Shown here one piece after another: positions 1 through 64,000 of a stretch of 64,000 bases of DNA (positions are counted from its first letter, which is position 1; each line of letters starts with the position of its first letter). The translations under genes and the position numbers were made by a program. This stretch comes from Pyropia yezoensis (lineage: Eukaryota > Rhodophyta > Bangiophyceae > Bangiales > Bangiaceae), in assembly GCA_009829735.1 (NCBI GenBank), contig CM020618.1, forward strand, positions 5,702,882-5,766,881, in the 5' to 3' direction. The notes beneath the pieces were generated by a model. It saw only the letters and a program-made list of their open reading frames with translations. It was not told the origin of the DNA and ran no database searches.

Positions 1-138
1 GGCGGTCAACGTGACCGCCTCCACATCCGCGTTACGTACTCGATGGGGGACAGCAAGTCGCGCCCCCACCGCCGAGACGTGCGTTTACGCACCCCCTCAA
101 AGGGCCGACCGGGTCGGTCGGAACTGAGGAGAGGGGAA
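1..138 (+). mobile_element. 3' end of internal region of a family B gypsy element, with polypurine tract
   Basis: This short stretch ends in a purine-rich run (about 124-138) directly before an LTR in the same orientation, as expected for the polypurine tract that primes plus-strand DNA synthesis. It starts with a perfect hairpin of 8-bp arms at 1-19, like those found throughout the retroelements in this window. The rest of this element lies left of the window, and no coding domain is visible here. Confidence 0.5.
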
Positions 139-622
139 AGTGGCAGTATTGACCCCCAGGTAGGGGAGCAACACGTGCCATGCAAGGGGCGGCAGTCCAC
201 TAGCCTGATCCGTTCCTTCCCCTGCATTTGGGTCCATATTCCCTAAGTTTGAGATAGTTAGCTTAGTAGTAAATCCAACTTGGATTTGAGGGTTTTCTGC
301 ATTTATCGTCTTGAATTTTCGTGTGGCCCGGTGGGCAGGTGCTTAGGTGGGAGATTCTGAGTGGCGAGATTCTGAGTGGCGAGATTCTGAGTGGACCCTG
401 GGGGGATAAGGGGAGGGACAGCGGGGCTTGGCCCTGCGTCCCCGTCCCGACCAAGAAACTGTTGGACCACACACCATCCTCTTGTTTGTCCGTGGGGGGT
501 TTGCCCCACAACAGGGACAGAGTGTGTGCGACTTGCACTTCTTCCGGTTCCCCCGACATGGGAGGCAGCCCGTGCACACCGCCCCAACTTGGGTGCCGTG
601 TGTGCATGTGGTTTGTGCCACA
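139..622 (+). repeat. 3' LTR of a family B gypsy element
   Basis: It is nearly identical to the LTR at 28125-28593. It ends in TTGTGCCACA and starts AGTGGCAG, one base from the TGTGGCAG start of the other copy. It carries three tandem copies of a 15-bp unit (GATTCTGAGTGGCGA) near 353-394, against two in the other copy, so the length difference is mostly repeat number. The polypurine tract just upstream marks it as a 3' LTR rather than a solo LTR. Confidence 0.75.
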
Positions 623-1030
623 CAGCACAAAAAAATAGGCGAGGTGAGCGACAATTGCTGAGGCGGGGCGGGGGGAAAGGGCCGAGGGATGGGTGCAGCG
701 TGTGGTGCTGAGCGGCCCAGCGAGACATCTTCCCGTCCGTGAGCCGCACTGTGATTGGCTGTCGTCGCGCGACACGTGGTGCCCGGTCACAAGTGGTGCC
801 CGGTCGACCACCGCGGGTTGCGGCCCCGTGGCCGATTTACGCACCTACGCGGGGGTGCACCGCGAGAGGAGTCACAGATCTGTTCGTCCTGGGCACACGA
901 CGACGGCACACACCGACCCGCGAGCCACTGTCGTTGTCGAAGACGTCTATTCCATTTCCAGTCCCTTCCCGCTCGGTGTCCATTCCCTGTCCCTGTGCCT
1001 CGGCGGTACCCATCGCCTGTACCCGCGACC
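623..1030. other. Spacer, no gene recognised
   Basis: This GC-rich sequence has open frames in several registers, but none has recognisable motifs or convincing composition. It may hold the promoter or 5' leader of the ORF starting at 1031. Confidence 0.4.
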
Positions 1031-1492
1031 ATGCCGCGTCGGTCGATGCATACGTACAACGGCTGCGCTATTTACGGGGCCGCCAAAACCTTTGTTCGCA
1101 TGCTGCGGTTCTTGGGCCTTGTGACGGGTGGCCCCGGCAACACCTCCTCGCGGGTCAACGACGTTACGTCATCGCGCAGACGTAGCCGTATGGCTGATGC
1201 GGCGATCTTTATCGCGGTGCAATGGGCCAACACGTACGGCTCTCCTCGCCTAGACAGCGGCGAGCCTGACTCGTCGGTGCGGGAAGAGCCGGTATCGGCG
1301 GAACATGTGCCGTCTGCCGTGCTCATTGCCTGTCGGGCTGTATGCCGCTACCTGCAGCAATCGGGCCTGACGCCGCGGGGGGTGGCAGCAGACGAGGAGC
1401 CTCTTCAACTAATCTCCTCTGTGGTGGCCTTCAACCAGGCCGACGGTCTGGCCGTTGCGATTTCCGAGCTGAACCTGCGGGCTGTGTGGTAA
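1031..1492 (+). CDS. Unrecognised 153-aa protein, possibly continuing in frame to 1696
   Basis: The frame is also open upstream to 755, but composition becomes protein-like from the ATG at 1031, after an Arg/Pro/Ser-rich stretch that looks untranslated. The product has a basic N-terminus, a central Met-Ala-Asp-Ala-Ala helix-like stretch and a C-terminal mixed hydrophobic region ending in Arg-Ala-Val-Trp. I do not recognise a family. TAA at 1490-1492 closes it, but the same frame then stays open to TAG at 1694 with natural composition (a Tyr-Asp-Leu-Phe-Asp-Val stretch and a Glu-Glu-Tyr-Phe run). The sequence at the stop reads TG|GTAAGAC, a plausible 5' splice site, so a small intron or a nonsense mutation could separate two coding parts. 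Function unknown. Confidence 0.4.
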   Translation: MPRRSMHTYNGCAIYGAAKTFVRMLRFLGLVTGGPGNTSSRVNDVTSSRRRSRMADAAIFIAVQWANTYGSPRLDSGEPDSSVREEPVSAEHVPSAVLIACRAVCRYLQQSGLTPRGVAADEEPLQLISSVVAFNQADGLAVAISELNLRAVW

Positions 1493-3415
1493 GACGCCCA
1501 CCCCCCGCGCGGACCCGTGCCGCCACCCGGGGCTGCGGAAGCATCGGCAATGCGACGCTGTGTGGACGCAGCCAAGGCGCCCATTTATGGCACGGACAGG
1601 CCACCGCCGTCGGCACTCCAGCCCCCGTACGATTTGTTTGATGTGAGTGGGTATCCCAAGGAGGAGTATTTCTCTGGCACCCCGACGTCTCCGTAGCGTG
1701 TCCACCTCGCCGATGGAGGTGGTAGGTCCGCATGAAGGATGTGCTTTGGGGTTTAACGGCCGGATGGGTTTTCATAGGAACGTGTCAAGAGAGGTATGGC
1801 GGTGTGAGTTCTCCGCATTCCCAGCCGCGACTCCCCGACTCAGTAAAGGGACCGTGAGGCCAATAACGTGCGGACCGACGCCAGAAAGCCCCATCAGCTG
1901 CAGCTCCGCATTTAGCAAGACAGAGACCTGGCGTGTGGCCTGGTCCTGCGATCTTGTGACGGCCAAGGACGGGCTTGGAAAACCGTCGGTCGGGAGTGGA
2001 AGGGGAAGGGGAAGCTGCTCCTTCCCCATCTGGGCGTGGGGAGGGCCGCCTGATTGGCGAGTGGGTCGCTGGTCGTGGCTGCGGCATGGTCAGCATTGAT
2101 TGTCCTCCCCTTCTCCCCCCTGGCGGACACGCCCGGTAACGGGGCATTGCCCGGCTTGCTGGGGCGGGACTTGCGGACTTTGCACTGGCGGGATTTTGGC
2201 GGGACAAGCGGCGGTGGGCGCCGGTCGAGCCGTTTCATCTGCGGGGTGGCCTGCTGGCCAGGTCGTGCCACCTTGCTCCCCTCCGTAGCTCTCCCGCGGC
2301 CTGGGGTGTGCGGCTGGCCCTACGGTCCGCCGCGCGCACCTGACCGTTTCTTCTGTTGCGGCCGGTCGTTGCCACCCACCTCGGCTTGGTGACGGCGCCC
2401 CACATATCTCTGCTCGGTGACGGCGCCCGCCCGCCGCTCCGGAGCCTACCGGCCGCACGCTGCCCCCTTTTCCTACTTGGCGGCCGCCCCTGCAAGCCGA
2501 GGCCGCCCCCCCGATGGGCGGCAGCATCTTTTTGCTTGCCCCACGCCCCTTTCCTCCCCGCGCTGGGTGGCGCGCTGCCGGGTCGGGTGCCCCTTCTCCT
2601 TGCTTGTTTGAAGATGGTTTCTCACCTCTGCTTGGTTGGTTTTTCTTTCAACCAACTCCTGACTCAGTCATGCGATAAAGTCTGCGATACTGGCACACCG
2701 ACCCCCCTCCAGCTACTGTAGGTAAACGTGCTTTGTTATAATTACCGACTGCCACGTCCGTCGCCTCCACCGACTGCCACGTCCCGGGTGGCCGGTGCAC
2801 GCATAATGGATATGCGGCGACCCGGCCGGGTGGGGATCCGGCCAGCCGCGTCCGCGAAAGACTTTGCCGTGGGCAGCTCCCCGCCTGCGGTCGCCCGCGA
2901 CCGGACACAGAGTGGGTGACCCCTGCACGGCCCACGACGAGGCGTCGTCCACCGTCATGGTGTGGGTCGTCCCCTTCCCGCCCCATCCTCGCCGCGCGAC
3001 TTCCACCCCGAGTGTGCGGAGTGTGCACACGGCCGGCGCACGTGAGGTAGCAAAAGGGATGTACAATCAGAACGCTTTTTGTTGTGGATGGGGGATGTGA
3101 GCGGGCCGCCACGGGGTCCAAGTGCCCAACGCTTTGGCGGCACGGACTGGCGGGGCGGTTGCTCTGCCATCCCGTACGCACTCCACATGCTGCCGTCCTC
3201 GACGCCTGTCGCCGAGGCCGTCCACGACAGTCAAACCTCTCCAGTAGCACCTCCAACCCCCACCCCGCACCTGCCCGCCCCCCCCATCCCCCCCCCCCAC
3301 CTCCCCCCCCTCTCCCCCCCCTCTTTCCCCCCCCCCCCCGGCCACCATACCGATCTCACCCACACGGTGCGGATGGTACTCCTCAGCGGACCATGAACGG
3401 AGCACCCCTCGGGTG
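1493..3415. other. Intergenic GC-rich region with dispersed repeat and poly-C tract
   Basis: After the possible second exon (to 1696) I see no convincing gene. It holds one copy of a dispersed module (2724-2900) and a C-rich tract interrupted by single other bases near 3278-3345, just downstream of the minus-strand gene ending at 3416. Open frames here look like by-products of high GC. Confidence 0.4.
2724..2900. repeat. Dispersed module, copy 1
   Basis: It shares about 130 bp at high identity with 13020-13152: both contain CCGGTGCACGCATAATG, GCGGCGACCCGGCCGGG and GGGGATCCGGCCAGCCGCG in the same order. A second block (AACGTGCTTTGTTAT) lies upstream in both, at 2726-2740 and 12960-12974. In both places a poly-C tract follows, then the 3' end of a minus-strand gene. 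Confidence 0.7.
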
Positions 3416-5587
3416 TCACAAGTGGTCCTCGTACCACTGCGCGAGGCGTCGCCTATTGGAGACTGCGACGGAGATTGCGTCACGCTCGGCCGCCCCCTGT
3501 TCCCTTGTCCGCCACCATTCGATGGAGCGCGGCGGTGGAGCTGGCCGACGTGGAACCGCAACCAGTGGCCGACGGGGCACCATACTCTTCACGACGCACA
3601 TCAGGTCGCGGCGCTCGGATTGGATGTGTGGGTTGCAGTACGGCACACGGTCGCAGCCCGCGAGGCAGCCCAGCGAGTTGGCCGATAGGCCCCTGTCGCC
3701 AGACACAAACCAGATGCGCGCCCTCGAGTCGAGCAGCGCGTCGAGCCGGCCGACGGCGACGGCGAGGGCAATGTCCGCCGCGTTCTTGTCGTCAGTCGCA
3801 GAAGTCCAGCCAAGGCGGCCGCCTTCCGCTAGGCGGGCAAGCGCGGGCGGGAGCCGGACGACACCCCCCGCACCGGGCTTGCCAAACAGGCTGGGAACGC
3901 CGCTGGCCTTGATGGTCACCAGCACTCCGACCGCAGAGTAAAGTCCCTCTGGCAGCTCTTTCAACAGACAGGAGAAGTTGTCAGCGTCCAGCGCGATGAG
4001 CGCCAGTAGTCCGTCCACGTCCAGTGTAGAGTCGACAAGGTCGCGTGCGTTGGGGGCCAAAAGACTCCGGATGTGCGATTCCGCGGAAAGCGGCTGCATC
4101 AACAGCGGCCGCGGCACTCGACGCGTCGTACAGGCCGGCTGTTTGTCACGTTCGTTAGTCGGGAACTCCAATTCAATGAACCAGTTGACCGTCGGGGGTG
4201 GGTCGCCGCGCTCGTCCATGGGCGTTGTGCCGCCGAAGCACTTCCAGCACGTCAGACGGCAAGTGGACCCGCTGTCCGTGCGACTTGCAACGTGGGACGA
4301 TGCTAGGCCGTCGCCAAGAGCGTCGACTTGGCCACCACCACCGCTGCCGTCACGCCGCCAGTCGCTGCCGTTGCTCCTGCCGGCAGAATTCCGCGCCTGG
4401 CTGCAACCGCCGTTACCACCGCCGCCCCCGCTGCCGCTGTACGATCCCCAGCCACCGCTACGGGGGGGTCCTTCGTGGAGACCACCACCGCTGCGACGAT
4501 CGTCGTTCGCGGGGCCGCACGCGGGGCCGTACTTGCGGCCGTGACCACCAGCACCACTGCCGCCGTGGCCGCCGATGTTGTCGTAGCCGCCGCCCCAACA
4601 ACTGCCGCCGGCAAAGGTGAGTCCTGCGTGGAGACCACCACCACCACCACCGCTGCCGCCGTGGCCACCGGCGTTGTCGTGATCGGCGTTGTACCCCCCG
4701 GCGTTGTTGCAGTCGTCTGGGTAGCCGCGGCCACCCCTGCCGCCGTGAGCGCCGGCATTGTGGCGCTCGTCGCGGTAGCCACCGCCGTCGCATCCACCGT
4801 CGCCGCGGCCGCCGGTGTTGTCGTAGCCGCCGCCCCCCCAACCGTCGCCGCGGCCGCCAGTGTTGTCGTAGCCGCCGCCCCCCCAACAACTGCCGCGGCC
4901 GCCGGTGTTGTCGTACCCGCCGCCCCCCCACCCACTGCCGCGGCCGCCGGTGTTGTCGTACCCGCCGCCCCCCCACCCACTGCCGCGGCCGCCGGTGTTG
5001 TCGTACCCGCCGCCCCCCCAACCACTGCCGGGGACATTGTGGTGCTCGTCGCGGTAGCCACCACCGTCACCACCACCGTCGCCGCGGCCGCCGGTGTTGT
5101 CGTACCCGCCGCCACCCCACCCACTGCCGCGGCCGCCGGTGTTGTCGTACCCGCCGCCCCCCCACCCACTGCCGCGGCCGCCGGTGTTGTCGTAGCCGCC
5201 GCCCCCCACACCACTGCCGCGGACATTGTGGTGCTCGTCGCGGTAGCCACCACCATTACAACCACCGCCGCCGCGGCCGCCGGTGTTATCGTAGCCGCCG
5301 CCCCCCCCACCACTGCCGCCAGCATTGTGGCGCTCGTCGCGGTAGCCACAACCGTTGCCACCACCGTCACCGTCGCCGCCCTCTCGTCTGCCCTCTGCGT
5401 AACCACCGCCGCTGCTATCGTTGTCGTACCGGCCAGGAGGTCGCGCCCGGCCGGACAGGCCGTCGCTGTCGTAGTCATATGAGCCACACCCATGGTGGCC
5501 ACCAAAGCGGTCATCTTGCGTGGCGGCACGGTGCCGCGCTGCGTTGGCGTCGACAAGGGGCCCGTCGGGTGACGGGAAATACTTTTG
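3416..5587 (-). CDS. Gly-rich repeat protein with C-terminal NYN-like nuclease domain
   Basis: Read on the minus strand, the N-terminal half is about a dozen imperfect GGGGYDNTGGRG-type repeats alternating with GYRDE(R/H)HN units, an RGG-like composition typical of RNA-binding tails. A Cys cluster (C-x3-C-x2-C) follows, then a globular C-terminal domain of about 200 residues. That domain has LDADNF, then KNAADIALAV, then IWFVSGDRG, in the order and spacing of the NYN/PIN-like nuclease fold, where the three Asp residues would bind the catalytic metal. A metal-dependent RNase acting on RNA bound by the Gly-rich part is an inference. No in-frame ATG follows the TAG at 5588; the same frame continues upstream of that TAG (next entry), so the true start is probably further 5'. 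The gene ends in TGA at 3416. Another PIN-type family remains possible. Confidence 0.55.
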   Translation of the reverse strand, partial: QKYFPSPDGPLVDANAARHRAATQDDRFGGHHGCGSYDYDSDGLSGRARPPGRYDNDSSGGGYAEGRREGGDGDGGGNGCGYRDERHNAGGSGGGGGGYDNTGGRGGGGCNGGGYRDEHHNVRGSGVGGGGYDNTGGRGSGWGGGGYDNTGGRGSGWGGGGYDNTGGRGDGGGDGGGYRDEHHNVPGSGWGGGGYDNTGGRGSGWGGGGYDNTGGRGSGWGGGGYDNTGGRGSCWGGGGYDNTGGRGDGWGGGGYDNTGGRGDGGCDGGGYRDERHNAGAHGGRGGRGYPDDCNNAGGYNADHDNAGGHGGSGGGGGGLHAGLTFAGGSCWGGGYDNIGGHGGSGAGGHGRKYGPACGPANDDRRSGGGLHEGPPRSGGWGSYSGSGGGGGNGGCSQARNSAGRSNGSDWRRDGSGGGGQVDALGDGLASSHVASRTDSGSTCRLTCWKCFGGTTPMDERGDPPPTVNWFIELEFPTNERDKQPACTTRRVPRPLLMQPLSAESHIRSLLAPNARDLVDSTLDVDGLLALIALDADNFSCLLKELPEGLYSAVGVLVTIKASGVPSLFGKPGAGGVVRLPPALARLAEGGRLGWTSATDDKNAADIALAVAVGRLDALLDSRARIWFVSGDRGLSANSLGCLAGCDRVPYCNPHIQSERRDLMCVVKSMVPRRPLVAVPRRPAPPPRSIEWWRTREQGAAERDAISVAVSNRRRLAQWYEDHL
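4795..5310 (-). repeat. Tandem repeat encoding Gly-Tyr-Asp-Asn-Thr-Gly-Gly units
   Basis: Imperfect units of about 45 bp (core GGGGCGGCGGCTACGACAAC on the minus strand) are arrayed here with inserted blocks coding GYRDE(R/H)HN. Some neighbouring units, for example around 4910-5030, are almost identical, which points to recent unequal exchange. Confidence 0.7.
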
Positions 5588-5590
5588 CTA

Positions 5591-6592
5591 CTGCTGCCGA
5601 TGTTGCCCGTGCTGCCCGTGCTGTCCGTCGTCCTTTGACACCCGGAGCGGCTGCTCCTGCTGTTGCTCCTGAACCGGCACGTACGCTCCCATGATTGGCG
5701 CTGGGGGCGACGTTGTGCCGGACACGGCGGCTGCTGCGACCGACGCCGTAGACTCGAATGGCGGTGCCTCTGCTGCTCCAACCGGCGCAATGTCCGGTGT
5801 CGACGGTGACGCGCTTCCATCATCACCAGCCGCCTCGTCGGTAACTACTGACGTCGTTGGCAGTGGCACTCCCACCGCCACCGGGTTGCGGCCACCGACG
5901 GCGGTCGCCGATGCCTTGTCGGCTCGCGGCCACGGCGCACTCGCCGGCCTCAACGCCACCGCCGCTACCGTCGGGACGATAGGGGTGGCATACGCCGCGG
6001 TTCGGGACGCCGATGCGGTGGGTGCCGACGCCGCCGCAGCCAATGTGGGCGGTTTGGCCGGCGCCGCCTTATCGGCAGGCTCCGTCACCGCCGCCGGAGC
6101 TGGCTCCGCCGCACATGAGGTGCCCGGCCCCGCGACGGCCATTGTGCGGGCCACAGTGGTCACCGGCTTGTCTTCCTCGCCCAAGGCGGTCGCTCTCGCC
6201 GTGACAGTGCCGCCGGCCGCAGTGGTGACGGCCGCCGGCATGGCCTCCGACCTTGCGGCCTCTGTCGATGCAGAGGGCGGCAGCGAGTCCTGCGCCGTGG
6301 CAATGGCGGACGCTGGCGCCCCCATCATTGCCCCCATTACCGCCCTCGCAGCACCTGCGTGACCCGATGCGCGCATGGCGGTGAAAGCCGGGTGACCGCT
6401 TGTGGCGGCCAGAGCGCCCGCCGCTGCCGCCGCCACCGAGGCGGGCGGACCCGCCCGGTTTGTGTCGGCGGCGACGGGTACTGTGGCGGGCGCCGCCGTC
6501 GCCGTGGCCGAGCTGTTGTGTCCCACGCGGCCGAGGCAACGGCGGCTACCACTCCCGCCGCGCAAGCGTTGCGTGCTGCGACCTGCGCCCAA
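5591..6592 (-). CDS. Ala-rich segment in frame with the NYN gene, separated by one TAG
   Basis: This 334-codon Ala/Pro/Thr-rich frame ends in a Gln-rich stretch (QEQQQEQ, then QHGQHGQHRQQ). It is closed only by TAG at 5588-5590, after which the same frame reads on as Gln-Lys-Tyr-Phe into the NYN gene. Composition on both sides is natural for one protein, so I read it as an upstream part of the same gene. The TAG could be the 3' end of an intron whose length is a multiple of three (it follows CAG CAG), a nonsense mutation or a readthrough site. The low-complexity sequence gives no functional clue. Confidence 0.4.
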
Positions 6593-7492
6593 CGGCTCGC
6601 CGTACGTGGTGCGGCGGCCGGCAGCTCAGCAGCAGCAGAATCAGGTAGTGTGGCCGCCGCCGGCTCCACGTTCGCCGTTGCCCATATCGATGCCGAGTCG
6701 GCCCCTTTTGCCACGGCCTCTTGGTTGGGCGACACCGCTGCAACCGCCGCCGCGTCCGACTCAGACGGAGGCACCGGGGCTTTGGCCGAGGCCGCCGTCG
6801 CCGTGGCCCGATCAAGCACCGTCGCCGCAGGCACGTCTGCCACAGACAACGCCAAACCCGCAGCCGGCTCCCAAGGTCCCACCGCCGGCGCAGTCAGTCT
6901 CACTGCCGCCGTAGCAGCCGTGTCGGTGGCCGGCGCCACACGCGCCACCGGATCGGGCGGTCCCGCCAAGCCCATGGCGTTTGCCGACGTCCTCGCTGCG
7001 CCCGACTCGCGCGGAGGAGCAGGAGCGGCGTCTGCGGCCGCGACCGGCACCACCGGCTGTTGCGCTGCTGCTAACACAGCTGGTCCTGGGTCTGCCCTCC
7101 CTTGCACTGCGGCAACGGGTTGTTCCGTCGTGGGGGCAGCCGCGACTGCCATCGGCGGGGTGTACCCCGCGTCGGGCGCCGGCGGCCCAACCGCGGGCGC
7201 TGTCGGTCGCACTGTCATTCGCATAGCTGCGCAAGCTCGCGTCAGCTCGCGTCGACGGCGGCTCTTGCTGGGTCGCTTCGCAGACCGGTGCGTAGCTGCC
7301 GCTGCCGCCTTTGCCGATCCCGCCTCCGCGCTCCCAGGCGCGTCCGGAACAAGCGCCATGGGAGCGTGCACGTCTGACAGCGACGCCGGCGACCCGGCGG
7401 CGGACACGGCCGGTCCCACTGTGGCCCTCGTGGCGTCTTCGGCCCCAGTGTGGTCACGGGGGCGCTTGCACCCAGGGGTCTCCCATCCGTGC
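6593..7492 (-). other. Ala/Pro-rich linking region, frame uncertain
   Basis: The best protein-like reading on the minus strand changes register here relative to both neighbours (Ala, Pro, Thr and Val-rich, with several PTAPAVGP-like repeats). It probably belongs to the same long locus, with introns or frameshifts at its edges. Opposite-strand open frames look like by-products of base composition. Confidence 0.3.
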
Positions 7493-8899
7493 TCAGTTCT
7501 GCCAACTGCCGGGCCCCCACCTCCTCGCTTGCGCGTACACCGGCCGCAGCGGCCGCCGCGGGAGTCGTGCCGCCAGCCAACGGCGCCGCCACCGCCGCCG
7601 CCGCCGCCGGCACCGCCGGCACCGCCGTTGCCGGCACCGCCGCCGCCCTGCCCCTGCCGCGGCCGCCGCCGCGACGAGATCGCCCGCCGCCGGCTCCGCT
7701 GCTTCGAGAGTCGTGCAGCCAGCCAGCAGCGCCGGTGGCCGCGACACCGCCGCTGCCGCTGCTCCTGCCGCGACGGCCGCCGCTGCCACTGCCCCTGCCG
7801 CCGGCTCCGCTGCTGTGAGAGTCGTGCCACTAGCAAACGGTGCCGCCACCGCCGCCGGCACCGCCGCCGCCGCCGCCCCTGCCCTTGCCGCGGCCGCCGC
7901 CGTTGCCAGGTCGCCCACCGCCGGCGCTGCTGCTGCGCGTGGCACGCCAGAGGGCGGGGCGTCTGGCGGCGGCGGTAACGGGAGCGGTCGGACGCCGAGC
8001 CGCACCGCTGTGGCCGCCAGCGTCCGCTGGTGTTCCTGTAGGTAGGCGTGCGCCGCGCAGGCGCGCCCGTCTCGATCGGCATACAGGCGCTGCAGGCGGG
8101 CGGCGACGAGCGGCGGGCTGCGCTCCACCCAGGCGCGTCGACGTAGGACGCGCCGCTTGTTTCTCTCCGTCTGGCTCAGCACGTGGCCAGCCTCCCCCGG
8201 GGCCGCCTTCTCCGCCGGCGGTGGCAGTAGCTCTCCCCCCATGGACAGCATGACCCACCGCAGGTCACACTCAATCGCGTTGTGGGCGCGCGTTGGCCGA
8301 CTGGCGGGTGGCTCCAGCAGCGGAAAAGCCGCGACTGGCACCGGCAGCACGCCCGCGACACCGGCGGGAGCGGCGCCGCTGCCCGCAGCGGCGCCGTCTG
8401 CCACGCCCCCTCAGGGCGCCGGTGCGTCAGCGCCCCCCGCCGCTGCTGCCGCCGCGGCCGCCACTACGGGCGCCACCCCCGGCAGGGCGGCCGGCGTCAC
8501 CGCAGGCGCCTCTACCTGCACCACCGGCACCACCGCCGGCGCCGGCGTCATCACAGGCATCACCGCCGGCACCGCCACAGCCGGCGCCGGCGCCGCCACG
8601 GGCATCACAGCCGGCACCGCCACCACCGGCACCGGCGGCACCGCCGCCGCCTGCGGCACCGGCACCGGCGGCGCCACCACGGGCGTCACCGCCGCCACTA
8701 CCGGTACCGGCGGCGCCACCACAGGCGTCACCGCCGGCACCACCGGCACCGGCATCGACGGCACCGCCGGGGCGGCCGTCGCCCCCGCTGTTGAGGCAGG
8801 CGCGGAGGGCACGGCGCCCCCTCTGTGGCTGCTCCCCGCCACGCTGCTGCTGCTGCCGCCGCCTGCACGTGCCAAACGCGGGCGGCTACGTTTCCCCAT
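7493..8899 (-). CDS. N-terminal part of Ala-rich locus with a duplicated unknown domain
   Basis: The start is the ATG at 8897-8899 (Met-Gly-Lys-Arg-Ser-Arg-Pro-Arg), the start also conserved in the paralog at 27527. After a basic N-terminus and a Val/Pro/Ala repeat comes a conserved block of about 100 residues (from RPTRAHNAIECDLRW through RNKRRVLRRRAWVERSPP to HAYLQEHQRTLAATAVRLG). It is nearly identical to the paralog and rich in basic and aromatic residues. It matches no family I know. Ala-rich repeats follow. An in-frame TGA at 8411-8413 interrupts this copy where the paralog has an Arg codon, so this copy may be defective. It is the 5' part of the locus ending with the NYN domain, judging by strand and order. 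Confidence 0.45.
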
Positions 8900-9822
8900 G
8901 GTCCGGCGGGCGGGCTACGTGCGCGGGAGGGACAGCTTCGCCGTCGAGCAGCGCGTGGGTTTGCCTTGAGGGTAGGTGCATGTAAGGCCAGGGCACCCAG
9001 CACTGGCAACACAGAAGCAGAGTGGCGAGCGTGCGGGCGTGCCTGGCCGCCCTGTGCGTGACCGCCCGACAGCGATTGTGAGTCGGAGGGTCGGGGGAGC
9101 GTGCGGCACAGGCGTCCCGCTGTATGCCGACATGGCGTGCGGCCCAAATTTCGCGCGTTGCGGTGCTTGGCTGTGGTGGGCGGGGGCCCTGACCGTCGAC
9201 TCTCTCCCAAAGGCAGGGCACGAGTCACTCGCAAAAATATATACGGTTACCCGCTAAATCTACGCCAGACAGCCATGCTTTACAAAGCTTGCAATTCATT
9301 TTTTTGAAAGTTTCAACTGCTGCAAAATGTGAGCGACGACAATATCGGAGCGTTGCAAGGAGCACTCAGGTACGTGGCACATCGTGCGGGGGGGGAGCCC
9401 AGGGGGACAAAAATTTCCACAGACCCTGCCACGCCCGGCGTCGCGGCCGCGGCCGCGTACAGACGTACACGCATACTATTTGGCCGCCCAGTGCACTCGA
9501 CTCCACGCACGGTGCCGTCGCTCCAGCCGCCATCGTTGGCTCCCGTGCGTGTCTGCTTCCTTTCCACGCCCCCGCCCCCCTCTCCCGAGAGGGTCCCCAC
9601 CGTCCTCTGCTTGCACGTGCTCCGCCCACGGCGGCAGCGGCGGCGGTGGGGGCGGCGGTGGCCGGCTGCTGTTGTGGCGCCGGCTGAGGCAGTGGCGGCT
9701 GCCGTGCGCCCCCCCCCCCCCCCCCCTTCCCCCCCCCCCTTTCATCTACCATCAAGACTGACCGGTCCCTTGTACCGGCGCCACAACGGCCGTCTGCGCC
9801 GGGGGCGGGAGTGGCGACAAAG
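8900..9822. other. Divergent intergenic region with poly-C tract
   Basis: This region lies between the start of the minus-strand Ala-rich locus and the plus-strand protease gene, so it should hold both promoters. About the first 100 bp are duplicated at 27530-27680. A long C-rich tract lies near 9710-9742. I see no gene. Confidence 0.45.
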
Positions 9823-12372
9823 ATGACGGGGTCACCTTCGACGGCTGCACCTGCGGCGCGAACGTCAGCCGCCCGAACGGCGGCCGGGCCACCGACGGAC
9901 CCTGCCACAGAGGGCGCTCGCTGTACGACCGACAGCGCGGCGGTGGGTAGAAGGCGCTCTCGTGCACAGGCGCCGACGACGGATAACGTAGCCAGCGTCG
10001 GGGGCGACGGCGACGGCGACGGCGACGGCGAAGGTGATGCCGGCGGCGATCGCGCGGACAGTGGGCGGTTCAGTGGGCGGGCCGCCAGCTCCCATTCCGA
10101 ACAGCCGCCGCGTCAGCGCCGGCAAACCCAGCTCTGTGGGCCCCAGGCGGGGGGTAGGCGTGCAGGCGACCAAACGGACAAAGGACGTGCGCCACTTCCC
10201 CTTTTGGGGGTCTTGCACCCCAGCGCTGCCGCGGCAATTGCTGTGGCCCGTTCTGCCGCTGTTGGCTGTTCGGTTCATGCCGCGGACGCCGCAGCCACCG
10301 CCGCAGCCACCGCCACCGGCACCGGCGTCGTCGCCAGCGCCGCTCGTAGTCGGCGTCACATGGGGGGTGGAGGCCCGGCGGAAGGGCTGCTTGTCGAGGA
10401 GCGCGTTGCAGGCCAAGCAGGGAGTGAGGCGTCACAGCACGCAGCGCGGGCCATGGTAGTGGCACACCGAGTGGCACAGGTGTTGGCGTGTGCGCCGTCC
10501 ATGCGCTCGGTGGAAGAGCGCTTCTTGTTGGGCGTTGTGCAAGGTGCGGCTATATACGGGTTCACGGCACCACCATCGCTGGTACCGGCGGGGGCCCCAG
10601 GTCGGGCAGATCGCGCAGATTCTTGTGCGAAAGAGGACCAGAGCCAGCCGTAGCAGCAGCAGAAGCGCCAAGAACAGCAGGGGCAGCAGGACAAGGTCCA
10701 CTTGGAGCCGGCCATCGCGTACGAGGTGGCACCGTTTGTCATGGGCCAGCGTGCTGTCCCAGGCGGCGGTACATCGGAGGTGGGCGTGCGGCCCCTTCCG
10801 CGGCAGCGCCTGTGGAGGTGGGACCGGGACGCACTGCAACGCGCGGTGCGATTTCCGCTAGTGGGCGACGGAACGAACGGTTCTGGGTCGGCACATGTGG
10901 ACGATGCGGGAAGGACTGCGGCCGCCGCCACCCAAACCACCACGGCGGACACTGCCGCCGATGCAAAGGCCCCTGAGAAACTCAACAAGCCGGTGCAGCC
11001 GAAAAAGAGGGCGCCTCGTCGACCACCGAAGCTTCCGGTAGGAGCCACTGCTCGCGTTGGCGCCCTGTCTTTGTAGCCCCTGCCACCAAAGTGCGTGGCG
11101 TTCAGCAAAGGGCTGCCGACCGGTCGACGAAGTGAGACGGTGCTTTTTCAAGTGCCTGGCGTGCACGGCTCGATGACGGACATCACGGCGGGCGATTTGC
11201 GACGGCTCTCCGATATCGCCATGTGGCTCAACGACAATGTCATCAACGCGTACGTTGGGTTGATGAATACTCGCGTTAGACGGGGCGACGCGTCGTCATC
11301 GTCGACAAAGGACAAGGTCGCGACCGTGAAGGGTCCTGACACGGGTCGCCGGGGCGGGCGACTCGGGTCGCCTGGGGGCGCATCTGAGCACGCTGGACAG
11401 GAAGCTCGCGGCGGCATCGGTGACGCAGCGGGGCAAGTCAAGCCCGTCCACGCTCCTCCGGTGGCACAGGAGGGAAGCCAGCCGCCGCGAGAGACCCGGA
11501 AAGCGACACCTACGACGGGGCCGGAGGCATGCGAAGACCGGGTGGCCTTTTTGATGTCGGACGGGACTGGGGTGGCCACACATCCTGCACACGGCGACGG
11601 CAAGATGAACAAGGAACCGCATGCTGCAGGCCCGAATGTCGCTGCTGCGGGCGACGCCGCGGCGGTCGAGGAGCCCATCCACAAGCGGCGACTGGACCCA
11701 GAACAGTCCCACTGTTGGGGCACCTTCTTTTACACGACGCTGACCGGCGGGGACCCCCACGGCGCAGCGACGGACCACCAGCAGTCGGTCGTTCGAGGTG
11801 ACCATGCGCGTGTATCGAGGTGGACGCGCGGGGCAGGGGTGGACGTCTGTGCACTACACTCCATACTGGTGCCCATCAACGAGGGCGGCAACCACTGGTG
11901 CCTCGCACAAATCGACCCTGTGCGCAGGTGCGTACGGTTTTTCAACTCTTTCCGGTCACGGCACGTACGACCCGGAGTGCTCTCTGTTTTGTGCCAATGG
12001 TACAGGGACGAGGTCGCTGTGGTGACGGTGGCGGCGGCGGCGGCGGCGAAATCGAATGTGGCGGACGCGCGGCTCGACGGCTGCGACGACGGCTGCGACA
12101 GTGGGGACGCGCGCGCTGGCGCTGCGGCTGCCGCGACGCGCGCGGCAGCGGAGGCGGCACGCGTCGCAGACGAAACCTGCTGGGACGGCATCGTCGTCCG
12201 TCGGGGCCCACCCTACCCGACCGATGGAAGCAGCTGTGGCGTTTTCATGCTCCTCTTTGCGGACTGCTTGAGCCTGGGAGTCCCCATCCCACCCGTCGTT
12301 GGCGCAGAGGCACTCGCCAATCTCCGGCTGCGAATGGCCCTTGATCTGCTCATTGGAAATCTCTACTGTTGA
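9823..12372 (+). CDS. Ulp1/C48-type cysteine protease-like protein, probably spliced
   Basis: From the ATG at 9823 a single frame runs to TGA at 12370-12372, interrupted only by TAG at 10651 and 11074. The N-terminal two thirds is Ala/Gly/Arg-rich with a Gly-Asp repeat. The C-terminal part (from about 11160) has the Ulp1 layout: Asp-Leu-x2-Leu-x4-Met-Trp-Leu-Asn-Asp-x2-Ile-Asn-x-Tyr, then the catalytic His in GGNHWCLAQID, then the nucleophile in SSCGVF. Known members remove SUMO or related modifiers. Oddities: the third triad residue, usually Asp in a DS motif, is Asn (FFNSF), and the Gln before the Cys is not evident, so activity is uncertain. A long low-complexity insert lies between the WLND region and the His. 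The second TAG sits in CTGTCTTTGTAG, a good 3' splice site. C48 proteases also travel in transposons, but no TIRs are visible. Confidence 0.65.
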
Positions 12373-13780
12373 CGGCGCGACCAGCCCTCGCAGGAGTGTG
12401 GGGTTGGCGGCACCCACCAGACCAGTAGGAGGAATGCATGATTTTCTTCTTGTCCATAGACACCTGCTGACTGTGTGTTGAGAGTCGAAGTCCATTTGCC
12501 GCCCTCGCCGCGACGCACGCACCCAGTCTGGTAGTTGGTTCCCTTCCCGGAGCACAGTCGTACCACATAGCCAGTGTGGTAGTTGGTTCCCTTTCCGGAG
12601 CACAGTCGTACCACATAGCGCTCTGCTCAGCCGTCGGCCGTCTTGGCAGTGTGCTTCCAAACCGTCAGGCAGCGCGTCCTTCCAAGCTCCCCTCCCCCCC
12701 CTTCCCCCCCCCCCCCCCCCCCCCCCCCCTCCTCTGAAGTCACCCCAGCACACGGCGTGTGCGCCCCATGCAGGCCCACACACCGCACGTGCACGGCTGT
12801 GGCGCGGCTGCAGCTGCGTTGCACCGCGGCCTGGGTCCGCCAGGACAATCATTGTGAGCGGTGCGGCTGAAGCGGGGACCTAGGGATTGAGCGGGGGGGG
12901 TGGGGGAGCGCAGTCCGGCCGTGCGGGTGCGTCATGGTCAGCATCGATTGTTGTATTTGAACGTGCTTTGTTATCGATTGTTGTATTTAATGTGATTTCT
13001 TTTAATTACCGTGGCCACCACCGACTGCCACGCCCCGGGTGGCCGGTGCACGCATAATGCATATGCGGCGACCCGGCCGGGCGGGGATCCGGCCAGCCGC
13101 GTCCGCGAAAGATTTTGCCGTGGGCGGCTCCCGCCTGCGGTTGCCCGCGGACGTGGACAAGGTCGGGTCCCGCCCCCCCCCCCCCCACCGTCCACGAGGA
13201 AGTGTCGGCAGACGTTTCGGCTTGCAGACGGGCCCCCCCAGCCCCCCCCTTCCCCCTCACCCCCCCTCTTCCCACCCCTCCCGCCACCCCTCCTCCGCCC
13301 CTCCCTCACCACCCTGCCCAGCCCCGCTCCCCGTGTCAAGCCCCACTCCCATCGCGCTTGTAATTGCAGCTCAAAGCGAGCTCCCGTTGGGAATGATGTC
13401 GTGTGGCACTCAACGGATCTGCCCCACGTACGCGACGCGCCGTTTCCCCTGCCCTCCCCCCCCACAACTCCACACTCAACCCTGACCCCCCTCTCCGCAT
13501 GTCCGTCCCAGCACCCGTCATAGGCCCCACCGCGCGCCGCCGGTACTGCCATTCAGCGCCACTTGGTGCCCGCAACGCCCAAGCCTTTGCCCCGGTAGCG
13601 GTGACAGTACGGGTGAGCTTGCGTGGCCAATGGGTGTGGTGGCCGGGAATAAAGGCCCCCGACGCTCGGTCGGTGAGCCGGCGGGGCTGCACCCGTGGTC
13701 GGGCCGCGGCCTCACTCGTGAATGGGCGCAAACGTGTGGGGCGTGCTGCGATGGTTGTCAGCTTCGGTCCGCTCCCGGTT
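12373..13780. other. Intergenic region with short duplications and poly-C tracts
   Basis: No convincing gene. It contains a direct duplication of about 45 bp (12530-12618; core GGTAGTTGGTTCCCTT and GTCGTACCACATAG), a near-pure C tract of over 30 bp around 12697-12733, the second copy of the dispersed module, and further C runs at 13170-13320. Confidence 0.5.
12959..13152. repeat. Dispersed module, copy 2
   Basis: This is the counterpart of 2724-2900. The 5' block (AACGTGCTTTGTTAT) is followed by about 45 bp absent from copy 1, then the shared 130-bp block. It again lies downstream of a minus-strand gene 3' end with a poly-C tract between. Confidence 0.7.
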
Positions 13781-14413
13781 TCAGTCCGCGTTTGTGTGGC
13801 GAACAGTGGTCTGCCTTTTTGCACTGCCCCGCTTGCGGCTCGTGCTGCTGCCGCTGCCGCCGTCGCGGACCGATGCGCCAGCGCGGTCGCCGTAGTACAT
13901 GGCTTGTCTGATGACCGTGGTCAACCACCGGTAGGACGTACCGTAATCAGTACGCAGTTCCTCCCCCTGGCCTATGTCCCGCGTGGCGACAAGGGCGACG
14001 ACCCTCGGCTCCACAAGCTCCGACAGAGTCGGGTCTTGGCCGTGAGCGCCGGGACACCTGACACTCATTTCGACATTGACATCCTGGCCGCCCAAACCAG
14101 CACCCGCAACAACTGCAGAGGAGCCGCTAGCAGCACCAACAGCAGCAGCAGCAGTGGAATCTACAGCAACACTCGCAGCACCCTTGCGTGTAACACCGCT
14201 CGGTGGTCGCCCGGCAGAAGGCAAAAACGCCGCCGCCTCGGGAGCCTGCTGCACGACCAAGAATCTCATGGCCGTGGCTGCCCCAACTTGCTGCTCCAGC
14301 CGTGTCTGCCGGCGCCCGTCATTGACCAGGCCCGCCACACACCAGGCAGCGCGAATCATGTACGCAAAAGTCGCCCAGGCGGCGACAGCGGAGCCATAGT
14401 GTACCCGGCTCTT
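13781..14413 (-). CDS. SET-domain protein, C-terminal fragment broken by an LTR
   Basis: The reading frame enters from the LTR at 14413 and ends in TGA at 13781. Near the C-terminus is VVALVATRDIGQGEELRTDYG followed by Ser-Tyr-Arg-Trp, which matches the last strand and pseudo-knot region of SET lysine methyltransferases (a rdI-GEEL-DYG pattern). The catalytic NHS motif is not seen in the remaining part. An Ala/Ser-rich insert precedes it and a basic tail follows. The 5' part of the gene is missing on this side of the retroelement. The Ala-rich locus to the right of the element (25237 onward) is on the same strand, but the two flanks do not join in frame, so I cannot say they were one gene. 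Confidence 0.5.
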   Translation of the reverse strand, partial: KSRVHYGSAVAAWATFAYMIRAAWCVAGLVNDGRRQTRLEQQVGAATAMRFLVVQQAPEAAAFLPSAGRPPSGVTRKGAASVAVDSTAAAAVGAASGSSAVVAGAGLGGQDVNVEMSVRCPGAHGQDPTLSELVEPRVVALVATRDIGQGEELRTDYGTSYRWLTTVIRQAMYYGDRAGASVRDGGSGSSTSRKRGSAKRQTTVRHTNAD

Positions 14414-14775
14414 TGTAGCACAATAGGAATCCGTCGCACGTCCACTCTCAGGGAACACTCACCAAGGGGGATCGGCACCAACGTCACCGGGAGGCCAAGG
14501 TTGCTGTCCTTGGAGCGCAAGCCACGGGACCAAGATGGGAGCCCAAATGGGAGGGGTTTGTTGTTCTACCTTGGCCGGCGGTGGATTCGCCACCGGCCCC
14601 CTCGTTATAAACCCTCGGAGACACTACTAACTACCCTCCACCCCAAGATGCAAGTCCCTCTGGTCATACGTAACTTATAGATACCGTGACCAGTACGGAC
14701 TCTCAAATTGAAAGTTAAGGATTAGAAGTAGCCCCCCTAATATTAGGGTCACAATACGGCCAACCATATTGCTAC
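14414..14775 (-). repeat. 3' LTR of gypsy-A copy A1
   Basis: It is 362 bp and bounded by TGTAGCA and TGCTACA. A TATAAA (14606-14611) lies on the plus strand, oriented toward the antisense ORF. On its internal side the minus strand has a polypurine tract (14776-14788). Confidence 0.9.
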
Positions 14776-14788
14776 ATATCCCTCCCTT
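14776..14788 (-). promoter_or_regulatory. Polypurine tract of copy A1
   Basis: On the minus strand the 13 bases before the 3' LTR read TAAGGGAGGGATA, as expected for the plus-strand primer. Copy A2 has the equivalent run at 38582-38594. Confidence 0.6.
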
Positions 14789-15362
14789 AGATTCGGCCCG
14801 TCCTCGGGTCGAGTTGCATTCGGGTTACCGAATGTAAGTGGGTCGCGTGACTGTTTACCCGTCGGGTGGGGCTTTGCGCCCCGTCGCGACAGACACCCCT
14901 TTTCGAGGTTGTCCGAGGGGGGTGCCCCCCTTTGTGTGGTACACACACGATCCGTTTTCCGGACCGTTAATTTCCCGATGCGGGTTTTTGTTCACGACCC
15001 CCCTTTCCGAGGGGTGGTGCAAGCGGATCCGCCACCAGGTGCCTGGTGGTAGGGGGGCCCCTCTCGTGTGGACGATTGAGTGGGGGGCGGGGGCTGCGCG
15101 CGTTGCGTGGGGGCGGTTGGGGGTGACCCCCCTTTGCTTACCCCGTGTGTGGGGGTGGCCCCGTCCCGCCCAGGTGCCTGGGTGGAGCGCGTTCGTAGCC
15201 CCGTGGGGCGTGGGTCGACCCGCGTGTTTGTGGCGCTTCTCGTAGCCGTTTGTGGTCATAAGCGCGGGTGCCTGCGCTTCCCTGGCTCGTCCCGGTTATC
15301 CCACCGTACCGGGTCGTAGCCGTCGACGGCTTGTGGGCGCGGGGGACTCTGCACCCGTTATC
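14789..15362 (+). promoter_or_regulatory. Leader/promoter region of the antisense ORF, hairpin-rich
   Basis: About 575 bp separate the polypurine tract from the antisense ATG. No ORF of its own is evident. It is dense in inverted repeats, for example CATTCGG-GTTA-CCGAATG at 14816-14833, G/C stems around 14850-14940 and a run of G/C palindromes around 15000-15070. Its position makes it the likely promoter or 5' leader of the antisense gene; this is inferred from location only. Confidence 0.4.
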
Positions 15363-17810
15363 ATGTCCTATCCCCAGGTGCTTGGAGAGGAGGAAGACCT
15401 CCTGATCGGGGAGGAGATGGAGGACGACGCGCCTGTCGGTCCCGACGCCGCGCGTTACGGGGTGAGCTCGTCTGACGACGACGGGCCTGCGGTGTCCGTG
15501 CGTCTGTCGGCCGGAGGACTGTCGTCCGTGTGCAGCGGCACGACGGTGCCGTCGGCCGGCGGTCAACCCGGCGGTCAACCGCGCGTGGCGGCTTCTACCC
15601 CCTCTCTGCCGGCTGCCCGGATGGAGCCTGGTGCCGGTGCCGGCTCACCGCAGCTACCTCAAGATGGTCCGCCCTGCGGCGGAGGTGGCGACTTGCAGCC
15701 GACTCCGGCTGGTCAAGGTGGTCCGCGTGTCCGGGCGGTGACTCCTCGAGGCGGTCCCGACGTTGACGCGGGCGGTGGTGGCGGTGCGACACCCGGTGCG
15801 GCGGGTCAAGACGGTGCGGGTGTCCGCATGGCCGGGGCTCCGGCTCCGGAGGCTGTCCAAGTGCCTTCCCCTTCCGAGGCGGGGGCTACGCCGACGGGTG
15901 GTGCCGGCGCCGGTACCGTACCTGCGGTGCCGCGGGTGTCGAGCGGTCAAGACGCTCCTTCTCCCATGGCGGTTGACACCGGGAGTTACTCCGGGCGGGC
16001 GCCCGCCCTTCTTCTTCCTCCTCGGCCTCGTCCATCTTCGACGTCGGCCCCTCTGCCGGTGGTGCGTCCCCCGGCGCCCCCGATTCTTCCTGGTCCTGCC
16101 CGGGTTGCCCCGTTGGGTGGCGGCGTCGCCGTGGCGGCGGGTCAACCCGCCATGTCGGTGTCCGACTTGGTGGCTCGGGTTCGAGGCCTCACGGTGCAAG
16201 AGTCGATGGAGTCCGATGGGCGTATGCGGGTGGACTTCCACCTGCCCCATCCCCGTGGAGAGTCCTCCCGGCGCGTCAAGGTGGACCCGAGCTGGGCGCG
16301 GGAGTTGGTGCGGCTGGTCAACCAGCCGAACGCGGTCCGGGTGGAGCACCGTTGGATCCTGAGTCAGCCGGACGACCGGCATGCGCAGCTCTGGCGCACC
16401 CGGGTGGGACGGGGTGAGGTCTACCTCGACCCCAACTTCGGGGTCTGCGACTTGATTGCCCCCGCGTTGCCGCGGGAGATTGACTACCCGGCTAGTGCTC
16501 GGGGGATTGCGGCGGCGGCGGAGCCGGTTGCGTTTGGGGAGACGGTGAGCCGTACCGGTCGGTATCCCGACTTTGACTACTACCCCGGGGTACCCCCGTA
16601 TCTGTCGTTGACGGCTCCCTACCCGCCCATGGCGGGGTTGAAGTCGGCGTCGAGTTGGCGACGTAACCATGGTGTCATGGCGGATGCGTTCCGCACGGAT
16701 ATAACGTGTGCGTTGCAGACCGGCAACGGTCGTGCTCCGGTATACACTCCCGTGCGCCCGCCGCTATGGCAGGAGGGGTGGGAACCCGCCCCTGCTTCCC
16801 GGTTTGACACCGGCTCCTGCCTTCGCTACTTCGGGAGTGTGTTGGCCTCGCGACCGGTCCACCCGTTGCAGGGTACCTTCACCCTTGAGGTTACCCTCGG
16901 GCAGGCTTCATCCTTCTTGCTGTCCGTCCGCCGGCAGGGTCGTCTGTTTCATCTTCCGACGGGTGTCCGTCGGCACATCGCGCAGTTGGGCGTGGATCTG
17001 ATAGCTGCCAAGACCGGGTTGGCCCGGGAGTTCGAAGCCCTGCTGGCTGTTCACGATGCCGTGAACTGGGCTGGGGTGTTGGCCCTTCCCCCGTACCGGG
17101 ACCCGCAGGCTGGGGCTTCCCCCTTGCCTCGTCACTCGTTGCGTGTCCGGCGTACTCAGCCGGGTGAGCCTAGTTGCCATGAGTGGGCGTCCACCGAGGC
17201 CGTTCCTGACCTGGGTATTCCCATGGTTATCCATGACCCTCTTCAGGTCCTTGCTCCGTGGTTCGGTAACCCGATGCCGGCGGCGGTTGGCCGTCGTCCC
17301 CGAGAGTGGGGCTCTGTGGGTGGGGAGCGTGAGGTGTCCCGTCGTCGGGCGGAGTACCGCCGTGGTTACGGTGGAGCCCCTTCGGTAGGGTCCTACCGGG
17401 CCTCGTATCAGGTGCCACCGGCTCCGGTGGTAGCCGTGTCGGCTCCTGTGGCTCCTCTGGCTGCGCCAGTGTCACCTCCCGCCCCTGTCCTACATGACGG
17501 GGGTCCCCGTCTCTGGTATGAGGGCGTTGACGCCCTTGTTACCCGCGCAATGCGTGGGGGTCTCTCTGTTCGCTGGGGGGATATCCCCCCAGGTGCTGCG
17601 CTGGTTGGGTCAGCGCGTTGCTTCGGTGGCGTGCTGGACCGCCTCCAGAAAGCTCTGGAGGACGTGGAGGCTGGCCGCAGCACCCTCGTCCAGCTATGCA
17701 CCGAGGTAACTCGGGTGGTCGACCGTCGTGACGTTGCCGACCGGTGGAGCACGGAGGTCTACGCGCTTACGCGTGAGTGGCCTCCCTCGGGCAGTGGGTC
17801 TACCCACTGA
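15363..17810 (+). CDS. Antisense ORF protein of gypsy-A (815 aa), unknown function
   Basis: This ORF is convergent to pol and lies between pol and the 3' LTR. The frame is open from 15252, but I choose the ATG at 15363 because it begins a natural acidic N-terminus (Met-Ser-Tyr-Pro-Gln, then a Glu-rich run) and the same start exists in copy A2. Layout: an acidic N-terminus of about 60 residues, a Gly/Ala/Pro-rich low-complexity middle to about residue 260, then a globular region with conserved aromatic residues to the end. There is no transmembrane segment, signal peptide or env-like feature. The segment coded at about 16878-16958 (FTLEVTL...GRLFHLP) aligns without gaps to the family C antisense protein. 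A role in packaging or in regulating the sense transcript is conceivable but not shown. The mRNA would be complementary to the genomic RNA. Confidence 0.8.
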   Translation: MSYPQVLGEEEDLLIGEEMEDDAPVGPDAARYGVSSSDDDGPAVSVRLSAGGLSSVCSGTTVPSAGGQPGGQPRVAASTPSLPAARMEPGAGAGSPQLPQDGPPCGGGGDLQPTPAGQGGPRVRAVTPRGGPDVDAGGGGGATPGAAGQDGAGVRMAGAPAPEAVQVPSPSEAGATPTGGAGAGTVPAVPRVSSGQDAPSPMAVDTGSYSGRAPALLLPPRPRPSSTSAPLPVVRPPAPPILPGPARVAPLGGGVAVAAGQPAMSVSDLVARVRGLTVQESMESDGRMRVDFHLPHPRGESSRRVKVDPSWARELVRLVNQPNAVRVEHRWILSQPDDRHAQLWRTRVGRGEVYLDPNFGVCDLIAPALPREIDYPASARGIAAAAEPVAFGETVSRTGRYPDFDYYPGVPPYLSLTAPYPPMAGLKSASSWRRNHGVMADAFRTDITCALQTGNGRAPVYTPVRPPLWQEGWEPAPASRFDTGSCLRYFGSVLASRPVHPLQGTFTLEVTLGQASSFLLSVRRQGRLFHLPTGVRRHIAQLGVDLIAAKTGLAREFEALLAVHDAVNWAGVLALPPYRDPQAGASPLPRHSLRVRRTQPGEPSCHEWASTEAVPDLGIPMVIHDPLQVLAPWFGNPMPAAVGRRPREWGSVGGEREVSRRRAEYRRGYGGAPSVGSYRASYQVPPAPVVAVSAPVAPLAAPVSPPAPVLHDGGPRLWYEGVDALVTRAMRGGLSVRWGDIPPGAALVGSARCFGGVLDRLQKALEDVEAGRSTLVQLCTEVTRVVDRRDVADRWSTEVYALTREWPPSGSGSTH

Positions 17811-18289
17811 GGAGTGCTATTGTTTGTGCGGGAGAGGGCCCCGGCAACCCTTATGGTAGCCGGGTAGTAGTGAGTATAAACTCATCCCCTTTGGGGGGCA
17901 TTGCTTGCCTCTGTTTGCTGCCCTGGGGAGTACCCCTTCTGGCTCAGTGGTGCCTTGCCTCCCGTCCAACTTCTTCCGGTAGGTTCATGCTTGGGGAGGT
18001 CATCCTCCCTCACTTGGTGTCTTGGCTTGGGGAGGTCATCCTCCCGTGTAAGCTCCCTAGTTACTTCGATATTATCGGAGTTAGCCTTTATTTTTAAGTT
18101 AACTTATTGAGGTTCAGGTTTTACTGAGTTACCTAAGCTTAGCTCTACTTAGTTACCTAAGCTTGGTTCGACTTAGAAACCTAAGTCTGATTTGACTTAG
18201 AAACCTAAGTCTGCCGTACCCACGTCACACCCTACTTAGTAGGTATAAGCCTCACCCCCCAACAGCCGAAGTCGGTGTCGGTTGGGTTG
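17811..18289. other. Convergent spacer between antisense ORF and pol
   Basis: Both genes end here. It holds two copies of a GGGAGG-TCAT-CCTCCC hairpin (about 17993-18045) and the 24-bp repeat array. A role in 3'-end formation for both transcripts is likely from position. The same spacer is conserved in copy A2 (41614-42092). Confidence 0.55.
18123..18218. repeat. Four 24-bp palindromic tandem repeats
   Basis: The units follow the pattern ACTTAG-(TTAC or AAAC)-CTAAG(C/T)-TT/CTG, each able to form a short stem (CTTAG/CTAAG). Copy A2 has the same array at 41926-42021. Confidence 0.8.
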
Positions 18290-21200
18290 TTACAGTAGGC
18301 GTCGTCGCCTCATGTAAGGCATGAGTAGTTGGCGGGGTATATTCGCCGCCTGTTCCCAGGTGGGTGAGTCGTATCCGACCCACATAACCTTGACGTACCA
18401 GGGTCCTGGAAGGTCCGGGTCGGTGTGTCCGACCACGCTCTCTACTTGGTATGGAATCCCATCCGGTCCCACCGGGTCATCCGACCGGTGGGTTGTAAGA
18501 GCTTCATGTAGCAACCCAGCCGGTACCGGCTGAGGCTGTTCCGGCTTCGGAGCAGGTGTGACATCATTCATACTGATGCGTTGAATCTCCGTATCGGAGT
18601 GTAAGATAACAGAGTGGTCATCTCTGTGGAGGATCTGGTACGGTCCCTTGACCGGTTGCATAAGCTTGTTCCCTCGGAACTTCTGGTGTCTGATATAGAC
18701 CCAGTCACCTGTTACCAGGGTTGCGTTGCGCACCCGTAGTCGGGCGTCGAAGTTCTTCTTATATCGAAGTTGTGTTCTGTCAAGGGCACCCTTGAGCTTA
18801 GGAATCATCCACGATAGCTTGGCCAACCAAGCTAGGTGGATGCGTTCGGCGGGTCGGCCCTTCGGTGTATCATACCGAGTGCACCTGCCGGGTGGCAGCG
18901 TCAGGTTACCGACGCCTAGTGGCATGACCCACTCCAGCGGAGCAATGTTTGTGCTCCGATGTGGCCTGGCATTGTATGCCAGGGTGAGTACGGACAGAAG
19001 CCTGTCCCAAGTGTTCGTGTGCTCGGCCACGTAGCACTGTAGCATCTTGACGATGGTGCGGTTGAACCGCTCCACCTGCCCGTTGGTTTGCGGGTGGTAG
19101 TCGGATGCCCGACGTGGTTCGATACCGAACATGCCCAGGACCTTAGTGCAGAATGCCGACGTAAGGTTTGCTCCGTTATCGGAGAGGAGTTGCTTCATGA
19201 CTCCGTATGCACTGATCCAGTGGTCAACCACTGCGTTCATGATCGTGTAAGCCGTATCATTCGGGATGGCTGCCGCTCTTGACAGCTTAGTGAAGCGGTC
19301 AGACATGACCAGGATGTACCTGTTCCCTTCTTCCGTTATCGGAAGTAGCCCGAGTATGTCGATAGCGACTTGCTCGTTGGGCCCATCGGGTGGGAAAAGC
19401 TTCATGGCAGACGCCTGCCTATGTAGACTCATGCGGTTACGTGCACAGGGGTGGCATCCCCGTACGTGGTCGACCACGTCGACGGCCATTGCTGGCCAGT
19501 AGAAGAACCTTCGCATTGCTGCGAACATACGTGAACCCCCCGGGTGTCCGGCTGTAGGGTTCTCATGTTCTCGTTTCATGACGGCTTGCCGTAAGGACAC
19601 GGGAACCACGACTTGATGTCGTCCATCGGCGGGTGCCCGCCGGTATATGAGTCCGTCTTCGTTCTCGGAGAAGATGCCGGCCGTACCGGCCAGGAGGTTA
19701 GCACGATGACGTCTACAGTCATCGTCGTTGGCCTGTGCCTCGCGGAAGTCCGCGAGGGTCAATGGGCACGCAAGGTGTGCCATGGTATGGTCAGCCATAC
19801 CCTGGGTAGCATTACCCACCATGCACACCGGTACTACCGGGATGTCCTCGTCCACCGGGCGGGTATCCCCGCTCGGGGTGTCGAGTCGAGACAACGCGTC
19901 TCCGAGGTGGTGGGTTGACCCAGCCTTATACACCGTGCGGTAGTCGTGCTCGGCCATCTTCAGCCTCCATCGGGCTAGCCTCCCATGGCTATCGGAATCC
20001 TTGTCACCAAGGTTGAGGAGCCATCGTAGGGGTTCGTGGTCGGACCTCACGATGAACCTGGAGCCCTCCAGGTATGGACGGAGCAGTTGCACTGCCCATA
20101 TAACTCCGAGGCATTCACGCTCGGTGGCACTATAGTTCCGCTCAGCCGGGTTGAGTGTCCGGCTGAAGTACCCTACCGGACGTAGGTCCGGGATAACGTT
20201 ATCGGAACCGATCAACGTCTCGCCCTGTAACAGGGTGCATCCCACTTGTGTATCACACGCATCGACATCGATGACGAAGGTACCCCGTCTATGCGGTAAC
20301 GCAAGGACGGGTGGGGCTAGTAGGGCTCGCTTCAGCGACTCGAATGCCTCCTCTTCGCTAGGCGAAGGGGGTTGGAGTACCTTGGGTAAGGTACTGCTCG
20401 TAAGAACCGTTAACGGTTTAGCTATCCGAGCGAAGTCCTTGACGAACCGTCGGTATACATTGCACATTCCCAGGAAGCTCTTGAGCTGCGTCTGGGTGTT
20501 ACGGAACCGGGCATCCCGGAGTGCCCGGGTATTGGCTTCGAGTACCCCTAGTTTACCAGGGGTTATCTGGTGGCCCAGATACTCGACCGTCTGTTGGAAG
20601 AAGGCGCACTTCTTCAGACGCAGGGTTACCCCGGCGTTCCTCAAGAGGGTGAGTACCTCGTCAACATGTTGTACATGGTCATCCATGTTACGCGAGAAGA
20701 CGATGACGTCATCGAGGTACACTAGGCAGTTACGCCACTTCACCCCCGACAGTATGATGTCGATAGCCCGCTGGAATGTAGCGGGGGCGTTGGACAATCC
20801 GAAGGGCATCCTTAGGAACTCGTACACTCCACTGTGACAGACGAATGCCGTCTTGGGGATATCCTCGTCTGCCACCGGGATCTGCCAGTATCCGGCATTG
20901 CAGTCGATGGTGGTAAACACCGTAGCCTCCCCCAGGGAGTCGATGCATTCATCCATCCTTGGTAAAGGGTATGAGTCCTTCTTGGTAACCAAGTTGAGGC
21001 GTCGATAATCGATGCAAAACCGAGGGGTTTGATCCTTCTTCGGTACAATAACGACTGGGGCACCCCACTCCGACATCGAAGGTCGGATCACCTTAGCTTC
21101 ACTCATCCTCTTCACTTCTCCATCAACGATCTCTCGTTGCATAGGTCCCGCTCGGTGCGGTTGTGAGCGGGCGGGTCGTGCGCCTGGTACCAGGTCTATA

Positions 21201-22456
21201 CGATGTTGGGTTGCCCCAATGGTACCCAAGGCCCCGCCTGTCCACATGACGTCATGCTTTCTTAGCATCCGTCGTACCCCTTCGGCTACCGAAGGGGGAA
21301 GGTGGTCGAGGTCAGCCTCGGCCAGTGCCTTCAAGGCCTCTTGGTCCTTTGGCGGCAGGTCCGCCGGAGCCGCCGATGGGTTAGGCTTCCCGTCATCGGG
21401 TTGCTGTCGCTCGGTGGTCTCGGCGACCGCCAGTACTTCAAGTGGTTCCACTTGACCTTCCTTATCAGGGGTAAGGATATCTCCTTCGTAGAGTTCGGCA
21501 ATCCCGAGGATAGTTCCCTTCGGGAGGGTGACTGCCTTACGGCGATAGTTCGCCATCACTAGGAGGGACGACCCTCCTGCTGGGAGGTCTATGAGAACGT
21601 TGGCCATGGTCAACCCATGGCGCTTGTACGTCCGTAGGTTGGACTGGACTCTGCAGATGCCTGCGAGGTCGCAGTTAACCGGGAGGACTGTCTCCGACAA
21701 CGGCTCAAAGCGAGTTCGCTTGGCCAACCGAAGTGTCTTCGGCTCGACGCTTGCGTACACCTCAGCCACGTTAACGTGGCTTCCTTGTAGCGTCAGGTCC
21801 CTGACGATAGCCGTGTGTCCTCGCTTCGTCCCGTCGGCTTCTTGAAGCTCGACGGTTCTCCGGCCTGGCCGGATTGCATCAACGTGAACGTTGATGAAGG
21901 TGCACCCCAGTATGCAGGGCACCGATAGCGTTTCACATACCAGGAAGTCGACTTCCGTGGTGAGATCCCCGATGGTAACCTGCAGCGACATCGCTGCGGT
22001 CGTACGAATGAGTCGACCATTCGCGTCCTTGATGGTGGGTCCCCGAGTCACTCTGACTCGTTGAAGCCACTTGTCCGGGAGGGTATCCTTCCGGATAAGG
22101 TTGGGTCCAGCCCCTGTGTCCAGTACCGGGTAGTACGATCGTGTCGACTGGGGGTCAACCCCCAGTGTGGCTGATACCTTGAAGTTCTCCAAGGTAAACA
22201 ACACATGTCCTACACCGATATCCGGTGTAGCTCGGGCATCCTGAACAGGGCCCTTGTCTGGTTCAACGTGACGGGGCTTCCCGTCCTCTCCTCCCAACCT
22301 TGGAGGTTGGTCATCAATCCCCTGACGCCGTGTCGTCGGGGCCGGAAGGTGTACCCGGGGGTTGATGCGGCGTCGGCTCAACCGCGCTCTCCGTGGGGCT
22401 TTCCCCGCGGTACTCCGGGGTGGCTTGCTTGGGTGACCCCAGCGCCCCCCAGTCAT
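18290..22456 (-). CDS. pol: Gypsy-A Pol polyprotein (PR-RT-RNaseH-IN-chromodomain)
   Basis: It has 1388 codons from the first ATG, though translation probably enters by -1 frameshifting from gag. Domains: aspartic protease with LDTGAG (residues 112-117) and CILG near 181; reverse transcriptase about 430-620 with the active-site YLDD at 580-583; RNase H about 690-850 (VIDVDAC, TERECL, LRSDHE-type Asp); integrase zinc finger H-H-C-x2-C about 960-1010, core with IDILG, SDNGAN and NGQVERFN giving the D-D-E triad; and a C-terminal chromodomain (YQVESVVG ... YVKVMWVGYDSPTWE). The chromodomain places it in the chromovirus branch of Ty3/gypsy, where it directs integration to marked chromatin. The frame is unbroken to TAA. 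Copy A2 differs at only a small number of residues. Confidence 0.93.
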   Translation of the reverse strand: MTGGRWGHPSKPPRSTAGKAPRRARLSRRRINPRVHLPAPTTRRQGIDDQPPRLGGEDGKPRHVEPDKGPVQDARATPDIGVGHVLFTLENFKVSATLGVDPQSTRSYYPVLDTGAGPNLIRKDTLPDKWLQRVRVTRGPTIKDANGRLIRTTAAMSLQVTIGDLTTEVDFLVCETLSVPCILGCTFINVHVDAIRPGRRTVELQEADGTKRGHTAIVRDLTLQGSHVNVAEVYASVEPKTLRLAKRTRFEPLSETVLPVNCDLAGICRVQSNLRTYKRHGLTMANVLIDLPAGGSSLLVMANYRRKAVTLPKGTILGIAELYEGDILTPDKEGQVEPLEVLAVAETTERQQPDDGKPNPSAAPADLPPKDQEALKALAEADLDHLPPSVAEGVRRMLRKHDVMWTGGALGTIGATQHRIDLVPGARPARSQPHRAGPMQREIVDGEVKRMSEAKVIRPSMSEWGAPVVIVPKKDQTPRFCIDYRRLNLVTKKDSYPLPRMDECIDSLGEATVFTTIDCNAGYWQIPVADEDIPKTAFVCHSGVYEFLRMPFGLSNAPATFQRAIDIILSGVKWRNCLVYLDDVIVFSRNMDDHVQHVDEVLTLLRNAGVTLRLKKCAFFQQTVEYLGHQITPGKLGVLEANTRALRDARFRNTQTQLKSFLGMCNVYRRFVKDFARIAKPLTVLTSSTLPKVLQPPSPSEEEAFESLKRALLAPPVLALPHRRGTFVIDVDACDTQVGCTLLQGETLIGSDNVIPDLRPVGYFSRTLNPAERNYSATERECLGVIWAVQLLRPYLEGSRFIVRSDHEPLRWLLNLGDKDSDSHGRLARWRLKMAEHDYRTVYKAGSTHHLGDALSRLDTPSGDTRPVDEDIPVVPVCMVGNATQGMADHTMAHLACPLTLADFREAQANDDDCRRHRANLLAGTAGIFSENEDGLIYRRAPADGRHQVVVPVSLRQAVMKREHENPTAGHPGGSRMFAAMRRFFYWPAMAVDVVDHVRGCHPCARNRMSLHRQASAMKLFPPDGPNEQVAIDILGLLPITEEGNRYILVMSDRFTKLSRAAAIPNDTAYTIMNAVVDHWISAYGVMKQLLSDNGANLTSAFCTKVLGMFGIEPRRASDYHPQTNGQVERFNRTIVKMLQCYVAEHTNTWDRLLSVLTLAYNARPHRSTNIAPLEWVMPLGVGNLTLPPGRCTRYDTPKGRPAERIHLAWLAKLSWMIPKLKGALDRTQLRYKKNFDARLRVRNATLVTGDWVYIRHQKFRGNKLMQPVKGPYQILHRDDHSVILHSDTEIQRISMNDVTPAPKPEQPQPVPAGLLHEALTTHRSDDPVGPDGIPYQVESVVGHTDPDLPGPWYVKVMWVGYDSPTWEQAANIPRQLLMPYMRRRRLL

Positions 22457-22464
22457 CCTTTCTC

Positions 22465-24648
22465 TTACTCGTTTCCCGCCCTTGGTAGGGTGCTGTCCGC
22501 CGGGACATCCGGCTGAGGAGGTGCCCCCTCGACAACCAGTACTCCACCTGGAGCTGGCTGCCTACCCGGTGCGGGTCCGGGTGCTCGGGCGGGATACCCC
22601 CCGGTGGATGCCTTGCGTTGCGCCGCTGCCCGCCGAGACTCCTCGGGGATGAGTGGGCAGGAAGACACCCAGTGCTGGGGATCCCCACACAACATACACC
22701 CGGACGTGCCGGTCCCCCCTTGAGGTCGCATCGGGGTAGCCCCGTAGCTACGGTTGCCTCCCTCGGGCGCCCGAGTGCCTGCTCCCTGGTAGGCCTTGGG
22801 TCCTTGGGTCAACCGGAACATGGACTCCCCCAGCCGGTTGGGTCGGCCCGCAATCTGCGGAGGTGCCTCCGTGCGCACCGCCCATGTTGGCAAGGGTTGG
22901 TGAGGGTTACCCGTCACCGGGGAGTACCCCGTAGTCCGCACATACGGGACGCGCCGTCCCGTTCCTTCGTTGACCTGGAACTGGGTTCCAGCCGGGGCGA
23001 TGTACGCTACCGTACCGTGTTCATCAATCACCGGCGTCGCCGGTAGCAACAGGTGGCCCTGTTGGTCGACTAGAGGGTCATCCTCACCAATAGGGGTATG
23101 TTCGGTCGCCACCAGTACTGGTGCGGCCTTACGTTCCACCTTCTCTTGCCTCGGTACCGGGGTAAGACTGGGCTTGCCTCCCTCACCCTTGGGCTTCGGG
23201 GCCAAGGCACACTCCGGGTGTAGAACCCGGTAGGCGTCCCCTAGGGACTTGCACATATGCATCAGTCGACTGAAGTTCGTCCGTGCCGTGTTGGCGCCCC
23301 GTGCGGATATCCGCACGTAGTTGGGTACTCCTGCGAACAGGATGGCCCGTAGCTCCCCTTCTCCGAGGAGCTTCCCCAGCTCGTAGTCGAGCACTTGGAT
23401 CCGGCGTCCAAACATCTCCTCATCCTCCCAGGACTGGGCGGTGGCAGTGCGAAGGGCCCGATAGTGGTCCTCGCACTTGTCCTCACTGAGGTAGCTGCTC
23501 AGCAGCTCCTTCAATATCCCACGGTAATCCATGGGGGTGGCCGCGACCCTCATTCCCGGCATCGGGGATGCCTGGCGAAGAATGCCTCGCACCCGTTCAT
23601 CAACAAAGAACGGGAGGATCTCCGGGGCCAGCCCCTCGTTAACGAGCGCCTTGTCTGCGGCTGCCTTGAAGCTAGTCAAGAAGCCGATGACTGCCAACGG
23701 GCGTCCGTTCGGCCCCCCGAACATAGGGACTCCCTTCATAAGGGTCTTCATAGAGCGGATCGCCCGATGCGACGTATTACGCATCGATTCCGATACGGTG
23801 GTAGATCGGTCCTCCAAACGATAACGTTTCGGAGTAAGAACCGACCGGAAGACCTCGTTGACGATCTCCGTGTCAGCGTCCTGGATATCCAGTCGCTTAG
23901 CCAGTTGATGAGCGAACTCATCGGACTCCATCCGCTTCAGTAGGCTCGCAGTTACCTGCGCGGTCATAGCTTCCACCACTGACGGTGGTACTTCAGGCGT
24001 CGGCACCTCGGGAACCCGAGCTGCCTGGCCTCCTTCGTCGTGGGGATACTGTGAGAGGGTACCCCCTCCTCCAATAACCGACTCTCCACCGGCGTAAGTA
24101 TCCGCCGGGTCGTGTCCGCGGAGTCCGCTTCGGGTGCTCCGAGCGTATCGCTCCGTGTGACTCCGTTCCAACTCTGCCGACGAGTCGGATCCATACCCCA
24201 CGGTGTCCGGGGGTTGTCCAGGAGTATCAACACCAGGGTTGACCCTGGTGGACTCCGAAAGTAGTCCGGCCGGTTCAAACCGTACCGGTGTGGGAGGAAC
24301 ACGACGGGGTCCCGTCGTGTGCCGTGTTGACATCAACACTGCCATTGCGTCCTCCGTCCGATCTTGACGGGCGTCGAGCCCGGAAAACCGGGCCTCGATG
24401 CGGGCCAATGATGCCATGAGGGAATCCCCTGGTGAAGGAGGCGGCGGAGTGAGGTCGGTCGACGACAGTTGAGGCGGGCCCCCGCCTCCTGCCGTCCGAG
24501 CCGTGCCAAACGTCGATCCGGCACCGGAAAGCATTGGCGTCTCAATGTTATCGATCGGGTTCCCGATCCCGGTTCCCGTAGTCACCTCCGGAGTCGGCGT
24601 AGACGCCGATCCGTCATCTTGAACGTTCCCCGTCTCTTGGGTAGACAT
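22465..24648 (-). CDS. gag: Gypsy-A Gag polyprotein
   Basis: It has 727 codons from the ATG at 24646-24648 (Met-Ser-Thr-Gln-Glu); the frame also allows a GTG two codons earlier. The N-terminal third is Pro/Gly/Thr-rich and disordered, followed by a helical capsid-like region (around the IQDADTEIVNEVFRS stretch and beyond). A single zinc knuckle CMLCGDPQHWVSSC (C-x2-C-x4-H-x4-C) near the C-terminus would bind genomic RNA. It ends in TAA nine bases before the first pol ATG, in a different frame. It forms the virus-like particle core. Confidence 0.9.
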   Translation of the reverse strand: MSTQETGNVQDDGSASTPTPEVTTGTGIGNPIDNIETPMLSGAGSTFGTARTAGGGGPPQLSSTDLTPPPPSPGDSLMASLARIEARFSGLDARQDRTEDAMAVLMSTRHTTGPRRVPPTPVRFEPAGLLSESTRVNPGVDTPGQPPDTVGYGSDSSAELERSHTERYARSTRSGLRGHDPADTYAGGESVIGGGGTLSQYPHDEGGQAARVPEVPTPEVPPSVVEAMTAQVTASLLKRMESDEFAHQLAKRLDIQDADTEIVNEVFRSVLTPKRYRLEDRSTTVSESMRNTSHRAIRSMKTLMKGVPMFGGPNGRPLAVIGFLTSFKAAADKALVNEGLAPEILPFFVDERVRGILRQASPMPGMRVAATPMDYRGILKELLSSYLSEDKCEDHYRALRTATAQSWEDEEMFGRRIQVLDYELGKLLGEGELRAILFAGVPNYVRISARGANTARTNFSRLMHMCKSLGDAYRVLHPECALAPKPKGEGGKPSLTPVPRQEKVERKAAPVLVATEHTPIGEDDPLVDQQGHLLLPATPVIDEHGTVAYIAPAGTQFQVNEGTGRRVPYVRTTGYSPVTGNPHQPLPTWAVRTEAPPQIAGRPNRLGESMFRLTQGPKAYQGAGTRAPEGGNRSYGATPMRPQGGTGTSGCMLCGDPQHWVSSCPLIPEESRRAAAQRKASTGGYPARAPGPAPGRQPAPGGVLVVEGAPPQPDVPADSTLPRAGNE
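22471..22477 (-). promoter_or_regulatory. -1 ribosomal frameshift heptamer GGGAAAC
   Basis: On the minus strand, gag codons GCG GGA AAC GAG TAA contain G GGA AAC in the correct X XXY YYZ phase, two codons before the gag stop. Slipping back one base reads CGA GTA AGA GAA AGG ATG and continues into pol. Copy A2 has the same heptamer at 46274-46280. I did not find a clear stem at the usual 5-9 nt distance; a G-rich stretch follows the stop. Confidence 0.75.
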
Positions 24649-24855
24649 AGTCACAATCAGTCAACCGACGCAACGATCACCACGAATAAGAGAGCGAGGG
24701 GGTAGATTGGGGAGAGTAACAGTAGGTCACAGTCACAGGTAAAAGCTCAACACAATCGATCAGGTCGCAACACCACGAGTACAAGAAAAGGACCGGATCC
24801 CTATCCGTGTGCCAGGGCCGAAGACGGCGTCACCACAAGGGTGACGGAAACCCGT

Positions 24856-24872
24856 CCCCTGCTGCTCCACCA
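24856..24872 (-). promoter_or_regulatory. Primer binding site of copy A1
   Basis: On the minus strand, TGGTGGAGCAGCAGGGG starts one base after the 5' LTR. TGG complements the tRNA CCA end. I cannot name the tRNA. The identical 17 bases follow the LTR of family B at 28596. Confidence 0.8.
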
Positions 24873-24873
24873 A

Positions 24874-25236
24874 TGTAGCACAATAGGAATCCGTCGCACG
24901 TCCACTCTCAGGGAACACTCACCAAGGGGGATCGGCACCAACGTCACCGGGAGGCCAAGGTTGCTGTCCTTGGAGCGCAAGCCACGGGACCAAGATGGGA
25001 GCCCAAATGGGAGGGGTTTGTTGTTCTGCCTTGGCCGGCGGTGGATTCGCCGCCGGCCCCCTCGTTAAAAACCCTCGAAGACACTACTAACTACCCTCCA
25101 CCCCAAGATGCAAGTCCCTCTGGTCATACGTAACTTATAGATACCGTGACCAGTACGGACTCTCAAATGGAAAGTCAAGGATTAGAAGTAGCCCCCCTTA
25201 TACTAGGGTCACAATACGGACAACCATATTGCTACA
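24874..25236 (-). repeat. 5' LTR of gypsy-A copy A1
   Basis: It is 363 bp with the same ends as the 3' LTR. About nine substitutions distinguish the two, including TATAAA to TAAAAA in this copy. Confidence 0.9.
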
Positions 25237-26413
25237 GTACGCCCCCAACCAAGACGTCCTCCTCGTCGTCTGGCTCTGCGACGGGCCCCAGCGGCTGCTC
25301 TTGTGGCTGGTGGCGGTCGCACGCCTGCGGCTGGCAGTCCCCTGCTGGCTGCGGCGTGTTTGCTGTCGCCGTCGGCTGTCGCCGAGAGGAGTGTCGCGGC
25401 GACGACAATGCGACGGGGCGCAAAATATCCATGGACGTATTGTCGACGCCTCCAGTACGAGCGGTACGAATCTCACCACCGGGAGCGGGAAGTTCTTCAT
25501 CGGGTTTCACCGCCGCGGCGGCTGACACGAGTTTCGGAGGCACTGGCGGCACCGAGGACGCGGGCAACGCTGCCGCCGCCGCGGTGCTCGTACCTGGCTG
25601 TACTGTGGCACCGGGACTGGTACCGTCGTTCGCCGTGCGTGTCACACCCGCCATGGCTGCCATCTCGGTCACCGCCGCATATTTGGCGGCGGGCGGAGCC
25701 GTGTCAATGGCGCTCCCGGTCGTCACCGCGTCGGTGGAGACGGCCGACTCTGACGCCGCCGTTGCCGACACTGGCGCCTACTTGTCAATCGGCGCCGCGG
25801 CGGCGGTCTCGATGCCCACAGCGTAAGCGTGGTTCGCCGCTGCCGACACGGCCGCTACAGACACAGCCACCGTCTCCGCCATTGCCGCTGCCGAGGCTGA
25901 CGGTGGTGCTGCTGCTGCTGCTGCCGCAGTTATCGCTCTGCCGTGCGCCCGTGGCCGAAGGCGGCGGGCTCTCGGTGCGCGCAGCGTCGGCTCACGCTCG
26001 GTCCCCGATGGCGCCAGACCCGCAGCAGTTCCCGCACGCGGTACACCAGCCAAGGTGTCGCCATGGACCGCACCGGCGACAATCTCATAAACCCCGACAA
26101 CCTCGGCCGCCGTCGGCGAGACTTCTGCAGCCGCCGCTGATCCCGTCGCGGCCGCGCTCAAGTAGGGCGGACGTGCGGCAGAGGAACCATGGACTGCACC
26201 GACCACCGCCGCCGCCGGCACCCCCGCCGCCCCTGCCCCTGCCGAGGCCGCGGCCGCGGCCAGGTCGCCCGCCACCGCCGCCGCCGGCACCGCCGACGCC
26301 CCTGCCCCGGCTGCCGCCGCCGCCGAAGCCGCCGCCACCCCTGCCCCTGCCCCTTCCGCGGCCGCCGCCGTTGCTAGGTCGCCCGCCGCCGGCGCTGCTG
26401 CTGTGCGTGGCAC
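25237..26413 (-). pseudogene. Ala-rich continuation of the paralogous locus, cut by element A1
   Basis: A second minus-strand frame, shifted by one relative to the upstream part, runs from about 26413 down to the LTR at 25236. It is Ala-rich (PAAGDLATAAA-type repeats) and then mixed (a Ser/Thr/Ala stretch, then Pro/Glu/Asp-rich). TAG at 25778-25780 interrupts it, with similar composition on both sides. It appears to run straight into the retroelement. As in the first copy of this locus, intron, frameshift or decay cannot be told apart. Confidence 0.35.
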
Positions 26414-26447
26414 GCCAGAGGGCGGGAGTCGTGCCGCCAGCCAACGG

Positions 26448-26479
<32 letters not shown>

Positions 26480-27527
26480 CCGGCTCCGCCGTTGCCGGCA
26501 CCGCCGCCGCCCCAGCCCCTGCCACGGCCGCCGCCGCTACCAGATCGCCCGCCGCCGGCTCCGCTGCTTCGAGAGTCGTGCAGCCAGCCAGCAGCGCCGG
26601 TGGCCGCGACACCGCCGCTGCCGCTGCTCCTGCCGCGACGGCCGCCGCTGCCACTGCCCCTGCCGCCGGCTCCGCTGCTGTGAGAGTCGTGCCACTAGCA
26701 AACGGCGCCGCCACCGCCGCCGGCACCGCCGCCGCCGCCGCCCCTGCCGTTGCCGCGGCCGCCGCCGTTGCCAGGTCGCCCACCGCCAGCGCTGCTGCTG
26801 CGCGTGGCACGCCAGAGGGCGGGGCGTCTGGCGGCGGCGGTGGCGGGAGCGGTCGGACGCCGAGCCGCACCGCTGTGGCCGCCAGCGTCCGCTGGTGTTC
26901 CTGTAGGTAGGCGTGCGCCGCGCAGGCGCGCCCGTCTCGAGCGGCATACAGGCGCTGCAGGCGGGCGGCGACGAGCGGCGGGCTGCGCTCCACCCAGGCG
27001 CGTCGACGTAGGACGCGCCGCTTGTTTCTCTCCGTCTGGCTCAGCACGTTGCCAGCCTCCCCCGGGGCCGCCTTTTCCGCAGGCGGTGGCAGGGGCTCCC
27101 CCCCCATGGACAGCATGACCCACCGCAGGTCGCACTCAATCGCGTTGTGGGCGCGCGTTGGCCGACTGGCGGGTGCCTCCAGCAGCGAAAAGGCCGCGAC
27201 CGGCACCGGCAGCACGCCCGCGCCAGTGGCGGGCGCGGCGCCGCTGCCCGCGGCGGCGCCGTCTGCCACGCCCCGTCCGGGCGCCGGTGCGTCAGCGCCC
27301 CCCGCCGCCGCCTCCGGCACCACCACGGGCGCCTCCCCCGGCACCGCGGGCGGCGCCACCCTGGGCACCACCGCCGGCACCGCCGCCGGCACCGCCGGGG
27401 CGGCGGTCGCCCCCGTTGTTGAGGCTGGCGCCGAGGGCACGGCGCCCCCTCTGTGGCTGCTCTTCGCCCCGCTGCTGCTGCTGCCGCCGCCCGCACTTGC
27501 CAAACGCGGGCGGCTACGTTTCCCCAT
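26085..27527 (-). CDS. Paralog of the Ala-rich locus N-terminus
   Basis: The ATG at 27525-27527 begins the same Met-Gly-Lys-Arg-Ser-Arg-Pro-Arg start as the copy at 8899. The conserved block of about 100 residues (RPTRAHNAIECDLRW to TAAVRLG) is intact and, unlike the first copy, there is no stop after Ala-Pro-Ala-Pro (Gly-Arg here). Downstream come Ala-rich repeats; after about 26410 this frame turns Gly/Arg-rich, while the neighbouring frame keeps the Ala-rich pattern, so a frame change is likely there. Nucleotide identity with 7500-8990 is high and includes the region upstream of the ATG. The function of the conserved block is unknown. Confidence 0.45.
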
Positions 27528-27717
27528 AGTCGCCACACGGACAGCGACGACGACGCACGTTGCAAATCCGCTCTCTCGGCCCGGCGGGCGGGCGATGTGC
27601 GCGGGAGGGACAGCTCCGCGGTCGAGCAGCGCGTAGGTTTGCCTTAAGGTTAGGGGCATGCAAGGCCAGGGCACGCAGCACGGGCAACATGGAAACACAG
27701 GGCGCGGTGGGCCCGGG

Positions 27718-28124
27718 CGGGGGGGGGGGGGGGGGGGGGGGGGAGGTTGGGCAGCTTGGGCCGCACCGCGCGCTGTGGATCAGCAGACCGACTGGGCCCG
27801 CAACCCGACCAGCACGCATCGAGGCTGGGCCCCCAAGCCGACCAGCACGCATCGAGGCTGGGCCCGCAAGCCGACCAGCACGCATCGAGGCTGGGCCCGC
27901 AAGCCGACCAGCACGCATCGAGGCTGGGCCCGCAACACCACCAGCACGCATCGAGGCTGGGCCCGCGAGCCGACCAGCACGCATCGAGGCTGGGCCCGCA
28001 ACACCACCAGCACACAACGAGGCTCGGCCCGCAACGCGAGCAGCACGCGGGGGCGGGGCGGGGCGGGGGGGCCCGCGGTGCGCTGTCGAGCGGCTGAGCG
28101 GCTGGGCCCACAACACGAGCAGCA
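27718..28124. repeat. Poly-G tract and 33-bp minisatellite
   Basis: A nearly pure G run of about 25 bp (27718-27744) is followed by about eight copies of a 33-bp unit (core GACCAGCACGCATCGAGGCT, then GGGCCCGCAAGCC) from about 27783 to 28050, decaying toward 28124. The family B LTR begins at 28125, at the decayed end of this array. No protein is evident. Confidence 0.75.
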
Positions 28125-28593
28125 TGTGGCAGTATTGACCCCCAGGTAGGGGGGCAACACGTACCATGCAAGGGGCGGCAGGCCACTAGCCTGATCCGTT
28201 CCATCCCCTGCATTTGGGTCCATATTCCCTAAGTTTGAGATAGTTAGCTTAGTAGTAAATCCAACTTGGATTTGAGGGTTTTCTTCATTTATCGTCTTGA
28301 ATTTTCGTGTGGCCCGGTGGGCAGGTGCTGGGGTGGGAGATTCTGAGTGGCGAGATTCTGAGTGGACCCTGGGGGGATAAGGGGAGGGACAGCGGGGCTT
28401 GGCCCTGCGTCCCCGTCCCGACCAAGAAACTGTTGGACCACACACCATCCTCTTGTTTGTCCGTGGGGGGTTTGCCCCACAACAGGGACAGAGTGTGTGC
28501 GACTTGCACTTCTTCCGGTTCCCCCGACATGGGAGGCAGCCCGCGTACACCGCCCCAACTTGGGTGCCGTGTGTGCATGTGGTTTTTGCCACA
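28125..28593 (+). repeat. 5' LTR of gypsy-B
   Basis: It is 469 bp with ends TGTGGCAG...TTGCCACA, and two copies of the 15-bp GATTCTGAGTGGCGA unit. It matches 139-622 almost throughout. The five bases before it are CAGCA. Confidence 0.85.
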
Positions 28594-28595
28594 TT

Positions 28596-28612
28596 TGGTG
28601 GAGCAGCAGGGG
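28596..28612 (+). promoter_or_regulatory. Primer binding site of gypsy-B
   Basis: TGGTGGAGCAGCAGGGG begins two bases after the LTR. It is identical to the family A primer site although the LTRs are unrelated. Confidence 0.75.
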
Positions 28613-28712
28613 ATAGAGGTAAACTTTACCTCCGGGTGCACCCGGGTGTAGGGGGCCCTCTGTCTCAGAGGAACGGTGGACTTGGACCGTGTCATACGGA
28701 TCGTTAGCCAAC

Positions 28713-29966
28713 ATGGCTAGCTCGGACCCCCCGTCATCCGGGGAGTACACGGGTGACGCACGTATTTCAGTGCCTTTGAATACTGGTGAGACGCAGGTGG
28801 GTTTACCTGGGGTCGCAGAGGGGCTGGAGGTCCCTCAAGCCAGCAGGACTGGAAGTACGGGCGGGCAACAGGCCACCCCGACTCAGTCGGGAGTTCACTC
28901 GGGTGACACTTCTGATGTGGGTGGGCCGAAGTCTGGCCACCGCGTGGTATACTCATCGAGAACGTCCCAAGGGGTGAGGACGGTCCCCGCGGGTTCCACT
29001 CGGGTTGGAGCCAACTTTGGCATGGAGCCGTCGCCAACTAGGCTTTCGGAGGACGGCGGACCTCCGTTGGTCGGCGATGGGCTGGCGCCCATGCCCCCGG
29101 TTGAGACCCCTGAGGAACGTGGTTACCCCTCAGGTGGACTCCCGGAGGCGGACCGACACTCAACTGGAGTCGTCAATCCACTCCTCGCGGAAACTGTCCG
29201 TCGGGAGGCGACCAATATGTTGCGGCAGACTTTGCCGGACCTGGTGGTCACGATGACGAATACTATTCTGAATCAGATTGTGGCGAGTTTGCCAGATGGC
29301 CTTAATGTCCAAACCGGATTGGGGCTTTCGAGCCCGCAGGCGCAGGGGGTATCCCCCCTTACGCCTATCTCTGGTCGCCCCGAACTGGGGGCGACACCTG
29401 TGACTCCCAACGAGGGAGCCACACCATACTCGGTGGGGCGTACGCCCTTCATGGGGGAGTTCCCCCCGGAAGCGCCGGCGGCTACACCAAGCGCGCCGCA
29501 CCGGACTACAGGCACTGAGAGTGAACTTACCCCAGTGCCACAGCGGCTGTTCCCTCAACGTGAGGTGCCGCCAAAGATCCAGGTAGCCAACCCGGTCTAC
29601 CAGAGGATCTTTGACTGTGAGACCTACGCTCTCCACAACAAGTCGGTGGTGTATGGTCCTGACCAGGCCCGAGCCATGGGCCGTGCCAAGAAGAATGCAC
29701 TTCATTCTTTTGGGCACAGAGCGGAGTGGGACGGAACTCCCCCCCTCCGTGTCTTTGAGTTCCTACGTCGTTTCACAAAAGCCTGTGACGACAATGCCAT
29801 AAGTGAGGGCATGGCTTTTTACATGCTACAGGAGTTTACGAAGGGCGACCTGCGGACAGATCTTATGTCCGTCATGCTCAGCTCCTCAAGTGGAGGCGCC
29901 TGGGAGGTGACGTCCTATTTGGAGCTCGTCAACTGGTTGATGAGAGCCATGGTTGATGACCCATGA
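28713..29966 (+). CDS. gag: Gypsy-B Gag, C-terminally truncated
   Basis: There are 417 codons from the ATG at 28713; the open frame starts at a GTG at 28689. The N-terminal half is Gly/Ser/Thr/Pro-rich. The C-terminal half (from about residue 290) has the helical, charged composition of a capsid domain, including Phe-Glu-Phe-Leu-Arg-Arg-Phe and Glu-Phe-Thr-Lys-Gly-Asp-Leu stretches. It stops at TGA before any zinc knuckle, whereas family A Gag has one. The following ORF starts inside the protease, so a deletion around 29945-29975 has removed nucleocapsid and protease N-terminus. Confidence 0.65.
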   Translation: MASSDPPSSGEYTGDARISVPLNTGETQVGLPGVAEGLEVPQASRTGSTGGQQATPTQSGVHSGDTSDVGGPKSGHRVVYSSRTSQGVRTVPAGSTRVGANFGMEPSPTRLSEDGGPPLVGDGLAPMPPVETPEERGYPSGGLPEADRHSTGVVNPLLAETVRREATNMLRQTLPDLVVTMTNTILNQIVASLPDGLNVQTGLGLSSPQAQGVSPLTPISGRPELGATPVTPNEGATPYSVGRTPFMGEFPPEAPAATPSAPHRTTGTESELTPVPQRLFPQREVPPKIQVANPVYQRIFDCETYALHNKSVVYGPDQARAMGRAKKNALHSFGHRAEWDGTPPLRVFEFLRRFTKACDDNAISEGMAFYMLQEFTKGDLRTDLMSVMLSSSSGGAWEVTSYLELVNWLMRAMVDDP

Positions 29967-31350
29967 GGTCGACGTGACCTATGGTGTAGTTGAGAACATA
30001 TCGGTACCCCTGCTTCTGGGTACCCCTTATGTCGTAACACAAGTGCCTTTGATTTGTGGCCCCGAGTACTGGGTCAAGTTGATGAATGGGGAAACTATCC
30101 CCATCCTTGGTAAGGGAAAGTCTGTGGCTCCTGTGACAGTCTCACAGTCGAAGCCTGTTTGCTCTGTGAGGAAAGCGTTTACTGCTACCCTGCGTTTAGC
30201 CCGTAAAGTCACGTTGCCCCCCAACTCGGTGGCGCACGTTGATGTTGTAACTGATTATACGGGGAACGGGTTGGTGCACCCTTACCCCCGTCTTGCCCGC
30301 AAGCACCAAGTGCATGTTGCCCTTGGCACGATGGTTTCCAAAGCCGGAGTCCCGTGGAGGATACAGGTGATGAACCTGAGCTCGTCGCCGCAGTACTTCA
30401 AGTCGGGAGCCAAGTTCGGCTATATCGACCAACACGAGGGACCGGTAGTAGCGGTTACCCTCAACGCGGGCGCAAGTAGCGACCCGAAGTCCGGAAAGGA
30501 GAAGCATCAAGCCAAGTCGGCCGCCTCTCCTCGACCCCATGTGAACATGGAGGGTGTCCCCTCCAGGTTGAGGGTTCAAGTTGAACGCCTCTTGGACCAA
30601 TATCACAAGTTGTGGGATGGTCAATTGGGACTCATGAGAGCCACCCAACACCGCATCGAGTTGAAGCCCGGTGCACCCCCTATACGCCAACAACCATATA
30701 GGGGAGGACCTCGTTCAGGGGCCCTCGTTAAGGAGCAAGTTGCTCGCATGGAGGCCCTCGATGTGATCGAGGCCAGCAACGCCGAGTGGGCGAGTCCGGT
30801 GGTTATCGTCCCCAAAGTTGAAGGGACCCCCCGGGTCTGTATCGACTACCGTAAGCTGAACGAGAGCATGGTGAAGGACAGTTATCCCCTACCTAGCATG
30901 GATGACTGTCTGGACTCTCTGGGGGAGGCGAACGTGTTCTCTACCCTGGACTGTAACGCGGAATACTGGCAAATTCCCATTGCCCCGGAGGACAGGCATA
31001 AAACTACCTTTACCTGTCACTGTGGTACCTACCAGTGCAAGCGTCTACCGTTTAGTCTGTGTAACGCGCCGGCAACTTTCCAGCGCGCTATGGACATGAT
31101 TCTGGCCGGAGTACGGTGGCAGATCTGTCTTGTGTACCTAGACGATATCATTGTGATCTCCCGAAGTCCGGAGGAACACATTGGCCATCTTGGCCAGGTG
31201 TTCAAGCTACTTGCTGACGCCGGTGTGTCACTGAAGGCGAGTAAGTGCCACCTCTTTACTCAAGAGGTGGAATACTTGGGACATGTTGTCCGTCCGGGGC
31301 GTCTCAGTGTCAACGAGAAAAACTTGAGGGCCACCCGTAAGGCTCAGTAA
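29953..31350 (+). pseudogene. pol: Gypsy-B pol, protease remnant and reverse transcriptase
   Basis: The frame begins inside the protease (VPLLLGTPYV corresponds to the second protease motif), so the catalytic DTG is missing. The reverse transcriptase follows: WASPVVIVPK, RVCIDYRKLN, SYPLPSMDD, LPFSLCNAPATFQRAMD and the active-site YLDDIIV. TAA at 31348-31350 interrupts the frame. Beyond it the same frame keeps the expected sequence (MRSFLGMCNVYRRFTKGF) for another 40 codons before a frameshift near 31480. Confidence 0.8.
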
Positions 31351-31493
31351 CCCCGGACCCAGACCCAGATGAGGAGCTTCCTCGGGATGTGTAACGTGTA
31401 CCGACGTTTCACCAAGGGCTTCACCAAGGTGGCGAAGCCGTTGAATGAGCTAGTGAGCTCAACGCTACCGAAGAACCTGCCTCCCCAAGTCGG

Positions 31494-33548
31494 GTGGAGC
31501 AGGAATCCTTTGAGACTCTTCGGGGACTTCTGCTGAAGCCCCCCATCTTGGCTATTCCCAGGTTGGGAGGCCACTACATCCTGGATGTGGACGCTAGCTA
31601 CGACCAACTTGGTTGTGTGTTGCTTCAGCAGCAGCCGGACAAGGAGTACTTGCCGGTGGGATACTTCAGTAAGGGGCTGAACTCGGCCGAGAAGAACTAC
31701 GGAGTCACCGAGTTGGAAGGACTCGCAGTGGTGTGGGCGGTGACGTCACTTCTTCACTACCTAGAGGGTGAGAAGTTCCTCGTCCGCTGTGACCACCGCG
31801 CGTTGCATTTCATCTTCAAGACGGACTGTACGAACACTCGTCTCAACCGGTGGAGGGAGCGACTGGCACCCTTCAACTTTGACATTGAGTACCGACCTGG
31901 CAGGCAACATGCCCTTGCCGACGGCCTCTCTCGGGTACCTACCGAGGGGCTGGACACTAACTCAGTCGATGAGGACATCTCCATTGTGGGGGTAGTCACG
32001 CGCTCGGGTCAGGCGTTGGACCCCGAGGCGCCAGGGAACAAGAAGTACTTGCCCCTGTCCCTGGACGAGGTGGTGAAGGTCCAGGCCGAGGGCCCCTTCT
32101 GCAAGTCGCAGAGGGATACACTGGATACGGTGGCGGAGACGCGGTTCTTTCTGGGAGACGATGGCCTCCTCATGAGGAGGGGGGTATTCCAGGGGACCGA
32201 ACAACTTGTCGGCCCCGCATCCCTCAAGGACAGTATCCTTGAGAGGGAGCATAACGCTCCCACAGGTGGACACACGGGGTCTAGTAAACTGTACCAGACC
32301 CTGAGGACCAGGTACTACTGGCCGTCCATGGTGGTGGACATCTACAGTTGGGTGGCTGCCTGCACAAGTTGTGCACAGAATCGTCTGATGGAACGGCGGC
32401 CTACTACGGCTATGCTATTGTTCCCGGCCAGGGAGCCCTTCGCCGCGTTGGCGATGGACATCCTTGGGCCACTGCCAGTGACCGAGGAGGGCAACCAGTA
32501 CCTCCTGGTCATCTGTGACCGCTTCAAGAAACTAACGCGAGCGATCCCACTGGCAGAGATCACGGCCATGTCGGTCGTGTCAGCCTTCCTAGATCACTGG
32601 GTTGCCGCGTATGGCATTCCGGATAGTACACTATCGGACAATGGACCGCAATTTGCGTCTGTACTGTTTCAGGGAGTGCTGGATATGTTGGGGGTTAAGG
32701 CAAACTATGCCAACCCCTACCACCCACAAACTAATGGGCAGGTGGAGCGCTTCAACAAAACTATTGTTAGGCAGCTGCTCCACTATTTGAGTGAGCACGT
32801 GAAGACGTGGGACCAATACATTTCTATTCTTACTACTGCCTACAATTCGCAGGTTCACTCATCTACCGGGGAAGTACACCTCGCTTTTGTGACCCCCCGT
32901 CGCGTGCGGTCTATTGCCGTGCGGCGGTCGCTCCCAACTAGGGAGGATGGTGGCAGTACGCCTACTCCTACTGAGAGTAAGGCGGAGTTCGCTGCTAGGC
33001 TTGAAAACCTCATCCCTAAAGTCAGGGCTGAGATGGACGAAGCACAAAAGCGCTACAAGCGTACCTTTGACAAAAAGGTGCGCAATGCTAAGCATGTCCC
33101 CGAGCAGCGTGACTGGGTGCTGGTACACTCGCACACCCCAACTGGGGGTAAGCTGGTATTCCAGACGAAGGGGCCGTACCAGGTCATTCGTACTGATGGG
33201 CGGCGCTTCACCATCGAAAGTGACGATGGGGTCCGCACAGCGAACGGACAGGACGTGGTCAAAGTTGCACCACCGCCTACAGGCGACCCAGCTTGGGCGC
33301 GTGCGTTGGAAGCGTGGCGCCTCCCCTCACTGCCTGCGGCCAAACAGGGCCCGCAGGAGTACGTGTTCGATAAGTTCATTGACCACGGATGGGATGAAGA
33401 CACTGACCGCCTCATGTTGAGGGTGCGTTGGTTTGGCTACAAAGCCAAGGACGATACGTGGGAGTATGTGGAGGACCTTCTTGCTGAGAAGGTCCGGGCG
33501 TACTGTGCCCGGAATGAGATAGACCCTAACAGCCCTCCCTCAACGTGA
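31494..33548 (+). pseudogene. pol: Gypsy-B pol, RNase H, integrase and chromodomain
   Basis: This is the second part of pol in a shifted frame, 684 codons open. RNase H: ILDVDAS, TELEGLAVVW, RCDHRAL, HALADGLSR. Integrase: zinc finger H-x4-H ... CTSC, core MDILGPLP, LSDNGPQF and NGQVERFNK for the D-D-E triad. C-terminal chromodomain: EYVFDKFIDHGWDED, then LRVRWFGYKAKDDTWE. It ends in TGA, about 110 bp before the stop of the convergent ORF. The domains here are intact, but the upstream breaks mean no full polyprotein. Confidence 0.85.
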
Positions 33549-33659
33549 GGGAAGGCCGAGCAACAGTGCCAAGAGAGTGCTTCAAGTCGAAGTGGTACGC
33601 AGAGTGGCTCTTAACTACAGCCCTAACCCTCACACTCTCACAACAAAGGCAGCTGCCAA

Positions 33660-34206
33660 CTAGGCAGGCATGCTAGACTCTCCCACTCCACGGCCCTCGC
33701 CCTCACGTGGAGGCGAGCGGCGAGACCCACGCCAATAACGGTCTCCACTCGTTGGAAGGGGCGGCGGCTCCAAGTCGGAACCGTCGCGCCCTTCACGGTC
33801 GCGCAAGTGGCGCCGACCGTGGCTACTCTTCTGCGTGGTCTTGCGCGCAAGTTTGCGACGCAGACGCTGGACAGACTCCGTCTCCGACGGGGTAGAGGAC
33901 TCCGAGACGGAGTAAGACAACTCGTCTTCCGACACGGAGGGAGAGCGCCGCGAGTGTCGGCGACGACGGCGAGGAGGCGAGTATGCCCGGCTCGCGCGAC
34001 GTTTGCCACGCCCAAGCTGGGCTGCCTTGGGCATAATAGCCCCAATGCGAGCCAACTCGGCTGTCATAAACTCCGCCACCGACTCGCAACTCGCGGTCGC
34101 CACTGCAGTTACGAACGCGCTCCTCAAGTTGAGGAGTCTCGGAACTTTGGAGGGTTGCGGTCGACGCGGCCAACCAGGAAATGGTGCGCACCAACGTGGT
34201 GATCAA
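33660..34206 (-). pseudogene. Remnant of antisense ORF in gypsy-B
   Basis: A minus-strand ORF (33660-34127, TAG stop) faces pol at the position the antisense gene occupies in families A and C. It is Arg/Ser-rich at the C-terminus. Upstream (to about 34206) a neighbouring frame looks protein-like (LVRTISWLAASTATLQ), suggesting one frameshift near 34120. A stretch with VRS/LRS-(A/S)-(F/L)-V and a following Leu-x-Arg-x-Gly resembles the family C C-terminal region, but the match is weak. The sequence further upstream to the gap is Pro-rich with broken frames. Confidence 0.35.
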
Positions 34207-34562
34207 TCTCTGAGGTTAGAGGCGTGGGCGGTAACACCAACTTGGGGTATACCGTCAGGAGGGTGGCCCCCAAGTTGGGGACACCGGGGTGGATGACTCC
34301 ACGGCCACGCTGATCGGGATGTTCCCGTGAGGCTGGAAAGGAACAGGAGGAAGCGGAGGGGCACGCCGAGGTGGCGGTACCGGGTGTAACTGCGACCCCG
34401 ACTTGGGGCCCCCGCTGTGGGTTGAGTCATATGGTCATCATAGGACGGCACGGCCATAACTATGGGCTTGTCGGGGGTGGCGCAGTGTGGCGATCCACCC
34501 CCGGGGCATACGGGTAGTCCCGATGCCCAACTTCTCTCGTAGGACCACACGGCCGTCGTGAA

Positions 34563-35062
34563 NNNNNNNNNNNNNNNNNNNNNNNNNNNNNNNNNNNNNN
34601 NNNNNNNNNNNNNNNNNNNNNNNNNNNNNNNNNNNNNNNNNNNNNNNNNNNNNNNNNNNNNNNNNNNNNNNNNNNNNNNNNNNNNNNNNNNNNNNNNNNN
34701 NNNNNNNNNNNNNNNNNNNNNNNNNNNNNNNNNNNNNNNNNNNNNNNNNNNNNNNNNNNNNNNNNNNNNNNNNNNNNNNNNNNNNNNNNNNNNNNNNNNN
34801 NNNNNNNNNNNNNNNNNNNNNNNNNNNNNNNNNNNNNNNNNNNNNNNNNNNNNNNNNNNNNNNNNNNNNNNNNNNNNNNNNNNNNNNNNNNNNNNNNNNN
34901 NNNNNNNNNNNNNNNNNNNNNNNNNNNNNNNNNNNNNNNNNNNNNNNNNNNNNNNNNNNNNNNNNNNNNNNNNNNNNNNNNNNNNNNNNNNNNNNNNNNN
35001 NNNNNNNNNNNNNNNNNNNNNNNNNNNNNNNNNNNNNNNNNNNNNNNNNNNNNNNNNNNNNN
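34563..35062. other. Assembly gap (500 N)
   Basis: The round 500-N run indicates a scaffold gap of unknown true size. It separates family B from family C sequence, so their relation is not established. Confidence 0.99.
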
Positions 35063-37226
35063 CTTCCCGCACAACTCCGCGGTGTTCGACGAGAAGCAGA
35101 CCGCGGCCTTCGAAGAGCTCAAGAAGCGCCTGACCACCACTCCAGTACTGGCGTTACCCAAGCGGGAGGGCCAGTTTGTTCTGGAGACTGATGCCTGTGG
35201 CGTCCAGGTGGGGTGCTCACTACTCCAGCAGCAACCTGATGGGCACTTCCTCCCGATAGGCTACTACAGTCGCGTCTTGACTCCAGCCGAGAAGAACTAT
35301 TCCACGACGGAGCGCGAGTGCTTGGCAGTCGTCTGGGCTTGCTTCCTGTTACGGCCATATCTTGAAGGACAAGAGTTCCTCATCCGGACGGATCACGCCA
35401 GTCTAAGGTGGCTGCTATGTATGGACAGCAGTCAAGGAAGGGTCGCCCGGTGGCGCCTACGCCTTTCGGAGTTCAAGTACAAGGTGTACACCAGAGCAGG
35501 GAGGGAGCACCACTGCGCCGACACCATGTCCCGGCTGGAGACTCCTGCAGCCGATACCGGTCCTATCCCGGAGGAAATACCTTGCTTCATCCTCCCAAAT
35601 GTCGGACGTGGCTGGCACGCTCCCTGTATGAGACACCTGAAGCTCATCAACCGGTGACCATTCACCGGATGCTGGAGGCACAACTGACGGATCCTCAATG
35701 CTTGGAGCTTCGCCACCAAATGGACCTGAACCGGAACAGTCGTTTCTCCGAGTCTACGGACGGACTCCTAGTACGGGTGTCACCCTTCGATGGGGCCACT
35801 CAAGTCTACGTACCCCGGGGCCTACGAGCTGACATCCTACGCCTGGAGCACTCGTCTCCCCAGGCCGGACATCCTGGTATCAATCGGATGTATGCTTCCA
35901 TGAGACGACACTATTACTGGGAAACCATGGCCAGTGACGTCCATAAGTACCTGGAGGCTTGTGTTTCGTGTGCAAGGAACCGGTTGTCCCAGAGGAAGAA
36001 GACTTCTAAGCTACGCCTATTCCCTGCGGCGGAGCCCTTTGCAAGCTTAAGCATGGACATCCTGGGGCCCCTACCTGAAACATCCAGTGGCAACATATAC
36101 CTGCTCATCATTTGTGACCGGTTCTCCAAGTTCACTCAAGCAATCCCGCTGAGGACCATCACGGCTCTGGATGTCACGTCAGCCTTCTGCGAGTACTGGA
36201 TAGCTGCCTACGGCCCTCCAGACTCCGTCTTAACCGACAACGGTCCCCAGTTTGCATCCCTGTTCTTCCAAGGAATCTGTGACCTGATGGGCATCAAGAA
36301 CTTGTACACCACGACGTACCACCCGCAAACGAACGGCCAGGTGGAACGATTCAACCGGACCCTAGTGGACATGCTACGGCACTACGTGGAGGAGCACCAA
36401 GAAGACTGGGACGAGCTCCTGGCTGTCCTCACTCTAGCCTACAACTCCCGAGTTCACCGGACAACGGGAGTCGCTCCACTCGACTTTGTCACCCCAAGGC
36501 GGCTGACCAACTTCTCCCTGGAAAGAATACCAGACGGTCTCCAGCCTGCACTCAAGTCAGGTCCCAAGTCAAAGGATGAGTTCTTGGAACAACTGAAGCT
36601 CCTGCTCCCAAGAGTCAAGGAGTCAATCTCGAAGACCCAGGAGCGATACAAGCGGGGCTATGACAAGGGCGTTCGGGAAAAGAACAAGGAACTGGGTGGT
36701 GGCGACTGGGTTTTTGTGGACAACCAGAGCAAGACCCGGGGGAAGCTGGACTCGAAGACGGATGGACCTTATGAGATCCTGAGTACGGACGGTTGGACCT
36801 TTTCTTCTAGACGTGGATGGCTCCCCGTACCGCGTGAGCAGCGACCATGTCACCCGAGCTCCACCGCCAAGCCAACGGGACTTGACCCGGCGCAAGCGGG
36901 CCGCAGTACCCTGGCTATCCCAAGAAGAAGGTCGGGAATATGTCTGCGTCAAGTTTGTGGACCATGCCTGGAGAGACGGACGCCTGTACCTGCGAGTACG
37001 CTGGTTCGGTTTTAACCCGGCAGATGATACCTGGGAACCCTCAAACCGGCTACCCATCGCGGATGTCTGTGCCTACACGCGACGGAACGGGATAGAGGGC
37101 ACTCCAGTGGCCAGAGCCGGCAAGATTCTGGAGTCGGACTCGGAGGAGGACCAAGAGGATGGGGCCAACCAAGACCCTCGGGACGAGCCGAGTTCATCCG
37201 CAACGGATGCGGAACAAGAGGATTGA
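35063..37226 (+). pseudogene. pol: Gypsy-C pol: RNase H, integrase, chromodomain
   Basis: RNase H comes first (VLETDACGVQ, TERECLAVVW, RTDHASL, HHCADTMSR). Around 35620-35660 the frame shifts, then the integrase zinc finger (H-x4-H, CVSC), core (MDILGPLP, LTDNGPQF, NGQVERFNR) and GPY-like region follow. Near 36790-36815 the frame shifts back, and the chromodomain (EYVCVKFVDHAWRDG, then LRVRWFGFNPADDTWE) and an acidic Ser/Glu tail end at TGA. Two frameshifts make this copy non-functional unless they are sequencing errors. Confidence 0.85.
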
Positions 37227-37371
37227 GAAGAAGGGAACGGGTATATCAAGGAGAACACGCAATACAAGCATGGAACAATCAAGGAAAACAAGCACCCGCT
37301 CGGGCAACCCTTCTCTCCGCCTCTTCCCTCCTCGCTTCTCCCAAGACCCTCACCCTCCTTGCCTCCAACTA

Positions 37372-38214
37372 CTACTCCCGGCGCGGACGCTGAGCCGCGG
37401 GAGTGTCCTCCAGCGCTGCCTCCGCGGCACGACGGGAACCGGAGGAAGACGGGATGACGTAGTGCGGTGGACGCGGTGCATCCCGGTATGAAGCCATCGG
37501 AGTAGTACCGGTAGTTGCCGGGGGCTCCCGCTCATCCAGATATGCCCGTCGGCGCCCCTGGAAGCCAGTGAAGGTTTCTGACCACTGCTGGGCCAAGCCA
37601 TGCCGCGTCAAGGTCGCCAGAAGTTCGCCAACCACCGGGCTGTTCGACATCTGGCCGCTGTCCGCGCAAGCAAACACCCGGTCAACCACGTTGTTCAAGA
37701 CGCTGGCGTAAGTGCCCAGCACCAGGGAAGACCTGACGCCCTCAACCTGCACCGGAAGACGACCCAGCTGGTCTTCAATCATACCGACGTCGTACTGGTC
37801 GCATGTCGGGCCACCTTGGTTCAGGTACCAGTCAGGCACCCGGATTCGGGTAAGGCGCAGAGTCGGCGCCGGAATCTCGAACCGCCCCGAGGATGACACC
37901 ACCAGACGGTCCATAACGGCCCCCGAAACCGGAGTACCCAACTCCAGCGGAGGCACAGCGCCGCCGGCGTTGGAAGAAGGCGTCCGAGGCGGAGCGGCCG
38001 GAGTGGTAGGCGACCGCACGGTCACCCCCAGACTCGCCGCAGACAGGCGCGGTGCCGGAGGAGCTTGAAGTACCGGCACAGCCGGAACAGGGCGTGAACG
38101 CGCCGGCGACGGTTCAGGCGAGGCCACCGGGGCGACAGGTGCAACAGGAGGAAGCGGAGCCGCCGCAGACGCCCGACCGACCGCTGCGGCCCATCCCGAC
38201 TCTTGCACAGGCGG
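37372..38214 (-). CDS. Gypsy-C antisense ORF, 3' part
   Basis: This is the C-terminal 280 codons of the antisense protein, ending in TAG at 37372. It begins Pro/Ala/Val-rich and becomes globular (around the LELGTPVSGAVMDRL and VPDWYLNQGG stretches), with a basic end. Removing A2 together with one CCCAG copy joins it in frame to 49039-50313, giving about 705 codons with no stop. It faces pol, leaving a 145-bp spacer, the same plan as in family A. Confidence 0.75.
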   Translation of the reverse strand, partial: PPVQESGWAAAVGRASAAAPLPPVAPVAPVASPEPSPARSRPVPAVPVLQAPPAPRLSAASLGVTVRSPTTPAAPPRTPSSNAGGAVPPLELGTPVSGAVMDRLVVSSSGRFEIPAPTLRLTRIRVPDWYLNQGGPTCDQYDVGMIEDQLGRLPVQVEGVRSSLVLGTYASVLNNVVDRVFACADSGQMSNSPVVGELLATLTRHGLAQQWSETFTGFQGRRRAYLDEREPPATTGTTPMASYRDAPRPPHYVIPSSSGSRRAAEAALEDTPAAQRPRRE

Positions 38215-38219
38215 CCCAG
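38215..38219. repeat. Target site duplication CCCAG, left
   Basis: It matches 49039-49043 on the other side of A2. Confidence 0.9.
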
Positions 38220-38581
38220 TGTAGCACAATAGGAATCCGTCGCACGTCCACTCTCAGGGAACACTCACCAAGGGGGATCGGCACCAACGTCACCGGGAGG
38301 CCAAGGTTGCTGTCCTTGGAGCGCAAGCCACGGGACCAAGATGGGAGCCCAAATGGGAGGGGTTTGTTGTTCTACCTTGGCCGGCGGTGGATTCGCCACC
38401 GGCCCCCTCGTTATAAACCCTCGGAGACACTACTAACTACCCTCCACCCCAAGATGCAAGTCCCTCTGGTCATACGTAACTTATAGATACCGTGACCAGC
38501 TCGGACTCTCAAATTGAAGTTAAGGATTAGAAGTAGCCCCCCTAATATTAGGGTCACAATACGGACAACCATATTGCTACA
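38220..38581 (-). repeat. 3' LTR of copy A2
   Basis: 362 bp, TGTAGCA...TGCTACA, with TATAAA retained on the plus strand. The polypurine tract follows at 38582-38594. Confidence 0.95.
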
Positions 38582-39166
38582 TATCCCCCCTTAGATTCGG
38601 CCCGTCCTCGGGTCGAGTTGCATTCGGGTTACCGAATGTAAGTGGGTCGCGTGACCGTTTACCAGTCGGGTGGGGCTTTGCGCCCCGTCGCGACAGACAC
38701 CCCTTTTCGAGGTTGTCTCAGGGGGGTGCCCCCCTTTGCGTGGTACACACACACGATCCGTTTTCCGGACCGTTAAATTCCCGATGCGGGTTGCTGTTCA
38801 CGCCCCCCCTTTCCGAGGGGTGGTGCAAGCGGATCCGCCACCAGGTGCCTGGTGGTAGGGGGGCCCCTCTCGTGTGGACGATTGAGTGGGGGGCGGGGCT
38901 GCCCGCGTTGCGTGGGGGCGGTTGGGGGTGACCCCCCTTACTTACCCCGTGTGTGGGTGTGGCCCCGTCCCGCCCAGGTGCCTGGGTGGAGCGCGGTCGT
39001 AGCCCCGTGGGGCGCGGGTCGACCCGCGTGTTTGTGGCGCTTCTCGTAGCCGTTTGTGGTCATAAGCGCGGGTGCCCGCGCTTCCCTGGCTCGTCCCGGT
39101 TATCCCACTGTACCGGGTTGTAGCCGTCGACGGCTTGTGGGCGCGGGGGACTCCGCACCCGTTATA

Positions 39167-41613
39167 ATGTCCTATCCCCAGGTGCTTGAAGAGGAGGAAG
39201 ACCTCCTGATCGGGGAGGAGATGGAGGACGACGCGCCTGTCGGTCCCGACGCCGCGCGTTACGGGGTGAGCTCGTCTGACGACGACGGGCCTGCGGTGTC
39301 CGTCCGTCTGTCGGCCGGAGGACTGTCGTCCGTGTGCAGCGGCACGACGGTGCCGTCGGCCGGCGGTCAACCCGGCGGTCAACCGCGCGTGGCGGCTTCT
39401 ACCCCCTCTCTGCCGGCTGCCCGGATGGAGCCTGGTGCCGGTGCCGGCTCACCGCAGCTACCTCAAGATGGTCCGCCCTGCGGCGGAGGTGGCGACCCGC
39501 AGCCGACTCCGGCTGGTCAAGGTGGTCCGGGGGTCCGGGCGGTGACTCCTCGAGGCGGTCCCGACGTTGACGCGGGTGGTGGTGGCGGTGCGACACCCGG
39601 TGCGGTGGGTCAAGACGGTGCGGGTGTCCGCACGGCCGGGGCTCCGGCTCCGGAGGCTGTCCAAGTGCCTTCCACTTCCGAGGCGGGGGCTACGCCGACG
39701 GGTGGTGCCGGCGCCGGTACCATACCTGCGGTGCCGCGGGTGTCGAGCGGTCAAGACGCTCCTTCTCCCATGGCGGTTGACACCGGGAGTTACTCCGGGC
39801 GGGCGCCCGCCCTTCTTCTTCCTCCTCGGCCTCGTCCATCTCCGACGTCGGCCCCTCTGCCGGTGGTGCGTCCCCCGGCGCCCCCGATTCTTCCTGGTCC
39901 TGCCCGGGTTGCCCCGTTGGGTGGCGCCGTCGCCGTGGCGGCGGGTCAACCCGCCATGTCGGTGTCCGACTTGGTGGCTCGGGTTCGAGGCCTCACGGTG
40001 CAAGAGTCGATGGAGTCCGATGGGCGTATGCGGGTGGACTTCCACCTGGTGCATCCCCGTGGAGAATTCTCCCGGCGCGTCAAGGTGGACCCGTGCTGGG
40101 AGCGGGAGTTGGTGCGGCTGGTCAACCAGCCGAACGCGGTCCGGGTGGAACACCATTGGATCCTGAGTCAGCCGGACGACCGGCATGCGCAGCTCTGGCG
40201 CACCCGGGTGGGACGGGGTGAGGTCTACCTCGACCCCAACTTCGGGGTCTGCGACCTGATTGCCCCCGCGTTGCCGCGGGAGATTGACTACCCGGCTAGT
40301 GCTCGGGGGATTGCGGCGGCGGCGGAGCCGGTTGCGTTTGGGGAGACGGTGAGCCGTACCGGTCGGTATCCCGACTTTGACTACTACCCGGGGTACCCCC
40401 GTATCTGTCGTTGACGGCTCCCTACCCGCCCATGGCGGGGTTGAAGTCGGCGTCGAGTTGGCGACGTAACCATGGTGTCATGGCGGATGCGTTCCGCACG
40501 GATATAACGTGTGCGTTGCAGACCGGCAACGGTCGTGCTCCGGTATACACTCCCGTGCGCCCGCCGCTATGGCAGGAGGGGTGGGAACCCGCCCCTGCTT
40601 TCCGGTTTGACACCGGCTCCTGCCTCCGATACTTCGGGAGTGTGTTGGCCTCCCGGCCGGTCCACCCGTTGCAGGGTACCTTCACCCTTGAGGTTACCCT
40701 CGGGCAGGCTTCATCCTTCTTGCTGTCCGTCCGCCGGCAGGGTCGTCTGTTTCATCTTCCGACGGGTGTCCGTCGGCACATCGCGCAGTTGGGCGTGGAT
40801 ATGATAGCTGCCAAGACCGGGTTGGCCCGGGAGTTCGAAGCCCTGCTGGCTGTTCACGATGCCGTGAACTGGGCTGGGGTGTTGGCCCTTCCCCCGTACC
40901 GGGACCCGCAGGCTGGGGCTTCCCCCTTGCCTCGTCACTCGTTGCGTGTCCGGCGTACTCAGCCGGGTGAGCCTAGTTGCCATGGGTGGGCGTCCACCGA
41001 GGCCGTTCCTGACCTGGGTATTCCCATGGTTATCCATGACCCTCTTCAGGTCCTTGCTCCGTGGTTCGGTAACCCGATGCCGGCGGCGGTTGGCCGTCGT
41101 CCCCGAGAGTGGGGCTCTGTGGGTGGGGAGCGTGAGGTGTCCCGTCGTCGGGCGGAGTACCGCCGTGGTTACGGTGGAGCCCCTTCGGTAGGGTCCTACC
41201 GGGCCTCGTATCAGGTGCCACCGGCTCCGGTGGTAGCCGTGTCGGCTCCTGTGGCTCCTCTGGCTGCGCCAGTGTCACCTCCCGCCCCTGTCCTACCTGA
41301 CGGGGGTCCCCGTCTCTGGTATGAAGGCGTTGACGCCCTTGTTACCCGCGCAATGCGTGGGGGTCTCTCTGTTAGCTGGGGGGATATCCCCCCAGGTGCT
41401 GCGCTGGTTGGGTCAGCGCGTTGCTTCGGTGGCGTGCTGGACCGCCTCCAGAAAGCTCTGGAGGACGTGGAGGCTGGCCGCAGCACCCTCGTCCAGCTAT
41501 GCACCGAGGTAACTCGGGTGGTCGACCGTCGTGACGTTGCCGACCGGTGGAGCACGGAGGTCTACGCGCTTACGCGTGAGTGGCCTCCCTCGGGCAGTGG
41601 GTCTACCCACTGA
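39167..41613 (+). pseudogene. Antisense ORF of copy A2, one-base frameshift
   Basis: It has the same ATG (39167) and stop (TGA at 41611-41613) as the A1 protein and is almost identical along its length. Near 40386-40392 A1 has CCCCGGGG and this copy has CCCGGGG, so the frame ends after an Arg-Ile-Cys-Arg tail at about 40414. The remainder is open in the correct frame from about 40411. It is either a young null allele or an assembly error in a G/C run. Confidence 0.85.
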
Positions 41614-42092
41614 GGAGTGCTATTGTTTGTGCGGGAGAGGGCCCCGGCAACCCTTATGGTAGCCGGGTAGTAGTGAGTATAAACTCATCCCCCGCTGGGG
41701 GCATTGCTTGCCTCTGTTTGCTGCCCTGGGGAGCACCCCTTCTGGCTCAGTGGTGCCTTGCCTCCCGTCCACTTTCTTCCGGTTGGTTCATGCTTGGGGA
41801 GGTCATCCTCCCTCACTTGGTGTCTTGGCTTGGGGAGGTCATCCTCCCGTGTAAGCCCCCTAGTTACTTCGATATTATCGGAGTTAGCCTTTACCTTTAA
41901 GTTAACTTATTAAGGTTCAGGTTTTACTTAGTTACCTAAGCTTAGCTCTACTTAGTTACCTAAGCTTGGTTCGACTTAGAAACCTAAGTCTGATTTGACT
42001 TAGAAACCTAAGTCTGCCGTAACCATGTCACACCCTACTTAGTAGGTATAAGCCTCACCCCCCAACAGCCGAAGTCGGTATCGGTTGGGTTG
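41614..42092. other. Convergent spacer of copy A2 with four 24-bp repeats
   Basis: It corresponds to 17811-18289. The repeats lie at about 41926-42021 and the paired GGGAGG/CCTCCC hairpins at about 41796-41848. Confidence 0.7.
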
Positions 42093-45000
42093 TTACAGTA
42101 GGCGTCGTCGCCTCATGTAAGGCATGAGGAGTTGGCAAGGTATGTTTGCCGCCTGTTCCCAGGTGGGTGAGTCGTATCCGACCCACATAACCTTGACGTA
42201 CCAGGGTCCTGGTAGGTCCGGGTCGGTGTGTCCGACCACGCTCTCTACTTGGTATGGAATGCCATCCGGTCCCACCGGGTCATCTGATCGGTGGGTTGTA
42301 AGGGCTTCATGTAGCAACCCAGCCGGTACCGGCTGAGGCTGTTCCGGCTTCGGAGCAGGTGTGACATCATTCATGCTGATGCGTTGAATCTCCGTATCGG
42401 AGTGTAAGATAACAGAGTGGTCATCTCTGTGGAGGATCTGGTACGGTCCCTTGACCGGTTGCATAAGCTTGTTCCCTCGGAACTTCTGGTGTCTGATATA
42501 GACCCAGTCACCTGTTACCAGGGTTGCGTTGCGCACCCGTAGTCGGGCGTCGAAGTTCTTCTTATATCGAAGTTGTGTTCTGTCAAGGGCACCCTTGAGC
42601 TTAGGAATCATCCACGATAGCTTGGCCAACCAAGCTAGGTGGATGCGTTCGGCGGGTCGGCCCTTCGGTGTATCATACCGAGTGCACCTGCCGGGTGGCA
42701 GCGTCAGGTTACCGACGCCTAGTGGCATGACCCACTCCAGCGGAGCAATGTTTGTGCTCCGATGTGGCCTGGCATTGTATGCCAGGGTGAGTACGGACAG
42801 AAGCCTGTCCCAAGTGTTCGTGTGCTCGGCCACGTAGCACTGTAGAATCTTTACAATGGTGCGGTTGAACCGCTCCACCTGCCCGTTGGACTGCGGGTGG
42901 TAGTCGGATGCCCGACGTGGTTCGATACCGAACATGCCCAGGACCTTTGTGCAGAATGCCGACGTAAGGTTTGCTCCGTTATCGGAGAGGAGTTGCTTCA
43001 TGACTCCGTATGCACTGATCCAGTGGTCAACCACTGCGTTCATGATCGTGTATGCCGTATCATTCGGGATGGCTGCCGCTCTTGACAGCTTAGTGAATCG
43101 GTCAGACATGACCAGGATGTACCTGTTCCCTTCTTCCGTTATCGGAAGTGGCCCGAGTATGTCGATAGCGACTTGTTCGTTGGGCCCATCAGGTGGGAAT
43201 AGCTTCATGGCAGACGCCTGCCTATGTAGGCTCATGCGGTTACGTGCACAGGGGTGGCATCCCCTTACGTGGTCGACCACGTCGACGGCCATTGCTGGCC
43301 AGTAGAAGAACCTTCGCATTGCTGCGAACATACGTGAACCCCCCGGGTGTCCGGCTGTAGGGTTCTCATGTTCTCGTTCCATGACGGCTTGCCGTAAGGA
43401 CACGGGAACCACGACTTGATGTCGTCCATCGGCGGGTGCCCGCCGGTATATGAGTCCGTCTTCGTTCTCGGAGAAGATGCCGGCCGTACCGGCCAGGAGG
43501 TTAGCACGATGACGTCTACAGTCATCGTCGTTGGCCTGTGCCTCGCGGAAGTCCGCGAGGGTCAATGGGCACGCAAGGTGTGCCATGGTATGGTCAGCCA
43601 TACCCTGGGTAGCATTACCCACCATGCACACCGGTACTACCGGGATGTCCTCGTCCACCGGGCGGGTATCCCCGCTCGGGGTGTCGAGTCGAGACAACGC
43701 GTCTCCGAGGTGGTGGGTTGACCCAGCCTTATACACCGTGCGGTAGTCGTGCTCGGCCATCTTCAGCCTCCATCGGGCTAGCCTCCCATGGCTATCGGAA
43801 TCCTTGTCACCAAGGTTGAGGAGCCATCGTAGGGGTTCGTGGTCGGACCTCACGATGAACCTGGAGCCCTCCAGGTATGGACGGAGCAGTTGCACTGCCC
43901 ATATAACTCCGAGGCATTCACGCTCGGTGGCACTATAGTTCCGCTCAGCCGGGTTGAGTGTCCGGCTGAAGTACCCTACCGGACGTAGGTCCGGGATAAC
44001 GTTATCGGTACCGATCAACGTCTCTCCCTGTAACAGGGTGCATCCCACTTGTGTATCACACGCATCGACATCGATGACGAAGGTACCCCGTCTATGCGGT
44101 AACGCAAGGACGGGTGGGGCTAGTAGGGTTCGCTTCAGCGACTCGAATGCCTCCTCTTCGCTAGGCGAAGGGGGTTGGAGTACCTTGGGTAAGGTACTGC
44201 TCGTAAGAACCGTTAACGGTTTAGCTATCCGAGCGAAGTCCTTGACGAACCGTCGGTATACATTGCACATTCCCAGGAAGCTCTTGAGCTGCGTCTGGGT
44301 GTTAGGGAACCGGGCATCCCGGAGTGCCCGGGTATTGGCTTCGAGTACCCCTAGCTTACCAGGGGTTATCTGGTGGCCCAGATACTCGACCGTCTGTTGG
44401 AAGAAGGCGCACTTCTTCAGACGCAGGGTTACCCCGGCGTTCCTCAAGAGGGTAAGTACCTCGTCAACATGTTGTACATGGTCATCCATGTTACGCGAGA
44501 AGACGATGACGTCATCGAGGTACACTAGGCAGTTACGCCACTTCACCCCCGACAGTATGATGTCGATAGCCCGCTGGAATGTAGCGGGGGCGTTGGACAA
44601 TCCGAAGGGCATCCTTAGGAACTCGTACACTCCACTGTGACAGACGAATGCCGTCTTGGGGATATCCTCGTCCGCCACCGGGATCTGCCAGTATCCGGCA
44701 TTGCAGTCGATGGTGGTAAACACCGTAGCCTCCCCCAGGGAGTCGATGCATTCATCCATCCTTGGTAAAGGGTATGAGTCCTTCTTGGTAACCAAGTTGA
44801 GGCGTCGATAATCGATGCAAAACCGAGGAGTTTGATCCTTCTTCGGCACAATAACGACTGGGGCACCCCATTCCGACATCGAAGGTCGGATCACCTTAGC
44901 TTCACTCATCCTCTTCACTTCTCCATCAACGATCTCTCGTTGCCTAGGTCCCGCTCGGTGCGGTTGTGAGCGGGCGGGTCGTGCGCCTGGTACCAGGTCT

Positions 45001-46259
45001 ATACGATGTTGGGTTGCCCCAATGGTCCCCAAGGCCCCGCCTGTCCACATAACGTCATGCTTTCTAAGCATCCGTCGTACCCCTTCGGCTACCGAAGGGG
45101 GAAGGTGGTCGAGGTCAGCCTCGGCCAGTGCCTTCAAGGCCTCTTGGTCCTTTGGCGGCAGGTCCGCCGGCGCCGCCGATGGGTTAGGCTTCCCGTCATC
45201 GGTTTGCTGTCGCTCGGTGGTCTCGGCGACCGCCAGTACTTCAAGTGGTTCCACTTGACCTTCCTTATCAGGGGTAAGGATATCTCCTTCGTAGAGTTCG
45301 GCAATCCCGAGGATAGTTCCCTTCGGGAGGGTGACTGCCTTACGGCGATAGTTCGCCATCACTAGGAGGGACGACCCTCCTGCTGGGAGGTCTATGAGAC
45401 CGTTGGCCATGGTCAACCCATGGCGCTTGTACGTCCGTAGGTTGGACTGGACTCTGCAGATGCCTGCGAGGTCGCAGTTAACCGGGAGGACTGTCTCTGA
45501 CAACGGCTCAAAGCGAGTTCGCTTGGCCAACCGAAGTGTCTTCGGCTCGACGCTTGCGTACACCTCAGCCACGTTAACGTGGCTTCCTTGTAGCGTCAGG
45601 TCCCTGACGATAGCCGTGTGTCCTCGCTTCGTCCCGTCGGCTTCTTGAAGCTCGACGGTCCTCCGGCCTGGCCGGATTGCATCAACGTGAACGTTGATGA
45701 AGGTGCACCCCAGTATGCAGGGCACCGATAGCGTTTCACATACCAGGAAGTCAACTTCCGTGGTGAGATCCCCGATGGTAACCTGCAGCGACATCGCTGC
45801 GGTCGTACGAATGAGTCGACCATTCGCGTCCTTGATGGTGGGTCCCCGAGTCACTCTGACTCGTGGAAGCCACTTGTCCGGGAGGGTATCCTTCCGGATA
45901 AGGTTGGGTCCAGCCCCTGTGTCCAGTACAGGGTAGTACGATCGTGTCGACTGGGGGTCAACCCCCAGTGTGGCTGATACCTTGAAGTTCTCCAAGGTAA
46001 ACAACACATGTCCTACACCGATATCCGGTGTAGCTCGGGCATCCTGAACAGGGCCCTTGTCTGGTTCAACGTGACGGGGCTTCCCGTCCTCTCCTCCCAA
46101 CCTTGGAGGTTGGTCATCAATCCCCTGACGCCGTGTCGTCGGGGCCGGAAGGTGTACCCGGGGGTTGATGCGGCGTCGGCTCAACCGCGCTCTCCGTGGG
46201 GCTTTCCCCGCGGTACTCCGGGGTGGCTTGCTTGGGTGACCCCAGCGCCCCCCGGTCAT
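42093..46259 (-). CDS. pol: Gypsy-A Pol polyprotein, copy A2
   Basis: It has 1388 codons, colinear with the A1 protein: protease DTGAG, RT YLDD, RNase H, integrase and chromodomain all intact. Differences from A1 are scattered substitutions. In the integrase core this copy has IDILGPLP, the usual form, where A1 has IDILGLLP. Near the end of the core this copy has QSNGQ where A1 has the commoner QTNGQ. Both copies look coding-competent. Confidence 0.93.
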   Translation of the reverse strand: MTGGRWGHPSKPPRSTAGKAPRRARLSRRRINPRVHLPAPTTRRQGIDDQPPRLGGEDGKPRHVEPDKGPVQDARATPDIGVGHVLFTLENFKVSATLGVDPQSTRSYYPVLDTGAGPNLIRKDTLPDKWLPRVRVTRGPTIKDANGRLIRTTAAMSLQVTIGDLTTEVDFLVCETLSVPCILGCTFINVHVDAIRPGRRTVELQEADGTKRGHTAIVRDLTLQGSHVNVAEVYASVEPKTLRLAKRTRFEPLSETVLPVNCDLAGICRVQSNLRTYKRHGLTMANGLIDLPAGGSSLLVMANYRRKAVTLPKGTILGIAELYEGDILTPDKEGQVEPLEVLAVAETTERQQTDDGKPNPSAAPADLPPKDQEALKALAEADLDHLPPSVAEGVRRMLRKHDVMWTGGALGTIGATQHRIDLVPGARPARSQPHRAGPRQREIVDGEVKRMSEAKVIRPSMSEWGAPVVIVPKKDQTPRFCIDYRRLNLVTKKDSYPLPRMDECIDSLGEATVFTTIDCNAGYWQIPVADEDIPKTAFVCHSGVYEFLRMPFGLSNAPATFQRAIDIILSGVKWRNCLVYLDDVIVFSRNMDDHVQHVDEVLTLLRNAGVTLRLKKCAFFQQTVEYLGHQITPGKLGVLEANTRALRDARFPNTQTQLKSFLGMCNVYRRFVKDFARIAKPLTVLTSSTLPKVLQPPSPSEEEAFESLKRTLLAPPVLALPHRRGTFVIDVDACDTQVGCTLLQGETLIGTDNVIPDLRPVGYFSRTLNPAERNYSATERECLGVIWAVQLLRPYLEGSRFIVRSDHEPLRWLLNLGDKDSDSHGRLARWRLKMAEHDYRTVYKAGSTHHLGDALSRLDTPSGDTRPVDEDIPVVPVCMVGNATQGMADHTMAHLACPLTLADFREAQANDDDCRRHRANLLAGTAGIFSENEDGLIYRRAPADGRHQVVVPVSLRQAVMEREHENPTAGHPGGSRMFAAMRRFFYWPAMAVDVVDHVRGCHPCARNRMSLHRQASAMKLFPPDGPNEQVAIDILGPLPITEEGNRYILVMSDRFTKLSRAAAIPNDTAYTIMNAVVDHWISAYGVMKQLLSDNGANLTSAFCTKVLGMFGIEPRRASDYHPQSNGQVERFNRTIVKILQCYVAEHTNTWDRLLSVLTLAYNARPHRSTNIAPLEWVMPLGVGNLTLPPGRCTRYDTPKGRPAERIHLAWLAKLSWMIPKLKGALDRTQLRYKKNFDARLRVRNATLVTGDWVYIRHQKFRGNKLMQPVKGPYQILHRDDHSVILHSDTEIQRISMNDVTPAPKPEQPQPVPAGLLHEALTTHRSDDPVGPDGIPYQVESVVGHTDPDLPGPWYVKVMWVGYDSPTWEQAANIPCQLLMPYMRRRRLL

Positions 46260-46267
46260 CCTTCCTC

Positions 46268-48451
46268 TTACTCGTTTCCCGCCCTTGGTAGGGTGCTGTC
46301 CGCCGGGACATCCGGCTGAGGAGGTGCCCCCTCGACGGCCAGTACTCCACCTGGAGCTGGCTGCCTACCCGGTGCGGGTCCGGGTGCTCGGGCGGGATAC
46401 CCCCCGGTGGATGCCTTGCGTTGCGCCGCTGCCCGCCGAGACTCCTCGGGGATGAGTGGGCAGGAAGACACCGAGTGCTGGGGATCCCCACACAACATAC
46501 ACCCGGACGTGCCGGTCCCCCCTTGAGGTCGCATCGGGGTAGCCCCGTAGCTACGGTTGCCTCCCTCGGGCGCCCGAGTGCCTGCTCCCTGGTAGGCCTT
46601 GGGTCCTTGGGTCAACCGGAACATGGACTCCCCCAATCGGTTGGGTCGGCCCGCAATCTGCGGAGGTGCCTCCGTGCGCACCGCCCATGTTGGCAAGGGT
46701 TGGTGAGGGCTACCCGTCACCGGGGAGTACCCCGTAGTCCGCACATACGGGACGCGCCGTCCCGTTCCTTCGTTGACCTGGAACTGGGTTCCAGCCGGGG
46801 CGATGTACGCTACCGTACCGTGTTCATCAATCACCGGCGTCGCCGGTAGCAACAGGTGGCCCTGTTGGTCGACTAGAGGGTCATCCTCACCAATAGGGGT
46901 ATGTTCGGTCGCCACCAGTACTGGTGCGGCCTTGCGTTCCACCTTCTCTTGCCTCGGTACCGGGGTAAGACTGGGCTTGCCTCCCTCACCCTTGGGCTTC
47001 GGGGCCAAGGCACACTCCGGGTGTAGAACCCGGTATGCGTCCCCTAGGGACTTGCACATATGCATCAGTCGACTGAAGTTCGTCCGTGCCGTGTTGGCGC
47101 CCCGTGCGGATATCCGCACGTAGTTGGGTACTCCTGCGAACAGGATGGCCCGTAGCTCCCCTTCTCCGAGGAGCTTCCCCAGCTCGTAGTCGAGCTCTTG
47201 GATCCGGCGTCCAAACATCTCCTCATCCTCCCAGGACTGGGCGGTGGCAGTGCGAAGGGCCCGATAGTGGTCCTCGCACTTGTCCTCACTGAGGTAGCTG
47301 CTCAGCAGCTCCTTCAATATCCCACGGTAATCCATGGGGGTGGCCGCGACCCTCATTCCCGGCATCGGGGATGCCTGGCGAAGAATGCCTCGCACCCGTT
47401 CATCAACAAAGAACGGGAGGATCTCCAGGGCCAGCCCCTCGTTAACGAGCGCCTTGTCTGCGGCTGCCTTGAAGCTAGTCAAGAAGCCGATGACTGCCAA
47501 CGGGCGTCCGTTCGGCCCCCCGAACATAGGGACTCCCTTCATAAGGGTCTGCATAGAACGGATCGCCCGATGCGACGTATTGCGCATCGATTCCGATACG
47601 GTGGTAGAGCGGTCCTCCAAACGATAACGTTCCGGAGTAAGAACCGACCGGAAGACCTCGTTGACGATCTCCGTGTCAGCGTCCTGGATATCCAGTCGCT
47701 TAGCCAGTTGATGAGCGAACTCATCGGACTCCATCCGCTTCAGTAGGCTCGCAGTTACCTGCGCGGTCATAGCTTCCACCACTGAAGATGGTACTTCAGG
47801 CGTCGGCACCTCGGGAACCCGAGTTGCCTGGCCTCCTTCGTCGTGAGGGTACTGCGAGAGGGTACCCCCTCCCCCAATAACCGACTCTCCCCCGGCGTAA
47901 GTATCCGCCGGGTCGTGTCCGCGGAGTCCGCTTCGGGTACTCCGAGCGTATCGCTCCGTGTGACTCCGTTCCAACTCTGCCGACGAGTCGGACCCATATC
48001 CCATTGTGTCCGGGGGTTGTCCAGGAGTAGCAACCCCGGGATTGACCCTGGTGGACTCCGAAAGTAGACCGGCCGGTTCGAACCGTACCGGTGTGGGAGG
48101 AACACGACGGGGTCCCGTCGTGTGCCGTGTTGACATCAACACTGCCATTGCGTCCTCCGTCCGATCTTGACGGGCGTCGAGCCCGGAAAACCGGGCCTCG
48201 ATGCGGGCCAATGATGCCATCAGGGAATCCCCTGGTGAAGGAGGCGGCGGAGTGAGGTCGGTCGACGACAGTTGAGGCGGGCCCCCGCCTCCTGCCGTCC
48301 GAGCCGTGCCAAACGTCGATCCGGCACCAAAAAGCATTGGCGTCTCAATGTTATCGATCGGGTTCCCGATCCCGGTTCCCGTAGTCACCTCCGGAGTCGG
48401 CGTCGACGCCGATCCGTCATCTTGAACGTTCCCCGTCTCTTGGGTAGACAT
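46268..48451 (-). CDS. gag: Gypsy-A Gag, copy A2
   Basis: It has 727 codons from the ATG at 48449-48451. It has the same zinc knuckle (C-x2-C-x4-H-x4-C), with one substitution inside it (Trp to Ser after the His). It ends in TAA just after the frameshift heptamer at 46274-46280. Confidence 0.9.
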   Translation of the reverse strand: MSTQETGNVQDDGSASTPTPEVTTGTGIGNPIDNIETPMLFGAGSTFGTARTAGGGGPPQLSSTDLTPPPPSPGDSLMASLARIEARFSGLDARQDRTEDAMAVLMSTRHTTGPRRVPPTPVRFEPAGLLSESTRVNPGVATPGQPPDTMGYGSDSSAELERSHTERYARSTRSGLRGHDPADTYAGGESVIGGGGTLSQYPHDEGGQATRVPEVPTPEVPSSVVEAMTAQVTASLLKRMESDEFAHQLAKRLDIQDADTEIVNEVFRSVLTPERYRLEDRSTTVSESMRNTSHRAIRSMQTLMKGVPMFGGPNGRPLAVIGFLTSFKAAADKALVNEGLALEILPFFVDERVRGILRQASPMPGMRVAATPMDYRGILKELLSSYLSEDKCEDHYRALRTATAQSWEDEEMFGRRIQELDYELGKLLGEGELRAILFAGVPNYVRISARGANTARTNFSRLMHMCKSLGDAYRVLHPECALAPKPKGEGGKPSLTPVPRQEKVERKAAPVLVATEHTPIGEDDPLVDQQGHLLLPATPVIDEHGTVAYIAPAGTQFQVNEGTGRRVPYVRTTGYSPVTGSPHQPLPTWAVRTEAPPQIAGRPNRLGESMFRLTQGPKAYQGAGTRAPEGGNRSYGATPMRPQGGTGTSGCMLCGDPQHSVSSCPLIPEESRRAAAQRKASTGGYPARAPGPAPGRQPAPGGVLAVEGAPPQPDVPADSTLPRAGNE
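46274..46280 (-). promoter_or_regulatory. -1 frameshift heptamer GGGAAAC, copy A2
   Basis: It has the same sequence and phase as in A1, although flanking bases differ slightly between the copies. Confidence 0.75.
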
Positions 48452-48658
48452 AGTCACAATCAGTCAACCGACGCAACGATCACCACGAATACGAGAGCGA
48501 GGGGGTAGATTGGGGAGAGTAACAGTAGGTCACAGTCACAGGTAAAAGCTCAACACAATCGATCAGGTCGCAACACCACGAGTACAAGAAAAGGACCGGA
48601 TCCCTATCCGTGTGCCAGGGCCGAAGACGGCGTCACCACAAGGGTGACGGAAACCCGT

Positions 48659-48675
48659 CCCCTGCTGCTCCACCA
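48659..48675 (-). promoter_or_regulatory. Primer binding site of copy A2
   Basis: TGGTGGAGCAGCAGGGG on the minus strand, one base inside the 5' LTR. Confidence 0.8.
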
Positions 48676-48676
48676 A

Positions 48677-49038
48677 TGTAGCACAATAGGAATCCGTCGC
48701 ACGTCCACTCTCAGGGAACACTCACCAAGGGGGATCGGCACCAACGTCACCGGGAGGCCAAGGTTGCTGTCCTTGGAGCGCAAGCCACGGGACCAAGATG
48801 GGAGCCCAAATGGGAGGGGTTTGTTGTTCTACCTTGGCCGGCGGTGGATTCGCCACCGGCCCCCTCGTTATAAACCCTCGGAGACACTACTAACTACCCT
48901 CCACCCCAAGATGCAAGTCCCTCTGGTCATACGTAACTTATAGATACCGTGACCAGCTCGGACTCTCAAATTGAAGTTAAGGATTAGAAGTAGCCCCCCT
49001 AATATTAGGGTCACAATACGGACAACCATATTGCTACA
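48677..49038 (-). repeat. 5' LTR of copy A2
   Basis: 362 bp, apparently identical to the 3' LTR. The primer site lies at 48659-48675. Confidence 0.95.
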
Positions 49039-49043
49039 CCCAG
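49039..49043. repeat. Target site duplication CCCAG, right
   Basis: It matches 38215-38219. The duplicated bases belong to the gypsy-C antisense ORF. Confidence 0.9.
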
Positions 49044-50313
49044 TCGGCAGGAGATCAAGGGCGGCCGGGGCAGGAAAGCTACCTAGCTGCGGCCACGCCG
49101 GAAGCGGCGTCGCCAGCTGCACCTTAGCCAGAGAAGACTGGTAGACCACCTGCGCCCAACCGAAGCCATCCCGACGCGGGCGGTTCTGGTCGGCAATCGC
49201 GTTCAAGAAGTTCCGGTCATGCACCGGCACCAGACGCCGGAAGTCAATCATCGCCTGGAAGAGCCCCTTGTACTCTTCGTCCTGGCTGCACAGGAAGTCG
49301 ACGGTCAACTTGTCGACAATCCAGACCATCAGGAGGTCAGGGAGAAACCAAAGCCGGTTGGACACCAAGACCTCGTGAAGCCAGTGTTTGGCCGCCAAGA
49401 CTGTCATCTCGGACGTGTACATCATGTACGGGATCGAGTGGAAGAAGCCCTTGATCGACGCCTGAGTCAAGGCGTCCAAGAAGTACCAGGTGAAGGGGAT
49501 GCTGGAAGGAGCAAACCCGACCGGGATCTCGACTTCCTGCTGCTGCGGGATGACCTTGGGGTAGTACGCCGCCCGGTTAGCCTTATCCAGCTTCCAGAAC
49601 TCCTGATGGTTGCAGCTCACGAGGAAGTCACGCTGACGGCCGCGTCGCTCGCCTTGCTCCCGTGCCGGTGACAACTTGGAGTACTTCCGGGTCAGGAAAG
49701 GCGGCTCCAGAGCGACCATGCTCGGACGGGGGTCGCAGTTCAGGCTCCCCGACCCCTTGAGCGCCTCGTCCCAGACCTTGAGCGCCCGGTGGACGTACCC
49801 TTCCTCCTCCGGCCACCGGAGAACGGACGCGGACACGCGACGCTCGGTCAAGGGTAGATCCAGCACCAGCGCGAAGGGGAGATCCTCCAGACGAGCAACC
49901 CAAGAGGAACCCGAGAAGCTCTGGGAGCGGTCTTGTGCCAGGCGCATCTGGTCCGCCGTGTGAAGAAGAGCCTTATCCATCTCGGTCAGGACCCCGCGCT
50001 GGAGTTCCTTGCGCCAGAGGTCCAAGCAATCCTGCTGGCACTGGGCCGCGCCGGCGTTGCCGACCACCGTGGAGTAGCGCCGGCCCGCCAGAGGGTCCTG
50101 CCCAAGAAGCATCTCCAGGAGACCCACCGGGGGGGTCTCGACCGGGTGCATCACAGAAGCCGGGGGAACCCGATCCGTCCCCGCCGTGGCGACCGGCGCC
50201 GACATCGACACCCGAGGAACCGGAGGCAGGAGAGGGGCGCGACTACCCGAGTTCTCCTCCGCAACACTCGCCGCCGGAACCACGGGCCCAGCTTGGATCT
50301 CGGAACTGGACAT
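49039..50313 (-). CDS. Gypsy-C antisense ORF, 5' part
   Basis: The frame is open from 50505, but that start lies within the LTR. I choose the ATG at 50311-50313 (Met-Ser-Ser-Ser-Glu-Ile), followed by a Pro/Ala-rich N-terminus, as in the family A protein. A globular region follows, rich in Trp, Phe and Leu. The segment coded by 49339-49419 (YTSEMTV...NRLWFLP) aligns gap-free over 27 residues with the family A antisense protein, about 10 identical plus several conservative. It continues across the A2 insertion into 38214-37372. Function unknown. Confidence 0.75.
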
Positions 50314-50497
50314 GACGTCCAGACTCCGGGGGAACGAGAGGGCCAAGGTGAAGGAGAGAAGGGGGGCAGAGAACCGGAGCAGGTGATCGTGACCAGGGTG
50401 AAGACGCTCGACCTCGGCACCGGTGTGGACGTGCTCGAGGCTGTGCACGGTGGCACCTGGTTCGGCCCGAGGACGTGCCGGACTAGGGAGGGAGCTA

Positions 50498-50900
50498 TGT
50501 AGCATCCCTGGCCCCGACTTGGCGCCGACCCGGGACTACAACCAGAGGGCACCAGGTGCCAGAACACGCCCGCCGTGTGGTGATGGTTGGCGGCCGTGGC
50601 CCGTGCCCGGCACTGGGGTGCGGTGGACTACGCTATCCACACGTGAGAGAGGGATTTCTGATGGGTTTTTGCATACTTGTGAGGGACTTGATTTGAGGGA
50701 ATTTGAGTGTGAGATTAGTGAGTGGGAATAGAATTAGTAGTGATAGTGGCCCCCGACCTGACGAGGTTAGACTCGGGTCGGGGCCACTCGGGGTTATGCG
50801 GGTCGGGCAGGTCTGCGGCGCCACGCCGGCTGCGACACGTCTTGTCACTGTTCGAAGCCATCGCACTGTGGATGACGTCAGCGCCGTGCCCTCAGGGCGT
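50498..50900 (+). repeat. 3' LTR of gypsy-C (end uncertain)
   Basis: It starts TGTAGCATCCCTGG directly after a purine-rich run (AGGGAGGGAG). I could not find the matching LTR end; the boundary given is approximate. It contains an inverted repeat at about 50745-50787 (GTGGCCCCCGACC and GGGTCGGGGCCAC arms). Confidence 0.5.
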
Positions 50901-50913
50901 ACCCACCAACGTG

Positions 50914-51230
50914 ACCAACGGCGCATATTTGCCCATATTCGTGCCATGTGTGCGCCACGTGGCGCTTGTGACTAAACGTGGCACAGTTTGAGGTCTCCAC
51001 CAACGTCGCGCTGACTCAAACGGTCCAAAAACGTCGTGTGAACCGAATGTAGTTCGCTATATTTATATCAAGTCATGTGTGCCACGTGGGCGGTCGGATG
51101 GCTCTCCGATAGTCCATTGACTATCGGCGTGACCAACGGAGGCCCCGTTAGTCACGCCGATAGTCAATGGACTATCCATTTCAGCCCGATTCAAGCTCCA
51201 CACGTGGCATATTGACACATATTCGCGTTT
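50914..51230. mobile_element. Nested inverted-repeat (MITE- or foldback-like) element
   Basis: An outer pair of imperfect inverted arms (about 50926-50955 and 51198-51228, sharing CACAC(A/G)TGGCA and an ATAT-CGCG edge) surrounds a central hairpin at 51108-51176 with 32-bp arms and one mismatch. A perfect 14-bp palindrome GCGCCACGTGGCGC lies at 50952-50965. No ORF inside. The boundaries are estimates. Confidence 0.45.
51108..51176. repeat. Long hairpin, 32-bp arms, 5-nt loop
   Basis: The left arm is GATAGTCCATTGACTATCGG then CGTGACCAACGG; the right arm is its reverse complement with one change. The outer part is itself nearly palindromic (GATAGTCCATTGACTATC). Confidence 0.9.
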
Positions 51231-52431
51231 CGTTCGCAGAACAGTACTCTCTGCACAAAGTCGCATGTTTGCTTCGACTAAGATAAATTGGAAGCAACCG
51301 TGTGGCAAGAAATATGCGCCCAAGGTGGCGTGTCTGGACACCCCGGATCCCGGCGCCTTCGGGCGAGGACGCGCTCGGAGGCACGCGTCGTTGCACTCGC
51401 AATGTACTGTCACATGGCGACTTCGCCAGGCACCTCCTTGAAGCGCCAGCGCTGTGCCAGCCACACGTGAGAATCTGGTTAACAACGGCACTCAGTGGTG
51501 CTCCCTTGCCTGACGACGCTGCAACGTTCTTTTGCCTCGGTAGCCTCATTGCTGGTCTCGTGTGGCACCCACAAGAACACCGAGGCACGCACTCCGTAGT
51601 TCCCGCCCGGTGGCGCCAGACCCCCCCCATTCCCCAGTTCGTGCCACCCTTCAGGTTGACCTTCCCCACCAGCAAAGATTGTACGGCCCACAGGCGTTCC
51701 CCGCAAAATTCCAGGGTGCATGTACTCTCCTGCTATTGGCCGCGCGACCCCGCCACTCAACGGCCGCACCCGGCGGCCCTGCTGCGTTCTGGGGCACCCC
51801 CCCGTCCGACCGCCCCCCACCCCCCTCGCAGTGCCTCGCACGGAGGTTCCCTCCCCGCCTCACCCCCCACCTGGAGCCGTTCTGGGGCGTGTGCCCCTCC
51901 AGCAGCCCCCCGCCCGCCTCCCAGGGCCGCGCGCGCCGGTCCCCCCCCCGCCACACCCCCCACCTGGAGCCGTTCTGGGGCGTGTGCCCCTCGCGCAGCC
52001 CCCCGCCCCCTCCCAGGGCCGAGCACGGCGGTCCCCCCCCCGCCACACGCCCTGTGGGCCCGACCGGTCAGGCAACACGGCCTGCGCCACCGCGACCCAC
52101 CACTCTGACGGGGACCCCTGGCCAGGGGTCGTCGCCGTGGTGGCGTCCAGCGCTGTCCTTCCCTCCTCTTCCGTCGCGCCACGCCTGTACGTGCACCGCC
52201 TCCCTCTGCCGCGCGTGGGCCGTGCGAGTGCGCTTTTATTCTTCCTGGTTGATGAGGCGGCTGTGCAGCAGTGTGTCCTTGCGCGCTGGGTACTGACACG
52301 TCTGTGCCTCTTTTTACGTCGTGCCCATCTTTTTTTCGATGTCTTTCCGGTCTGTGTTGCGTTTTGATTGTTTGTGTGTTGTTTGTGTGTTGACTGTATT
52401 TTTTCCTAGACCTCTTAGGCAGGGAGCGCCC
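51231..52431. other. Region upstream of the transposase, with a 90-bp tandem duplication
   Basis: It holds two adjacent units of about 90 bp at about 51862-52040 (core CACCTGGAGCCGTTCTGGGG and CGTGTGCCCCTC) and a partial third upstream. No gene is convincing. The last 200 bp are T-rich, unlike the surroundings, and probably the transposase 5' leader. Confidence 0.5.
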
Positions 52432-54206
52432 ATGGACTCAGACGATGACGAGGACGCTATCGTCGCCCTCGCCACCCACCGACACATGACCACACTGCGC
52501 TTGCTACATCTGCGCGTCTTGAGGTCGCGCATTTATCGCAGGCACCGGGGCTCCATCCCCGGCCGGCGCGGCAACAAACGTCGCGACTTTTCTGATGCGG
52601 TGCGGCGCATACGCGAGCATTACTTTGGATTGGACGGGCAGGAGCCCGTGTACGATGAGAAGGACTTCGAGCGGCGCTTCCGTGTGCCGCGTATTGTCTT
52701 CTCCCGTATCTACAACGCCATCAAGACTGAGCCCTGGTGGCAGCAGCGACCAAACGCCACCGGCCGGCCACAAGCCCACCCTCTGCAAAAGCTTATTGGC
52801 GCCTTTCGTGTTCTTGCATATGGGGAGTGCATGGACCGCGGCGACGAGTATGTCGCGTTGAGCAAGACGACGATCTCCTTGGCAACCAATCGGCTGGTGG
52901 CCTTTATTCTGCGCACATACCAGGACGAGTACTTGCGGGCGCCGACCTTGGAGGACCTGAGGCGCATCATGCGTCGCAACGCTGAGAGGGGCCTGCCAGG
53001 ATGTATTGGCAGTCTGGACTGCTCCCACTGGGAGTGGAGCACATGCCCCACTGCACACGCCGGCATGTACCAGGACCGGCACGGCAAGCGCACGGTCGTG
53101 CTGGAGACCGTCTGTGATGAAGACATGTGGATCTGGCACATCTACGCCGGGGCACCTGGCAGCAATAATGACCTCAATGTGCTTGCGCACAGCCCGCTCA
53201 TGACCAAGGTGACCCAGGGGCGTTGGCCCCCGTCTGGGCTGTCTTTTTCTGTGAATGGGACCCGCTTTCGCATGCCTTATTACCTCGTGGACGGGATATA
53301 CCCGCGCTATGCTTTCCTCATGTCGCCGCATGCAGAGCCCTCCACTGACAAAGAGCGTGCTTTTAACCGCCTGCAAGAGGCGTTACGGAAGGACGTTGAG
53401 CGTCTCTACGCCGTACTGACGCGCCGCTTTAATGTAGCTCTGTACCCTGCCCGTGCCCACTCTGTGTCTAACCTCATCTGTACCGCCAAGGCGATTGCCA
53501 TTTTGCACAACATGGTTACTGAGCAGCGCCGTGATAGGTACGTGTCGCGCTCTCGCCCAGGGTATGGACAGGGAGGACCAGATGTAGGGGAAGGTGAGGG
53601 CACGGAGAGCGGCGATGGAGGAGATGGCGGCGGAAGCATTGATGGAGCAGACGGCGGTGGAAGCGGCTCTGGAGGTGGCCGACATGACGGAGCCGCCCCA
53701 CAGTCTCAACGCGGTGGAGGACGTGCAGACGGTGGCGATAGAGGTGCAGCTGTAATTGCAGGTGCGCCGGGTGGAGTTGGGGAAGAACCGGGTGGAGTGG
53801 AAGAGGGAGTGGGTGGCGTGGCAGGGGGAGCGGATGAAGTGGGAGGGGGTGGCGGCGGTGGGGGTGCATCTGGAGGTGGTGGGAGAGGGGGTGGCAGCGG
53901 TGGGGGTGGTGGGGGTGCACCTGGAGGTGGGGGGGAATGGGTAGCAGCGGCGGGGGTGCCCCCGGAGGTGGAGGGGCAGCTGATGGAGGGGGAGGGGGCG
54001 GGGTCGGCGGTGCTGGGGCACTCGGGGTCGGAGCCGGACCGGGTCCAGCGCACACCCCGGCCGGCGATCCGGCGGAGGGGTTGTTGCTCCAGGTGCTCAT
54101 GTCCTGGTCCAACGCAACGGACAGGGACGTGCATGCGGCGCTGAAGGGCTGCCTCACCGAGCACGTCTGGCAGCACCGCGACCGCTTCCTCCATCCCTAT
54201 CAGTAG
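52432..54206 (+). CDS. PIF/Harbinger-type transposase
   Basis: The ATG at 52432 starts an acidic N-terminus; the frame is open further upstream but with leader-like composition. The DDE core of the Harbinger family is clear: GCIGSLDCSHWEW with the first Asp, DMWIWHIYAGAPGSNND, YYLVDGIYP with the second Asp, and KERAFNRLQEALRKDVER with the Glu. A basic helix-rich N-terminal region would bind DNA. After about residue 400 comes a Gly/Val-rich low-complexity stretch. The first frame ends at 54144 with a poor tail, but the overlapping frame gives a family-like C-terminus (DVHAALKGCLTEHVWQHR) ending in TAG at 54206, so a frameshift lies in the G-rich stretch. It moves the element by cut and paste, with the Myb-like partner encoded on the opposite strand. 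Confidence 0.85.
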
Positions 54207-55395
54207 ATAAACCCCACGCCCTTGTTTTGTTTGCGTATTTCTCCTATTCACTTCCATCACTGCAGCGCAACAAAATTTGAGGACTCCTTGAGCCCACGTC
54301 GGTGCGGGGGGGGACGACGTGGTGTCGGTTTTCGCGGCCGCGCCTGTTGGCGAGGCGCGGCGGTGACGACAGCGCGGCTGTGGTGGCAGCCGCGGTTCTG
54401 GTTCGAACCACCGGAGAGGGGGACAAGGACCTGGCGGTGGCGCTTTCGGCGGCGCTGGTTGGCGCCGCCGGGGGGAGGGGGACAGGTGCCTGGCCGCCGG
54501 GTTTGCCGCGGCGTTTGTCGGTGGGGCGCTACGTGGGGGGGGGACAACGACCTGGCCGCCGGTTTTGCCGCGGCGTTGGCGGTGCGGCGCTCGGGGGGGG
54601 GGGGGGGACAACGCCCTGGGGGCTGCGTTTGGGGGGGGGTTTGTCGGGGGGGGGGGGGGGGGGGGGGGGGGGAGAAGGACGTGGCCGCCGCGATTGCGGT
54701 GGCGTTTGTCGGTGCGGCGCCGGCAAGGGAGGAAGACAAGGACCTGGACCCCGCTTTTTCCGTGGCGCTTGCCTGTGCGGCGCTGAGGGGCGGGGGACCA
54801 GGACCTGGCCGCCGCGATTGCGGTGAAGATTGTCTGTGCGGCGCAGGGGGGGGGCAACAAGGACCTGGTCGCCGCTCTTGTGGTGGCGTGTTTCTGCGCT
54901 GTGCTTGGGGGGGGGGCAACGGCGTGGCCGCCGCTTTTGCCTTTGTGTTTTCCTGCCCCGTGCTGGGGAGGAGGGGACAAGGACCTGGCCGCCGCTTTTG
55001 CCTGGGCGGTTTTCTGCGCCGGGATGGGGGGGGGGGCAAAGGCGTGGCCGCCGCTTTTGCCGCGGCGATTTTTCTGCGCGGAGCTGGAGGGCGGGGGGAC
55101 AAGGACCTGGCCGCCGGTTTTGCCGCGCCGTTTGTCTGCGTCGGGCTGGGGGGGGGGACAAGGACCTGGACGCCGCTTTTGCCGTGGCGGTTTTCTGCGC
55201 CGGGATGGGGGGGGGGGGCAAAGGCGTGCCCGCCGCTTTTTCCGCGGCGCTTTCCCGCGCCGTGCTGGGGGGGGGGGACAAGGACCTGGCCGCCGCGATT
55301 GCGGTGAAGATTGTCTGTGCGGCGCAGGGGGGGGGCAACAAGGACCTGGTCGCCGCTCTTGTGGTGGCGTTAGCCTGCGCGGCGCCGGGGAGGCT
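54207..55395. repeat. G-run minisatellite, about 60-bp units
   Basis: From about 54420 to 55395 there are roughly 16 imperfect units. Each starts with a run of 7-11 or more G, followed by ACAAGGACCTGGCCGCCGC and a TTTTGCCG-GGCG-TTTTCTGCGC-like part. A block of about 70 bp at 54817-54890 recurs almost exactly at 55299-55371. Varying G-run length shifts the frame between units, so long ORFs on either strand are unlikely to be real. It lies between the transposase and its convergent partner. Confidence 0.8.
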
Positions 55396-55975
55396 GTGAT
55401 GGGATGGAGGGGATGACAACGACAGGGAGAGTGGAGGACAACGACTTGGCGGTTTGGATGGGTGTTTGTGAGGGCCGATGGCTGCATCATCGGAGTGCAC
55501 AGACACGTTGTTCCAGTGGGAAAAAAAAAAACCCGGCGATGAAGCCCGGGAAAAAAAAAAGCATGAGGTACGCCTACCCTACACTACGACGCAGCTTAGG
55601 CAACCACTAAAACAACTACTACTACCACTACATCTACTGCTACTACAGCACGTACGCAAACGAGGCCGCCAGCTCAGACCGCGCAATAGCGCGCTACGAC
55701 TCCTCCTCGTCCACGTCCGCGACCCCATCCCCGTCCCCTTCCTCTTCGTCATCGTCGCCGTCGCCGTCGTCGCCCTCATCATCATCAGGGTGGCCACTCA
55801 GGACGATCGCAGCGCGCTCAACACTGTCCTCACCATCGACGTCTGAAGCGTCGACATTGACGACGTCGAAGTCCACCTCGTCGTCCTCAGCTACATCACC
55901 CTCTACCGACCGCCCACTCCCACGGCGTGCGCCCTCAGCACGTCCTCCAGCATTCGCTGCAGGTACAGGGGCGGT
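55396..55975. other. Downstream region of Myb-like ORF1, two poly-A runs
   Basis: Two copies of a (T/C)GGGAAAAAAAAAA-like block lie at about 55518-55560. Further right, the minus strand encodes an Asp/Glu-rich stretch (55694-55876) in frame with the ORF ending at 55976, so it may be a former acidic tail beyond a TGA. Confidence 0.4.
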
Positions 55976-57215
55976 TCAAGAAGCAGCTCCCGCTGCAGCA
56001 GTGCGGGGGGTTGTCACAGTCAGGTCCACATCCAGGGCGTCGATGGCGTCCTGGGCTTTGGCCGCTTTAGTGGCCATTGAGCGCGTCCCCCGTGAAGGTG
56101 GCCGCTCGCCCCGTCTGGGGCCAGAACTGCCAGCCGCGGTTGCACTCCCCGTGCCGGTACGCGCCGGCGTGCTGTCTGACGACGGCGCGACGACACCAGC
56201 TCCCTGACTCTCAGCGCGCTCGGCGAGGACGGTCTCCGCCGACGCCCTCCCCAGGTCCACCGCCAGCTTCAGCATCATGGAGCGGAACTCGATCCCCTCC
56301 GGCGTGCCCCTGTTCTCAGGGCGCGAGAAGAAGTCGATGGCCACCTTACGGCTCTCCAGACGGTACGCCGCCTCGGCCAGGGCTGCCTTCTTCGCCATGG
56401 AGTCCGCTACGCTCAGCATGGCCTTGTTTGATGTGCTCAGGAGGCCTCAAATGCATCCTCCTTCTTCTCTACGTGCGCTGCGCGCTTCGCACCTTGCCGC
56501 CCCAAGGGCCGGCCTTGGAGCCCGTCGTACTCCTCCCGCTTGCGCTTGCCTTTTCCCTTGCCTTTGTCTTGGCCGCCGTCGGCGGGTGCACTCTGAGACT
56601 CAGTGTCGTAGTCCGACTCGTCCTCGTCCTCAGCATCGTCAATGAACAGGCGTTCCATCTCAGGGCTGGCGGACGCGCCGCTCCACTTGTCCATACCACG
56701 CAACACCTGCCAGCACGGTTGCCAATTCTCTGGCACGAGGCGCGCACGGCGCACCGGCGCACTCTTGCCTTGCTCCTTCAGCACCTTCTCGTAGTCCACG
56801 TCCTTCTGCTCGGCAGAGTAGGCACTCGTGGCCGTGTACAAACACCCGCGCCGCGCGCAGCACAGACTCCTCGTTCATATTCCCCGTCAGGCGCGTGCTA
56901 GCAACATGGTAGAAATGCGCAAAGCGCTGGCAGCAAGGACCAATGTTGCGCTGAAACTCGTTCTTGGGCCGACGTTGGAGGGCGATTACTCCACCGACCG
57001 CGCATTTCAAACGATGTCAGCTTGGGTGGCGTGCGGCGAACAAACGCGAACCAGATGCTAGACCACAGAGTGGGCGCCTGCTGGCTCGTCCCCACGCTTG
57101 CATCTTGCGTGCACTGCTTGTACGCCTCACAAAGCGCGACGCGCTCAGGGGTAGTCCAGACCCTGCCCTTGCCAGCCTTCTTGCCATTCTTGCTTTTCCC
57201 GGGGCCCACCACCAC
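55976..57215 (-). pseudogene. Harbinger ORF1: Myb/SANT- and NAM-associated-like protein, broken frame
   Basis: Reading 57215 downward: a basic start (Gly-Pro-Gly-Lys-Ser-Lys-Asn-Gly-Lys-Lys), then VWTTPERVALCEAYKQC, FEMRGRW, a switch of frame, NEFQRNIGPCCQRFAHFY and MNEESVLRAARVFV, another switch, then YSAEQKDVDYEKVLKEQ and WQPCWQVLRGMDKWSG with an acidic Lys-rich tail. A final part (from 56419) has a coiled-coil-like MAKKAALAEAAYRLESRK. This order (trihelix Myb/SANT, then a domain ending in W-x2-L-x3-KW) is that of the DNA-binding partner encoded by PIF/Harbinger elements. The changes of frame near 56985, 56840 and 56430 could be introns or decay. Confidence 0.6.
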
Positions 57216-57572
57216 CAGCCATCACCTCCTGCACAGAGGCCGTTGTCAGGCGTCTGCGCAGCACCGGAGGGTGGCGGACCGCCATGCCTTGCCTCGCCAG
57301 CCGCAGAAGGTGAGGCACTCACACGCCCCGCTCCACCAGCTGCAGGGGGCGACGGACGGGCAGTCCCTTCCCGCCCAGCAGCACGGGGAGACGGAGCCGC
57401 AGGCCCGACCCCACCATCAACAGGGGGCGACGGAGCTGCACGTCCTGCCCCGCCACCACGCCGGGACCCCCCAATACAGCGGGGAGAATTAGCAGGTCCA
57501 GCCGCCGCGCTTGCGCGTCGCGCCGCTGCCGCCGCAGAGACCTCTCGGGCCGTTCCGTGTCTTTGATCTGCT

Positions 57573-58052
57573 TTATGATAGCAGCCGCGCCGCGGCTGCG
57601 CCAGCTCTCCCACTGCGCGCAATGGCATCATCAGTGACAGCCTGCCTCGCCCTCGCAGTGCTAGCGTCTTGGGCCACTCGCTTGGCGGCCGCCGCGCGGG
57701 CTTTGTCCTCCACCTCGTCGCACCGGGTCATAAAGTCCTGCGACGAGCCAGCAGCCAAAGGGGCGCCACTGCGTGAGCCGCTGCTCCCACCACCGCGTGT
57801 ACCGTCGCGCGCGCCGCCTCGCGCGCCACTTCCGCGACCACGAGCACGACCTCGGCCAGTCACTGGTGCTTGGCGAGTGACGGGCTTGCTGGCGTAGCAG
57901 GGGAGCCGGGGGGGGCTCGTGCACGAGCTGAGGTGTGGCGTGGGTGACGGCGGGGGCGGGGGCGGCGGAGGGGTGGCGCCACCAGATGAGGCGCTGGCCC
58001 TTGCGGCGGCAGCCACAATGTTGGCTGCGTAGCTCTCGGTAGGAGATTCCAT
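57573..58052 (-). CDS. Ala/Pro/Arg-rich N-terminal segment, possibly of ORF1
   Basis: ATG at 58050-58052 (Met-Glu-Ser-Pro-Thr-Glu-Ser), then an Ala/Ser stretch, a Pro run, an Arg-Gly-rich part (GRGRARGRGSG) and a helical stretch (FMTRCDEVEDKARAAAAKR). It ends in TAA at 57573. A neighbouring frame continues with basic residues toward the Myb-like part. It is on the same strand and upstream of ORF1, so it could be its first exon. No domain recognised. Confidence 0.35.
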   Translation of the reverse strand: MESPTESYAANIVAAAARASASSGGATPPPPPPPPSPTPHLSSCTSPPRLPCYASKPVTRQAPVTGRGRARGRGSGARGGARDGTRGGGSSGSRSGAPLAAGSSQDFMTRCDEVEDKARAAAAKRVAQDASTARARQAVTDDAIARSGRAGAAAARLLS

Positions 58053-58184
58053 GTCGCCGGGTGGGTTGCGGGGTGCCCTCCAAAAAAAGGCTGCACCAGC
58101 GGAGGGGCAAGGAGGGGGTCCCGCCACGCTGGGCAGCAGCGCCCAATGAAATCCGGGCGGCGCCGCCCGGCTTGAACGCTCAGA

Positions 58185-58684
58185 NNNNNNNNNNNNNNNN
58201 NNNNNNNNNNNNNNNNNNNNNNNNNNNNNNNNNNNNNNNNNNNNNNNNNNNNNNNNNNNNNNNNNNNNNNNNNNNNNNNNNNNNNNNNNNNNNNNNNNNN
58301 NNNNNNNNNNNNNNNNNNNNNNNNNNNNNNNNNNNNNNNNNNNNNNNNNNNNNNNNNNNNNNNNNNNNNNNNNNNNNNNNNNNNNNNNNNNNNNNNNNNN
58401 NNNNNNNNNNNNNNNNNNNNNNNNNNNNNNNNNNNNNNNNNNNNNNNNNNNNNNNNNNNNNNNNNNNNNNNNNNNNNNNNNNNNNNNNNNNNNNNNNNNN
58501 NNNNNNNNNNNNNNNNNNNNNNNNNNNNNNNNNNNNNNNNNNNNNNNNNNNNNNNNNNNNNNNNNNNNNNNNNNNNNNNNNNNNNNNNNNNNNNNNNNNN
58601 NNNNNNNNNNNNNNNNNNNNNNNNNNNNNNNNNNNNNNNNNNNNNNNNNNNNNNNNNNNNNNNNNNNNNNNNNNNNNNNNNNNN
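58185..58684. other. Assembly gap (500 N)
   Basis: A second round-number scaffold gap; the right end of the Harbinger unit may be inside or beyond it. Confidence 0.99.
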
Positions 58685-58885
58685 GGGCTGAGCTCAGATG
58701 ACTCGGACGCGGAGTCTGCGACGCCCTCTGGGAACTCTAACCCCGACAGAGGTGACGCAGACAGTGGTGATGGTGGGTCAGTATCTGGTCTGATAGACGA
58801 CGCATCTGTCCCACCTTCCGCCTCTGAGAGTCGCTCGTCCGGCGGATTGGAGAGTGACGGCGGAGTGGATGTCTTCGATGATTAG
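58685..58885 (+). CDS. Acidic C-terminal fragment of an unknown gene
   Basis: An open frame from the gap edge to TAG at 58885 codes a Ser/Asp/Gly-rich acidic tail ending in Val-Asp-Val-Phe-Asp-Asp. The composition looks like a real protein terminus. The remainder is in the gap. Confidence 0.3.
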   Translation, partial: GLSSDDSDAESATPSGNSNPDRGDADSGDGGSVSGLIDDASVPPSASESRSSGGLESDGGVDVFDD

Positions 58886-59284
58886 CCAAGGTGCTTCCAA
58901 TAGCATCGACATCGACCGCTCCACGTCGCCGTTTACGGCGGGAGAGGTTCTCCTGCTCCTCGCGTAAAATGCGCCCGCAAGAAGGGCCCCCACCTTTGTC
59001 AGCAGCAATCAAGCAACCCCACCGCGACACACAAAGAGCACAAGGTCTGTCACTTTGGCGCTTAACTGGTGCGAGAGAGATCGACAGCGAACTGTAGGTC
59101 CACGGACAACCTCACTTCATTAACAGCCATGCCATCAGGCCTGCCTCGTCAAAGCCGTGCACAGTGATGAGCAGTACTGCATAAGCCTGCGCCATCAGGC
59201 AACGGCCGTCAGCATTCGATGACTCCACAACACTCCCCTACATGCCGAACGCACCAAGAAACAGCGCCAGAAAACGCACTACAG
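58886..59284. other. Spacer before satellite array
   Basis: No gene seen. Composition is less GC-rich than the flanks. Confidence 0.5.
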
Positions 59285-60300
59285 CAAGAGCCGCAATCCG
59301 AGGGCACCAGCCACCCCCTCGCGGGGAGGGAGAACGCGGCGAGCCGGACCAAAAAGGCGGCGCCCGCGCCAGCAGCCGATGCCGCCAATGAGGGGCGACA
59401 GACACGCCGCCGGAAAAGCGGGCAGAAGAGTGATCAAGCAGCCACACGCACAGCACCACCGCAACAGGCAAAAAGCGGAAGGCACCAGCCACCCGCGGGC
59501 GAGGAGAGAGAACGCGGCCAGCAAGGCCAGGAAAGCGGCGCCCGCGCCAGCAGCCAATGCGGCCCCTGAGGGGCGACGGCCGCGCTGCAGGAAGAGCGGG
59601 CAGCAGAGGGAGCCAGCCTTCTCAAACACAACAGCTCTGCGACAGGCAAAAGCGGAGGGCACCAGTAACGCGCGCGCGGGGAGGGAGAACGGGGCCAGCG
59701 CGGCCAAAAAAGCGGCGCCTTTGCCAGCACCCGATGCCGCCCCAGAGGGGCGACGGCCGCGCGGCAGCTTCAGCGGGTGGAAGGCCGAGAAAGCAGCCAC
59801 ACGCACAGAAGCCACGCAACACGCAAAAGCGGAGGGCACCAGCCACCGATGCGCGGGAGGGAGAATGCAGCCGGCCCGGCCAAGAATTGGGCGCCCGCGC
59901 CAGGAGCCGATGCCGCCCCGGAGGGGCGACGGCCACGCGGCAGCAACAGCGGGCGGAAGAGCAAGAAAGGAGCCACACGCACAGCACCCCTGCAACAGGC
60001 AAAAGCGGAGGGCACCAGTAACGTGCGCGCGGGGAGGGAGAACGGGGGCCAGCGAGGCCAAAAAAGAGGCGCCCTTGCCAGCACCCGATGCCGTTCCAGA
60101 GGGGCGACGGCCACGCGGCAGTTCCAGCGGGTGGAAAGACCAAGAAAGCACCACCACGCACAGAAGCCCCGCAACAGGCAGAAGCGGAGGGCACCAGCCA
60201 CCCATGCGTGGAGAGGGAGAACGCGGCAAGCCCGGCCAAAATGGCTGCGCCCGCGCCAGCAGCCGCTGCCGCTTCTGCCGCCCCGGACCGACGTTTACCA
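59285..60300. repeat. Satellite array, about 177-178-bp unit, near six copies
   Basis: The shared marker GCAACAGGCAAAAGCGGAGG (with variants) recurs at about 59462, 59640, 59817, 59993 and 60171, spacings of 176-178 bp. Other shared pieces are GGGGAGGGAGAACGCGGCCA, AGGGGCGACGGCCGCGCGGC and AGCCACACGCACAG. Units differ at many positions. Open frames run through the array on both strands, but the same DNA is read in different frames in different units, so it is not protein-coding. Confidence 0.85.
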
Positions 60301-61418
60301 CATCGTGCAAGCAGCGGATGCCAGCGAGAGCGAAGAAGCCCAGACAGCACTTGTGCGATCCACGCGGCTTTGCCTGCGGCGCATGACGGGGGCGGGCCTT
60401 TGTCTGTGTGCTGCCCCAGCGGTTCGACAACCGGAAGAAGGGCTCGCTGATGCCCGTTTGGGCTGGGGTAAACGAGCATGGGGAAGGGCCTTCCTGTCGG
60501 CTTCATCGCCTGTCAGAGCGGAATGGTGAAAGTCTCGATAAAGAACACGGCATGACCGCTCCCGATCATCCTCCCCCGCCAGCGCCTTCGGGGACTTCTG
60601 AGCCGCTTCTGCCTCGCAGCACACCAGAGCAGTGGGCGAGCCCCAATGCTATCACCTCTGTTACGCTCGGCAGGCACCGGAGCTGTCGGGCTGCAGCTGT
60701 GGCTCGGGTGCTGAGAAAGGGATGGTTTTGGAAGATGCCGCTCCAAGCTGAAGTGAGTACTGGGCAGCTCACTAGTTTCCATGCCCCCGCCACCGCCCCC
60801 GCTCTCGTCGACAATCTTCCGTAGGATACGTCGCCGTCTTACGGCGCGCCTCCTCCACGAATCAGTTACGGCGGTGGAAAGTGGTAGATGAAGCTTGAGG
60901 GGGACCTCGATGCATGACGAGAATCACGAGGACAACGCCGTGGGGCGTGATATTGCTGGAGAGAGACTGGAAGCCACCTGAACGGCCGCCTGAGGCATCC
61001 CGATCTCTTGAAATAGTTGAGCCCGAGCGCAGAGCGACATGCCGGCAATGTCCACGAAACTCCCATACGTGCTGAAGAATCCCGCACCCACAGTCAAGCT
61101 CTTACCATGCCGCCTGGCTCTCACTCTCTATCTGAACGCCACGTCGCCAATAAGCGCGCCCCCCCCTGCCGGCCTCCCCTCCATTCCTGCCCTTCAGCTC
61201 CACACAAGGATAGCGGGAGAAATAGGTGGCAGTTGTCACGGGCCAAGCCCTACAAAGAGCGGTGGTTGCGCATTGTTGTTCCCTCCCGCGCAGCCACTGC
61301 GGCTGACATGCACTAGCTGAGCCCTCCGTGCCTCCCTATGAATTCGCGAGCCCCCCCTGCCCGCCACATACATCCGGAGAGTGCCGGGGGGTGAGTAAGG
61401 TAGACGGAGGTCGACATC
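60301..61418. other. No gene recognised
   Basis: A plus-strand ORF at 60408-60824 (138 codons) has mixed composition, but no motif I know. The remainder is non-repetitive with short broken frames. Confidence 0.35.
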
Positions 61419-62140
61419 GACGGCCATGTGGACCAACAAGGTCGGTTGAGGTGGGGGAGAGATGTTCACTAGTGTCCGTCGCTTATCCCGCCTCAACGCC
61501 CGCTCACGCCTCAAGGCTCCCCCCACCGTGCACCCCTATCGACACAGTGCGCCATCACTCCCTAAAATTCTGCGCGGGTAGATGCCAGAGGAGGGGTTGG
61601 GAGGAGAGCTGGACGAAGGCCGACGACTACGGCCAAGTAGGCCAACCAGGTGGCTTTGGGTGGGGGGGGGATGTTCACGCATTTCTGCCCCCTCCCCCGC
61701 CGCTACCACTGCGGATGCCTCCTGGTCCATCCTACTTTGCACCCCCCTTGAACCAGTTAGCTAAACCAACCCACCGACCATAAGTAGTAGACGGGGGGGA
61801 GAAGTGGACGAGTGTCGAAAAAAACGGCCATGTGAACTAACCGGGTGGCTTTGGGTAGGGGGGGTATGTCTACGCATGTCCGTCCGCTCCCCCGCCGCTA
61901 CGACTGCTCTCGCCTCCGCGCCGGCCCCGCCCGCGCAACTCTACGGAATGGGGCACCGCACCTCCCCACCAATAACCACTTGTTGATGCCAGGGCGGGGG
62001 CCGGGCACACGGGGTCGACAACGACGGCCATGTGGGCCAGCTCGGTAGCTTTGGGTGGGATTCGGAAGGTCACGCAGATTTGTCCCCTCCCCCGACGCGG
62101 CGCGGCGTCGCGCCGCTGACGCCTGCTGCCGCACCCCCCC
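61419..62140. repeat. Diverged tandem repeats of about 200 bp, four copies
   Basis: The block ACGGCCA(T/A)GT-G-CCAAC--GGT-GCTTTGGGTGG recurs at about 61419, 61630, 61826 and 62024, spaced 196-211 bp. Each is followed by a G run, then a TCACGCA-like piece and CCCCTCCCCCG. Confidence 0.65.
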
Positions 62141-63046
62141 CTTTCGACAACATGGCCCTGTCGCCTCGTTCTCCTGCCCATAACCACGGGTGAATTCTTT
62201 TGAGGAGGGAGTGATGGAGAGGATGTTGGTCAACCCAGACAGTCGTATGGACTACGCGGATGCGACAAAGGCACAAAGTCTCTGCTGCGACACGCTCAGG
62301 TACTGGAAGGATCGTCAAGTGTGACGTCGACGCTTCGGAGCCACCGTGGTGGCTGTCGCCGGCTCCCTCGACGGCCGCGCCACGGGCTGCGCCCCCATAC
62401 GACAAAGTGTCGCCTCCCCCCGCGTGTCTAGGTGAGCCTCTGAAGGCGATTCTGTTGGAGGGTGCGGCAGTGATGACCAGGACGGGAGCTTGTCTGACTG
62501 CACGAGCTGGACTGAGAAAACGGAAGTAATCCAATAATTGTGTCTTTTTTGACTTGGGAATTGGGCAAACTGTGATGGTTCAATCCGAAGAAAGCCCAGG
62601 AAGGCGCGGCGCTCGATGTACGACGTAGCGGCGGTGCAGACCACACACTGCGACGCAGCCATCATGACCAGTGGGCGTTGACCATTGGGCTGACCGTGGC
62701 GAACGTAGCAGCTGCCTCTGACATGGGAGCTATCAGCGATGACACGCACTGACAGCGTGCGGCTGGGAATGCGAAGACAGTTCGACCGGACCCGCAGGTG
62801 CTCTTCGTGCAACGTAGCATATGTTTGGTACCCCAGCAATTGCATAGCCGGTGCGGTGGAATGGGTGCTATTCTGGGACGGGCGGGGCTGTCGACGACAG
62901 CCCTAGGCAGGTGCTTCGTCGCGCATCTGCTCGAGATCAACATCCAGCTACGCGCCAGACGTGAAGTGCCACCATCTTGCTGGACAGCGTTACGCAGGTG
63001 AGTTTGTTGTTTTGTTTCCCAGGGACTTTTTGCTTAGCATCGGACG
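62141..63046. other. Region upstream of the helicase gene
   Basis: A minus-strand ORF (62315-62845, 176 codons) is open in sequence of lower GC and has mixed composition with several Cys, but I recognise no domain. It may be a gene fragment; I give it low weight. The promoter of the PIF1-like gene should be at the right end. Confidence 0.3.
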
Positions 63047-63119
63047 TGTGCTCAACATGCTGGACGTGTGCTCAACATGCTGGACGTGTGCTCAACATGC
63101 TGAACGTGTGCTCAACACG
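63047..63119. repeat. Four 20-bp tandem repeats upstream of the helicase gene
   Basis: The unit is CTCAACATGCTGGACGTGTG, with small changes in the last copies. It lies about 140 bp before the helicase ATG. Confidence 0.9.
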
Positions 63120-63259
63120 TGTTTTTGACCGCAGGGGGCAGGTGCCAGGTCACTCGTTTGGTTCTAGTTAGCTCCATCAAGGCACTGACGTGGCCTACTG
63201 GCTGTGCTTGCTTCTCTGGTTTTCTGGTTTCCTTTGAAAGTTGACTGATCTTGGCAGAG

Positions 63260-64000
63260 ATGAGCCAAACGAGCGACGTGCCTGTGCCGGCGCCTCCGCT
63301 ACCACCGCTGGACGCGTCCCAGGAGCGTGCCATGGAGCTGTTTCGGTCAGGCGCCAACATCGCGCTGTTTGGCCGCGCTGGTTGCGGAAAGAGCGAGGTC
63401 ATGCGCCGAATGGTGGCAGAGGCAACTGCACGTTGGGGCCGAGAGGGGGTTGCGGTGTCTGCCTTTTCGGGCTCTGCCGCCTTGGCTGTAGGTGGCCTGA
63501 CGCTTCATTCTTTGTTTGGCATGGACACGAGGCCGCTATCGCGTGACGGTTGGCTCGCGCAGATTCTCGCGCGTCCACATGTCTGCACTCGGCTGACCGG
63601 TCTGCGTGTCCCTTTCATTGACGAGGTGTGCACCCTTCCATCGTCCCTATTCGTTAGGCTGGGCTACGTCATGCGCAGGGCGGCACCTCCGCACGTGCAG
63701 CATCTCCCGTTTGGCGGTTGTCAAATAATTGGTAAGCACTCATGTCTCTCATTCTGTCGTGTTTATGCATGCTCGTTGGTATCGTACTTCTCTTTGCTCT
63801 TGGACTGATGGTTTTGATTCAGCGTCACTTTCGCTCCCCTCTTTGGTTGTTGGTGGCAATCTTTTAGGAGCCGGAGACCCACTTCAGGTCGTGCCCGTCA
63901 AGGTGACGGACACCTCAGCGGACCGCATGGTATTCGAGAGCATCACCGAGCGCTCCACGCTCCAGGGATCCCAAGGCCAAGTTGTTTGCCTGACGGGCAG
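63260..64000 (+). CDS. PIF1-like DNA helicase, 5' part, with one intron
   Basis: The ATG at 63260 is chosen over an in-frame TTG nine bases upstream. Exon 1 (63260-63731) has the superfamily 1B helicase motifs in order: an SQERAMELF start, Walker A GRAGCGKS, SAFSGSAALAVGGLTLHSLFGM (motif Ia), Walker B with FIDEVCTL, and LPFGGCQIIG. The intron 63732-63867 (GTAAGC ... CTTTTAG) is removed in phase 1, giving Gly-Ala-Gly-Asp-Pro-Leu-Gln-Val-Val-Pro-Val, the GD-x2-Q-x-PV motif of PIF1. The gene runs off the window. The helicase domain starts close to the N-terminus, with no Rep domain upstream, so a stand-alone PIF1-family helicase (5'-to-3' unwinding of DNA, telomere and mitochondrial roles in known members) is likelier than a Helitron. 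Confidence 0.9.
63732..63867 (+). other. Intron of the PIF1-like gene
   Basis: 136 bp, GTAAGC at the 5' end and a T-rich tract with TTTTAG at the 3' end. Splicing restores a conserved helicase motif across the junction. It is T-rich relative to the exons. Confidence 0.85.

Follow-up and report, generated by a model that had tools for sequence, protein, structure and literature searches.

What is the long open reading frame that lies on the strand opposite pol, between pol and the 3' LTR, in gypsy retrotransposons of the red alga Pyropia yezoensis? In the literature drawn on here, most accounts of accessory genes on the antisense strand of LTR elements come from flowering plants. The sections of two papers dealing with plant gypsy elements place Grande gene23, RIRE2 and Retand ORF4 in a class 'aORF-3R', long antisense frames found between pol and the 3' LTR in most copies, for which a nuclear regulatory role has been proposed; for Grande, an own antisense transcript and promoter are reported (PMC7264820, PMC11963269).

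Gypsy elements and antisense frames in the window

The window, by which we mean the whole 64,000-nucleotide stretch of DNA analyzed, contains elements of three gypsy families, A, B and C (Table 1). In copy A1, the LTRs are 97.5% identical (self-blastn), the termini read TGTAGC...GCTACA, and PBS and PPT are both readable on the minus strand; a matching target duplication was looked for at both ends and is absent. The A1 pol frame matches Pfam RVT_1 (3.4e-36) and further pol domains, its C terminus scores 14.2 bits for Chromo, under the cut-off of 25.1, and the gag knuckle fails the Pfam cut-off (zf-CCHC_2, E 0.074). Antisense ORF (aORF) and pol are arranged tail to tail, separated by 479 nt. 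Copy A2, with LTRs of 99.7% identity (self-blastn), carries the target duplication CCCAG on each side (38215-38219 and 49039-49043), which bears out the exact ends proposed for it earlier.

In gypsy-B, the PBS letters after the 5' LTR are identical to those of A, the gag frame has no Pfam match, and pol ends in a chromodomain-like segment of 23.3 bits, again below the Chromo cut-off. What is left of the aORF is 99.4% identical to positions 1-1045 of locus L071. No reverse transcriptase was found by Pfam or tblastn in the gypsy-C copy of the window. The C terminus of C pol is chromodomain-like in a genome copy (L040), at 22.5 bits, also under the cut-off.

An earlier note on this window had given positions and strands for the aORFs of A1, A2 and C, and these are confirmed. 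The A1 aORF has 815 codons. Five aORF copies lie in the window or next to it, and that of A1 alone is intact: the A2 frame, 1 nt shorter (2447 vs 2448 nt), is shifted and split over two frames (39050-40414 and 40381-41613), the L071 copy is likewise read in two frames, the C frame is split into two halves by the A2 insertion, and an assembly gap truncates the B remnant.

Table 1. Gypsy features in and beside the window (window coordinates unless a locus or genome position is named)
Feature	Position	Strand	Basis or remark
3' LTR of left-hand gypsy-B copy	140-622	+	copy adjoins left edge of window
B aORF in L071	L071 942-2270 = genome C1:5701541-5702869		just left of window
Gypsy-A copy A1	14414-25236	-	self-blastn, ends, PBS/PPT
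A1 LTRs	3' LTR 14414-14776, 5' LTR 24874-25236	-	self-blastn
A1 aORF	15363-17810	+	815 codons, ATG 15363, stop 17808-17810
A1 pol	18290-22561	-	protease, RT, RNase H, integrase, weak chromodomain-like C terminus
A1 gag frame	22465-24660	-	weak CCHC-like knuckle; between 5' LTR and pol
Gypsy-B 5' LTR	28126-28593	+	self-blastn, 95.2% to B LTR at 140-622
Gypsy-B gag frame	28623-29966	+	gag by position
Gypsy-B pol frames	29944-31350 and 31449-33548	+	RVT_1 3.9e-32, RNase H, integrase
Gypsy-B aORF remnant, C-terminal part	33660-34562	-	cut by assembly gap (N 34563-35062)
Gypsy-C pol remnant	35063-37015	+	RNase H, integrase (Pfam, tblastn); tail to tail with C aORF
Gypsy-C aORF, C-terminal half	38214-37372	-	far side of A2 insertion
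Gypsy-A copy A2	38220-49038	-	inserted in gypsy-C aORF; TSD, LTRs
A2 aORF	39167-41613	+	frameshifted; start and stop as in A1
Gypsy-C aORF, N-terminal half	50313-49039	-	ATG at 50313

Relatedness of the antisense frames

The integrase and RNase H parts of A, B and C share 44-60% identity. The earlier note had linked the A and C aORFs by a gap-free 27-residue match with 10 identities. This match is as described, and no other ungapped 27-mer pairing of the two aORFs scores better, but taken alone it is weak, with 14 of 200 shuffles equally good. Direct comparison of A with C yields a BLASTP E of 0.072 over the same region, hhalign P values of 0.024 and 0.43 for two alignments, and, for a third, a score equalled by 48 of 100 shuffles. 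By Smith-Waterman, A x C is equalled by 31 of 1000 shuffles and A x P0012 by 8 of 1000, but the figures are 945/1000 for A' x C (A' is a 70%-identical subfamily of A), 604/1000 for P0007 x C and 117/1000 for P0007 x P0012. The direct comparison of A and C is not conclusive without B.

Gypsy-B was not counted in the earlier note, and it extends the 'at least two divergent families' claimed there to three. The B aORF matches A with a z of 12.3, C with 10.9 and P0012 with 20.3, and in each of six such comparisons none of 2000 shuffles was as good. The hhalign results agree (A-B, P 8e-6; C-B, P 1.4e-7; 0/100 shuffles each). Because the B aORF matches both A and C beyond all shuffles, we accept the A-C homology; on these alignments the aORFs of A, B and C are homologous over a region of ~200 residues, with B as the bridge. 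The shuffle comparison that the earlier note had suggested for A and C is thus borderline or failed when made directly, and decisive when made via B. In the C-terminal domains, 3/1000 and 2/1000 shuffles were as good for A' x C in two tests, and 10/1000 and 20/1000 for A x C (hhalign 1/100). No signal was seen between C and P0007, P0008, P0015 or P0017 (at least 83/1000), or between the B C-terminal part and A, A', P0007, P0017 or C (at least 330/1000), and we claim no homology between families for these domains. That the aORF represents a real gene, homologous between families, we regard as close to certain, and most likely it was present before A, B and C split.

Selection on the antisense frame

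Long frames are common in the window, which holds 158 stop-to-stop frames of at least 150 aa, and an aORF could in principle be a chance opening in GC-rich DNA or the mirror of a sense gene. Between A and A', we obtained a dN of 0.20 and a dS of 0.70 over 622 codons, giving a dN/dS of 0.287 that rests on this one subfamily pair. When this DNA is read in the five remaining frames, the ratios are 0.45-1.8 and there are 6-20 stops in each. The A/A' differences are distributed 241:135:96 over codon positions 3, 1 and 2, and all 30 of the A loci fetched end at the same stop. In our view, the frame-specific dN/dS and the protein homology between families have already refuted a chance or mirror origin, for which we see practically no probability left.

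Within A, the single-base variants of 30 loci over the final 515 codons number 24 nonsynonymous and 55 synonymous (N/S 0.16, vs 0.167 for the end of pol in 26 of the 30 loci), and in the C family N/S is 0.46 for the aORF and 0.45 for pol, where the choice of copies by aORF protein score lowers the apparent nonsynonymous counts in the aORFs. The N-terminal 300 codons of A (ratio 0.58) and the C half of the C aORF (0.75) are weakly constrained. Purifying selection acts on the antisense frame.

This bears on a second reading, by which the antisense RNA would matter, in duplexes with genomic RNA or as a source of small RNAs, with the ORF a by-product. Owing to the tail-to-tail layout, an aORF RNA is complementary to genomic RNA, and the reviewers' remarks within PMC7264820 raise this option for the plant aORFs. 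Amino acid selection in exactly the antisense frame and a protein recognizable between families speak against it, since RNA pairing alone would not demand protein conservation. We consider an RNA-only function quite improbable, and an RNA effect may exist in addition to the protein.

Copies across the genome and linkage to pol

Genome searches scored at least 84 A-type, 94 C-type and 118 B-type aORF places, together at least 296 in one red-algal genome, with no stop in the searched part of 81/84, 83/94 and 117/118, respectively; these numbers are minima, and, with places ranked by protein score, the fraction of intact frames does not give an unbiased rate. Among the matches listed, a common 724-codon B frame occurs in 99 of the 118 places, and for 41 of 104 B pol places a B aORF place follows at a distance of 921-937 nt downstream. 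In every one of these 41 pairs the aORF lies on the strand opposite pol, and about 0.5 linked pairs would be expected by chance. For C, one 705-codon frame runs from the searched start to the same stop in 22 of 30 fetched loci, which include the interrupted copy of the window. The C query window (48973-50313) ends with 66 nt of A2 LTR, and its genome matches, the self-match apart, stop at residue 424-427.

By structure the elements fall into the class 'aORF-3R', with an antisense ORF between pol and the 3' LTR; the assignment is based on LTRs, PBS orientation and ORFs for A and B, and for C, whose LTRs were not located, on the aORF lying antisense to pol. The stretch between 3' LTR and aORF start measures 340 nt in B and 586 nt in A.

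Two candidate variants were discarded. A 'distant 1186-codon pol family without aORF' (L070) was dropped because a B element starts at L070 1081, ~370 nt past the pol end at 707, and hides the place. In a supposed 'subfamily with three TGA stops', the stops of the sole copy read (L069) fall past its own aORF end.

The aORF protein and its relatives

By the tests run, the aORF defines a separate protein family that matches no described one. The earlier note had recognized no similarity to a named protein, and indeed Pfam, NCBIfam and PDB left the aORF protein unmatched: there was no Pfam match above cut-off in any aORF tested, nothing at E<=1 in a PDB profile search, and no enzyme match in profile searches. 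A scan of IMG/VR with the A aORF and one of bacterial and archaeal genomes returned no relatives. Relatives with 33-53% identity are present in Pyropia vietnamensis (P0007-P0010, P0015, P0016), one cluster of them having 19 members. The P. vietnamensis records label the gene 'hypothetical protein', and some seem to skip stretches in alignment.

Homologues in other elements, proposed earlier as a check, thus exist in B and in P. vietnamensis. Together with the cross-family homology and a dN/dS well under 1, as obtained on score-ranked copies and one subfamily pair, they support the former description of the gene as old and under selection. LTR elements are known to capture genes, as noted in part of PMC7264820, and the aORF might be a captured host gene or a passenger acquired recently and retained by chance. 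The presence of related genes both in three divergent families and in P. vietnamensis, the dN/dS of 0.29, and the lack of any host-like relative among the matches from 5.8 billion proteins (~8000 candidates scored per search) make such an origin very unlikely.

Two AlphaFold models gave no usable fold (mean pLDDT 29.7 and 30.1). The A aORF contains a long globular part of ~400 residues, and its conservation within A is near that of pol. The B protein ends in a basic, arginine/serine-rich tail (pI 11); a strong basic tail is absent in A, A' and C. A hydropathy of 1.6 is the customary threshold for a membrane span. The highest 19-residue values in the aORF proteins are 1.1-1.7, the top value sitting in a Gly/Ala-rich stretch of A', and we see no clear membrane span.

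The globular part, as conserved as it is, and the missing enzyme match would suit a second particle or transport protein, such as a capsid partner, a nucleic acid chaperone or a cell-to-cell movement aid. The aORFs however show no similarity to the gag frames of the elements (eight pairings of 4 aORFs with 2 gag frames, each equalled by 106/500 shuffles or more), and a separate antisense RNA would probably need its own expression timing. The missing membrane span also argues against this reading, although C reaches 1.55 within the shared region, close to the threshold, and membrane contact is possible. On balance, we find a particle or transport function unlikely.

Comparison with known antisense genes and proposed role

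HBZ of HTLV-1 is a trans-acting nuclear regulator and the model for the role we propose; regulators of this type carry a leucine-zipper domain (bZIP). No bZIP Pfam match was found in the aORFs tested, and we do not count them as members of the HBZ type. HBZ is, in the brief mention of PMC11963269, an antisense gene of a retrovirus; the likeness to the Pyropia aORF lies in the antisense protein gene, and would extend to its working only under our preferred reading. Compared by layout, the aORF resembles Grande gene23, RIRE2 and Retand ORF4, a long opposite-strand ORF between pol and the 3' LTR, in a red alga instead of a plant. The relevant parts of PMC11963269 report TRP28 in 97% of Retand aORF clusters and class Retand as a non-chromovirus. 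In contrast, TRP28 (Transposase_28) is absent in A1, the second A2 frame and the C pieces (E<=0.1) and in two B frames, C, A', P0007 and P0012 (E<=1), and pol of A, B and C has weak chromodomain-like ends of 14-23 bits (cut-off 25.1). Chromodomain elements of Ectocarpus are reported as unrelated to chromoviruses in the section of PMC12477816 that treats them. Outside plants, Boty of the fungi Botrytis/Sclerotinia is likened to our elements by its description in PMC7264820, which mentions an antisense aORF at this place. Envelope-like ORFs occupy the same place according to that paper's passage on them; the Pyropia aORF differs from them by its antisense strand and by the missing clear membrane span. 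As far as these comparisons go, the layout is already known and the Pyropia protein family is a separate one.

We take the aORF to be a real accessory gene of one Ty3/gypsy lineage in Pyropia, antisense between pol and the 3' LTR and kept by selection on its protein. Its expression would come from a separate antisense transcript that begins either in the stretch separating the 3' LTR from the aORF start or in the LTR, and, less surely, its product may act in trans in the nucleus as a regulator of the element, in transcription, counter-silencing or RNA handling. Points cited for a regulator are the missing enzyme match, the lack of a clear membrane span and the basic B tail. As such a tail is missing or weak in A, A' and C, the argument for a nuclear role depends on B and on analogy, and we hold it tentatively, at slightly less than an even chance. 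The statement as a whole, joining accessory gene, own antisense transcript and nuclear trans-acting regulator, appears to us evenly balanced. It is doubtful, if conceivable, that a new family, encoded antisense in red-algal gypsy elements of a chromodomain type and unrelated to the plant antisense proteins, acts specifically as a trans-acting anti-silencing or transcription factor.

For annotation, the finding is relevant to the P. vietnamensis copies recorded as 'hypothetical protein', and the many intact copies, combined with divergence at the family level, provide conserved positions to test. A family lacking TRP28 in three red-algal element families suggests that this arrangement is a recurring solution, not one peculiar to plants. 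If the aORF family is indeed unrelated to the plant antisense proteins and acts as a trans-acting anti-silencing or transcription factor, antisense regulators would have had separate origins in retroviruses, in plant Retand elements and in red-algal elements, and this would indicate a general advantage of a nuclear regulator encoded on the minus strand.

Results

The genome searched comprises 107.48 Mb, with three large contigs of 43.6, 34.3 and 29.4 Mb, in line with the scaffolds of 43.6, 34.3 and 29.4 Mbp described for the Pyropia yezoensis assembly, of which repeats make up 48%, LTR elements being the bulk (PMC7423979). Its reported GC content is 65%. The two assembly gaps would explain why GC appears low at 34-36 kb and at 58-60 kb of the window. 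A frame in the window contains a DDE transposase domain (Plant_tran 1.2e-61, DDE_Tnp_4 3.5e-14), which we take to be the gene of a Harbinger-type DNA transposon.

Features of the window (aORF, antisense ORF between pol and the 3' LTR)
Feature	Position	Strand	Remark
A1	14414-25236	gag and pol on -	gypsy-A copy
A1 aORF	15363-17810	+ (opposite to pol)	
A2	38220-49038	gag and pol on -	second gypsy-A copy, same family
gypsy-B	5' LTR 28126-28593, pol to 33548		3' part enters assembly gap 34563-35062
LTR	140-622		3' LTR of the gypsy-B copy just left of the window (fetched as L071)
18-letter primer-binding site common to A and B, TGGTGGAGCAGCAGGGGA	24855-24872 (A); 28596-28613 (B)	- (A); + (B)	
DDE frame	52297-54144		
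Assembly gaps	34563-35062; 58185-58684		each exactly 500 N
Direct-repeat arrays	59300-60275; 54467-55390; 4756-5380		spacing ~177, ~60 and ~45 nt, respectively

In gypsy-A, a primer site follows the 5' LTR and a purine-rich tract precedes the 3' LTR on the strand that carries pol, and pol is thus the sense gene. As an earlier note had claimed from the sequence alone, the A1 aORF lies tail to tail with pol on the opposite strand; the gap between them is 479 nt. Copy A2 (98.4% identical to A1) does contain the antisense ORF noted there, but its frame is shifted by a one-base difference. The target duplication reported for A2 was confirmed as a perfect CCCAG, generated by insertion into a gypsy-C aORF whose halves now flank A2. 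A1 is bordered by CTCTT (14409-14413) and GTACG (25237-25241), which do not match, and may be the product of recombination between copies.

In the gypsy-B copy L071, two antisense frames, 442 and 302 codons long, are located between pol and the LTR. This copy is probably frameshifted, as 99 of the 118 scored B aORF places among the matches listed read one 724-codon frame. At least 41 B pol-aORF pairs are found 921-937 nt apart with the aORF downstream of pol, where chance would yield about 0.5; all 41 are on opposite strands and none on the same strand. The pairs come from the best-ranked 104 scored pol and 118 scored aORF places, making 41/104 a lower bound and not a rate. One more pair is 1493 nt apart, with the aORF upstream. 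The B integrase ends at 32349-33545 of the window and, in the B copy to its left, at C1:5699427-5700623 (contig CM020618.1), ~35.8 kb apart, are 100% identical over 399 residues, and other scored ends among the matches listed are 96-97% identical; a local duplication is possible. Genome-wide, 58 of the 104 scored ends among the matches listed have equal scores (890.2 bits, E 3.6e-267), a pattern that a very recent burst would produce.

The earlier note had related the A and C aORFs by a 27-residue match (A 16878-16958, C 49339-49419). It contains 10 identities, and no other ungapped alignment of 27 residues between A and C scores better, but its score is reached in 14 of 200 shuffles. Further direct A/C comparisons gave a mixed outcome, several being negative. 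The B aORF matches both A and C, with 0/2000 shuffles as good in either comparison. Shuffle z scores of the 442-codon L071 frame were 12.3 for A, 8.7 for A' (a subfamily related to A, read in genome copy L069) and 10.9 for C, and 10.0, 20.3 and 9.3 for the database proteins P0007, P0012 and P0013; none of 2000 shuffles did as well in any of the six comparisons. Profile comparisons of the B aORF gave P values of 8e-6 with A and 1.4e-7 with C (0/100 shuffles each), and the 27-residue stretch falls within the region shared by A, B and C in our alignments. By sequence comparison, the gypsy-B aORF bridges those of A and C. The claim of an aORF in at least two divergent gypsy families is thereby borne out, and homologues in other elements are found.

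The B aORF protein shares 19-29% identity with the other eight sequences of our alignment, and the RNase H-integrase of A and B 46%. For the gypsy-C RNase H piece, identity is 60% with A and 48% with B, and for the C integrase piece 44% and 51%; identities of the two pieces to a further family of the genome are 38% and 31%. A further gypsy family, seen at locus L070 (1-707), has a clear chromodomain (57 bits), and a gypsy-B element starts at 1081, ~370 nt past its end. One survey reported no retrotransposon chromodomains in the Porphyra yezoensis sequences of its time (PMC3350952).

Protein searches, which scored the ~8000 candidates sharing most words, returned A-type relatives in Pyropia vietnamensis (P0007-P0010, P0015, P0016; 33-53% identity), one of the six being a cluster of 19 members. 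P0006, P0014 and P0017 are further A-type relatives. C-type relatives are P0012 and P0013 (42-43%) and P0011 (99%).

We compared substitutions in the antisense frame. Between the A and A' aORFs (70% protein identity), dS is 0.70 and dN 0.20, a ratio of 0.287 over 622 codons, in keeping with the selection proposed earlier. The remaining five frames of this DNA yield ratios of 0.45, 1.0, 1.2, 1.7 and 1.8, and each holds 6-20 stops. Within A (best 30 of at least 84 places by aORF protein score), N/S is 0.16 for the last 515 aORF codons (30 loci), 0.58 for the first 300 (27/30 loci) and 0.167 for the end of pol (26/30). Within C (30 of at least 94 places), it is 0.31 over 424 aORF codons (30 loci) and 0.46 over 705 codons (22/30 loci in frame); the C-terminal half gives 0.75, and the end of pol 0.45 (25/30). 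Because copies were selected by aORF score, the aORF values are biased low; pol was not selected in that way. Selection peaks on the globular part in A and on the N-terminal half in C. Duplex formation between aORF RNA and genomic RNA may occur in addition, but cannot account for selection on amino acids.

By eye, the aORF protein has an N terminus in which Pro, Ala, Gly and Ser are abundant, a globular middle and a short C-terminal part, with a Pro/Ala-rich linker in A and C; the B protein has a basic, Arg/Ser-rich tail. The earlier impression of no similarity to a named protein holds: no family matched above the cut-off in Pfam, and there was no match at E<=1 in NCBIfam (four aORF proteins) or among PDB sequences. 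Pfam rows well under the cut-offs were DUF6214 in A, FUSC and DUF641 in the second B frame, and ASTN_2_hairpin in P0012. AlphaFold models were unusable.

Discussion

The aORF is most likely a separate antisense gene near the 3' LTR, read towards pol, whose expression from integrated DNA would not depend on the genomic RNA. As the protein shows neither an enzyme feature nor a clear membrane feature, our best guess is that it acts in trans in the nucleus as a regulator and would aid expression of the element or its escape from silencing. We infer this role by analogy with the nuclear gene23 of Grande, described as having its own promoter (PMC7264820), and with the antisense gene HBZ (PMC11963269). 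The main rival is a structural or transport protein; we found no likeness to gag and no clear membrane span in the aORF protein.

The antisense layout itself is already known: ORFs antisense between pol and the 3' LTR form an established class in Grande, RIRE2, Retand and PvRetro13 of plants and Boty of fungi (PMC7264820). In potentially recently active plant Retand elements, the aORF is reported as antisense in all cases, and 97% of the 122 clusters carry TRP28 (PMC11963269). Our literature search, outside which most subscription papers and all supplements lay, found no paper on such a red-algal antisense gene. By the sequence tests run, the aORFs would constitute a new protein family and, as far as seen in the literature, the red alga is a new host lineage for an antisense aORF.
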